Part shown: piece by piece, positions 1 to 64,000 of the stretch
Layout: each line of letters starts with the position of its first letter
Position numbering within the stretch: the stretch's first letter is position 1
Origin: Ascidia mentula
Taxonomy: Eukaryota > Chordata > Ascidiacea > Phlebobranchia > Ascidiidae
Assembly (NCBI GenBank): GCA_947561715.1
Contig: OX387203.1
Span: 9,238,001-9,302,000 of the forward strand
Length of the DNA: 64,000 nt
Reading direction: 5' to 3'
Translations under genes and position numbers: made by a program
Notes under the pieces: generated by a model
Told to the model about the DNA's origin: nothing
What the model saw: only the letters and a program-made list of their open reading frames with translations
Databases searched by the model: none

Positions 1-3000
1 GCTTGTTCGGGGCCATCGAAGTCTTCAAGTAGATACAATTCTCAGCCTTGCCCTATCAATTGTCGTTGGAGTTTGTGGGGTGAATACGGGACATGTTCTG
101 TCTCTTGCGGAGGGGGGACACACGTTAGATCAAGAAATATCTCTGTAAGTTCCAGGCATGGGGGTTTAGCTTGTTCGGGGCCATCGAAGTCTTCAAGTAG
201 ATACAATTCTCAGCCTTGCCCTATCAATTGTCGTTGGAGTTTGTGGGGTGAATACGGGACATGTTCTGTCTCTTGCGGAGGGGGGGGGACACACGTTAGA
301 TCAAGAAATATCTCTGTAAGTTCCAGGCATGGGGGTTTAGCTTGTTCGGGGCCATCGAAGTCTTCAAGTAGATGCAATTCTCAGCCTTGCCCTATCAATT
401 GTCGTTGGAGTTTGTGGGGTGAATACGGGACATGTTCTGTCTCTTGCGGAGGGGGGACACGTGTTAGATCAAGAAATATCTCTGTAAGTTCCAGGCATGG
501 AGGTTTAGCTTGTTCGGGGCCATCAACGTCTTCAAGTAGATGCAACTCTCAGCTTTGCCCTATCAATTGTCGTTGGAGTTTGTGGGGTGAATACGGGACA
601 TGTTTTGTCTCTTGCGGAGGGGGGACACACGTTAGATCAAGAAATATCGATGTAAGTTCCAGACATGGGGGTTTAGCTTGTTCGGGGCCATCGAAGTCTT
701 CAAGTAGATGCAATTCTCAGCCTTGCCCTATCAATTGTCGTTGGAGTTTGTGGGGTGAATACGGGACATGTTCTGTCTCTTGCGGAGGGGGGACACACGT
801 TAGATCAAGAAATATCGATGTAAGTTCCAGACATGGGGGTTTAGCTTGTTCGGGGCCATCGAAGTCTTCAAGTAGATGCAATTCTCAGCCTTGCCCTATC
901 AATTGTCGTTGGAGTTTGTGGGGTGAATACGGGACATGTTCTGTCTCTTGCGGAGGGGGGGACACACGTTAGATCAAGAAATATCGATGTAAGTTCCAGA
1001 CATGGGGGTTTAGCTTGTTCGGGGCCATCGAAGTCTTCAAGTAGATGCAATTCTCAGCCTTGCCCTATCAATTGTCGTTGGAGTTTGTGGGGTGAATACG
1101 GGACATGTTCTGTCTCTTGCGGAGGGGGGACACGTGTTAGATCAAGAAATATCGATGTAAGTTCCAGGCATGGAGGTTTAGCTTGTTCGGGGCCATCAAC
1201 GTCTTCAAGTACTTGTAACTCTCAGCCTTGCCCTATCAATTGTCGTTGGAGTGTGTGGGGTGAATACGGGACATGTTCTATCTCTTGCGGAGGGGGGACA
1301 CACGTTAGATCAAGAAATATCTCTGTAAGTTCCAGGCATGGAGGTTTAGCTTGTTCGGGGCCATCAACGTCTTCAAGTAGATGCAACTCTCAGCTTTGCC
1401 CTATCAATTGTCGTTGGAGTTTGTGGGGTGAATACGGGACATGTTCTGTCTCTTGCGGAGGGGGGACACACGTTAGATCAAGAAATATCTCTGTAAGTTC
1501 CAGGCATGGAGGTTTAGCTTGTTCGGGGCCATCAACGTCTTCAAGTAGATGCAACTCTCAGCTTTGCCCTATCAAATGTCGTTGGAGTTTGTGGGGTGAA
1601 TACGGGACATGTTCTGTCTCTTGCGGAGGTGGAACACAGGTTAGATCAAGAAATATCTCTGTAAGTTCCAGGCATGGAGGTTTAGCTTGTTCGGGGCCAT
1701 CAACGTCTTCAAGTAGATGCAACTCTCAGCTTTGCCCTATCAATTGTCGTTGGAGTTTGTGGGGTGAATACGGGACATGTTCTGTCTCTTGCGGAGGGGG
1801 GACACACGTTAGATCAAGAAATATCGATGTAAGTTCCAGACATGGGGGTTTAGCTTGTTCGGGGCCATCGAAGTCTTCAAGTAGATGCAATTCTCAGCCT
1901 TGCCCTATCAATTGTCGTTGGAGTTTGTGGGGTGAATACGGGACATGTTCTGTCTCTTGCGGAGGTGGAACACAGGTTAGATCAAGAAATATCTCTGTAA
2001 GTTCCAGGCATGGAGGTTTAGCTTGTTCGGGGCCATCAACGTCTTCAAGTAGATGCAATTCTCACCTTGTCCTATTGATTGTCGTTGGAGTTTGTGGGGT
2101 GAATACGGGACATGTTCTGTCTCTTGCGGAGGGGGAACACAGGTTAGATCAAGAAATATCGATGTAAGTTCCAGGCATGGAGGATTAGCTTGTTCGGGGC
2201 CATCAACCTCTTCAAGTAGATGCAACTCTCAGCTTTGTCCTATCAATTGTCGTTGGAGTTTGTGGGGTGAATACGGGACATGTTCTGTCTCTTGCGGAGG
2301 GGGGACACACGTTAGATCAAGAAATATCTCTGTAAGTTCCAGACATGGGGGTTTAGCTTGTTCGGGGCCATCAACCTCTTCAAGTAGATGCAACTCTCAG
2401 CTTTGCCCTATCAATTGTCGTTGGAGTTTGTGGGGTGAATACGGGACATGTTCTGTCTCTTGCGGAGGGGGGACACACGTTAGATCAAGAAATATCGATG
2501 TAAGTTCCAGACATGGGGGTTTAGCTTGTTCGGGGCCATCGAAGTCTTCAAGTAGATGCAATTCTCAGCCTTGCCCTATCAATTGTCGTTGGAGTTTGTG
2601 GGGTGAATACGGGACATGTTCTGTCTCTTGCGGAGGTGGAACACAGGTTAGATCAAGAAATATCTCTGTAAGTTCCAGGCATGGAGGTTTACCTTGTTCG
2701 GGGCCATCAACGTCTTCAAGTAGAGGCAATTCTCAGCCTTGTCCTATTGATTGTCGTTGGAGTTTGTGGGGTGAATACTGGACATGTTCTGTCTCTTGCG
2801 GAGGGGGAACACAGGTTAGATCAAGAAATATCGATGTAAGTTCCAGGCATGGAGGATTAGCTTGTTCGGGGCCATCAACCTCTTCAAGTAGATGCAACTC
2901 TCAGCTTTGTCCTATCAATTGTCGTTGGAGTTTGTGGGGTGAATACGGGACATGTTCTGTCTCTTGCGGAGGGGGGACACACGTTAGATCAAGAAATATC

Positions 3001-4540
3001 TCTGTAAGTTCCAGACATGGGGGTTTAGCTTGTTCGGGGCCATCAACCTCTTCAAGTAGATGCAACTCTCAGCTTTGCCCTATCAATTGTCGTTGGAGCT
3101 TGTGGGGTGAATACGGGACATGTTCTGTCTCTTGCGGAGGGGGGACACACGTTAGATCAAGAAATATCGATGTAAGTTCCAGACATGGGTGTTTAGCTTG
3201 TTCGGGGCCATCGAAGTCTTCAAGTAGATGCAATTCTCAGCCTTGCCCTATCAATTGTCGTTGGAGTTTGTGGGGTGAATACGGGACATGTTCTGTCTCT
3301 TGCGGAGGTGGAACACAGGTTAGATCAAGAAATATCTCTGTAAGTTCCAGGCATGGAGGTTTAGCTTGTTCGGGGCCATCAACGTCTTCAAGTAGATGCA
3401 ATTCTCAGCCTTGTCCTATTGATTGTCGTTGGAGTTTGTGGGGTGAATACGGGACATGTTCTGTCTCTTGCGGAGGGGGAACACAGGTTAGATCAAGAAA
3501 TATCGATGTAAGTTCCAGGCATGGAGGATTAGCTTGTTCGGGGCCATCAACCTCTTCAAGTAGATGCAACTCTCAGCTTTGTCCTATCAATTGTCGTTGG
3601 AGTTTGTGGGGTGAATACGGGACATGTTCTGTCTCTTGCGGAGGGGGGACACACGTTAGATCAAGAAATATCTCTGTAAGTTCCAGACATGGGGGTTTAG
3701 CTTGTTCGGGGCCATCAACCTCTTCAAGTAGATGCAACTCTCAGCCTTGCCCTATAGATTGTCGTTGGAGTTCATGGGGTGAATACGGGACATGTTCTGT
3801 CTCTTGCGGAGGGGGGACACACGTTAGATCAAGAAATATCTCTGTAAGTTCCAGGCATGGAGGTTTAGCTTGTTCGGGGCCATCAACGTCTTCAAGTAGA
3901 TGCAATTCTCAGCCTTGCCCTATCAATTGTCGTTGGAGTTTGTGGGGTGAATACGGGACATGTTCTGTCTCTTGCGGAGGGGGGACACACGTTAGATCAA
4001 GAAATATCTCTGTAAGTTCCAGGCATGGAGGTTTAGCTTGTTCGGGGCCATCAACGTCTTCAAGTAGATGCAACTCTCAGCTTTGCCCTATCAATTGTCG
4101 TTGGAGTTTGTGGGGTGAATACGGGACATGTTCTGTCTCTTGCGGAGGTGGAACACAGGTTAGATCATGAAATATCTCTGTAAGTTCCAGGCATGGAGGT
4201 TTAGCTTGTTCGGGGCCATCAACGTCTTCAAGTAGATGCAACTCTCAGCTTTGCCCTATCAATTGTCGTTGGAGTTTGTGGGGTGAATACGGGACATGTT
4301 CTGTCTCTTGCGGAGGTGGAACACAGGTTAGATCAAGAAATATCTCTGTAAGTTCCAGGCATGGAGGTTTAGCTTGTTCGGGGCCATCAACGTCTTCAAG
4401 TAGATGCAATTCTCAGCCTTGCCCTATAGATTGTCGTTGGAGTTTGTGGGGTGAATACGGGACGTGTTCTGTCACTTGCGGAGGGGGAACACAGGTTAGA
4501 TCAAGAAATATCTCTGTAAGTTCCAGGCATGGAGGTTTAG
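1..4540 (+). repeat. Coding tandem array of 168-bp TSR units (about 27 copies)
   Basis: The 168-bp unit encodes 56 residues and recurs at constant spacing: the GEYGTCS codons fall at 81, 249 and so on to 4451. Units are nearly identical and differ at a few linked markers (NIS/NID, HVRS/QVRS, SKS/STS, and the last residues PCPIN/LCPIN/PCPID). Between about 2089 and 3600 the markers repeat every four units, giving a 672-bp higher-order repeat. One unit near 281 has three extra G, which adds one glycine in frame. The array lies in a single exon without introns. Confidence 0.93.
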
Positions 4541-6863
4541 CTTGTTCCTGCTTTTCGATGTCCATAAGAAGTTGCAACACCCACCCATGTCCAATGCATT
4601 GCATCTGGGGAGCGTGGAGCGAATTTGGAAAATGTTCTGTGAGTTGTGGTGGCGGAAATAAGATGAAAACAAGATCGGTGCAAGTAAAAGAACAACTTGG
4701 TGGCACAAAATGTGCGGGCGAAACATTCTTTAACCAATCCTGCAACACTCGGCCTTGCCCTGTTGATTGTTTATGGGGAGAATGGAGCAATTACGATAAA
4801 TGCTCTGTAAGTTGTGGTGGGGGAACTCAAACAAAACTTAGGAAAATCGCTCGTTACGAAAGGCATGGAGGTTTAAATTGCACAGGACCAACCGAGCAGT
4901 CGCAGAGATGCAACACCCAATGTTGTCCGGTTAACTGCCAGTGGGGACAGTGGAGTAAATTTAAGGATTGTTCCATTGAATGTGGTAACGGCACACAATA
5001 TCGCAATCGACAGGTTGTGGTTGCAGCTGACTGCGGTGGTCAAGGATGTTTGGGCGAAGATACCTCGTCACAATTCTGTAACACTCACTGTTGTCCCATC
5101 GACTGCCAGTGGGTAGAGTGGAGTGATTTCGGCGAGTGTTCTGTCCCATGCGGTGGAGGCCAAAAACACCGACAACGCCAAGTTTCCATGGAGCTCGCGT
5201 GTGGCGGAAAAACCTGCAATGGTTCTGATATTGATTCAACACCGTGTAACACACACCCATGTCCTGTGGATTGTGTTTGGGGTAACTGGGGTGTGTGGAG
5301 CAACTGCAATGTTACCTGCGGTGGTGGATCCAGGTTCAGATCAAGAAAGGTTGACGTGGAAGCTCAGCATGGCGGATTCGAAAGCGAAGGTCAATCAGAA
5401 GAGTCAGAGTAAGTGTTTATTGAATAAAAATGCATGGTGTTTGGTACTTGTCATGAGTGGGAAGGTGGCGATTTTGTGTTGGCACCAGATATCACTCAGC
5501 TTCCCATTTGTTAGATTCCCTGTTCCTAATTTGCTAAAAATTTACTGCTCATTACTTCTATAACAATAAACAATTATTTGCAGAATCTGTAATCAAAATT
5601 GTTGCCCAGTCAAATGTGTCTGGAACAATTGGAGTGTTTGGACGCTCTGCTCCAAAACGTGCCAGAATGGTTGGTAGTTATTTGGTATGCTTTCTGGCAT
5701 AGATTGAAAAAAAAACGTAACAAAATTGTTTATTTGAAGGAACGCAATCAAGGTTGAGAAGTGTCAGTGTGACGCAAACATGCGGTGGTTCCCCTTGCAA
5801 TGGCAGCTTCATGGAAGAGAGAACGTGCAATGATGTTTGTTGTCCTGAAGATTGTGTGTGGGGCCAGTGGTCAGCTTGGGGAGAGTTAGTATTTATTTTG
5901 GCTCTTGTACCTATCTAAATGTTACCGTAATGATTCGTTTTCTCTGAAGGCAATTTTCTGGAAAACAATTACTATCAATGTTTGACACTGCATTGCTTCA
6001 TAGGATGTATAAATTAGCGATAATCAAGTTTATATGATGCTAAAAATTGGTTGATAATTTGTCCAGATGCAACAAAACTTGCGGCACAGGCTCTAAGGTA
6101 CGGGAAAGAAATATTCACTTGAATAAGACCTGCAACGGGGCGGAATGCGTTGGTGATCACAGGGATGAACAAAAATGCAACTCTCAGTGTTGTTCTGGTA
6201 TGTTGTCCCAGAATAGCTGAATAACAGTTCAGAAATTCGTGTCAAAATCTTGAAATCGAAACCCAAATTACACTCTGTCTACAAAGAATCAGCAGGACAA
6301 ATTTTTGTTTAGTAAGCTGCACTGTATCGGATTGGGAAAACTGGGGCGTTTGTCCACAAACATGCGGTGTGACGAACAATAAAGTCAGGAACAGATCAGT
6401 GATCACTAATAACACGTGCGGAGGGGAGGAGTGCCCGACCCTGCAGGAAGTTGAGAGTTGTGAAGTGGTTTGTTACAATGGAGCAACTGCGACTGCTTCA
6501 GGTTGTTTATGTCAACCAGGGTGGAGCGGTCTGTGTTGCGATCAAGGTATTTTGTTTAATTATGTGGTTTGTTATATCTGCAATAGAAAAGTGGCAATGA
6601 ATTTTTTTGTGATGTAATGAGTAATCTGCAGCTTCGAAAGCTTTTAAAAGTGTTACAAAACTTATTTGGAATTTTGAAAGAACAGCACAGTAAATGAGTA
6701 ATCTGCAGCAATGTTAGTAATTACGTGGCTGTCTGCATTTCCAGACGTTGACGAGTGCACGCAACAAGGAAGTAGTTCATGCCCCTTGAATTCAGTATGC
6801 GTCAACACAGAAGGAAGTTATCGATGTGAGTGCGTCTCAGGCCATGAGTTTGGCTTCATTTGA
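1..6863 (+). CDS. TSR/EGF repeat protein, copy 1 (5' end outside the window, 3' end truncated)
   Basis: Extracellular thrombospondin type-1 repeat protein. Exons read by splice phase: 1-5408 (array plus five divergent TSRs), 5584-5669, 5740-5884, 6067-6197, 6313-6546 (TSR plus an EGF) and 6745 to a stop at 6861-6863. Each TSR keeps a WxxW motif (known C-mannosylation site) and CSVSCGGG (known O-fucosylation pattern). The exon at 6745 starts as a calcium-binding EGF (DVDEC), but after about 6840 it runs into sequence matching the 5' flank of the next gene, so the other EGFs and the membrane segment of copy 2 are missing. If translated, the product would be secreted. The array exon carries an extra G in a G-run near 960, a compensating 1-nt loss near 2063 and a TGA at 4168-4170. 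These could be real decay or assembly errors. Sequence from 4540 to 6840, introns included, is nearly identical to copy 2 at an offset of about 6.4 kb. Confidence 0.72.
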
Positions 6864-7038
6864 ATTTCACTTCCTTGCTCTTCAATCTCGCTTCCTTAAT
6901 TGCTCTAAATGCTTGACTCATCCTGAAAACTCTTCAAATTAGCGCAAGCACGCTTGTGTTTCGTACATTCATTTGAGACCAAATAGTGTTGAAACGTTTA
7001 TTTTAGCAAAACTGCAGAAATTTTAAGCAGCGGTAGTT
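6840..7038 (+). promoter_or_regulatory. 5' flank of TSR gene copy 2 and tandem-duplication junction
   Basis: From about 6840 the sequence stops matching a calcium-binding EGF exon and instead matches the segment near 62.47-62.66 kb upstream of another TSR gene start (shared 'tttggcttcatttgaatt'). The proximal promoter of copy 2 should lie here, but I see no convincing TATA box. The boundary marks unequal exchange between adjacent copies. Confidence 0.5.
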
Positions 7039-10000
7039 ATGCTGAAAACTCTTTTCGTTTGTTTATGTTTGCTGGCAATTATTCATGGCGCATCGGCATG
7101 GTAAGTATGTTTGTTGTTGTACGGAGTGAGGTTTGTGATGTGTTTGTAAATCGAATTTTGCCGTCAAAAAGAAATACAAATTGCAGCAAAATGTTCGATT
7201 TACCCCAGAATTTGGACTTCTGCAGGTTGTTTTGGAGTGATTGTAGCACCACGCCCTGTCAATGGAGGTGGGGAAGCTGCTCACGACCTTGTGGAGGTGG
7301 AAGAATGTATCCAACAATAACTCGGAGTAAGGGAGAGTGCGGTTCCTGCAACTTGCCTTACTCGAGATCGTGCAACAACCAATGTTGTCGAGGTAATGAA
7401 ACAGAGAATAGGTTTCTCCTTATTTGCTGTTCAGTGGAAAATGAGGTTAAATTTGTTTTAAATTTATGAACATATCAATGCGACTACAAAAAAACGTGCT
7501 GTTGTGTTGGAACGTAATAGCGATACAGATATTAGCTACAAAGCGTTGTGCGCATTGCTTCGACCTGCCAATACACATCAGTGCAGTTGGTGACTGACAA
7601 CAGTCTTATCAGCTATAAAGAGAGGATCTCACTTTGCAGTTTCTTTGCGCTGGATGTCGCTGCGTTAAGTCCCAAACGAGGTACGAGCGGCTAGAGACAA
7701 ACTGTATTGGATAATACCATCGCCAAGCAACTGCTTGGGATCTAATAGTGTGGCCGGTTTGGTATCACGAACATTATTGGCTCATTCCGTGTACATAATA
7801 TACAGAAATTGGCAATATAACAATTATAATCTACACTCCGAGTGGAAGTTAGTAGTACTCTTTATGAACAAATGTACTTTGAATATAACTGTAATGAAAT
7901 TTTGTAATAAAAAAATTCAATCTCTGTGTTTTAAGATATCGCATTTCGACTATTATCATCATGATTGTTTCAGTGAACTGCTATTGGGCATCATGGAGGA
8001 GTTGGGGTGGATGCTCTGCGAGCTGTGGAAGTGGAATCAGGACACGGACCCGGGGATACGGCCGGAGTGCAAGTTGCGGAGGCAGTCGTTGTTACGGAGG
8101 CTCAACTTCGTCACAGACTTGTAACACAAGATGCTGTCCGGTGAACTGCGCCTGGGGATCATGGGGGAGTTACGGTTCATGCTCCGCCAATTGTGGCGGA
8201 GGAACGCAGTCTAGATCTCGCTCTAAAACAAGATCCCATTCTTGCGAAGGGTCTTGCTCTGGGTTTTCGTATTCTTCTCGCTCGTGCAATACTCACTCTT
8301 GCCCTGTGAATTGTCGTTGGAGTTCATGGGGTGAATACGGGACATGTTCTGTCTCTTGCGGAGGGGGGACACAGGTTAGATCAAGAAATATCTCTGTAAG
8401 TTCCAGGCATGGAAGTTTAGCTTGTTCGGGGCCATCAACGTCTTCAAGTAGATGCAATTCTCAGCCTTGTCCTATTGATTGTCGTTGGAGTTTGTGGGGT
8501 GAATACGGGACATGTTCTGTCTCTTGCGGAGGGGGGACACAGGTTAGATCAAGAAATATCTCTGTAAGTTCCAGGCATGGAGGTTTAGCTTGTTCGGGGC
8601 CATCAACGTCTTCAAGTAGATGCAATTCTCAGCCTTGTCCTATTGATTGTCGTTGGAGTTTGTGGGGTGAATACGGGACATGTTCTGTCTCTTGCGGAGG
8701 TGGAACACAGGTTAGATCAAGAAATATCTCTGTAAGTTCCAGGCATGGAGGTTTAGGTTGTTCGGGGCCATCAACGTTTTCAAGTAGATGCAACTCTCAG
8801 CCTTGTCCTATTGATTGTCGTTGGAGATTGTGGGGTGAATACGGGACATGTTCTGTCTCTTGCGGAGGTGGAACACAGGTTAGATCAAGAAATATCTCTG
8901 TAAGTTCCAGGCATGGAGGTTTAGCTTGTTCGGGGCCATCAACGTCTTCAAGTAGATGCAATTCTCAGCCTTGTCCTATTGATTGTCGTTGGAGTTTGTG
9001 GGGTGAATACGGGACATGTTCTGTCTCTTGCGGAGGTGGAACACAGGTTAGATCAAGAAATATCTCTGTAAGTTCCAGGCATGGAGGTTTAGGTTGTTCG
9101 GGGCCATCAACGTTTTCAAGTAGATGCAACTCTCAGCCTTGTCCTATTGATTGTCGTTGGAGTTTGTGGGGTGAATACGGGACATGTTCTGTCTCTTGCG
9201 GAGGTGGAACACAGGTTAGATCAAGAAATATCTCTGTAAGTTCCAGGCATGGAGGTTTAGCTTGTTCGGGGCCATCAACGTCTTCAAGTAGATGCAATTC
9301 TCAGCCTTGTCCTATTGATTGTCGTTGGAGTTTGTGGGGTGAATACGGGACATGTTCTGTCTCTTGCGGAGGTGGAACACAGGTTAGATCAAGAAATATC
9401 TCTGTAAGTTCCAGGCATGGAGGTTTAAGTTGTTCGGGGCCATCGAAGTTTTCAAGTAGATGCAACTCTCAGCCTTGTCCTATTGATTGTCGTTGGAGTT
9501 TGTGGGGTGAATACGGGACATGTTCTGTCTCTTGCGGAGGTGGAACACAGGTTAGATCAAGAAATATCTCTGTAAGTTCCAGGCATGGAGGTTTAGCTTG
9601 TTCGGGGCCATCAACGTTTTCAAGTAGATGCAATTCTCAGCCTTGTCCTATTGATTGTCGTTGGAGTTTGTGGGGTGAATACGGGACATGTTCTGTCTCT
9701 TGCGGAGGTGGAACACAGGTTAGATCAAGAAATATCTCTGTAAGTTCCAGGCATGGAGGTTTAGGTTGTTCGGGGCCATCAACGTTTTCAAGTAGATGCA
9801 ATTCTCAGCCTTGTCCTATTGATTGTCGTTGGAGTTTGTGGGGTGAATACGGGACATGTTCTGTCTCTTGCGGAGGTGGAACACAGGTTAGATCAAGAAA
9901 TATCTCTGTAAGTTCCAGGCATGGAGGTTTAGCTTGTTCGGGGCCATCAACGTTTTCAAGTAGATGCAATTCTCAGCTTTGCCCTATCAATTGTCGCTGG

Positions 10001-13000
10001 AGTTTGTGGGGTGAATACGGGACATGTTCTGTCTCTTGCGGAGGTGGAACACAGGTTAGATCAAGAAATATCTCTGTAAGTTCCAGGCATGGAGGTTTAG
10101 GTTGTTCGGGGCCATCAACGTTTTCAAGTAGATGCAATTCTCAGCCTTGTCCTATTGATTGTCGTTGGAGTTTGTGGGGTGAATACGGGACATGTTCTGT
10201 CTCTTGCGGAGGTGGAACACAGGTTAGATCAAGAAATATCTCTGTAAGTTCCAGGCATGGAGGTTTAGCTTGTTCGGGGCCATCAACGTCTTCAAGTAGA
10301 TGCAACTCTCAGCTTTGCCCTATCAATTGTCGTTGGAGTTTGTGGGGTGAATACGGGACATGTTCTGTCTCTTGAGGAGGGGGGACACACGTTAGATCAA
10401 GAAATATCGATGTAAGTTCCAGACATGGGGGTTTAGCTTGTTCGGGGCCATCGAAGTCTTCAAGTAGATGCAATTTTCAGCCTTGCCCTATCAATTGTCG
10501 TTGGAGTTTGTGGGGTGAATACGGGACATGTTCTGTCTCTTGCGGAGGTGGAACACAGGTTAGATCAAGAAATATCTCTGTAAGTTCCAGGCATGGAGGT
10601 TTAGCTTGTTCGGGGCCATCAACGTCTTCAAGTAGATGCAACTCTCAGCTTTGCCCTATCAATTGTCGTTGGAGTTTGTGGGGTGAATACGGGACATGTT
10701 CTGTCTCCTGCGGAGGGGGAACACAGATTAGATCAAGAAATATCTCTGTAAGTTCCAGGCATGGAGGTTTAGCTTGTTCGGGGCCATCAACGTCTTCAAG
10801 TAGATGCAATTCTCAGCCTTGTCCTATTGATTGTCGTTGGAGTTTGTGGGGTGAATACGGGACATGTTCTGTCACTTGCGGAGGGGGAACACAGGTTAGA
10901 TCAAGAAATATCTCTGTAAGTTCCAGGCATGGAGGTTTAGCTTGTTCCGGCTTGTCGATGTCCATAAGAAGTTGCAACACCCACCCATGTCCAATGCATT
11001 GCATCTGGGGAGCGTGGAGCGAATTTGGAAAATGTTCTGTGAGTTGTGGTGGCGGAAATAAGATGAAAACAAGATCGGTGCAAGTAAAAGAACAACTTGG
11101 TGGCACAAAATGTGCGGGCGAAACATTCTTTAACCAATCCTGCAACACTCGGCCTTGCCCTGTTGATTGTTTATGGGGAGAATGGAGCAATTACGATAAA
11201 TGCTCTGTAAGTTGTGGTGGGGGAACTCAAACAAAACTTAGGAACATTGCTCGATACGTAAGGCATGGAGGTTTAAATTGCACAGGACCAACCGAGCAGT
11301 CGCAAAGATGCAACACCCAATGTTGTCCGGTTAACTGCCAGTGGGGACAGTGGAGTAAATTTAAGGATTGTTCCATTGAATGTGGTAACGGCACACAATA
11401 TCGCAATCGACAGGTTGTGGTTGCAGCTGACTGCGGTGGTCAAGGATGTTTGGGCGAAGATACCTCGTCACAATTCTGTAACACTCACTGCTGTCCCATC
11501 GACTGCCAGTGGGTAGAGTGGAGTGATTTCGGCGAGTGTTCTGTCCCATGCGGTGGAGGCCAAAAACACCGTCAACGCCAAGTTTCTGTGGAGCTAGCGT
11601 GTGGCGGACGATCCTGCAATGGTTTAGGTATTGATTCAACACCGTGTAACACACACCCATGTCCTGTGGATTGTGTCTGGGGTAACTGGGGTGTGTGGGG
11701 CAACTGCAATGTTACCTGCGGTGGTGGATCCAGGTTCAGATCAAGAAAGGTTGACGTGGAAGCACAGCATGGGGGATTCGAATGTGAAGTTCAATTATAT
11801 GAGTCAGAGTAAGTGTTTATTGAATAGAAATGCATGGTGTTTGGTACTTGTCATGAGTGGGAATGTGGCGATTTTGTGTTGGCACCAGATATCACTCAGC
11901 TTCCCATTTGTTAGATTCCCTGTTCCTAATTTGCTAAAAATTTACTGCTCATTACTACTTTCTATAACAATAAACAATTATTTGCAGAATCTGTAATCAA
12001 AATTGTTGTCCAGTCAAATGTGTCTGGAACAATTGGAGTGTTTGGACAATCTGCTCCAAAACGTGCCAGAATGGTTGGTAGTTATTTGGTATGCTTTCTG
12101 GCATAGATTGAAAAAAAAACGTAACAAAATTGTTTCTTTGAAGGAACGCAATCAAGGTTGAGAAGTGTCAGTGTGACGCAAACATGCGGTGGTTCCCCTT
12201 GCAATGGCAGCTTCATGGAAGAGAGAACGTGCAATGATGTTTGTTGTCCTGAAGATTGTGTGTGGGGCCAGTGGTCAGCTTGGGGAGAGTTAGTATTTAT
12301 TTTGGCTCTTGTACCCATCTAAATGTTACCGTAATGATTCGTTTTCTCTGAAGGCAATTTTCTGGAAAACAATTACTATCAAAGTTTGACACTGCATTGC
12401 TTCATAGGATGTATAAATTAGCGATAATCAAGTTTATATGATGCTAAAAATTAGTTGATAATTTGTCCAGATGCAGCAAAACTTGCGGCACAGGCTCTAA
12501 GGTACGGGAAAGAAATATTCACTTGAACAAGACCTGCAACGGGGCGGAATGCGTTGGTGATCACAGGGATGAACAAAAATGCAACTCTCAGTGTTGTTCT
12601 GGTATGTTGTCTCGGAATAGCTGAATAACAGTTCAGAAATTCGTGTCAAAATCTTGAAATCGAAACCCAAATAACACTCTGTCTGCAAAGAATCAGGAGG
12701 ACAAATTTTTGTTTAGTGAACTGCACTGTATCGGATTGGGAAAACTGGAGCGTTTGTCCACAAACATGTGGTGTGACGAACAACAAAGTCAGGAACAGAT
12801 CAGTGATCACTAATAACACGTGTGGAGGGAAGGTGTGCCCGACCCTGCAGGAAGTTGAGAGTTGTGAAGTGATTTGTTACAATGGAGCAACTGCGACTGC
12901 TTCAGGATGTTTATGTCAACCAGGGTGGAGCGGTCTGTGTTGCGATCAAGGTATTTTGTTTAATTATGTGGTTTGTTATATCTGCAATAGAAAAGTGGCA

Positions 13001-15244
13001 ATGAATTTTTTTGTGATGTAATAAGTAATCTGCAGCTTCAAAAGCTTTTAAAAGTGTTACAAAACTCTTGGAATTTTGAAAGATCAGCACAGTAAATGAG
13101 TAATTTGCAGCAATGGTAGCAATTACGTGGCTGTCTGCATTTCCAGACGTTGACGAGTGCACGCAACAAGGAAATAGTTCATGCCCCTTGAAATCAGTGT
13201 GCATCAACACAGAAGGAAGTTACCAATGTGATTGCGACCCAGGCTACCAGAAAAACAGCAACATGGAATGTGAAAGTAGGTTTTTGGCTCGTGTTGCAAT
13301 TCATTGTGAAAAACACCGAAACTTTTTGAAAAAACATGTTTACTTCTATATTGGTTACTTAGTGTTTAAGCATTCAATACGCGGTTTGTTCTTCCATGCA
13401 ATACAAGTTTTGGCTCGAATAACAACTAATTCTAAACCTTCTGTTACAGATGTTGATGAATGCATAAACGAGATTTCAAATTGCCACCAAAACGGTCGAT
13501 GCGTTGACACTGATGGAAGTTTTTTTTGCATGTGCGAGCATGGATTTTCAGGAAATGGAACAGTCTGCTTAGGTATGCCACTGGTCCTTTTTTGATCATT
13601 TAAATAAAATCGCCTGCAGAATCCTTACACTATTAACAGTAATTTTAATTAGACGACAAAACAAGAGCAAGCATTCATGATATTAGATTCCTAATTTTAA
13701 TTTTAGGTCAACATAGTTAATGATACAACTTTGGAATTATGTATTTTATTCGTCCAGATATTAATGAGTGTGAAGCAAACACTGCTCTCTGCCCAGACAA
13801 CACCATATGTGTCAACACTAAAGGAAATTATTCATGTCCATGTCTGACTGGCTTCGTGTCTCAATTTGGGCTATGTTCTGGTTCGTACTGACAAAATAGT
13901 GATGGTTATTCGATAGTTAATGTTAGGTTTGAAAACACAGTTCACATTTTTCAATTAAGTATTCAACAATTTTGGACACTGTTTTGTGAGCCCACGCAAT
14001 GTAATAGCTGAAATTGCTAAGTTAAGCGGTTGTAAAGCGGGCGACTTTAGCATGGAAAAAGTATGCATTATTTCAGAAATATTTGCTTGTTATATTTTGT
14101 TGAACAGATGTTAACGAGTGCCAGCAAGGGAATGCCGGGTGCGCTGTCAACGCAAATTGCGAAAACACGTTCGGTTCGTACAAATGCTTCTGCAATGAAG
14201 GAATGTCCGGGGACGGAAGGACTTGTGTTGGTAAGAATTAAACTTGCTTATGTTTGCTTGTTCGGCAACTGGTGATTTGAAACGAAACATTCAACATAAA
14301 AAATAACTACTATAAGTCCTCACCAATATCAACCAACACAAAAAATTAAACATCTGCTTTAAAACACACGTTATCCTTGAGTTTAGTTTGCGTTTCATTC
14401 ATCAAAAATATCACGTTTTATTGGGGATTTCCGTAACAATTTAATAGTAATGATGTAAATACAGTACAGTTAGGGCTTGTCACACCTATGCCACCATCCA
14501 TTTTCAAAATGGTTTATTAAGGTTTTATTCTTTGATCTCAGTTATGATTTAATAAAACACTTTTGCCTTGAAGACATCGACGAATGTAGCGACCCACAGA
14601 AGAAACCTTGCACCGGTGACTACATGGAATGTCAAAACACAGTGGGTAGTTTTCAATGTACATGTCCTTCCTACATGGGCCTCCAAGATGGAAACTGCGT
14701 TGGTAAAAACTACTTTGCAAATTTTTATTTAAATGTAAAAGAGGGTGTATTGAGCTTACAACCAAAGCTATCAACAACCTTTTGTGCAATAGTGTAGATT
14801 GATTTACAAATACAAATCAAGCAGCATTGATGAATAATTGATCTAATCTAATAATCTAATCTAATTACCCCTACTGGCATGTGACAAACTTTCGGTTTAG
14901 AACTTCCGCCAAACTTTGTTTCGAGGAAAAAGAAAGAACCGTCAGCGTCAGGCGGAACCATAATTATAAAGTTGACGCTTTACGTGCTTTCGGGAATCGT
15001 GGTGATCCTACTGCTCGTATTTGTTGCAGTGCAGGTAAATTAAATCTTTGTAATGTATTCCAGTACGTTTTTTATGCCAACTGTTGTAACTGTGTAATCC
15101 ATGCTCATGTTGTGCTTTTTAACCAATTTATTGTATAAGGTGTACAAAGGAGTGGCAAATTCAGAGACCGAAATATTGACAAATCCGTCTCACTGTGAAC
15201 ACAACGCAATAAAACTGGACGAAATTAATGACGAAGATCTTTAA
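7039..15244 (+). CDS. TSR/EGF type I membrane protein, copy 2 (full exon set)
   Basis: Cell-surface protein of 14 exons: 7039-7100, 7226-7392, 7974-11808, 11988-12073, 12144-12288, 12471-12601, 12717-12950, 13147-13275, 13450-13572, 13758-13880, 14108-14230, 14574-14702, 14901-15034, 15140-15244. These sum to 5526 nt (1842 codons), with phases matching at every junction. Order: signal peptide (MLKTLFVCLCLLAIIHG), one short TSR, two divergent TSRs, a 16-unit homogeneous TSR array, eight divergent TSRs, one EGF, five calcium-binding EGFs (DVDEC, NVDEC, DINEC, DVNEC, DIDEC), one membrane helix (LSGIVVILLLVFVAV) and a tail of about 34 residues ending INDEDL. One in-frame TGA at 10373-10375 replaces a conserved TSR cysteine codon (TGC in other units). 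Otherwise the gene reads through. The architecture suggests adhesion or recognition; the ligand is unknown. I do not recognise an orthologue. Confidence 0.85.
8307..10946 (+). repeat. Coding tandem array of 168-bp TSR units in copy 2 (about 16 copies)
   Basis: Same unit as the first array, with GEYGTCS codons at 168-bp steps from 8331 to 10851. Here units mostly alternate between [12 protein letters not shown] and GLGCSGPSTFSS forms, so the effective repeat is a 336-bp dimer, unlike the four-unit pattern of copy 1. The flanking divergent TSRs are shared between the two copies, so each array has been reshaped separately. Confidence 0.92.
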
Positions 15245-15299
15245 CATCTGAATGTGACACTTTTGACATTGAAATATGTCCTCACATGTGTTGTTTACA

Positions 15300-15305
15300 A
15301 ATAAA
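15300..15305 (+). terminator. Poly(A) signal of TSR/EGF copy 2
   Basis: AATAAA lies 56 nt after the stop codon. The same short 3' UTR, with the same hexamer, is found downstream of the minus-strand paralogue that ends at 58795. Confidence 0.7.
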
Positions 15306-15359
15306 GCTTTGGAATATTTTTCGCATATTTGATCATTTTATGACACTATTCTTTTGAAA

Positions 15360-17990
<2,631 letters not shown>

Positions 17991-17999
17991 TCAACACAG

Positions 18000-20040
18000 C
18001 CTCGGGATTTGCACCGTCTAACTTGCTCTTGACAAAAGAAAAAACCCAGCGGATTGCAACATGTCAGATAAAGATTTCAAGGAACTTAAACAACACAAAA
18101 TATCGTATACTGATAATATATGTCTCATGCAATATGTTTTTAAGAATCGTTGGTGATGCTATATGGATTGATAGTTAGATTTTAATCTATGCCAAATAGT
18201 CATGACATTTCGTCATCGGGAACAACTGTGCCAACGCGAGCGTAAACACAGTGTATGTGTCTTCAAATGCTGTTGAAATTTTTCGCGGAACTTTGTCATT
18301 TCCTTTCTTCCTTTCAAATGTTTTTTTTCCAAGTACTGTTCCTGGTATTCTGTATGGTTGCCACGTGAACTACTATGTAACAAGAGATAAGTTATCGTGC
18401 CTGTCTTGTGCCCCGTCAAACGGAACTTAGTAAGAATAAAATTGTACGTATTATTTGGAAGAATCATTCATAATCGAATAAGATCAGACTATATGACCAA
18501 AAATATAGCTATGCACAAAGTAAAGTGCAACATACTTTGTCGATCGTTGTATGCTACATGTTTTACAACTTTAATATCAGAGGTAAGATAGCCTTAATCT
18601 TCATTCAAATTTTCCTATTAAGCACGTATCAACTAGTACGACTAATTTGAACTTGTTGTTAGTAAATTCATTCAGAATGCTGAAAAATTATCTCTAATAT
18701 TAAACTCACTTTGTATGTGCCTACGAACATTACACTACTTTATGTAGAAATAATGGGTATGGTTTTCTTTCAAACAATTCATCAAGGGTTTCTAACCAGC
18801 GTGATACTGGTTTTCAAAACCTTTGCAAATTAGTTAGGGGCCATTTAACTGTAGCTTTTTGGCATTTCATCCGTCTATTAAGCAAACGCCCAAGGTGTTG
18901 GCAATAGTGGAGCGGTATGTATGTGTTTCATGACACGTTGCAGCGCACTGTATAATGTATAATGTGGTTTATAAATTTAGCCAATTGAAAAGTCCTGCAC
19001 TGAATTGTTAAAACAATAAATCCACAGCAAAATGACAGTCACAATTAAACGATAAAAATTTGAGGAAAAAGTTGATAAGATTTATAGCAAAATGAGTGAT
19101 AAACTGTTATTTAATTTTCAACTTTGCACTGAAATGCAATGGGTTCAAATAAACCAAGCTCGAATATGATTTGTGTCGTGTTGTTTCATCAAAATCAGTT
19201 TCAGATCAGCAAAAAACACGTCACAAAACTCGACTTGTAATGACCGCCGATTTCCGTATTCGTTAATACGATTGTATGATTTTCAGCCTCTGGCGCTAGA
19301 AGAATTGTGTAAATAATCGCCAATATTACTCAGAGGAAATATCGAATACTTCTGGAACGTCGGACGGAACGAAGGATGCAGACAGAGGCTTTCCTGTAGT
19401 AGTCCCACAGCCTTCTGGCATCCGGTTCAACGACTGACCCTTTTCATTGCAACTTGTTAAACACGTGTGACCTGTTCACATTCAATCTGCCACCCAACTA
19501 GTCTCTGCCACTTAACTTACTGCCTATAGCACAGCAGTTACTCGCTCAGTCAGTCTAGTATTTATCATTATCTCACAAAAGCACGTTTTATGGTAACTAA
19601 CTTGCTACAATTCAGTCACGTGTTTTCATTCTTAAACATTAACTCGAAGTCATTTACGCGCTTTGACAATTTAACAAACGCTAATTGATACTGAAACGTG
19701 TTCTTCAACTGATGAATAACTCTGCTCGCGGATTCAAAACCAGTAGTCGTAGGTAAAGAACACACACAACAGACTTAGTTTCAAACATTTGGAGGCTGCA
19801 GAACTGGTAGATGGAATTGAATAGTAATTTTTGCGAACTCTAATCGTTAAAAATAAAGGAAAATGCACAATTCTTGAAAAATTATTTCACTTTCAGGTTA
19901 TATAGGGGAGACCGGGGATACCTCGGACACGGGGATACCTCGGACCAGGTATTTTACGTCACAATTAGGTATTGTTAAGACACTTTTACAAAAGCCTTAT
20001 GTCTCCATCAAACGTTAACAGGAACTTTGGAATTAAATCA
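18000..20040. other. Intergenic stretch with no gene seen
   Basis: AT-rich sequence with only short incoherent ORFs and no conserved splice pattern. The only local structure I see is a short G-rich direct repeat near 19908-19946, with two copies of 'ggggatacctcgga'. Confidence 0.5.
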
Positions 20041-20049
20041 TGTCTGCAG

Positions 20050-21690
20050 AATGAATATCGTGTACGGTGAAGAGAATGCGATGCGATTTTAACGTGAGTC
20101 AAAACAGGTTAAATTTTTTTTATGTTTCGAATTTTTGATCACACCGAGATTCGAATCCAGATGGCTCGGGGTTTCTTAAATGATGTTGCCAATTGCTCAT
20201 ATTTTTTTTTACCGCACCGATGTTTGAGCCTAGGATATCCTGGCCACGAATCCCGATCAGGTTTTCTTCTTGGTATATGGGTCAGGCACATGGCCAATGC
20301 TGCCAATCACCCGCCCCAATTGCTCATCGACCATTAACTCATAACTAAAACAGCTCAACAGCGCCCACGTCCGGGTAATAGATTTTGTGTTTTCATTCGC
20401 TGAACGTGTTATGGAGCATCTAAGATGTTCTGCACACGTAAATTTGTACGTGAAGAACGAATTCGAATTCGCTTCGCCCAATCGCTCCTCCCTTTTCATG
20501 TGCAAGAGGAGCGCTGGCGCACTCAATTGTTCTCGCGTTTAAACGGTTCAAATGAGGTGTATTGAATTCGAATCGCTTTCAAACTACTTCGCTTTTTAAC
20601 AAATGCAACCGGTTTTTAGGTTGTTAACTTTGTCACATTGCATCAGATAAATGATAAACATTGAAAGACAAGATGTGCTTGAAATTGCTTTTATAATTGT
20701 TTTTTTTACGCCCTATGGCTTGTACAAGTTTTTCTTAGCACTTCTATGATGGTTTGTTTTCCGAGGGTTGCGCTTAGTTTTGTTCCCAATGGTTGACGGC
20801 GACTGTGCTGTAGTCACCACAAATTGGATGTCTTTCTTGACTGCTCACATACAAGATCATTGTAGGACCTATTATGTGGAAACAGTGGACCTTTCTATGG
20901 CTCACTATTGAAAACATATTGGTTACATAGCTTTAATGCCAATCGTTGAGGTGTTGGTCGTATAGGATCTTGACCGAGGAAATCCAGCTGCGCAATGTAC
21001 GAAGCGGAATGTGATCTTGAATGTGGTTTTGTTCAGTCGCCCATGTCATGCAGTCAAGCGTATCCTTAATTTCGACAGAGCTGGTTTGCGCGAAAGGGAA
21101 GTAGGTTTGTGGACGGAAAAAGAAATACCTACTAGTTTTTTATTGCTGTATTTCAGTAGTGAGCTGACAGGGTTGCAAAATATACTGCAAATTTGTTGTG
21201 ATTATTGTATGATGTCGTTGTGCTACTTTTTGCCACCAACACTGGTTACAGCTGTAATTTTGATTGACATAAGACTCAATTAGCGGTACAATTCGCGTTT
21301 TGTGTTTATTGTTACAACTTATATACAGTTTATAGCAGTGGTGGGATTTAAATATTGAAGAATTTTGCTGGAGGTCAAGCATAGATGATTTGCATGTTTA
21401 TTATAAATGACATTTTCAGGTTTCACTGGCATTGCATCCATGCTAAGTGGAAGCGCTTTTTTTGACGGGTTAAATCGACATCGAAAAAATCATCAGTTCA
21501 TTATATTATCCTGGACACGTAGGGCCACTGTGCTCTGTCGACTAAAGTTGAAAATTTTACACAACGGCAAATCGCTTGCTGGCAAAAAAAACTCTAGCTT
21601 GGGATATCCATGTTTATGTGATATGTCCAAAACTTTTATTTGACCCTTCATGTTATTAGTTATAGGAGCTTTATTTTGTGAAGTGATCTC
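20050..21690 (+). repeat. Duplicated 5' flank of the GTPase genes (copy at 27618-29255)
   Basis: About 1.6 kb directly upstream of GTPase gene A. It recurs in the same orientation at about 27618-29255, ending there in a remnant first exon, and parts recur inverted at 45.3-46.0 kb and 52.66-52.93 kb. Around 20238-20290 it contains a tRNA/SINE-like segment (cctggccacgaatcccgatc) also found at 57.43 kb. It must hold the promoter of gene A, although no core element is obvious. Confidence 0.7.
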
Positions 21691-24600
21691 ATGTTTCGAA
21701 GCGTACAGCAAGCGCTTCCAAGTGCGCCTTGTGGTAAGTAACTGTATGCAAATGTAGTATTAAACATTATCTACCCTAGCATATGTTGATGTATAATGAC
21801 TTTCTTCTTAATAACTACACTAAATAAAATTTTTAAACTAGTCTGGTCGTATTTAAGCGGTTACAATAACAACGAAGAAAGAAGTAAACAAGGAATATGT
21901 GCACGTGATTGACCAAAATAAAATCGAAAAAGTGTTTGGAAGAAACGATGTTCGAAACTCCCCTGTTGCAATCTATTCAATTGCAGGATGCTTAAGAAAG
22001 GGAAAGTCCTTTTTTATGAACTTGGTATCAAGATACTTGGACTTTCTTGTGAAAAGCCAGGTTAGTTCATATGCCAACATATTTTATCAAACAGGACATC
22101 ACCGTCAAATGCATTTAAAGAAAGTTTGTGCATTATATTTCCGAAAATGTTTTGTACATTTATTTTGTTAAATTTGCCTCAGTTTCCTTTAAACTTGAAC
22201 CTCTGATACAGGAAGACGAGTGGACAAAGGACAAAGATGCCGAACTAAACAAGTATTTTGATTGGCGCCCGGGAACTGAGTCTCACACTGAAGGAATATT
22301 GGTTTGGAGTGAACCGTTTTGGCTAAAAAGTAACGAACACCCAAAGGTTTGCAGCTGAATAGAATTTATTCTAATAATCTGTTCTTCTGGCACAATTAAA
22401 CGTAACTTTTATTGATCGACGTTTTACTTGCTATTCAGCTATGGGCTTCCTCAGGATAATAAATATTTCAAATAGAATATATTCAAAAACGATTTTCAAT
22501 CTATAATGTGTAGTTTCACCTTGTGGGTCTGTTCCTTGTTTAGTGTTGTAGTTAGTAAAAACAACAGCATTACACAATCACGTGAAAAAAATATACTGCG
22601 GTAATATGTATGTTTTTGCATCTACAGATAGCTGTGTTTCTCATGGATACACAAGGTGTTTTTGACGGGAAAAATTCGGAGTTTTCCGATTCTGTTGTGT
22701 TCTGTTTAAGTACTTTTTTAAGTTCATGCCAGATTTACAATGTAACGGGCATGATAGATTCATCACATTTGAATAAACTGAAGGTCGGTTTTGACATACA
22801 TAGATAATAACTTTTTAATCTAATATTTGTATTCAGACGTTTTCAGATTGTGGAAGTCATGTGTTTGGTGCAAACCTGTGTGAAAGTTACCAAGTAAGAT
22901 GGTTGATTTTAAAGTAATATTGAGCGACGAATCTTGCCTTTAACGCACCAAAATCATTAACAATGTATTGTTAAAATCGGTAGACGTTGCTCTTTCTTGT
23001 GAGGGATTGGCAAAACGCAGGATATGAACTCGGTTTTGAAGGTGGTAGACTCCATCTAAAGAAAGAAATGCAACAACATAAAAAAAAGTCTGCAGAGCAT
23101 CAATCTTTATGCAGAAATATCCAAACATCTTTCAAAGAAGTAAATTGTGCTTTGCTTCCGCACCCTGGAAATAAAATAACATGGAGAAACGAAACCAACA
23201 CTAAAGCTAGTATAAAAGGTATGTTATATATTCTTATGCATTTTTATGCCTAATGTTTCACCAAATGCACAAGCTAGAAAACGAAGAACCATATTTTATT
23301 TGCTATATCCCAATATTTCTGATACAACTTATGTATTTCTGTCTTTCTCCAACACTTATCATTAAATGACAGTTCCCTCACATCAATTACAGTTTTGTAC
23401 GTTTGTTTTGGTTTGAAAACTATTTTGAAATATTTTTAAACACAGATATTGACTCAATGTTTTTGGAAGCAACTGACAAAGTACTAAAAAAAATGTTTGA
23501 GGAAATCCAAGTAAAGAAACTTAATGATACGACGCTCAAAGGAGAGGATATTATCAATATGGCAATAGCAATTTCGGAAAAAATTGAAAAAAACCTATTG
23601 GATCCAAAGGGAATCTTTCAGGTTTTATGTGTGTTATTATTAAAACTATTTCTTTCACTTTTGAGACTATATTCAGGCATTATCGACAACAATTGTTGCA
23701 AATCTTGTGAAGAGCAGCGAAGATATTTTCTACACAGAAATACAGGTCTGTCGGCGATTAATCATAACTGCTTTAAACTTTCTAGTATGCTTGTTTTTCA
23801 GGTCGCCTCAGCTGAAAACAAATACATGTCCAAAGAAGTTTTGGAAAATACTCATTCAAAAATTGTTAATATAGTGATGAGAATGTTTAACACCAGACTA
23901 AAGCCTGAATTACAGCACTTTGTTTCACAAAGTCGACTTGATTTGGAAAAGAGTCTGGAAGAAAGAATCTTTATTGCAGAAAATCTCAACAATATTTCAA
24001 GGGTATATTGGCTGTATACATTTTAAGGTTGTTGGCAATGTAGTATTGTGCTGCTTTTATATTTGCAGGAACAATATTTTGTTTGTCAACTAAAAACCTT
24101 GGCATTAGGATGAATAGATAATATCTGGTTCATTCGATTTATTTTTTTATGCACAGGAAGGTGTGTGGGAGCTATACCGTTTGTTGATGGAAGACTGCTT
24201 CGATGCATGCCTTGATGAGTATAAGGTTTGTGTGCAAACAGAACAGTACGTTACAAACAGGGTAACGCTAATCGAATGACTTTAGAGAATATACGGAAGA
24301 CACGTGAAACAATGTCGCTTCTTGTCTGCTGATAGAATAAAGGAAGAGTTTGGTGAAATAAAAAACAACGCAATAAAACTGTTCAAGTACACTGCAGGCG
24401 ACAAAGTGGTTGACAAAACATTTGAAACAGAACTGCTGATTAAACTGGAAAAGAAACTTGACCTATTATTAAGGGTATTTTTGGAGGATAATGAACTACA
24501 AAAGGTAAAAACAAAATTTTTTTTTCTTTATTCAGTTGTTAAATGCACTTTAGAGCGTAGCCTAATTTTTCAAAAACGTTGAAACAAGTTTATTGCAAAA

Positions 24601-26091
24601 GAAAACAAGTTTAGTCAAACATGAAACACAGTAGGGTATGAAACTTGTCGGACTGAGAAATACACACACACACACAAACGTTTTATCAATATGTGATAGC
24701 AATTTACGAATATTTTATGCCACGTCCAATGCAAGAAACTGTGTATGTTGTAGGTAAATACTGCTATCGCTGTTTTGAAGGAATCTGAAAATGTGCTTCA
24801 AAATTTTCAAGAAAAGGTGAGAAAAATTTGTACATGAAAAGCCAAAGGCCTGCTGCATTTGTTTCCTTTTCGCTTACATAGGTCAAAAATAAAGGCAAAC
24901 TTGAGAAAAACGTCCTGAGTATAAAAAAACAAACGATGGACGATTTTGTTGTTGATCATCTGAGCAAACTTCCAGCAACGTGGCAGGATCATTTCAAACG
25001 AAAACTTGATTCTGCAATGGACAACATCGCTAAACACTACTTGGACCAGTTTTTAACCTCCAGTGATCAAAATGTCGTTCAATATAATCTGAAAGAATAC
25101 GTGGGGCATTACATTCCTGTGTTCTTTTCTGCAGGAATATAAGCACTTACATGCATTTTTCACAGACAAAGAATCGTGTTGAATTGGAAAAGGCAATGCA
25201 AAGCATTCGTTCTTTGGGCAAGCAAAATATTGCTGATACAACATCGGTAAGTAAACACAAAATAAATTATTTCTGTTCATTTGCCAAACAGATTATTGCA
25301 GTATAATTTTTAAGATGTTTCGAGTTGAAGCCATGTTTTCCATTTCCGGAAAAAGTTTAAATAAATGGAGAAGTTCGCCAAATACCGAGGAAATACTTTC
25401 TCTTTGTCCAAAGGAAACAGTTGAAAAGTGGATAGAAACACAGCAAAAATACAATGAATTGTACTTGGTGAGAATTAGGTACTGGGAAAATTATTTGTAA
25501 TTTAATAATTATACGCTTATCTATTTATGCCAGAATTTTCAACGAAAAAGATCATCAGTTCTATTACAACTCCTTTTGAAAAAATGGAATGAAGACATGC
25601 AATGGGTGGGAAATATGTTCGTATTTACTTTTCCACTCCTTATAAACTCCACAAAAATATCTTTTGTTGTCCAAACTTGCGTAAAATAAACATTAATCAA
25701 AATTCCTACTCTTTATTAGATGCTTTCTGGTACAAAAATGACCGGTTCCCAGATGGGAATATGTTATGACGAAGTGGAAAACATAGGCAAGGCTTTCACA
25801 GCAAACTTGCCAGCTGATATTAGGAAGGAAGAACATGCAGCTTTAAAATCGGAATTAAAATCTAATTTAGCAAAATGGGAAAACGTGAATTTGTTTCACA
25901 AAACAATCTTTGTCCAAACCCTTCAAGACGTCCACGTTTTCTTCAGGAATGTTAAATTATGGTTTGAATCTTGGTGGGTCCAAGCGGATGTGCAGAAAAT
26001 GCGCTTCGCCACAAAACCGAAAGAATGGTCGCTCCAGCGAGTAATGGGTTCATGCACACCTGGATTTGCAAATTTGAAAACTATTGCTTAA
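21691..26091 (+). CDS. Atlastin-like large GTPase, gene A
   Basis: Dynamin-superfamily GTPase closest to the atlastin/GBP group. Seventeen exons in phase: 21691-21733, 21858-22060, 22212-22346, 22628-22783, 22837-22893, 22984-23218, 23446-23621, 23677-23745, 23802-24002, 24157-24225, 24286-24504, 24754-24816, 24882-25049 or to 25073, 25166-25246, 25315-25467, 25534-25605, 25720-26091, about 823 residues. G1 is GCLRKGKS, switch II is DTQG (exon 4) and the guanine-specificity motif is LVRDW (exon 6), all in the atlastin style. The second half is charged and helical. I see no paired membrane hairpin, so it is not an ordinary atlastin. The ATG exon (MFRSVQQALPS) is supported by the equivalent exon in gene B. 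The expected donor of exon 13 reads CAG|TT instead of CAG|GT; an in-frame GT 24 nt downstream could replace it. The cellular membrane target is unknown. Confidence 0.85.
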
Positions 26092-27340
26092 AGGTTTAAC
26101 TGTACATCTTGATATACATTAGTTTTAACATTGGTAGTTTGACTAATTGATTTGCTAATTGGCATTGAATTGTGTTGCTGCGTTTTGTATAAAATGGTGT
26201 ACATAATTTTGCCGTTTATGATTTGCGACCATTTTGCTTTTAATTCGCTTTACAATTTTTGCGTTGTAGCTGTCATAACATGTGCGTGTATAAAGTAAGC
26301 AATAAATACAGATCCTAAACCACAAATGCTTCAATAAAATTAATAAGGCTGGCGCTAACTTAAACATTTCACTCGCCGAGCAAGATATGCTTTCCGGCCT
26401 TAAAAAGGGAACTGAGCCCACTAGAGGCGCTCAAACGCTTTCGCCAGCAAATCGGTCAGAAGGAAGTTGTGGCGACTGTGCCCAGATGTCGTAGGTAAAA
26501 ATATATATTATGTGATCGGCAAGATGCAGTTCATAGGGAAAGATGCTGTTAACTTGGTTAAGATTTAGGTGTTTTTTTTGTGCGTTTTTATGAAATTGGT
26601 TTTGTGTTGCTGCTTTCTATGGGATGTGTGAAATGCATTTCGTACTGGATTATCAACACAAACAGATTTATAAAGGTCTCTCGCTGCTTTTTTTGACTTT
26701 TTCATTTGTTTAACTGTGTCAGGAAGATGAGAATTATCATTTCTGCATTTTTTGTTGACAACATGGAGAATCATATCGTACTTTTATGATCACTGCAAAG
26801 CGCTGAAACGCACAAGAACAAAACGGAACAGGAGTTTTCATATTTGGCTGCTATAAAGACTGCTAAACGTAAGTCTCCACCATCTCGGTAGGAATTTAGT
26901 TAGTGAAGAAGGTCTGCGCATTGTCGCGACGTGGAGGATATAACTTGACAAAATGGTTGAGCAACAACAAAAGGTGTTTCGTGCGATAACGCAAACGCCA
27001 ACAATCGCAAGCGAATGCCACGGGAACGAACAAAATAGATTTTGTTGAGGTTTCAAGAAATCATATTTGAGTCAATGTTTAATATTTGTCCGACTGAGAA
27101 AATTTATTCAATCGCGTACCTGCAGTTGACTGGTTGCTTACTAGTACATGTGGTACTTTTCACACAAACATCAACATACAAATACACCATGAATTTATTA
27201 ATATCGCGAAGTAGCACTTTTTACAAAGCGATAGTGTTTCATGCTTGTTTCTTGCTTTTCCAAATCTTTTATGTGCCCGACACCAAGGGAAAAACGTTAG
27301 AAGAAATTCAAGCGCATTTTATGTGAAGGGTTTTTAACAA
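26092..27340 (+). other. 3' flank of GTPase gene A (inverted copy at 46.95-48.21 kb)
   Basis: No gene seen. The segment matches the region downstream of gene B in inverted orientation (for example acttgacaaaatggttgagc near 26943 against its complement near 47313), so it was part of the duplicated block. Short ORFs on both strands are not preserved between the copies. Confidence 0.65.
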
Positions 27341-30300
27341 AAATGCGACGGACTGAAGTACTTTTTTGCTGAAAAAATCTTGCCAACAAAACGATTGTTT
27401 CACATTAACTGGTGTACTGTTTATCGTCAGTGATGCCATAATTTTGATTGCACGATTATAGATACCAAATAAAATATTGCAGTGTTTTAAGGTTCTTGCA
27501 GGATAGCTGCACTTAACGTAAACAGACAAGAATCGGTAACCTCTATGGAAGGTGATTTCAGTTCGGTTACTTTTTCTGTGCTGTCCCTTTTTACAATACC
27601 TATTGCAAACAACTACAGAATGAATATCGTGAACGGTAAAGAGAAACAACGTCAAGTTATGCGATGCGATTTTAACGTGAATCAAAACAGGTTAAATTTT
27701 TTATTTTTCGAATTTTTGATCACACCGAGATTCGAATCCAGATTATTTCGGCTACGAATCTAGATGGGTCGGGGCTTCTTAAATGATGTTGCCAATTGAT
27801 TATCTTTTTTTACCACATCGAGGTTTAACCCAGGATATCCTCGCCACGAATCCTGATCAGGTTTTCTTCTTGGTATATGGGTCGGACACATGGCCAATGC
27901 TGCCAATCACCCGCCCCAATTGCTCATCGACCATTAACTCATAACTAGAACAGCTCAACAGCGCCCACGTCCGGGTGATTGATTTTGTGTTTTCATTCGC
28001 TAAACGTGTTATGGAGCATCTAAGATGTTCTGCACACGTAAATTTGTACGTGTAGAACGAATTCGAATTCGAATTCGCTTCGCCCAATCGCTTCTCCCTT
28101 TTCATGTGCAAGAGGAGCACTGGCGCACTCAATTGTTCTCGCGTTTAACCTGTTCGAATGAGGTGTATTGAATTCGAATCGCTTTCAAACCACTTCGCTA
28201 TTAAACAATTGCAACCGGTTTTTAGGTTGTTAACTTTGTCACATTGCATCAGATAAATGATAAACCTTGAAAGACAAGAAGTGCTTGAAATTGCTTTTAT
28301 AGTTGTTTTTTAGGCCCTATAGCTTGTTCAAGTTTTTCTTAGCACTTCCATGATGGTTTGTTTTCCGCGGGTTGCGCTTAGTTTTGTACCAAATGGTTGT
28401 CGGCGACTGAGCTGTATAGTCACCACAAATTGGATGTCTTGCTTGACTGCTCACATACAAGATCATTGTAGGACCTATTATGTAGAAACAGTGGCCTTGT
28501 CTACGGCTCACTATTGAAAACATATTGGTTACATAGCTTTAATGCCAAACGTTGACGTGTTGGTGGTATATGCTCGTGACCGAGAAAGTCCATCTGCGCA
28601 AGGTGCGACGTGGAATTTAATTTTGAACGTAGTTTTGTTCAGTCGCCCATGTCATGCAGTCAAGCGTATCCTTAATTTCGACAGAGCTGGTTTGCGCGAA
28701 AGGGAAGTAGGTTTGGGGACGGAAAAAGAAATACCTACTAGTTTTTCATTGCGGCATTTCAGTAGTTACCTGAAAGGGTTGCAAAAGATATTGCAAATTT
28801 GTTGTGGTTATTGTATGTTGTCGTTTTGCTACTTTTTGCCACCAATACCGGTTACAACTGTAGCGGTACAATTCGCGTTTATTGTTGCAACGTTTAATGC
28901 GTTTTAAGAAGTGGTGGGATTTAAATATTGAAGAACTTTGCTGGGAGTCAGTCAAGCATAGACGAGTTGCATGTTTATTATACATGACATTTTCAGGTTT
29001 CACTGGCATTGCATCATGTGGAAGCGTTTTTGTTTTCTTGACGGGTGATAGCGACATCCAAAAATCATGAGTTTTTTGTATTATCCTGGACACGTAGGGC
29101 CACTGTGCTCTGTCAAGTATGGTTGAAAATTTTACATAACGACTATAGTAAATTACTACAAAAAACTGTAGCTTGGGACACCCATCTTTATGTGATATAT
29201 CCAAAACTTTCAAGTTATTAGTTACAAAAGCTCTATTTTGCTGTGAAGTGATCTGATGTTCCCAATCACACTTCCAGGTGAGTCTTGTGATATGTAACTT
29301 TTTTGGACCACTTAGCCTTGTATTTGGTTTAGCCTAGAAGGGGCACAATTTGCACTTAAAACAGCTCGGCCGACGAGACTTTGTACTACCACGTTGTGTC
29401 AGCTTTGGACCAACCACCCCGCAGAGGGCGATCTCCGAAGAGGCAATAATTTATTTTATGTGTATGTTTTTGAGATGACCATCTACCCCACATCCCTTTT
29501 TGGAGGGGAGCTGTGTAGCGCTTGTGTTTTGCCGGCAGGCTGTGCCGAAGCGGATTTAGCCTTTTTTCCCTCTCTCTCTCTCGAGTCTAGTGTACGTGAC
29601 GTTTTGCCTATTTTTAAGATAGTTAGCGCCAACGTACTGAGAATAGTTTTTGAAATTTTGATCCGCTAATGCGCATCTAGTCACGTGCATTGAAACACCC
29701 ATGGTTGTATGTGACGAAATCATGTTTGTTTGGGACAAATAGAAACAAAGGTTTCGTAGTGGCGGATATAATTTATGGTGGCAGCGCTCACTCCAGCAAA
29801 ATATTTAGGAATAGCAAAGTGGCAGAAATGCCAGTACATTATGGATCGTAGTGTTGTTAAAAAAATTTTGAAGGTCAAGTGAAAAAGATCAAATTCCTGT
29901 TATACATTAGTCGATTTGTCTTGAAGCTTGCGAGTTGGGCGTCGGACGAACTGTTTGTCGTCCCAGCCTGAGCCATTTTGGGTAGCTATTGTGTAACAAG
30001 GTTGCTACACTGTCGTAATGAAGAATCAACTCTTGTCGAAATTCTTTTCGGTTTGGAACTATTTTGTTTGCTTCGAGTAGTTTATATAATAAGCATGCTT
30101 GAATTACTAGATACCTTATGTACGTGTTTTAGTTTTTTGGAGATATTAGAAATGAAATGCAGTCTCTAGCAATAAGCAAAGAAGTAATTGTTCAGAAACT
30201 TTTCCTAACCTGCAAAGCTGTAATTACGGTAACATCATGTAGCTACGTTTTGCGTGTTGTTTTGAAAGGATAAATGGCATGGTGCCATATTCTGTAGCGC

Positions 30301-30480
30301 ATTTTATGCAAAGTGTTTTTAACCAAAATGCGACGGACCGGCGAATCTTTTTGCTGTAAAAAACGTTGCCAACAAAACGTTTGTTTCACTTTAACTGATG
30401 TACCTTCTATCTTCAGTGCTGCCATAAAATGTATTGCACGATAATAGATAGCAAATAAAATATTCCAGCGTTTTTTGAGG
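27340..30480 (+). repeat. Duplicated flanking block (tandem and inverted copies)
   Basis: The segment 27340-27540 matches 30310-30490 directly. The segment 29700-30480 matches 46080-46950 inverted (for example a shared ttagttttttggagatattag near 30130). In the right-hand copy the 27.3-29.7 kb insert is absent next to the gene B flank, so the two sides have been rearranged since duplication. There are no genes apart from the exon remnant at 29256. Confidence 0.6.
29256..29277 (+). pseudogene. Remnant first exon of a third GTPase copy
   Basis: The codons for MFPITLP align with the start exon of gene B (MFPIPSPALPSAPC) and follow a full copy of the 5' flank. Homology runs out a few tens of bases later, the donor at the ancestral position is lost, and no further exon follows. 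This shows the GTPase unit was once tandemly repeated on this side. Confidence 0.6.
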
Positions 30481-30489
30481 TATTTGTGA

Positions 30490-31400
30490 TATAGCGTGCC
30501 CTATACTACACGGCAGGAACCATTTTTTTTTTATTCAAAATGCAAAAATCGTTTCAAGAAAAATTTGTTTCGAGAAAATTTATTTCAAAATAAAACTAAC
30601 ACTTTTGCCCTTCTTGAAATACTTGCTTTTTGCGTAAACATGTTTTTTTCAAGGATTTCAGATAAAGCAAACAAAATAAGTTTTTTAAAAACTAACATGC
30701 GGTGGCGGTAGAGGATTGTAGTGGAATAAAAAAATGTTGTTCTTTGTGGTTGATGACAAGTTTATCGTCATTTGTGATGTTTTTGGAGTGGTGTTTACAT
30801 TAATTAGTAAAGTATATTAGTTATGTTGAATTGTGACGGTCGTTACAGCTTAGTGAACATATTATGACAAAACTTAATTATGCCTGAGCAATGGCAATGA
30901 ACGTTATTTTCGTTATAATAACTAAAATCGTCACTTAAAGACTTTCGGTGATGTTGGCGTGGTCATGCAAGAGCAGTCATATCTTTTGTGTTGTAATAAT
31001 GTATGTTTCTATGGATAGTTGTGTAGCAATATTATGAATAATGGTATTTCGGTATGTCGCGTATTTCATTTAACCCACTAACGGAACATTATAATATGAC
31101 GATTGCCTTTGTTTAATAGTCTTGAGACAAACTATCAGCCTAATTTGTTAGTCAGCAACTTACAGCTTATCAGATATATACAAAGATATTGAGCATAATG
31201 TGGCAATGTTTGCAGCTCATTTATTTAACTATATCACACCCCAGATAAATTGTTATTTTCATTTTTAAATAAATAAGTGTGCGTTTGTGTAACATATTTG
31301 TAAAACATAGCACCCACATTAATTTATCAACAATACTCGCTTCTGAAATCAGAATTCTTAGTGTTTCTTATTGTCACTGATTTTAACATTGCCTGACTAA
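30490..31400. other. Intergenic, no gene seen
   Basis: AT-rich single-copy sequence without coherent ORFs. It precedes the small gene at 31.4 kb and may contain its promoter; no element is recognisable. Confidence 0.4.
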
Positions 31401-31413
31401 CTTTGTCAGATAT

Positions 31414-33101
31414 GGAATCAGATAAAGGTTTTCCAAGTACATTTGGGTAAGAATTTCACTAATCCAATTGGCCCAAGATAACATAACAATGTTAATTTTA
31501 ATGAGAGTTCAATTCATATTTTTTTGCTTGCTGATTGATCTTTTTGAGATTATTTTTCTCAAGAAGGACATAAGTAAGTCTCCTAGCATGTCAAGGATCA
31601 TTATTCTAATAACACCCTAAGTTGATGTGAAATTTTAACAAAATGTCAGCTTAAAACTATCATGTTTGAAACTTGTTGAAAAGTGCAACATGATCAAGTT
31701 CTTTTTTTGTTTGCTTGCAACATTTTCTCTTCAATAAAAAAGACCACAAAGGGAAAGTGGATGGATGAGTGATATCAACCCCATCTCATCCGGACAATGT
31801 TTTCGATATTTTTCAAGAAAAAGACCACACCACAGCCGCATAGCTGTGCGGAGTAGAGAGTCAACCTCTTCAAGTCGATCACCATCAACCCACAGGTAAA
31901 GCTGTTAAAAAAAGGACTAAATGATATCAAACAATAACAAAATTATTGATGTTTTTTGATATTTTTAAAGAAAAAGGCCACACCACAGCCACAAACCTGT
32001 ACGGAGTAGAGAGTCAACCTCTTCAAGCCAATCACCATCAACCCACAGGTAAAGCTGTTCAAAAACGGACTAAATAATGTCAAACAATAACAAAATTATC
32101 AATATTTTTGTTTTTTTTCAAGAAAAAGGTCACACCACAGCCACAAACCTGTACGGAGTAGAGAGTCAACCTCTTCAAGCCAATCACCATCAACCCACAG
32201 GTAAAGCTGTTCAAAAACGGACTTAATGACGTCAAACAATAACAAAATTATTGATCTTTTTGATATTTTTAAAGAAAAAGACCACATCACAGCCACAAAC
32301 CTGTACGGAGTAGAGAGTCAACCTCTTCAAGCCGATCACCATCAACCCACAGGTAAAGCTGTTTAAAAAAGGACTGAATGATGTGAAACAAAAACAAAAT
32401 TATTAATCTTTTTGATATTTTTCAAGAAAAAGACCACACCACAGCCACAGAGCTGTTCGGAGTAGAGAGTCAACCTTTTCAAGCCAATCAGCATCAACCC
32501 ACAGGTAATTTATAAATTTAATAGGGGTCCGTTAAAAGAAAAATACGACCAGTACCAATACATGGCACTTGTTGGGAAACAGTGTTTTTTATGTTTTGCA
32601 CAATTGGTAAAACAATAAGATGCCAATAGGCGAAATTAATATTTCTTTAATGAAGATCTTATACTGGTGTGATCGTCTTTTTCTCCTTTTGGAGCTCTAG
32701 GATTGGTAAAACAATTAACAGTAAAATAGTAACCAAAATTTGACTGTAATTTAGCCCAGATAAATAGTTTGTTATTGTTTTCCAGTATCTCCAATAAAAA
32801 GAATTCGCAGAAACTCAAATTCTGCTTCAGCTGCCACACCAAGCAAGAAATTACCAGGTATATCTAAAAGTTTCAAAAACATTTTTGTGCGCTGCATAGT
32901 AGACTATGTTGTTGTCTTGCGCAGTTTAAGTACATTTGGTAAACAAGAATGTCAAAGGAATAACCCAAAAAGTTTGAAATAAAAGTCTTGTTTAAATTAT
33001 TGCTTATTTTAAAAAAAAATGTTGTCACATAAATGCTAAAACAAGCTGTTTTAGGATCTAAAAGAAAAAAGAATGAACAGAGATCTGAAGATGACTTTTA
33101 A
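31414..33101 (+). CDS. Small gene with five tandemly duplicated 78-nt exons (unknown function)
   Basis: Exon-like units with acceptor and donor lie at 31818-31895, 31971-32048, 32123-32200, 32275-32352 and 32427-32504. Each is exactly 78 nt, with nearly identical flanking introns at a period of about 152 bp. They are followed by 32786-32857 (72 nt) and a last exon 33055-33101. In one frame units 2-5 read as Gln/His-rich (YGVESQPLQANHHQPTG) and join a basic, nuclear-looking C-terminus (SPIKRIRRNSNSASAA, then GSKRKKNEQRSEDDF-stop). In that frame unit 1 has a TAG. In the other frame all five units are open and Arg/Ser-rich (VRSRESTSSSQSPSTHR) and connect to a possible start exon (MESDKGFPSTF, 31414), but they stop two codons into the last exon. 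Which frame is used cannot be settled from sequence. The family is not recognised. Confidence 0.55.
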
Positions 33102-35512
33102 TTCAAAAACAAATTGCCAAACTGGTGCTGCATGTTTTATGCATCAAGTATTTTTTTTTGTTACTTTGCTTCATATATGCTAAACATTCCTTTCTTATTT
33201 TTTTATATGTTTAGTGCTGTACTTTTAATTCAAAAACAAATTGCCAAACTGGTGCTGCATGTTTTATGCATCAAGTATTTTTTTTTGTGACTTTGCTTCA
33301 TATATGCTAAACATTCCTTTCTTATTTTTTTATATGTTTAGTGCTGTACTTTTAATTCAAAACAAATTGCCAAACTGGTGCTGCATGTTTTATGCATCAA
33401 GTATTTTTTTTTGTTACTTTGCTTCATATATGCTAAACATTCCTTTCTTATTTTTTTATATGTTTAGTGCTGTACTTTTAATTCAAAACAAATTGCTAAA
33501 CTGGTGCTGCATGTTTTATGCATCAAGTATTCTTTTTTGTGACTTTGCTTCATATATGCTAAACATTCCTTTCTTATTTTTTTATATGTTTAGTGCTGTA
33601 CTTTTAATTCAAAACAAATTGCTAAACTGGTGCTGCATGTTTTATGCATCAAGTATTCTTTTTTGTGACTTTGCTTCATATATGCTAAACATTCCTTTCT
33701 TATTTTTTTATATGTTTAGTGCTGTACTTTTAATTCAAAACAAATTGCTAAACTGGTGCTGCATGTTTTATGCATCAAGTATTCTTTTTTGTGACTTTGC
33801 TTCATATATGCTAAACATTCCTTTCTTATTTTTTTATATGTTTAGTGCTGTACTTTTAATTCAAAAACAAATTGCTAAACTGGTGCTGCATGTTTTATGC
33901 ATCAAGTATTCTTTTTTGTGACTTTGCTTCATATATGCTAAACATTCCTTTCTTATTTTTTTATATGTTTAGTGCTGTACTTTTAATTCAAAACAAATTG
34001 CTAAACTGGTGCTGCATGTTTTATGCATCAAGTATTCTTTTTTGTGACTTTGCTTCATATATGCTAAACATTCCTTTCTTATTTTTTTATATGTTTAGTG
34101 CTGTACTTTTAATTCAAAAACAAATTGCTAAACTGGTGCTGCATGTTTTATGCATCAAGTATTCTTTTTTGTGACTTTGCTTCATATATGCTAAACATTC
34201 CTTTCTTATTTTTTTATATGTTTAGTGCTGTACTTTTAATTCAAAACAAATTGCTAAACTGGTGCTGCATGTTTTATGCATCAAGTATTCTTTTTTGTGA
34301 CTTTGCTTCATATATGCTAAACATTCCTTTCTTATTTTTTTATATGTTTAGTGCTGTACTTTTAATTCAAAACAAATTGCTAAACTGGTGCTGCATGTTT
34401 TATGCATCAAGTATTCTTTTTTGTGACTTTGCTTCATATATGCTAAACATTCCTTTCTTATTTTTTTATATGTTTAGTGCTGTACTTTTAATTCAAAACA
34501 AATTGCTAAACTGGTGCTGCATGTTTTATGCATCAAGTATTCTTTTTTGTGACTTTGCTTCATATATGCCAAACATTCCTTTCTTATTTTTTTATATGTT
34601 TAGTGCTGTACTTTTAATTCAAAACAAATTGCTAAACTGGTGCTGCATGTTTTATGCATCAAGTATTCTTTTTTGTGACTTTGCTTCATATATGCTAAAC
34701 ATTCCTTTCTTATTTTTTTATATGTTTAGTGCTGTACTTTTAATTCAAAACAAATTGCTAAACTGGTGCTGCATGTTTTATGCATCAAGTATTCTTTTTT
34801 GTGACTTTGCTTCATATATGCTAAACATTCCTTTCTTATTTTTTTATATGTTTAGTGCTGTACTTTTAATTCAAAACAAATTGCTAAACTGGTGCTGCAT
34901 GTTTTATGCATCAAGTATTCTTTTTTGTGACTTTGCTTCATATATGCTAAACATTCCTTTCTTATTTTTTTATATGTTTAGTGCTGTACTTTTAATTCAA
35001 AACAAATTGCTAAACTGGTGCTGCATGTTTTATGCATCAAGTATTCTTTTTTGTGACTTTGCTTCATATATGCTAAACATTCCTTTCTTATTTTTTTATA
35101 TGTTTAGTGCTGTACTTTTAATTCAAAACAAATTGCTAAACTGGTGCTGCATGTTTTATGCATCAAGTATTCTTTTTTGTGACTTTGCTTCATATATGCT
35201 AAACATTCCTTTCTTATTTTTTTATATGTTTAGTGCTGTACTTTTAATTCAAAACAAATTGCTAAACTGGTGCTGCATGTTTTATGCATCAAGTATTCTT
35301 TTTTGTGACTTTGCTTCATATATGCCAAACATTCCTTTCTTATTTTTTTATATGTTTAGTGCTGTACTATTAATTCAAAACAAATTGCTAAACTGGTGCT
35401 GCATGTTTTATGCATCAAGTATTCTTTTTTGTGACTTTGCTTCATATATGCTAAACATTCCTTCCTTATTTTTTATATGTGTAGTGCTGTACTTTTACTT
35501 CATGCCAGATTG
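33093..35512. repeat. Minisatellite, 126-bp unit, about 19 copies
   Basis: Units recur at 126 bp (a few at 127 from an extra A) from 'aactggtgct' at 33120 to 35391, almost identical apart from early copies with ttgccaaac/ttttttttgt variants. The array begins on the stop codon of the preceding gene, so it is probably that gene's 3' UTR or immediate 3' flank. Each unit contains a T-rich tract ending in tttag, like a splice acceptor. Long ORFs across it exist only because 126 is divisible by three; I do not call them genes. Confidence 0.95.
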
Positions 35513-35639
35513 CCAAAATGATGATGGCACATGCTTTCAATGCAAAAAACTAACTCTCTGACTGTGGCATACATAACCAAAACGTTCTTTTCTTGTATTT
35601 TTCTTTCACATTGTATTAAAATAAAAAACATTAACAGGC

Positions 35640-36020
35640 TGTCAATTGTTTGTTTTAACTTTAAATTTACTCAAATTTTGCAACGTGATACTACAGTCTA
35701 TTCAAAATCGGAATGTAAAAACCGTTTTAATTTAAGGGCATTGGCTTCAATGTGGCCAAGGAATAGACGTTTCAATACGCTGCTTTCCATTCGGTGTAAC
35801 CAGTCCACAAACAGGTTAATCGGCTGTCGTATGTTTGTGTTAACTTCAATTATTATGAAATTTTTCAATTTGATACTACCGTATGTTTGAAGTTGGACTG
35901 TAAAAACCGTTTTCTTATGAGGGATTTGGCTTTTTTAAACTGCGAAACGAATAGGCGTTCCAATGCGCCGTTTCCTATGGAGTCCCGCTGGCAATTTTAT
36001 CGCATTCGGCTGGTGATATA
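35640..36020. repeat. Diverged tandem pair of about 190-bp repeats
   Basis: Two diverged direct copies, about 35650-35835 and 35842-36020, share landmarks such as tgtaaaaaccgtttt, gaataggcgttccaat-like and tttcc/ttcct blocks in the same order. No gene is seen here. Confidence 0.55.
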
Positions 36021-38400
36021 TTGTGCTGTGTGGGAGTCGGTCGACAATGCGAGTTAATGAAGCGAAGCTCCTTTGACATTTTGACTGATAACTTTTAATG
36101 TCCCGTGGGATATTGGTTGTTCTCTGTTTATGAACGAATGACGATGCGTTTGGTTTTTTTAGCAGTTCTGCAATTGCCAGATGTGTAGCCTTTTTGACTC
36201 AGTCAACACAACTGCTTTCGAATTTAACAATTGCTTTTGAAAATTTATCTCAGTACCTGTCAACAGACTTTCCACTCCCCTTTCGAAAGCAATGAACGAA
36301 ACTTTTATTGCTCGAATGTTTGCTTTGATTGTGTTTTGTTGGCTTTTTATTTGAAGCAAAGCTGTCACATAACATTTCATGTGTATTTGCCTTACGTTCA
36401 GTTTTGTTTGCTTCATTTATAACTGTGCTCGACAAGAATAATAAAGTGTTTTTGATTAAACAAAGCCTTTTGACTGGGAACATTGAAAGACCTCAGCCAA
36501 GCGGGAAACAATTCGAAGAAGTTCCTTGAAACTCGTGAGACTCGCGCTAAATTTGCTGAATTCTGCTGTGGATTTCTGTGAGAATGAAAATTCCCAAACT
36601 CGTTTCAGCAAGTCAGCTTTAAGGGGTTAATTAAAGTTTATTTTTACCGAAACGTGCATCGTCGCGCTCGTTCTGTACAAATGCAAAATGTCTCATAACT
36701 TTTTGTGTCTTGTGATTGCTTGCGTTCTGTTAAATCACTGGAGGTCATCATTGAAACCAGTTAGTTTAATCAGATGTATTTCGCACGGGCCATCAAACCC
36801 GATAAATCATAGTATCATAGTAGAGGCCAAGAACGCAAAGTAAACGAAGATAAACACTTTACAAAGTGATCGATTCTCAGCTTGATACAACCAATGGCGA
36901 CTCAGAGATACCATAACGTGGAAGTCTTTTCTCATGACTATTTTCATGACAAGACAGCTACCAGTCAGTAAACGCACTTAACCTTTATTAACATAACGTT
37001 TGCGACTCCTGTTGCCTGAATAGTTACAACAAAAACAAACAAGTAACGGACTAACACAGGCTAAAAGTCACTTAGTGAGTTTGAAAGGATAATTATCACC
37101 AAATTGAATTACGTTGAACTCATTGCCTTTGTAGTCACTATAAATAGTTTAGTTTCAGTTACGTGTTAAGTTTCAGATTTTCTAATTAGCCATTGAAGGA
37201 GTTATATGTACCTGCATCTATGGTGGTAAAACATTCGCTTGTACTTGTATATAAGCATGATAAAAATCAAAAATTCGCAATGCAGCAGAACTTAATACAA
37301 CAAGGTGCAGCCGGAGTTTCCGCATTCTAAATTTTCCTCAGTGCAAGGATTTGCTGTCACGTGTAACATACGTCACAGAGGCCAGCGCTTGCACAATCCC
37401 ATACTGCGGCCCATATGATAAATTCATCGAATGTTCTCGAGTAAAATAATACAAGGAGGATCAACTCCTTCAGCTAGTGTGCAACAGAATGTGTGAACAA
37501 GCGACTGCTAGTACAGCACGCGTGAATCATCTATATCCGCTCCCACGGATAACATTGATGTGTACTGTATTTTATGTTCCTGCAATATATTACTTCAAGC
37601 GCCTCATGATATCACGTGACATTATTGACCAATCAGCTCTCATAATGGAGAGCGTTAAAGAGCCCAGTTTAGACCGGTAAATTCATTCTATTTGATTCTA
37701 CTTGATTCTATTTGATTCCATTCGATTCTACTTGTTTTATCGTATTACTGTAACACTGCTAATATTACTGAGACTCAACAAGCTATTCGCCGGCTTGGGA
37801 TTTATTCCCATAGCCTGATAATAAACTGTTTATTTGGAATCAGCGGTTTGCTGGTGAGAACGAGGCAGAAGCAGATTTAACAATCGAAGAGACTCAATAA
37901 CCGCTCAGGCCATCGAGACACTGTTAAATATCTCAGAAACACTTCGAGTTATTTACACACGCATTATTTGCTATTGCTGTAAAAGTGTGCATAGGTATTG
38001 CAGCAGATCGGCAAGTAGGCACAAATTACAAAGGAAGCGAAAAATTTCACTGTAGCAAACAATGGACGACTGACGTAACGTTATTGCCCGAGAAACTTCT
38101 TGTACCGAAATCCAGGTATTGTCGTATGCAGTAACTCGATTTGTGAGCTCACGTGCTGGGCAAATGCGTACTGCAGGAGGCGCAGCAGTTATAAAAGGTT
38201 GTTGTATACTGTCAGAAAATGTACACATTATCACATATTAATGTTTGTGTTTTGGTGGTCAGTAAAGTTGTTGTCCTATTTGCATTTAAAACAATTTTCA
38301 GTAGTAAGCGTAGAAGCTACGACATCAAAAGAGTACAGTGAAACTATAGACAAACTGCTAAAGACATACATACTTTTATGTACAGCATAGCCTACTACCA
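36020..38400. other. Intergenic; possible decayed LTR and a short tandem repeat
   Basis: No coherent gene. A short tandem run of TTGATTCTA-type units occupies 37683-37735. The interval about 37360-37850 has a TGTAAC start, a TATA-like box upstream, an AATAAA and a following TGGTGAGAACGAGG that could be a primer-binding site. It might therefore be a solitary LTR-type fossil, but only one copy is present and I cannot confirm it. Confidence 0.3.
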
Positions 38401-38422
38401 ATAAATTTACGAGGAATTGCAT

Positions 38423-41400
38423 TTAAGAAAATTCACCAAAGTTGCATTGTGATGGATTAAATATGTTGTATGTATTTCTCGGATAGTTTCCTTGCATCTC
38501 GCTGTTTTGCCGATTAAATGTAGAAAAAGCTGTTTGTACAACCTCAGAGTCAGGTGGTTCGTCTGGTGTTCTTTGGTCTAACTGACATTGGATAATTATT
38601 TCTTTAGTAGATCTATCAAAAGACACATTTTGATGAATTGTGCCATTATTGGATGTTGCCGTATGATTTTGGGTTGCATTTGAGTAATTGGTCTCGAAAG
38701 GAACAGTTTCATCTTCACAGGCAATTAAATCACCAGTAGGTGGCCCAGCATCTTCCTCAATCGCTTCCTGAGAAACATCTGTGAAAACGGGGTTACTGGC
38801 AACCTATGGGTTGTGTGAGATGTTTAGTCGTTTCGAACATCCAAAAATATGTAAGTTAATGGTGATAATCACACTATTTCTTAAAATTGAAACCCAGATC
38901 TTTATATCAAAGCAATGTTAGACATCCACGCCATTTATTTTATATTTTTACTCATTTGTTTGACATCAAACCCTTACATACGACAAACAATACTGTTCTA
39001 ATTGAAAATGTTTGCCATCAAATCACACAGTTTGGTGTTTTTTTTAACTTACTTTCATTGGTTTGCGACACAGACCCTGCAGTTTCTACTGACGAAAATG
39101 TACCAGGTTGATTTTCGATGTTGTCTGACGACAAATTCTTGGTTTGTTCCGAATGGTTATTAGCTTCTATTTCTCTCAGGCTTGGACCGTCTTCATCTGC
39201 TACTTCAGTCAATTCCATATTTACCTATTTTTTAATTTACCGATGAAACAAGTAATTGTATAATATCCTTTGGGTCTTTAAAAAATTTCCATATTCAGAA
39301 CATAAAATCGTGATACATGGAAAGAGTATATCTTTCCAATTTGTTGCGCTGTTGCTTAAGAAAACTTTAGCTGTTCAGGCAAGTTTCAACTTACTTTTAT
39401 GAGTTCCAGTTGCTAAGCTCGATAAATTAAATTTTAATAAACCCAGGGTGGTTGTTTACCAACTCAAACGTTTTTCGAAGAAATGTATCAACAAATATCA
39501 CAAACATTGACCTCAACTAGTTTGGAAACAGTTGTGAGGACCATCAGTGTTGAGTGGTTTTTTGACACTTCACAAGTCATTTCGTTCTTCAATTGCGCTG
39601 TAAAATGTCGTCACGTTACAAACACATTTTCCTCGTAGGTTTAGAAAAATATACAGTGGGCCCTTTATGCACTTAAACCTGAAATCCTTGTTAGTGCTAA
39701 ATTTAAAAAACACCAGAAAAAAATATTAGAATCAACTAGCCTTCGAGTTCCGAAACAACTGAACTGTTTGAAGTAACTTGAAGAGAAAAACATGCAATTG
39801 ACCTTCCAGCAATGGCAAGTATATGCGGTTTTTCAAAGGAAACTAAATATATATATATATATTATTATTATAAGTTCGTTAAAATCTTGCAACAATAGCA
39901 GAATCAGTTCCAAAGCCTACTTTTTAGACGGTTTAATATTTCTTGGACTTTGTGCACCACCTCTACACATTCACTAATGTCGTTTACTACCACCTTTTCA
40001 ATAGCTTCATGGAAGTGTGCGATAGCAGGATTCGCTGCAAAAGAAGACTAAACGGCCTTTGAATTGTATTCGTTCAATAATAACTGCTTTCTGTGTCATA
40101 CCTTTTGCAAATCATTACATGCGATCACATATCGTGATTCAACGGTATAGAACTTTTCTTCCAATTGTAGTACGGCTAAATCCTTGTCGTCATCAAATGC
40201 CACCAGTTTAAAACGGGACGCAATGATCTAAAATAAAACAGGGAAATGTGTTGAGAAATCTGGAGTCGGCGTGACTAAAACTATGATTTACATGTTTCGA
40301 CTCATGTATACTTCTTCCTTGAAGCAGATACCACAGTACCACATTTGGATCTACATGCAACACCACGTCATGCCCCACCTACGACAAATCAAGAATATGC
40401 AAACACGTGCAGTAATATACATGTTGTACTAAGCTTTACTTTCAAAGCGTCTTGCTTTTTATTCTCCGAATCGATTTGCTTACGTAATGCGGATGCTTCC
40501 GGTACATTTTTCAATGGCATCAGGTCGAACGGATTTACCTGTATTCTGAGTATTTGCACAGTATACTGAAATAGTTTGCTAGCATATTGGAAGACATATT
40601 AATTATTGAACTTACTTCTCTCCGTTTAATGATATTATCGCTTGGGTTTGGGAAATGTAGCCTAAGAAAGTACCCACTCCTTGACAAACCTAAAAGTATT
40701 TAAATAGGTTTACTGGCATCAGTTGCGATTAGATCAGTATTTGCATAAAGTGGTAAAACAACAAAATACAAAACCATTATACATCAGCAAAATTCTGTGG
40801 AATTCTTAAACCGTCCAAATAGGTAGCAAATGAAGGTTTATAGGCAAATCCTAATAAAACCAAGTCATCAACCTGATAATGACAAATTTTTAGTTTAGTG
40901 TTATCGTAGTTTTCATATTTTTATACAACATAGCTCACTGCATATGGAAACATTTCGTTGATATAGGGAGCATTGTGACTTTCCTTTTTTTCTTTTCGAT
41001 TATTTTTGTCTTTTTTGTCTCGTTTTTCCAACATTGTGTGAGGCAAAATATATCTGAAATAAAAGCTTACGTAACAGCGCAAAAACGAAAAAAACAACAT
41101 TTAGATTGCTTAATTACGTTTTGTTCTTTATGTTAACTCCGATCTCACCATTTACTCCATGATACGTCACTTTACCTTTTGCACCCAATATCTGAAACAC
41201 AGGTAAAAATAACTCCTCTAAAAAAAATGTTTGACGTTTTTCATAGATATATATATTTCGCCTGTGCTTGCAGCCATCATCAGTATCGCTAAAAAGATAA
41301 AACAACGCAGATTATTTGCAGGAGTTTGTTGCTAAGTCTTTGTTGGCCATAAAGGTAACAGAAGATTCCAAAAATACACCCTTTCTTCCAAAAACATATA

Positions 41401-43601
41401 TTTTACCCGCGTTAGTGAATATTTCCACGAGGGATTTCTAACTTGTTGTAGAAGGTCGCTGGTGATGGTCACGTCACTGTACTCTGGGAACTTTTTTTGA
41501 AACTAAATTATTACTGAAAGTTACTTTTCGCACTTAAAACAAAGCACTATGAAACAAAGCACAAACCGCGTTTGGGATGATTTTTAGTTTGGGCTCCATT
41601 TCCTTTTTCCTTTTTTCGTTTGTAGCCTTTAGCAGCGTGGGGTTAATGAGAAAGCTGAAAGACGACACCGCAACACATAAAATTGCTATTACATAAAGTC
41701 TTATGTAGGGAAAAATTGTGGACAAAATATTACTTAACATATTTAAACACACCTCGCTTTTATTACCTCCATTTGTCTCCAACGCTCACATAAGCGTAAC
41801 CACTAACATCAAATGAAATTACTTTTCCCAAGAATTCTTGAAACTGAAAAAACTTAATCTCGGCGTTCTGTACATAAAGATGACAGACAATTACTTACAG
41901 CTACTATTTGTTGCCATTGACATTTTTGAGGGTTTTGCAGATTCTGTACAATTCCAGGTTCAAATGCCATGCTAACATGGTCCCCTACCTGCAATAATAA
42001 AAATTAATATACGTTGCTTAATTAAACAGTGTCGGGTACTGATATTTGTAAAATATTCCAACGGGCCAGTTGGCAGCAGGAAATTTATGTTCTCATTTTT
42101 ACCACAAGTATGTCAAAAAACAGACAATTAGACCACACGAAAATTATAAATATTTTTTGTTCTCTCCGCTTTGACCTGTTTAGTCATCTCAAATATCGTT
42201 TATCGTTCAATCGTGCTACTTGCTACCAACGATCCTGTTTGTGGTACATTTAGCTTTTTGAAAATCAGTTGCCAATTTCACGAAATGCAAGTTACACACA
42301 AGGATATAAACATGGACCATTTGTGAATTAGGTTATTTCGGAAATTGTTTTAAAACCTACCCGCCAGGAGTTTGCTCACCGAAATATCAGAAAAGTAAAT
42401 TCACCTCATGCGTTTAGAGGACATGTTTACCACAAAATGACTTCGTGGCAGACAAAATCATATTTGTTTTGTATTGATGGCAAGACAAAGTATAAAAGAA
42501 AATTGAAACCTCGTTAAAAAGTAAAAAACAATCAACCTTTAAGCCATTGCAAGAGTACTTATTTGAGCCATCAGAATCACATTCATCTGATACATTGCAC
42601 AATACTTCTGGGTTCAAGGCCCACCTACAATAAAGCAAACTTTTATTGCTTTCCGTATATTTCCACGTGAAATAACTTACTTTCTTCCTTGAGAGGGAAA
42701 GTATACAATTGGTTCCAAGGCACCGTCGTGTAAAAATCTGGTAATTGTTCCCAATTCTCCTATGTCCTATGATTGAATACGACAATATTTACATTACATT
42801 TAAGTAAGACTGTTTACTAACTCTGGCAAGTAATTCATCCCACGGAAGTTCACTTTGTTCTTGCTTCTGTTTAAGTTGTCTTTTCTTCAGTTTTATTACC
42901 ACGCGGTCACCAAGCTGCAATGTATATGTGTATTCAATGAAAGAATGAAGCTTATTTATCCAAAACTTTATTCTCATGAACAAATATTTTCCAATTTAAG
43001 TTCGTGCTTAAAAGTACCACAGAATGCTCCACCTTAAGGCTTCCTTTGAAAGATTTTTGTGTTTTCCAATATTCTTCGTTGTCTTTGAGTGATCTATACA
43101 AAAAAGGGGTTTGGTCATTAGATATCATTACAGCTAACTATGGGTTGTTTAAAACGCCAAGGATGCATTTGGTCTCATTACAACTGTATGCAGTGATTGC
43201 AACTGCTTCCGAGTTTTTGCACCAACCTGATTTCCTTTTCATCAATTTCTTGAATGCTTTCTGATATCTATAAAATGTAAAAAAATAACATAGTTGAAAT
43301 AAGCCTGCTAAATATAATAAGTTGGCAGTCAATACATAAATGTTAAATGAACCAGCCTTCTGGCATAAAAGTTTTGTAGATTTTATTGTTTTTTATTTTT
43401 CTTCTTCTATCCGGCGAGAACAGTAGCACAATACATTTGGCAAATTTTTTGCAAAGTATAACTTTAAAAACATGTAGGAAGCAAATTACATTCTGGTTTT
43501 ACCTCAATTACTCTTGCCTTGCATTTTAGGAATATCGCCTGAATTACGGACTCGTTTGATAGTTGTGCAGGTGGCACATTAGAAAATGTAACAGATACCA
43601 T
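38423..43601 (-). CDS. Repeat protein resembling mind-bomb/KEG REP (SH3-like) modules
   Basis: A minus-strand gene of about 20 short exons, starting with an ATG exon at 43503-43601 (MVSVTFSNVPPAQ) and ending at 38423 (SQCNFGEFS-stop). Well-supported exons lie near 42827-42917, 42682-42760, 42537-42627, 41900-41990, 41770-41843, 41577-41655, 41417-41510, 41117-41193, 40942-41055, 40785-40872, 40615-40690, 40442-40565, 40290-40383, 40101-40229, 39053-39224 and 38423-38778. Successive modules share a pattern of V-G-D-x-V, a mid-module Trp, G-x-V-x-x-x-x-x-G, then W-x-x-N-P-x-x-L, for example VGDHVSMAFEP, LGKVISFDVSGYAYVSVGDK and WALNPEVL. This resembles the REP/SH3-like repeats of mind-bomb and KEG E3 ligases. 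No RING finger or ankyrin repeat is seen. The tail is acidic, Ser/Thr/Asn-rich and probably disordered. The join between the first two exons is uncertain. Function unknown. Confidence 0.62.
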
Positions 43602-44200
43602 TGCCTATAGACTATGTACAATATATAGCCTACATAAGAAAATTAGAAAAACATAACCGTTTTATATTAATAAACTTATTATATGTGCAAAAGAGCCATA
43701 ACAATTAATGTGCCTGCTAGTCTATCAGCTAGCCCTGTGCCACAGTCACCAACTGCACTGATTGGACCTTACAGGTCGAAACAGTGTGTAAACCCTGTCT
43801 GCTGCTCTCATAATAATCTTAGACTTTCAAAGTGCAGAAACAGCAAGCTCAAATGCGTGGCATGAAGGCGTAGTATAGCACATCATATACCCGACATTTT
43901 TGTTTGACCCAGGCAAACAGGGGAACGATTTAAGGCCTTGACATTATTTGCAAAAAAGCTAGTAAACGGTTTGCTCAACAAATGCTGCCATAACTTAATG
44001 CATTCCCTTGCCTCCCTTGACAGTTTTACAACTGAAGGCTGTTTGTACTGAAATATACATAAAAATGTTCATACTCCACACAGCTACTTTCGGTCCAATG
44101 CTTTCACTGCTGGCAACCATTGCGTTCTACTGATGTAGAAAAAGTGTTTAATAACGCTGTGTAAACAAGGCTATGTGTGGAAATATGAATAAGCCCGTTT
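43602..44200. other. Upstream region of the REP-like gene, no other gene seen
   Basis: Single-copy sequence that should contain the promoter for the minus-strand gene ending at 38423. Short ORFs only, and no recognisable core promoter motif. Confidence 0.35.
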
Positions 44201-44209
44201 ACATGAACA

Positions 44210-45990
44210 ATTGAAGTGAATTCGAATTCGCTTCACTTAATCGCTCCTTCCATTTTTTGCGAAAGAGGAGCGACGGAGCGCTCAATTGCTCTCGCTCTTG
44301 GATAAATCCAATCCACTTGGAGAACAGAAGAATGCCGGTTTTAGGTGCGCGTTTTTTTAGTTTGTCACATTGCAATAGATAAATGATAAACATTAAACGA
44401 TAACTGCTTAACAGGTTTCAAAGTTGTTTTAGATGTAGACCGTCCACATTGCACGCAATGTAGTGGATTCCAGCACACTTAATCTTTTTAGTTTTTTTCT
44501 TGTTTTTTTTCTCCGATTTCATCACAAACGGTATTCAGTTCAACAGAATCTCGTTTATTTTTAGATTTTTGTTTATTATACCACGTTTTTTAGTCAATAA
44601 AAACGACCAAACCTCACATGTGAACACAGGCGATTTATGGATTAGAACGAGATGTTTTAATTCGTCCCATTTCCGGCTAACCCGATTCGCTTCTGATATA
44701 TGTAAATGCACTCAAACGGAAAACACGTGATGTAGTTAAAACAACACAATTGGCGGTGCTTGTCTTTTCCACTGCACTATACATTTCCATGTCTCGGGTT
44801 TGTCCATGTTCTTTTAGGCCATGTGACCAAACATGGAAGTGGCGCAAATGACGCAGGCCGAGTACTTGGCCAAAAACTACTACAACTTTATCTGCAACGC
44901 ACTGTAAAAAGTAGCAAATCGACATCCTACAACAAACAAATTTGCAGTACATTTCGCAACCCTTTCAGCTAATTACTGAAACACCGAAATGAAAAACAAG
45001 TTGGTACTTCTAATTCTGCCCATACACCTACTTCCTTTTAGTGCAAACCAGCCCTGTCGAAATTAATGATGCGCTTGACTGCATGGAAACTGATCAGGCC
45101 ACATTCAAGACCAACGTCCAAACGTCTTGTTTCCCTTGTCATGTGACCATCACGTCACCGATGGGCAAGCATTTAACAATACGCAATAAAGCCAGTAATT
45201 TTTTTATACCGAGATGCAGATAGGGCTACTGTTTCGACGTAACAAGTCTTATCTCTGCAGCTCAGGTGACTTATAACGATCTTGTATGTAAACGCCCAAG
45301 CAAGACATTTACTTTGCAGTGACTATGCAGTCGCCGTCAACAATTGGGTACAAAACTAAGTGCAATCCGCAGAAAACAAACCAGGATGGAATTACTAAAA
45401 ACACTTGTACAGGCAACACAGAAGTAATGCCATGCTTACGCATAGCAAGGCGGGATCACCCCACTGCACATAAAACGGAAGGAGCGATTGAGCGTAGCGA
45501 GTTTAACCACGCTATATTTGTTTGACCTGGGCTTCGATTCGAATTCTTTCTGGTATGACCCTTGCGCGTGTCAAGAAATGAATGCCGGCAAAACGCCACG
45601 TACGCTATAATCGAGAGAGAGACAAGGAAAAAGGCACTAAATCCGCTTCGGCGCAGCCTACCGGCAAAACACTAGCGCAACATTCGTACAATAACGTGAG
45701 TAAGAGTGAATTACAGCTACAAATTTACGTGTGGAAAATATCTTGCTTCATAACTAGCTTAGCGAACGAAAATACAAAATCAATTACCCGGACGTGGGCG
45801 CTGTTGAGCTATTCTAGTGATGAGTTAAAATTGGGGGCGGGTGATTGGCAGCATTGACCAGGTGTCTGACCCATATACCAAGAAGAAAACCATAATCGGG
45901 ATTCGTGGTTGAAATCGCATCGCATTACTTCTCTTTACCGCATACGATAACCATTGTAGTTATATAATGCGTTAGGTATTGTAAAAAGGT
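44210..45990. repeat. Rearranged pieces of the GTPase 5' flank in both orientations
   Basis: The segment 44210-44450 matches 20455-20700 in direct orientation (gaattcgaattcgcttc, then the aataaatgataaacatt region). The segment 45300-45990 matches 20.05-20.85 and 27.6-28.4 kb inverted (agaagaaaacc, tgggcgctgttgagc). The roughly 0.85 kb between them is unrelated. This is the broken end of the duplicated block. No genes seen. Confidence 0.6.
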
Positions 45991-46079
45991 ACAGCACAGA
46001 AGTAGTAACCGAACGAGAATAAGCTTTCATAGTGGATACCGATTCTGGTCTGTTTGCGATAGGGCAAGCTATAGCACAA

Positions 46080-48210
46080 TTACCTTAAAACACTGGAATA
46101 TTTTATTGCGCTATAGAATATGGCACCATGCTAATCTCTTTTCAAGACAACACGCAAAACGTAGCTACAGGATGTTACCGTAATTATAGCTTTGCAGGTT
46201 AAGAAAAGATTGTGAACAATTACTTCTTTGCTTATTGCTAGAGACTGCATTTCATTTCTAATATCTCCGAAAAACTAAAACACGTACATAAGGTATCTAG
46301 TAATTCAAACATGCTTATTATACAAACTACTCGAAGCAAACAAAATAGTTCCAAACCGAAAAGAATTTTGACAAGAGTTGTATTCTTCATTACGACAGTG
46401 TAGCAACCTTGTTACACAATAGCTACCCAAAATGGCTCAGGCTGGGACGACAACTATGTTCCAACTACTTATTGATAAACTGTTTTAATAATGTAACTGC
46501 ATAGGCCTTTCTCTGCACCAACCAGTGTGTGTAAATCTTTATCTGTAGCGCTAAGTTACAACAAGGTTTGATCGTAAAGCTCGACTCAACGTTGTACGGA
46601 CTTTGTATCGTATATATTTGTATTGGATACAAAGTCGTTAAACACAGTTGAACTAAGCTACCTGGTAGCGACGAAACCTAGGTTTTTATTTCAGCCAGAC
46701 AAACAGTTCGTCCGACGCTCAACTCGCAAGCTTCAAGACAAAATCGACTATTGTATAACAAAATTTTCCTCTTTTTCACTTAACCTTCGCAATTTTTTTA
46801 ACAACTCTACGATCCATAATGTACTGGCATTTCTGCCACTTTGCTGTTCCTAAATATTTTGCTGGAGTGAGCGCTGCCACCATAAATTATATCCGCCACG
46901 ACGAAACTTTTGTTTCTATTTGTCCCAAGCAAACATGATTTCGTCACATAAAATGCGCTTGTATTTCTTCTGACGTTTTTCCCTATGTGTCGGGCACGTA
47001 AAAGATTTGGAAAAGCAAAAAACAAGCATGAAACACTATCGCTTTGTAAAAAGTACTACCTCGCGATATTAATAAATTCATAGTGTATTTGTATGTTGAT
47101 GTTTGTGTGAAACACATGCACTGGCAAGCAACCAGTCAACTGCAGGTACGCGATTGAATCAATTTTCTCAGTCGGACAAACATTAAACATTTGCTCAAAA
47201 TTGATTTCTTGAAATCTCAACGCAGTCTATTTTGTTCGTTCGCGTGGCATTCTCTTGCGATTGTTGGCGTTTGCGTTATCGCGCGAAACACCTTTTGTTG
47301 TTGCTCAACCATTTTGTCAAGTTATATCCTCCACATCGCGACAATGCGCAGATCTTCTTCAATAACTTGTTTCCTTCCGAGATTCTGGAAACTTACGTTA
47401 AGCAGTCGTTTGTATTCAAAAAAACAGTGTCTGCCTCTTTGCTGTGCTCCCTTTTTACCCTTTTCCAAATATGCAACCTCCTGTACCGTTTCGTTCTTGT
47501 GCGTTTCGGCGCTTTGTAGGGATCATAAAAGTACGATATGATTCTCCATGTTGTCAACAAAAAATGCAGAAATGACAATTCTTATCTTCCTGACAAAGTC
47601 AAATGAACAAAAAGTCAAAAAGCAGACAGAGAACTTCATAAATCTGTTTATGTCGATAATCCAGCACGAAATGCATTTCACACATTCCATAGAAAGCAGC
47701 AACACAAAACCAATTTCATAAGTATCGCACAAAAAAACACCTAAATCTTAACCAAGTTAACAGCATCTTTCCCTATGAACTGCATCTTGCCGATTACATA
47801 ATATATATTTTTACCTACGACATCTGGGCACAGTCACCATAACCTCCTTCTGACCGATTTGCTGGCGAAAGCGTTTTAGCGCCTCTAGTGGGCTCAGTTC
47901 TCTTTTTAAGGCCGGAAAGCATATCTTGCTTGGCGAGTGAAATGTTAAAGTTAGCGCCAGCTATATTAATTTTATTGAAGCACTTGTGGTATTTATTGCT
48001 TACTTTATACATGCACATGTTATGACAGCTACAATGCAAACACATCAAATGTAAAGCGAATTAAAAGCAAAATGGTCGCATCATAAACGGCAAAATTATG
48101 TACACCTTATTACACAAAACGCTACAACACAATTTAATGCCAATTAACAAATTAATTAGTCAAACTACCGATGGTAAAACTAATGTATATCAAGATGTAC
48201 AGTTATGCCT
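46080..48210 (-). repeat. 3' flank of GTPase gene B, inverted copy of gene A flank
   Basis: Reading on the minus strand from gene B, 48.2-46.95 kb matches 26.1-27.3 kb and 46.95-46.1 kb matches 29.7-30.48 kb, without the insert found on the left side. No coding sequence is conserved. Confidence 0.65.
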
Positions 48211-51200
48211 TTAGGCAATAGTTTTTAAATTGGCAAATCTAGGATTGTATGAACCCATTCCTCGCTGGAGCGACCATTCTTTCGGTTTTGTGGCGAAGCG
48301 CATTTTCTGCACATCCGCTTGGACCCACCAAGATTTAAACCATAGTTGAATCTTCCTGAAGAAAACGTGGACGTCTTGAAGGGTTTGGACAAAGATTTTT
48401 TTGTGAAACAAATTCACGTTTTTCCATTTCGCTAAATTAGATTTTAATTCCGATTTTAAAGCTACATGTTTTTCCTTCCTAATATCAGCTGGTAAGTTTG
48501 CTGTGAAAGCCTTGCCTATGTTTTCCACTTCGTCATAACCTATTTCCATCTGGGTACCGGTCATTTTTGTTCCAGAAAGCATCTAGTAAATAATAGGAGT
48601 TTTAAATAATATTACATTTACACAAGTTTGGCCAACGAGAGGTTTTGTTGTGGAATTCACAAGGAGTGGAAAAGTAAATACGAACATATTTCCCACCCAT
48701 TGCATTTCTTCATTCCATTGTTTCAAAAGGAGTTGTAGTAGAACTGATGATCTTTTTCGTTGAAAATTCTGGCATAAATAGATAAGCGTCTAATAATTAA
48801 ATTACAAATAATTTTCCCAGTAGCCAATTCTCACCAAGTACAATTCATTGTATTTTTGCTGTGTTCCTATCCACTTTTCAACTGTTTCCTTTGGACAAAG
48901 AGATAATATTTCCTCGGTATTTGCCGAACTTCTCCATTTATTTAAACTTTTTTCGGAAATGGAAAACAAGGCTTCAACTCGAAACATCTTAAAAATTATA
49001 CTGCAATAATGTGTTTGGAAAATCAACAGAAATGTTTTATTTTGTGTTTACTTACCGATGTTGTATCAGCAATATTTTGCTTGCCCAAAGAATGAATGCT
49101 TTGCATTGCCTTTTCCAATTCAACACGATTCTTTGTCTAGGAAAAATGCATGTAAGTGCTTATATTTCTGCAGAAATGAACACAGGAATGTAATGCCTCA
49201 CGTATTCTTTTGGTTTATATTCAACGTCATTTTGATCATTGGAGGTTAAAACCTGGTGAAAGTAGTGTTTAACGATGTTGTCCATCGCAGAATCAAGTTT
49301 TTGTTTGAAATGATCCTGCCACGTTTTTGGAAGTGTCGTCAGATGATCAACAACAAAATCGTCCATCGTTAGATTTTTGATACTCAGGACGTTTCTCTTA
49401 AGTATGCCTTTATTTTTGACCTAAGTAAGCGAAAAGCAAACAAATGCAGCAGGCCAAGAGCTTTTCATGTACAAAGTCGTCTTACCTTTTCTTGAAAATT
49501 TTGAAGCACATTTTCAGATTCCTTCAAAAGAGCGATAGCAGTATTTACCTACAATATACACAGTTTCTTGCATTTGACGAGGCATAAAATATTCGTAAAT
49601 TGCTGTCACATATTAATAAAACGTTGGTGTGTGTGTGTGCTTCTCAGTCCGACAAGTTTCATACCCTATTGTGTTTCATGTTTGACTAAACTTGTTTTCT
49701 TTTGCAATAAACTTGTTTCATCGTTTTTGAAAAATTAGGCTTCGCTCTAAAGTCCTTTTAACAACTAAATAAAGAAAAAAATTGTTTGGTTTTACCTTTT
49801 GTAGTTCATTATCCTCCACAAATACCCTTAATAATAGGGCAAGCTTCTTTTTCAGTTCAATCAGCAGTTCTGTTTCAAAAGTTTTGTCAACCACTTTGTC
49901 GCCTGCTGTGTCCTCGAACAGTTTTATTGCGTTGTTTTTTATTTCACCAAACTCTTCCTTTATTCTATCAGCAGACAAGAAGCGACGTTGCTCTACGAGT
50001 CTTCTGTATATTCTCTAAAGTCATTTGTTTTGCGTTAAGCTATTTGTTATGTACTGTTCTGTCTGCACACACAAACCTTAAACTCATCAAGGCATGCATC
50101 GAAACAGTCTTCCATCAACAAGCGGTATAGCTCCCACACACCTGCCTGTGCATAAAAAGATAACAAACATTGATTTATTTTATTTGAACAAAAATCGAAT
50201 AAACCAGATATTATCTAATCATCCTAGTGCCAAAGTTTTTAGTCGACAAAGCAATTAATTTTTCCCACAAAGATAATATAACGTCCCGAATAATATACTA
50301 AGCACTGTAAAATATAAATGCATCTCAATACTGCATTGCCAACAACCTTAAAATTTATACAGCCAACACACCCTTGAAATATTGTTTAGATTTTCAGCAA
50401 TAAAGATTCTTTCTTCAAGACTCGTTTCCAAATCAAGTCGACTTTGTGAAACAAAGTGTTGCAATTCAGGCTTTAGTCTGGTGTCAAACTTTCTCATCAC
50501 TTTATTAAGAATTGTTGAATGAGTATTTTTCAAAACTTCTTTGGACATGTATTTGTTTTCAGTTAAGGCAACCTGAAAACAGACATTCTTGAAAGTTCAT
50601 AGCAGTTGCGATTAAGCGCATGCCTAGGACAGACCTGTATTTCTTTGTAGAAATCATCTTCGCTGCTCTTCACAAGATTTGCAACAATTGTGGTTGATAA
50701 TGCCTGAATATAGTCTTAAAAGTAAAAGAAATAGTTTCAATAATGACAGACAAAAAAACCTGAAAGATTCCTTTCGGATCCAATAGGTTTTTTTCAATTT
50801 TTTCAGAAATTGCTAATGCCATGTTGATAATATCCTCTCCTTTGAGCGTCAAATCATTAAGTTTCTTTACTTGGATTTCCTCAAACATTTTTTTTAGTAC
50901 TTTGTCAGTTGCTTCCAAAAACATTGAGTCAATATCTGTGTTTAACAAACCAAAACAAACCTACAAAACTGTAATTGATGTGAGGTAATTGCCATTTAGA
51001 GATAAGTGTTACAGAAAGACAGAAATATTGGGATATAGCAAATGAAATATGGTGCTTCGTTTTTCAGCTTGTGCATTTGGTGAAACATTTGGCATGAAAT
51101 GCATAAGAATAAAAAACATACCTTTTATAAAAGCTTTAGTGTTGGTTTCGTCTCTCCATGTTATTTTATTTCCAGGGTGCGGAAGCAAAGCGCAATTTAC

Positions 51201-52662
51201 TTCTTTGAAAGATGTTTTGATATTTCTGCATAAAGATTGGTACTCTGCAGACTTTTTTTTATGTTGTTGCATTGCTGTCTGTAGATGGAGTATACCACCT
51301 TCAAAACCGAATTCATAACCTTTGGTTTGCCAATCCCTCACAAGAAAGAGCAACGTCTACCGATTTTAACAATACATTGTTAATGTTTTTGGTGCGTTGA
51401 AGGCAAGATTCGTCGCACAATATTACTTCAAAAGCAACCATCTTACTTGGTAACTTTCACATAGGTTTGCACCAAACACATGACTTCCACAATCTGAAAA
51501 CCTCTTTACACAAATATTAGATTGAAAAGTTAGTTAATGATATTATCTATATATGTAAAAACCGACCTTCAGTTTATTCAAATGTAATGAATCTATCATA
51601 CTCATTACATTGTAAATCTGGCATGAACTTAAAAAAGTACTTAAACAGAAGACAACAGAATCGGAAAACTCCGAATTTTTCCCGTCAAAAACACCTTGTG
51701 TATCCATAAGAAACACAGCTATCTGTGTAGATACAAAAACATACATATTACCGCAGTATTTTTTTCACGTGATTATGTAATGTTGTTGTTTATATTATTG
51801 GTAACTACACCACTAAAGAAGGAACTTTAGCCTATCAGACCCACAAGGCGAAGCTATTAAAAATCCTTTATATTTATTACCCTGAGGAAGCCTAGCTGAA
51901 TAGCAGGTGACACGTCGGTCAATAAAAGTTGCGTTTAAGTGTGCCAGAAGGACAGATTATTAGAATAAATTCTATTCAGCTGCAAACCTTTTCGTGTTCG
52001 TTACTTTTTAGCCAAAACGGTTCACTCCAAACCAATATTCCTTCAGTGTGAGACTCAGTTCCCGGACGCCATTCAAAGTTCTTGTTTAACTCGGCATTTT
52101 GGTCGTTCTTCCACTCGTCTTCCTGTATCAGAGATTCAAGTTTAAAAGAAACTGAGGTAAATTTAACAAAAAAAGTGTCAAAAACTTTCGGAATTGTAAT
52201 GCACAAACTTTCTTTGAATGCATTTGACGGCGATGTCCTGTTTGATAAGTGGTATTGTCATATGAGCTAACCTGGTTTTTCACAAGAAAGTCCAAGTATC
52301 TTGACACCAAGTTCATAAAAAAGGACTTTCCCCGTCTTAAGCATCCTGCAATTGAGTAGATTGCAACAGGGGATTTTCGAATGTCGTTTCTTCCGAAAAC
52401 TTTTTCGATTTCATGTTGATCAATCAGGTGCACATATTCCTCGTTTACTTCTTTCTTCTTTGTTATTGTAACCGCTTAAATACGACCAGACTAGTTTAAA
52501 AATTTTATTTCGTGTAGTTATTAAGAAGGAAGTCATTATACATCAACATATGCTGCGCCCGAATATTTGTAAAGCAGGGTAGATAATGTTTAATACTGCA
52601 TTTGCATACAGTTACTTACCACAAGGCGCACTTGGAAGCGCTGGCGATGGGATTGGGAACAT
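48211..52662 (-). CDS. Atlastin-like large GTPase, gene B
   Basis: Inverted paralogue of gene A with the same 17-exon structure, from an ATG exon at 52620-52662 (MFPIPSPALPSAPC) through the G1 exon at 52272-52474 (GCLRRGKS), the exon near 51987-52122 (WRPGTESHTEG), the DTQG exon near 51.6-51.7 kb, the LVRDW exon near 51.1-51.35 kb and helical exons to the last exon (stop at 48211). All splice sites and frames I checked are intact, including the exon-13 donor (CAG|GTTTTA) that gene A has lost. The protein matches gene A throughout with scattered substitutions. The catalytic motifs imply GTP binding and hydrolysis, and the lack of a visible membrane hairpin separates it from true atlastins. Of the two copies, this is the better candidate for a fully functional gene. 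Confidence 0.86.
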
Positions 52663-52975
52663 GAGATCACTTCACAGCAAAATAGAGCTTCTGTAACTAA
52701 TTACATGAGGTGTTTAAATAAAAGTGTTGGACATGTCACATAAAGATGGATGTCCTTTAGTAATAAGCGAATTGCCGTGATGTAATATTTTCAACCTTAA
52801 TCGACAGAGCACAGTAGCCCTACGTGTCCAGGATAATATGATTTTTTGGATTTCGCTTTATCCCGTCAAGAAAAAAATACTTCCATTTAGCTTGGGTGCA
52901 ATGTCGGTGAAATCTGAAAGATCTAAAGCTATATCTGCAAATATAATGTTTTTGTTGCATCCAGGCATATTGTAA

Positions 52976-53126
52976 CTTAATAATCTGTTCTTCTGGCAGA
53001 GATAAAACGTAACTTTATTCACCGACGTTTCGCCTGTTATTCCACAATGAAGCCTTGTTGAATAACAGGCGAAACGTCGGTGAATAAAGTTACGTTTTAT
53101 CTTTGCCAGAAGAACAGATTATTAAG
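52976..53126. repeat. Near-perfect hairpin element (about 2 x 70 bp)
   Basis: The left arm from 52976 (cttaataatctgttcttctg) is repeated inverted up to 53126 with only a few mismatches around a short centre near 53055. It is bounded by a direct repeat 'atatctgcaaat' (52931 and 53130), which may be a target duplication. Related, more decayed arms lie in introns of both GTPase genes (about 22.37-22.46 and 51.88-51.97 kb). This looks like a foldback or MITE-type element. Confidence 0.75.
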
Positions 53127-53159
53127 TTATATCTGCAAATACCAGTTCGCGTACTGGTT

Positions 53160-53800
53160 TAGTCACTCTCCTTGTAGGGTGCAAAGGTAAATATATATAA
53201 ACGCATGTGACGTCATATCAATCCAACATGCAACTCGACTTTGCTTGTTACCGTTTATGGGTCTGAGTCTGAACTAAAGTACTGAAGCGAGCAACTCTTT
53301 ATTCTACAAGCGTGTTTTATAAAACTATCGCAAACCAGGAACACGTAACACAAAGCAAGGGAACGTAAGAAAGAAGGCAACATATCCGCTACGTTACACT
53401 CCACCACACAACCCACCTCCAGAAACGACTTTAAGACTCAAAAAGGAAAACGCTCAGGAGGAGGAAGAACAATACGACCAAACCCTTAGATACACAATAG
53501 GGAAAATACGTTCGAGCGTACGAGGCGGGGAATGATGGTTGGGCGTTTCGCGCATGTCATTCTTTTGCAACTTGCACGCTTGCGAGGGTTTACCCCGTTT
53601 AGGCGGTTGTGCCACTGCAACCGGCTCGGTGAGGTCCACGTTAGCCGGTTTGATTGCGCCCCGGAAACTTTGTGGTGGCGTCCCGCCAAATCAAGCGTGA
53701 AGGTGTTTCTGTCCCTTTTCACAACGCGAGAAGGTCCTTCGTAAGGCTGTGTTAAAGGTGGGCAAAGTTTGTCCGTTGGAAGAAACTTATAACGACACGT
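53160..53800 (-). mobile_element. Ty3/gypsy-like LTR retrotransposon fossil, 3' end only
   Basis: The minus strand encodes the C-terminal part of a Ty3-type integrase (PYEGPSRVVKR, then a VSGAQSNRL-like end), followed by a purine-rich tract and then a probable LTR of about 220 bp at roughly 53176-53397 (TG...CA ends, AATAAA inside). Only this 3' piece is present: no gag, protease, reverse transcriptase or 5' LTR is seen. It is a broken copy, probably of moderate age, inserted in the right-hand side with no counterpart on the left. Confidence 0.65.
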
Positions 53801-53959
53801 TTGTGGGTTCTGTATGTGATTGCAACTTGTACTGTGGCCACTTTTATTACAGTCAATAGCGTAAGGTGCTGTATTTGGAAAGGTTAGCGCAAATTTATTG
53901 TACCTTTTATGTTTACAGTTGAGACAAATACGTGTGTCGTAAATCATTTAAAAAGGTAA

Positions 53960-55680
53960 ATTGACGTTGTATAACGTTGTATAATTTCTCCTTTAATGGA
54001 CTTGCGTCATTTAGCAGCAATGTTAAAACTGCACTGAATTTCTACCATTGTCCTATTTCATATAAGTTTATTATCAATATCATGTAGAAAATGTGTTTTG
54101 GATATAATACAGTTTGAAGTTTTCCTTTTGTTGAACACATTTAGTAAATTTGCATTTAATCGAAGTGTTCAGGTTTGATTGCTGGTAAATGTTGCTCACA
54201 TTGAAAATCTATGTACAGGTGTATGTGAAACTATGCATAGACATGTGTGATTTGGTACGGTTATGTTTAAAGCTGTGCACAAAACTCTGCCTGGTTACAA
54301 GGTACTATAAATAAAAAACCCTACAGTAGTGGTTCTCAACTGTGGTCCTCAGTAAAGCTGAAGCCATATGACCCCTGCACATCCATATAAAGGATTTTTA
54401 ACACAGTACGGGCACCCTCCGTGGCCCCCTTAAAAACGATTCGTGGCTCTACAAGTTGGCCATAGACCACCGTTGAGAAATCCTATGGCTCACAGACAAA
54501 CGTTGCACAGAATATAAAACTAATTGTCTTTTAACGCAGGATGTACCGTAAAGGGCAATGAAACATCATTCGAAAATGAATGGAAAAAATTATGGACAGT
54601 ATTGCAGATAAAAACATAATTGTAAATTGCACGAGCGATTATTCAGGAGCACACACTCTACTCCTGTGGCGATCGAGACATAATACAGTTCAAAATAAGG
54701 GGCCTGTCTGAAGCTTCCGTAAACATTATTAACTCTATAATTGCTAATGAATAATAAAATCTGACGCGTTTCTCAACTATACTGAACATTTTAATTTTGC
54801 ACTGCCAAAGATCCTGTAAAAAGCATTTAAAAAAATTGATCGTTGTTTTAACGTTATTGGTGCGCTATCTGACTCAAGCTAACCGCAGTAAGTCGCGAAA
54901 AAAACCAACCATCCCCTTGACTCAACATAGGACGGAAGTATAGTTAAAATTTTTTATCTGTTTCTAACCAGGTTTATATCTGCCAATATAAATTGATCAG
55001 TACATATAATCCAACCTGTGCAGAGACTGTGCATTACAAATGGATCAGCGTGTATATTACGCAGGCCCATATTTATTACGTTTAAGTTTCGGTACAAAGC
55101 GATTACCATAAATGCACCAAAGCAACTTCAGAAGCCTCACTGCAACATTGCTGTAATTTGTGAAACCACTAAAAACATCCCACAAAAAGCAGGCAACGCA
55201 TATACATAATGCAACGCATCATGCATCGACCGATTTGTGTACTAAACTACCTTGGCATGACTTGTACACTGACACTCCCTACGGATGGCTTTTGTCGTAA
55301 AAATAAATGACTATAGTTCCATGTACGTGCGAAACCAACGAAAGTTTACTCTGGGTTGTTACAATGAGTTTGTCACTATGACCTTATAAGGACGTTTTGC
55401 GCTGTGACCTGATGCATACAATGCTGTCGCACCTACTGTACAAGGAAGAATTTACTGCGCGGTTTGGTGGTAAACAGAAATTGAATGTTTGTCATTGCAA
55501 TAAAACCCAACATACAAGGCTCTGTTGTTGCGCAGTGTGATCAAAAGCAGTTTGATACTGATTGTACCATGCGCTGCCCAATTTACGATATCTCGTAAAA
55601 TGAATTCAAAAGCTTGATTGTAGGCAATAATTTGTCGTTACGCTTTAATGTATATTTGGTCAAGTAATGTTCAATGGGTG
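53960..55680. other. Intergenic; contains a small hAT-like nonautonomous element
   Basis: No gene seen. About 54324-54488 is bounded by inverted ends: CAGTAGTGGTTCTCAACTG on the left and the complement of ATTTCTCAACGGTGG on the right. Such ends resemble short hAT-family derivatives. The remainder shows only short incoherent ORFs. Confidence 0.45.
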
Positions 55681-56046
55681 ACTGTCGCAAATAAATTTGC
55701 ACGCATCAAACGAACCTCAGTCCAAATACGTTGCCCATGTTTGGAACTTTAATGGGTGACTTTGGTTTTCCGCTTTATGTGAACAAAAATAACGTTGTTA
55801 TTGTCAAAGAAACCGACGTTTCGTCCACCATCCGGCGAGATGTCTTGTAGCAACGATATGCATATATTTATCTTCGTTACTTAAATTCCCAAGTCGTAAA
55901 AGAAACATTTGACCACACAAATAAACTTTTAGGGATGGGTCAACAAGTCGATCCAAACCACTTCCTACTTTCACAAATCAAAGCAAATTAAATATTTTTT
56001 CTTTGACAATAAAGAATCAAAGGAATTGTGACTCATTGTTTAAACT
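55680..56046 (+). repeat. Copy of TSR-gene 5' flank
   Basis: Matches about 62.03-62.57 kb, upstream of the TSR gene starting at 62666 (shared ccgacgtttcgtccaccatc and gactcattgtttaaactc). Here the flank passes directly into a TSR exon, with the signal-peptide exon and first intron missing. Confidence 0.6.
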
Positions 56047-56202
56047 CGGAATGTGATATCACTCCCTGTCTGTGGAGCTGGGCAAGCTGCTCACGACCTT
56101 GTGGAGGTGGTTGGCAATCTCCAAGAATAACTCGGAGTAGTGGAGAGTGCGGTTACTGCAGATTGCCAAGCTCGAGATCGTGCAACATCCAGTGTTGTCG
56201 AG
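56047..56202 (+). pseudogene. TSR gene fragment: lone exon 2
   Basis: Encodes a short TSR (CLWSWASCSRPCGGGWQSP, then SRSCNIQCCRG) matching exon 2 of copy 2 (7226-7392) and of the gene at 62666, with its GT donor kept. A deletion has fused the 5' flank to this exon, removing the signal peptide, and no downstream TSR exon follows before 57.4 kb. About 700 bp of downstream sequence matches intron 2 of the 62.7 kb gene. Confidence 0.7.
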
Positions 56203-57399
56203 GTAATGGAATAAAGAGCCGGTTTCTCCTTATTTGTTGTTTAGTAGAAAATAAAGTTAAGTTTGCTTTTAATTGATGAAACTGATCATTGTGATTACCA
56301 AACCATGTTGTTGTGTTGGTACATTCGCCAATAAGTTACAGCGATACAGATATTAGCTGCATATCATTGAACGCACTGTCACGACGAATCAGTTCATATC
56401 TGTGCAGCTGGTGACTGGCAATTGCCTTTTCGCTAACTGGCCAGATTATTTCACTTTGTTGTGTCTTTGCATAGGACACGGTTAGGCACCAAACTAAGTA
56501 GGAACTTCCGGAGATGAATAACAGCAAAACACACTATGCCATCGTAAACAACAGGACTTAAAATTGTTTCGATTCGACTGAAAACAATCTCAGTGTTTCC
56601 TTGTGGGTAAACTCACGATTTTATTTTCAGAACTTCCGTCTCACTTACGTGACCTACTGCTAGAGAAGGATGATGTGATGTCTGGCCTTTAAATGACAAC
56701 CCGGAAAGACCCTATTTTTTTCATCATTGCATCTCATGTGATTTATCATCTCTTAATACATTTTAATGAAGCGTGCAATGTATCGATTTTTGTTTAAAAA
56801 ACCTATGAAGTCAATTGAAAAACTCGAAATTTTTGCATGTTGTGGTCTAGTTTTATGAAGATTAATACTTTATGACTGATTGTAACAGGATTTCAATTCT
56901 TTCATTTCGCAGTTCAAATTTCGCGGTGACACAGTTTTAATCGCTGTTCATTGTGATGAAGTTGCTCGGTAATACAATTTGATGGAAATGTAACAATATT
57001 TGCGGAAAATCGTTTTCAGCTACGTTTTAACACTTAAAACGTTTGACACCAGTTTTTGTATAGATTTACGAACATTATGTTGAACAACATGACCAGCAAA
57101 ATTGGATCCTATAAATTAAAGTGCTCATAATTTTTTTAGCCCTCGGTTAAGCGTTGTTTATTTATCTGCAACAGCATAATAACTGTAGTTGATGTATGGA
57201 GTGAAGCAACAAGCCTTTGATTTACGTCAGCAGATTATATGCAGTGAAACTTATTTTATTGTTAAATTTTCGGTAATCATGGATCACAAGGCAAGTTTTG
57301 ATCGTAAAATACATTCTTCAACTAATGAATGGAGTTAGAATCTATTAATAATTTTTTTATTTTATTCTTATTATTGCACCTGGAACACAGTTTGTTCAT

Positions 57400-57500
57400 T
57401 CCTTTTTTCAACCATTCCGGGATTCGAACCCGGGACATCCTGGCCACGAATCCCGATCAGGTTTTCTTCTACGTATATGGGTCGGCTGCTTAACCAATTT
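57400..57500 (-). repeat. tRNA-derived SINE-like segment
   Basis: On the minus strand there is a perfect RNA polymerase III B box (GGTTCGAATCC, 57420-57430) about 50 nt downstream of an A-box-like TGGTTAAGCAGCCGACC (57480-57496). The intervening cctggccacgaatcccgatc block is shared with 20.24, 27.84 and 45.88 kb. It does not fold as a true tRNA by eye, so a SINE head is more likely. Confidence 0.5.
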
Positions 57501-57549
57501 TAATGGACTGCGACTGGTAATCTTTTACGTATCGGTAGGGATATAGGTC

Positions 57550-58750
57550 CTTCATGCGGTCGGTTTATTTTACAATATGCCGATTACTTTGTATCAGAGC
57601 GTAAAATATGACTTGTTTTCTATTATTTCTCCCACGACCTCAAGCGCTTGTATTACAACAATTTTAGGTGCTTGATGTAACCACATTAGACAAAATGCTA
57701 CGTGTTGACTAATTTTGCTTTGTTCATATTTTTGGCCATTATCACGAGGGTGAGGTGCGCTTGCGGTTGGGCTGCTATGCTGAGGTATTTTCCGACTGCA
57801 CAACTTCTTAAATTTCTATGTACAACATTCGTTGTAGTTATATTTGGGCGATGTCCAGTGTATTGAAATTGTGAAATTTTGTCTTTCACATTTTCTTGCA
57901 GTGTAGCACTGTAAAATCATTCACTATTCTGTTTATTATTTTTATTTACGCAATCCAAGGTCATCCATTTAGTTCGCAAGTCGTAAAAGAAACCTTTGAG
58001 CACAAAGTGTATGTTTTCGAACACTGTTTAATCTGGATGGGTCCCAGGTCTATTAAGAGGAATATTTTCCAAAAATACTTACAAGGGAATAATTTACACA
58101 CGCAAGAGAACTTAAAATTGAGACTTGAACGTGACGCGCAGGAGGCCATGGGGTGCGATTGAAGAAATTTTTAGTCATGTTGCAAGTTTTTGGTCACAAT
58201 GCATTTCTTGATCTCTCGTATAAATTTCAATGGGCTTCCTCTAGGATTCTGTAGGTTATATTCCATGATATCTTTAACACCGTCATTACACTGGTTAACA
58301 AAACAAAAAGTAAAGAACACTTTTGCCGATTAATAAAAAGAAGTCAACAACAACAACAGGTTTTGTGCAAACTATCAAAAGGCGCAAAATCACGGCTTTG
58401 ATTTCTTTAAAAGGTATTTTTTTCGAATAATTGTCGATTTTTGACGCCAGGGCTAATTGAAACAGAATGGGGAATGATTGCCAAAGTCACTTAACAAACA
58501 ATGTCGATGTGTTAAATATTTTAGAGACGATGTCAGTTATTTGTTATGGTGTATATTAAAAATGTTGCAAAATATCAGGAAACTACGTGATTTAAAGGAG
58601 GATAATTCATGCTCTGTAATGAACGCATTGTTTTCCCACATTACAAGCTTTCAGTAAATGTCGATAAGAAACTGGTTGATTTGAAAAAAATAGTGTCAAA
58701 AAATAAGAAAATGGGCGAAAAAAATACCAAAGATTTATTTGCAAACAACA
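57550..58750 (-). repeat. 3' flank of the minus-strand TSR copy, copy of the 16.3-17.65 kb palindrome arm
   Basis: Direct match to 16.3-17.65 kb and inverted match to 15.3-16.2 kb. It includes a poly(A) signal on the minus strand shortly after the stop codon at 58795. No independent gene is supported; ORFs such as the one at 58609 are not conserved among the copies. Confidence 0.65.
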
Positions 58751-58794
58751 CATGCGAGGTCATCTTTCAATTTCAAAAGTGTCACAGTCAGATG

Positions 58795-61517
58795 TTAAAG
58801 ATCTTCGTCAATAATTTCGTCACCAACGAAACCGGCATTTTCGAGTTCCGGCTTTATCGCGTTGTCTTCACCGTGAGACGGATTTGTCAACCTTTCGGTC
58901 TCTGAATTTGCCAATCTTTTGTAGACCTTATACAATATATTGGTTAAAAGCACTACATAACATGGCCTACAAAATTACAAGCTGTTACAGTCGGCAAAAA
59001 AGGGTACTGGAATACATAGTAACATATCAGAGGCCTTTATAGTAGCCGATATATATGTAAGATTTCATAAAATAGAAATCGTAATTTGCTAAAATATAAA
59101 ATGTGCAACTTTGCAATTAAGGCGTTCAATCCTTGTGATTTTCCCAATATTCCATTTGCGTTAATCTATTGACTTTTAAAGAAATCCATACAATCATTCT
59201 CCATACAAATTAATGAACTTTTCAAGCCCTCAAAAATGTTACTTTACCTGCAATGCCACAAATACGAGCAGTAGGACCACCAGGCTTCCTGAAAGTACGT
59301 AAAGCGCCAACACTTTAATTCTGGTTCTGCCAGACGCTGACATTTCTTTCTTTTTCTCCCTCATCCACAAAACAAAGTTTGGCGGAAGTTCTAAACCGAA
59401 AGCTTGTCACATGCCAGTTGGGGTAATTAGATTAGATTATTAGATTAAAATAATTACATTATTAAACAATTTCGCATGATTTGTATTTGTACATCAATAT
59501 ACATTACTACACAAAAGGCTTATGCTAGCTTTGGTTGTAAATGTCTACGCTAAATCCACGCTTTTTACACTGAAATAAAAACTTGCAAAGTAATTCTTAC
59601 CAACGCAGTTTCCATCTTGCAGGTCCATGTAGGAAGGACAAGTACATTGAAAACTACCGACTGTGTTTTGACATTCCATGTAATCACCGGTGCAAGGTTT
59701 CTTCTGTGGGTCGCTACATTCGTCAATGTCTGAAAGGCAACAGCGTTTGAATAAATCTTAACTGAAGCCAACCAGCAAAACCCTGGTAAACCACTTTAAA
59801 CAATGGATGGTGGCATAGGTGTGACATGCACATACTGGACTGTATTTACATCATTACTATTAAAGGGTTACGAAAATCCCCAATAAACCGTGATATTTGT
59901 GATTAATGAAACGCGAACTTAAAGATAACGTGTGTTGTCCAGCAGATGTATAATTTTTTTTGTTGTTTCATGTTGGTGAGGCCTGAAATATTTTATCAAA
60001 AAATATGATATTGGTGGTTCTTTATACCATTCTTTACATATTCAGTTGAATATTTCGTTTCAAATCACCAGTAGCCGAACAAACAAACAAAAGCAAGTTT
60101 AATTCTTACCAACGCAAGTCCTTCCGTGCCCGTCCATTCCTTCATTGCAGAAGCATTTGTACGAACCGAATATGTTTTCGCAAGTTGCGTTGACAGCGCA
60201 CCCGGCATTTCCTTTCTGGCACTCGTTAACATCTGTTCAACAAAATATAACAAGCTAATATTTCTGAAATAATGCATAATTTTTCCATGCTAAAGTCGCC
60301 CGCATTACAAACGCTTAACTTGGCTATTACAGCTATTACTTTGCATGTGCTGACAAAAGTCTCCAAAATTGTTCAATGCTTTACATATTGAAAAATTGTG
60401 AACTGTTTTTTTTTTAAACTAACATTAACTAACAAATAACGATCACTATTTTATTACTACGAAACAGAACATATCCCCAATTGAGACACGAAGCCAGTTA
60501 CACAAATACATGAATAATTTTCTTTAGTGTTGGCATATATGGTGTTGTCTGGGCAAGTTTATAGCTACACCCCCAAAAAAAAACTTTTTTTATTAACTAT
60601 GGTTTCCTACAATAAAAGCAAGGAATCTGTATCATGAATGCTTGTTCTTGATTTGTCGTCTTACTTAAAATTGCTGTTAACATTTTGTAAGTGTTCTGCA
60701 GCCGATTGTATTTAGATCATTGAAGGAAGGACCAAGGGCATACCTGAGCAGACTGTTCCATTTCCTGTAAATCCAGGCTCGCATAAGCAAAGAAAACTTC
60801 CATCAGTGTTAACGCATCGACCGTTTTGGTGGCAATTTGAAATTTGGCTTGTGCATTCATCAACATCTGTGACATACGTTTAAGAATTTGTGGTTGTTCG
60901 AGACAAGTGTGTGTCACACTAAACTTTTATTGCATATTGAAGACATATTGAATACTTAAACACTAAGTAACCAATTTGGAAGCAAACATGTATTTTCAAA
61001 CACTGGTTCGGGTGCAGAAGTTTCGGTGTTTTTCACAATGAATTGCAACACGAGCTAAAAACCTACTTTCACATTCCATGTTGCTGTTTTTCTGGAAGCC
61101 TGACACACATCGGTAACTTCCTTCTGTGTTGACGCAGACTGAATTCAAGGGGCATGAACTACTTCCTTGTTTGATGCACTCGTCAACGTCTGGAAAAACA
61201 AACAGTGACGTTTTTGTATTTTACTATTGATAACCACCAAGAAATGGCCAAGGATATACGATATTACTACAGAAAATATGTACCTTGATCACAACATAGA
61301 CCGCTCCACCTTGGTTGACATAAACAACCTGTAGCATTCGCAGTGGCTCCATTGTAACAAACCACTTCACAACTCTCAAATTCCTGCAGGGTCGGACATT
61401 CCTTCCCTCCACACGTGTTATTAGTGATCACTGATCTGTTCCTGACTTTGTTGTTCGTCACACCGCATGTTTGTGGACAAGTGCTCCAGTTTTCTTAATC
61501 CGATACAGTGCAGTTCA
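58795..61517 (-). pseudogene. Decayed, 5'-truncated TSR/EGF membrane protein copy
   Basis: Minus-strand paralogue of the 3' half of copy 2. Exons: 61284-61517 (TSR plus EGF), 61067-61189, 60744-60867, partial near 60470-60560, 60110-60232, 59601-59729, 59248-59390 (membrane segment LVVLLLVFVAL) and 58795-58926 (tail ending IIDEDL). Signs of decay: a TAA replaces the Trp codon in the TSR near 61499, a 6-nt loss removes a cysteine region in the first calcium-binding EGF, the second EGF exon has an extra T that shifts the frame, and the third EGF exon has lost its first half and its donor. The last four exons remain intact. The tail is about nine residues longer than in copy 2. No TSR array or signal peptide lies upstream; homology ends just past 61.54 kb. 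Confidence 0.8.
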
Positions 61518-61539
61518 CTAAAACCAAAAACAAATTTAG

Positions 61540-62660
61540 GGATATCGTTCAACGTTAAGTGTCACTTGTGATAAAGTTGAAATACTTTGAAGTTGGAACT
61601 TGTGGTAAATTTTGTATATATATATGGTACTTGCTGGTGAACTGTTTTGATAAGAGACTGAATGTTAAGCAACTCTATTTGCACGAGCTTTCGCGAGTGA
61701 TATGTTCAAGGAAGTAAAATTTAATTAAGTTCGCGTTCCAGTTCCCAAGACTGCGTTTTGGTGCCAGCAAGCCCTCGTTGCGAACGGACACTAAAAGACT
61801 AAAGTCAGAAGAAGTTAAGATGCCAAAAAGTCACTAAACGAGTTTTTAATTTCCCAACAAGCTACATAATACATTTAACTTTTTGTTGAAATATGATTTA
61901 TCCATCGCAAACAAGTATATATGTGGACAAATGCCTCCGGTCAAACAGTTAAAGCAATGATATCTCAAGTAATTTTAATCCGAGTGTGCAGACAAGTGTG
62001 GGGACTAAAACCTATGAAAAGAAATTTCTTGTGTTTTAATGGATGACTTAATGGTTTGCCGCTTTACGTGAACAAAAATAACGTTATTATTACTATTGTA
62101 ACCGACGTTTCGTCCACCATCCGACGAGACTTCCTGAGTGTCTTGTACAACTATATACACTTTATTTTTCGTATACACTTTATTTTCGTAAAGTTTCTAA
62201 GTAGTAAACGAAACATTTGATCACACAAATAAATTTTTAAGAATGGGTCATGGCATCAACAATTGGATCCAAACCACTTCCTACCTTCACAAATCCAACA
62301 ATTAAATATCGACAACGCCTAAAGATATTATGTAACAAAAGCGGTAAAATTCCCTAAAATGTGGCTGCATTCAATTTAATGACATCCAGAATTTTGCGTA
62401 CAACTTGGCTCGTGACTTGTGCAGGACTTGGTTCGTGACATGTTGCTAGACAAATTCAAGGCGTCGTTGTTTCCAGACGTGTGTCATATGGTTTGGCTTC
62501 ATTTGAATTGTAATTCATAACTCAAATTCCGTCTTTTCTTTGGCAAAGAAGATTCGAAGGAATTATGACTCATTGTTTAAACTCTTTTAAAAACTAACGC
62601 GGGCAAGCTGGTGGTTAGTTCATGTGTTTGAGCAAGACTTATCACAAATTACAAGAGCAA
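61540..62660 (+). promoter_or_regulatory. Upstream region of the TSR gene at 62666
   Basis: About 1.1 kb between the head of the decayed minus-strand copy and the plus-strand start. It shares blocks with 55.68-56.03 kb and with 6.84-7.04 kb upstream of copy 2 (tttggcttcatttgaatt), so it probably contains the family promoter. No core element is recognised. Confidence 0.45.
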
Positions 62661-62665
62661 AAGTT

Positions 62666-63182
62666 ATGTTGAGAACTCTTTGCGTTTGCCTATGTTTGCT
62701 TGTAATTATTCACGGGACATCATCATGGTAAGTACATCCAAAATTGTATTGATTTTATTTGTACATTGTTTTAATATGTATAGATGCAAATAAAAACCAC
62801 ATTAGGGATTCTAAGTTGTACTCTCCTAAAGGCGCTTGCAATCAGCGTAAATAAACCGGATGAAGAAAGTTTGCTTGTTACTGTCATATACATCGAACTT
62901 AATTACCTGATTTTGTAGTTGTGCGGAGTGAGGTTAATGATGTTTCTGTAAATCTGCCGTCAAATAGAAATACGAACTTCAGCAAAATGTTCATTTGCAG
63001 GTTGTTTTGGAATAGACGAAGAAGACGGGAATGTAGTACCACTCCTTGTCAATGGAGGTGGGCAAGCTGCTCACGACCTTGTGGAGGTGGATTGCAATCT
63101 CCAACAATCACTCGGAGAAAGGGACGGTGCGGTTCCTGCAGCTTGCCGAGCCCGAGATCATGTAACACCCACGGTTGTTCAG
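62666..63182 (+). CDS. TSR gene, 5' end (signal peptide and first TSR; continues beyond the window)
   Basis: Exon 1 (62666-62727) encodes a signal peptide, MLRTLCVCLCLLVIIHG, closely matching copy 2. Exon 2 (63001-63182) joins in phase 2 through a split Trp codon and encodes the short N-terminal TSR (CQWRWASCSRPCGGG), ending at a GT donor in phase 1. Compared with copy 2 the linker before the TSR carries an arginine-rich insertion (NRRRRRE). No later exon is visible before 64000, where the sequence matches intron 2 of the family, so the array exon would lie outside. Probably a third secreted or membrane TSR protein. Confidence 0.75.
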
Positions 63183-63427
63183 GTAATGACATAAAGAACC
63201 GATTTCTCCTTATTTGTTGTTGAGTAGAATTGATGAAACTGATCAATGTGATTACCAAACCATGTTGGTTTGTTGATATTTTCGCCAATAAGTTACAGCG
63301 ATACAGATATTAGCTGCATTCCGTTGAACGCACTGTCACGACAAATCAGTTCACATCAGTGCAGCAGGTGGCTGACTACAGTCATGTCGCAAACTGGCCA
63401 GACCATTTCACTTTGTGGTGACTTTGC

Positions 63428-63507
63428 AGGTGGTGGAGGTGGTGGAGGTGGTGCAGGTGGTGGAGGTGGTGGAGGTGGTGGAGGTGGTGGAGGTGGTGGA
63501 GGTGGGA
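63428..63507 (+). repeat. (GGTGGA)n microsatellite in TSR intron 2
   Basis: About 80 bp of GGTGGA units with one GGTGCA interruption, beginning immediately after 'ctttgcag'. The equivalent introns at 7.63 and 56.46 kb lack it, so it is a recent expansion. The polyglycine and polyproline ORFs it creates are not called. Confidence 0.9.
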
Positions 63508-63509
63508 GA

Positions 63510-64000
63510 TTCCAAGAAAGAGTGATGTGAAGTCTGACCTTTAAATCACAACCTGGAAAGACCCTCATTTTTTTTCATCATTGCATCTTATATGATTTAT
63601 CATCTAATTAAGCTTGCCATTATCAGTCCATCGATTTTAGTTTATAAAAATCTATTAAGTAAATTGACAAACTCGAACTCTGCGCAGGATGTGGTCTAAT
63701 TCTCAAAAAATGGATATTTTATGAGCATCCAACTGATTGTAACGAAATTTCAGCTCTCTCATTTTGCAGTTCATATATCGCCGTGAAACAGTTTTAATCT
63801 TAATGCATTGTGATGAAGTTAAACTCGATAATAAATATGCTGAAAATGTAACAGTTTTAAGGAAAATGTTTTTATCTACTCAAAGGTTGGTTGCCCACGA
63901 AAAGTTGAAACATAGTAGGCTACGCTGCTGTAAAACTATGAACTTTTTTCCGAAAAACAGTGACAACTGTTTAGAGCGAGTTCTCAAAAAAATGCCCTAA
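63510..64000 (+). other. Continuation of TSR intron 2, no exon seen
   Basis: Matches about 56.65-57.0 kb (ggaaagaccct, then tttcatcattgcatct). I see nothing coding in it. Confidence 0.5.

Follow-up and report, generated by a model that had tools for sequence, protein, structure and literature searches.

Vertebrate GBPs are soluble proteins that form a clustered multigene family. Among ascidian recognition genes, those of the Botryllus fuhc and Ciona self-sterility loci have domains different from those of the two genes described here, a TSR/EGF surface-protein gene (T) and an atlastin-like GTPase gene (G). As far as the accessible parts of the sources describe them, these ascidian loci are gene clusters or pairs, like the T/G cluster, and fuhc has secreted and membrane forms, as T apparently has; they consist of other genes and polymorphism has been reported for them, whereas the T/G cluster is known from one assembly (PMC3691228, PMC7018956, PMC8849226). 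BmAtlastin-n of Bombyx mori is described, in the accessible part of the paper, as an antiviral protein of 770 aa with an atlastin-type GTPase domain, a coiled-coil middle and no transmembrane (TM) segment (PMC4926086). No description of such a T/G cluster was found in the titles and abstract openings of the open-licence papers listed, and a lancelet pangenome study of immune GTPases, in its accessible part, mentions neither atlastin nor GBP nor thrombospondin (PMC12373286).

We analysed a stretch of 64,000 nt of contig OX387203.1, called the window; small coordinates are positions in the window and seven-digit or Mb coordinates are those of the contig. The DNA is ascidian, most likely chromosome 7 of Ascidia mentula; in the mitochondrial COX1, conserved glycines are encoded by AGA/AGG (AGR=Gly), and a sponge origin was rejected on this ground. 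The initial annotation had read it as a mirrored module in which T, a 3' flank and G recur in inverted order. The mirror in the window is real, but it is not one simple inverted duplication. The proposed inverted matches were recovered in a self-comparison of the window; the main left/right matches are 80-87% identical over kilobases with E-values of 0 and are therefore not chance matches. Both gene orders exist, but the right T is a fragment, the spacers mostly differ and the right side is a mosaic. Comparison of the copies shows the window to be a junction at which a type I unit meets a type II unit in opposite orientation, with a central block between them. We think it probable that the whole is a young birth-and-death, immune-like cluster in which the T/G pairing is a by-product of segmental duplication.

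The left side has the order that had been proposed, T (+), its 3' flank and GTPase A (+). The left T gene (7039..15244, + strand), delimited by Pfam, exon matches and ORF reading, has a signal peptide starting exactly at 7039, an N-terminal TSR, an array of 16 TSR units of 168 bp, further TSRs, five EGF_CA domains, a TM and a modelled tail of 41 aa ending at 15244. Signal peptide and TM were judged by eye and hydropathy; the highest 19-aa hydropathy of the TM is 2.87. With signal peptide, TSRs, EGF_CA domains and TM, T is a TSR/EGF transmembrane surface protein by its domains. One in-frame stop lies inside the TSR array (10373-10375). Proteins of the hemicentin/thrombospondin type also carry TSRs followed by calcium-binding EGFs, but T differs from them by its TM, its short tail and its homogenised array of 16 to 32 units, as found in the five copies counted. 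The TM and short tail are present in a minority of the listed T copies; two short copies inspected at the 3' end stop after the third EGF type, and T has both membrane and apparently secreted forms. An upstream tandem copy of T (1..6848, + strand; self-comparison and ORF breaks) is cut by the window edge and consists of a TSR array, the anchor exon (6312-6545) and the start of EGF1 (6744-6848). Its segment 1886-6842 is 95.7% identical to 8285-13244; the copy is broken by a stop and a frameshift, and no TM exon was found in it.

GTPase A (21866..26091, + strand) was modelled from Pfam, an exon model and protein comparison with 14 exons and 746 codons, a model that does not include the first coding exon. 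GTPase B had been placed on the minus strand and is indeed there, at about 52.47-48.21 kb (48211..52475, - strand; exon model and comparison with A), with the same 14 modelled exons, all of them open in A and in B. The G domain matches PF02263 with an E-value of 2.2e-41 (Pfam) and is of atlastin type. PF02263 is shared with vertebrate GBPs, but the best match of G is atlastin-1 (1.8e-40), to which the motif FLVRDW, in a region that we take to be the RD (G4) motif, was aligned; the best GBP match is 8.3e-8. No TM segment was found in the 14 modelled exons and the two tandem TMs of atlastin are absent from them; the highest 19-aa hydropathy (1.2) is inside the G domain. The C-terminal helical domain GBP_C gave no Pfam match in the three G pieces scanned. 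The predicted G protein is thus not a GBP proper, being closer to atlastin and with no GBP C-terminal domain matched. It fits, by its atlastin domain, its 746 codons and the lack of a detected TM, a TM-less atlastin-like GTPase of the BmAtlastin-n kind. The likeness to BmAtlastin-n is one of features (GTPase domain type, no TM found, comparable length), and BmAtlastin-n is an insect gene whereas G is an amplified ascidian family beside T (PMC4926086). The dN/dS ratios of 0.39-0.60 for T pairs and 0.40-0.77 for G pairs suggest some constraint on both genes.

The two window GTPases are 87.2% identical over 6.1 kb in the self-comparison and differ by 9.5% at non-coding sites. Across one exon, the identity of A is 98% with a copy at a distance of 123 kb, its nearest listed relative, and 88% with B. 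Compared with the locus at 9386362, A has 95-100% identity in each of eight sub-windows, whereas A and B have 91-94% in the first seven. Judged from these identities, A and B are not sisters. An apparent closeness of B to the loci at 9115236 and 9025064 was dropped, as the loci had been compared with their flanks included. One-step inverted duplication is rejected because A and B are not sisters and their spacers come from different unit types, and the idea that left and right form a simple inverted pair does not hold in detail.

The right T copy that had been proposed on the minus strand is present (58795..61518; exon matches and frame reading) but decayed. It carries a stop in the anchor exon, a deletion removing a Cys in EGF1 and a frame-breaking deletion in EGF3; EGF4, EGF5, TM and tail are still open. 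Neither the N-terminal exon nor the TSR array was found on the minus strand, and with the stop and the deletions this makes the right T a fragment. Over 61211-60151 its identity is 84.0-86.3% whether the partner is one of three full T copies or one of four fragments. Two T N-terminal exons on the plus strand, an orphan N-terminal TSR exon (56049..56204, exon match) and another at 63029-63184, make the right side a mosaic. The latter belongs to the start of a next T gene (62666..64000, + strand; signal peptide from 62666) that runs off the window; 61923-64000 is 96.9% identical to 8889395-8891501. A 3' flank of T common to both sides, as initially annotated, exists in part: 15053-15464 matches 59017-58537 and 16030-16160 matches 58322-58196, but over most of their length the two spacers differ, and each is part of its own repeated unit type. 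An inverted repeat (15366-16160 / 16716-17601) and fragments of C2H2 zinc fingers (17645-17881) lie in the type I spacer from T to G (15245..21413; self-comparison and colinear copies). This spacer is present at seven places, all on the plus strand, with 88-98% identity (window included), and further short or weaker matches exist. The type II spacer (52920..58794, contig search) is present at three places, all on the minus strand, window included; two further minus-strand units match its searched part (53130-58536) at 95%.

The joint duplication of T with a dynamin-superfamily GTPase, which the initial annotation had noticed, is true and extends far beyond the window. A cluster of about 1 Mb holds at least 43 T anchor exons and 18 G copies: 43 of the at least 44 T anchors listed are between 8.76 and 9.74 Mb, a lower bound, with at least four further T fragments outside the anchor list (8817k, 8888k, 8894k and 8931k), and the G copies are at 8.80-9.54 Mb, 14 of them with at least 79% identity. 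About ten copied units contain both T and G: seven lie on the plus strand (type I) and three on the minus strand (type II). The left half of the window is colinear in the order T, spacer, G with 8788531-8806103 and 8858492-8876400, along 17.5 kb at 94-96%. Identities of 98-99.9% are found for many copies; identity among copies is patchy and some are broken, as in a recently expanded tandem multigene family with birth and death. In the exon listing, EGF matches below 62% and anchor or N-terminal matches below 60% identity were dropped; 200 kb outside the window, compared with matches below 250 bases dropped, and the short loci were read base by base, and the rest is described from coordinates and identities. 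Identities of G loci included flanks, so that the low overall identity and tree place of 9018851, 9437438 and 9445887, whose 3' flank is non-homologous to that of A, do not describe the gene. A close G is within 30 kb of a T anchor or spacer in 6/7 type I and 3/3 type II units, a proximity that selection for the pair could also explain.

The young cluster proposed here would still be recombining over about 1 Mb of one ascidian chromosome. T and G travel together on a segment that spans 17.5 kb or more. In direct order this segment has been copied several times (type I, + strand); its inverted version (type II, - strand), which is more diverged, has undergone duplication of its own. Unequal crossing-over and gene conversion may reshuffle the copies, some of which would die. 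T genes are predicted to make surface or secreted proteins with calcium-binding EGFs, a signal peptide and a TSR array that resembles a minisatellite and varies in length, and G genes, in the model without the first coding exon, atlastin-like GTPases with no membrane anchor found. The two would be families that serve defence or recognition independently of each other: outside the cell T would bind ligands or cells, and inside it G would act as a cell-autonomous defence GTPase like BmAtlastin-n and GBPs. Their adjacency would reflect hitch-hiking in the same duplicated segment. Repeated joint copying can explain the closeness of T and G without proven joint function. The cluster shows how physical pairs of unrelated families can arise through duplication alone. 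With immunity or recognition clusters it shares recent tandem expansion with birth and death; a defence or immunity role of T and G is plausible by family resemblance. The amplification of T and a TM-less G in one megabase makes the cluster a concrete candidate for a repertoire of defence or self-recognition specific to this lineage.

The T/G pair could alternatively be a recognition cassette, with T as surface sensor and the neighbouring G as effector or trafficking GTPase, kept linked by selection. We consider this unlikely. The order T to G is kept in both orientation types, the regular proximity just described agrees with it, and the distance from the anchor to the first modelled G exon is 9.15 kb on the left and 9.05 kb on the right; but units copied from one segment do not count as independent evidence. 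T is open and G broken in the 8789k unit, both are open in the 8859k unit, T has a stop and G is open in the left window unit, and T is dead and G open in the right one, so that one partner is broken with the other open in 3/4 units, the four being all that were judged. The histories of T and G also appear partly discordant in three units: the left T block is nearer to the 8859k copy (99.1%) than to the 8789k copy (96.9%), whereas GTPase A is nearer to the 8789k G (2.9% non-coding difference) than to the 8859k G (4.6%). The unit 9006854/9018851 had been taken as another discordant case and was dropped, its G being 95-99% identical to A within the gene with only the 3' flank different. Among the matches listed, no T accompanies the close G relatives at 10.08-10.13 Mb, and no GBP lies within 1 Mb of the T copy at 13.84 Mb. 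Elsewhere, TSR and GBP loci adjoin no more than chance: 1/21 TSR loci among the best candidates listed was within 100 kb of a GBP, with 0.84 expected, counting TSR loci less than 200 kb apart as one and joining by eye exons that belong to the same gene. These indirect tests (broken partners, partly discordant histories, chance-level neighbourhood) lean against the functional link that had been considered. Decidedly unlikely is the fuller proposal that a two-gene cassette of TSR-array receptor and soluble atlastin-like GTPase multiplies in both orientations and swaps parts through gene conversion, so that every individual would carry a sensor-effector set of its own.

It is more doubtful still that the cluster is a gamete or allo-recognition locus of polymorphic EGF/TSR surface proteins with the GTPases as passengers. 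Ascidian gamete proteins include, in the accessible part of the source, an EGF-repeat egg-coat protein and TSR-bearing sperm proteases (PMC8849226), and T has the two forms described above; but no ZP, astacin or polycystin domain was among the Pfam matches of the T pieces scanned, and the TSR units are homogenised, with 13/56 positions varying in more than 5% of 112 units.

Two haplotypes assembled in opposite orientation or in series are a most improbable source of the mirror, since the presence of two unit types, with different spacers, among some ten units, the non-coding difference between A and B and the matching public assembly (HiFi 74x, Hi-C, one haplotype, 1.2% duplicated BUSCOs, QV 64.9) outweigh the near-identity of some copies. 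An identity of 98-99.9% is within the range of ascidian allelic divergence, and for this reason some copies could be haplotype copies in series; the evidence excludes a mirror artefact better than single extra copies.

In the central block, for which two unrelated genes had been proposed, eight ORFs gave no Pfam match at E 0.01, nor did an ORF at 53.5 kb in the right half. When the central 15.5 kb were compared with the 200 kb, one segment only was matched, 44906-45414 (67-69%). A segment at 27613..29299 (+ strand) repeats 20044-21743, which is upstream of GTPase A, at 84.7% in the self-comparison and may be what is left of a second tandem G start. The self-comparison also revealed a 126-bp minisatellite in the central block at 33094..35544.

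Self-comparison of the window bore out the inverted order that the initial annotation had given for its two sides, each with a TSR/EGF surface-protein gene (T) next to an atlastin-like GTPase gene (G). Long inverted matches were recovered between 13125-15050 and 61211-59231 (80%), 15053-15464 and 59017-58537 (72%), 21414-27326 and 52919-46944 (87%, 6.1 kb), 29705-29959 and 46953-46698 (93%), and 29955-30301 and 46453-46107 (95%). The first codon of a signal-peptide-like exon falls exactly at 7039, the proposed start of the module. The same comparison found a direct repeat on the left (1886-6842 vs. 8285-13244, 6.4-kb offset, 95.7%) and an internal inverted repeat in the left spacer between T and G.

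The two sides are not sister copies, as an inverted duplicate would imply. GTPase A (21866-26091, +) is closer to the G copy at 9386362 of contig OX387203.1 (C71, to which the cluster positions refer) than to GTPase B (about 52.47-48.21 kb, -). Identity to the copy at 9386362 was 95-100% in all eight sub-windows, and identity to GTPase B was 91-94% in seven, the eighth (flank) being 66%. Over the last exon (120 aa), GTPase A matched the copies at 9386362 (98%) and 9018851 (94%), GTPase B (88%), and the copies at 8872809 and 8802512 (84-85%). In most of the surrounding DNA the latter two are nearer to GTPase A than GTPase B is, and this disagreement with the last-exon ranking indicates that G copies are mosaics. 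At non-coding sites GTPases A and B diverge by 9.5%, and three type I (plus-strand T-spacer-G) copies by 2.6-4.6% from one another. The right T copy (61518-58795, -) is a fragment. Neither the N-terminal exon nor the TSR array was found when looked for there; its anchor exon (last TSR plus EGF) carries a stop, a deletion in EGF1 removes a cysteine, and EGF3 has a frame-breaking loss. A stop at the matching codon recurs in the T fragments at 8817k, 8888k and 8894k, and is missing from the one at 8931k. No stop interrupts the anchor exon of another type II (minus-strand) unit, the sister at 9491257, so death need not be general among type II T genes.

Two other stretches of C71, 8788531-8806103 and 8858492-8876400, are colinear with window 11801-29299 (T end, spacer and GTPase A), in direct orientation and with 94-96% identity. 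Full or partial matches to the left spacer (88-98%) lie at six further places in the cluster, all on the plus strand, and the right spacer matches two other places at 95%, both on the minus strand, which makes two types of unit, oppositely oriented. In the window one unit of each type adjoins the other. Other parts of the cluster hold shorter or weaker pieces of the left spacer, some of them within or close to minus-strand units, and pieces of the right spacer recur more widely at lower identity. The left spacer contains C2H2 zinc-finger fragments (17645-17881). On other chromosomes the zinc-finger part has matches of about 80%, and repeated clusters at C67 3.8 Mb, C52 8.9 Mb and C52 19.5 Mb match the stretch (17.7-20 kb) at about 71-90%. 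Including the window, seven type I and three type II units were counted. A close G follows T within 30 kb in six type I units, the seventh (9513k) having a distant relative only; each of the three type II units has a close G, and two have a T anchor among the matches listed.

The left T encodes a signal peptide, an N-terminal TSR exon, an array of sixteen 168-bp TSR units, further TSRs, the anchor exon, five EGF_CA domains, a TM segment (mean hydropathy 2.87) and a short tail with its stop at 15242-15244. In the five regions counted, arrays had 16, 17, 23, 24 (an array cut by the window's edge) and 32 units. The units are homogenised, with variation in more than 5% of 112 units at 13 of 56 positions and pN/pS of 0.73 over distinct variants; thus the protein varies more in its length than in its letters. 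Arrays are open in the 8784k and 8853k units (1361 and 1773 aa). A single in-frame stop interrupts the array of the left T, the T copy in tandem upstream is broken, and at 8772-8780k the array is spread over three frames. Two short T genes (8763k and 8844k) end directly past an EGF3-like exon, which suggests that secreted forms exist. The short copies at 8768508 and 8848901, separated by 80 kb, share 99.9% identity across 3.2 kb, a very recent duplication or a haplotype copy.

The G model has 14 exons and 746 codons, the first coding exon lying outside it. Exon lengths and frames are kept in GTPases A and B and the 8872k copy; the 8802k copy has frame-breaking deletions in two exons. The GTPase domain matched Pfam GBP (2.2e-41), and in PDB atlastin-1 was nearest (1.8e-40) vs. 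8.3e-8 for the best GBP. No TM segment was found in the 14 modelled exons, so a defining feature of atlastins is absent from them. The closest described protein found was BmAtlastin-n, which is reported to have 770 aa and no TM and to be antiviral in silkworm (PMC4926086). The dN/dS values, below 1 at 0.39-0.60 for T pairs and 0.40-0.77 for G pairs, indicate constraint on some copies.

The window is C71:9238001-9302000, and the genome searched has 195.8 Mb in 79 contigs; the Ascidia mentula genome note gives 197.0 Mb, 9 chromosomes and 19.87 Mb for chromosome 7 (PMC11109543). The genome's single COX1 match carries AGA and AGG where glycine is conserved, along with in-frame TGA, as expected of the ascidian mitochondrial code (table 13). 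The T anchor exon has at least 44 copies, at least 43 of them at 8.76-9.74 Mb and, among the matches listed, one at 13.84 Mb. Eighteen copies of the last G exon lie at 8.80-9.54 Mb, 14 with identity of 79% or more and 4 with 31-44%; others lie at 10.08-10.13 Mb and farther on. This ascidian has a great expansion of GBP/atlastin-like GTPase domains, with at least 154 GBP-domain exon matches genome-wide in several clusters (C52 20.97-21.44 Mb; C67 9.9-10.1 and 21.5-22.3 Mb; C72 13.0 Mb; C70 4.4-4.6 Mb; C2 11.1 and 17.0 Mb). A second TSR match group lies on another chromosome (C73 11.83-11.97 Mb), with no GBP neighbours among the matches listed. One open frame each lies at C69 2.55-2.57 Mb (4113 aa) and C67 20.20 Mb (3878 aa), both with many matches to EGF. 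The sample was one haplotype of one individual; 200 kb of the cluster beside the window and short loci were read, the remainder being used as coordinates. Copies of 98-99.9% identity may include haplotype copies placed in series.

A functional link of T and G had been proposed from linkage, but the copies derive from one segment and are therefore not independent evidence for it. Both partners are kept in one of four units judged: T and G are open at 8859k/8872k; T is open and G broken at 8789k/8802k; T has a stop and G is open in the left window unit; T is dead and G open in the right. The left T block is 99.1% identical to that of the 8859k unit and 96.9% to that of the 8789k unit, and non-coding DNA of GTPase A differs from their G copies by 4.6% and 2.9%, respectively, which points modestly to discordant histories across three units. 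A stronger-looking case of discordance fell on checking. Outside the cluster, one of 21 listed TSR loci had a GBP match within 100 kb (0.84 expected from covered length). Among the matches listed, no T accompanied the close G relatives at 10.08-10.13 Mb, and no GBP lay within 1 Mb of the T copy at 13.84 Mb. These indirect data on intactness, history, proximity and unpaired copies lean toward hitch-hiking; the two families may still cooperate more loosely.

Our best guess at the mechanism as a whole is as follows. With its signal peptide, TM segment and domains, T would act outside the cell or at its surface, and may bind a ligand or cells. G, with no TM found in the modelled exons, would act in the cytoplasm, possibly through GTP-driven assembly of the GBP kind, on membranes or on compartments that contain pathogens, and may have a defence role like BmAtlastin-n. 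Mosaic copies, homogenised arrays and broken copies suggest cluster turnover by unequal exchange and conversion.

A 153-aa ORF at 53486-53947 (-) gave no match in a Pfam scan; its letters resemble the C-terminal end of a retrotransposon polyprotein, and two type I units carry 93% copies of it downstream of their G. The window centre contains a 126-bp minisatellite (33094-35544), 98.5% identical at a one-unit shift, in which hydrophobic frames stay open for 230 and 482 aa; it is probably non-coding.
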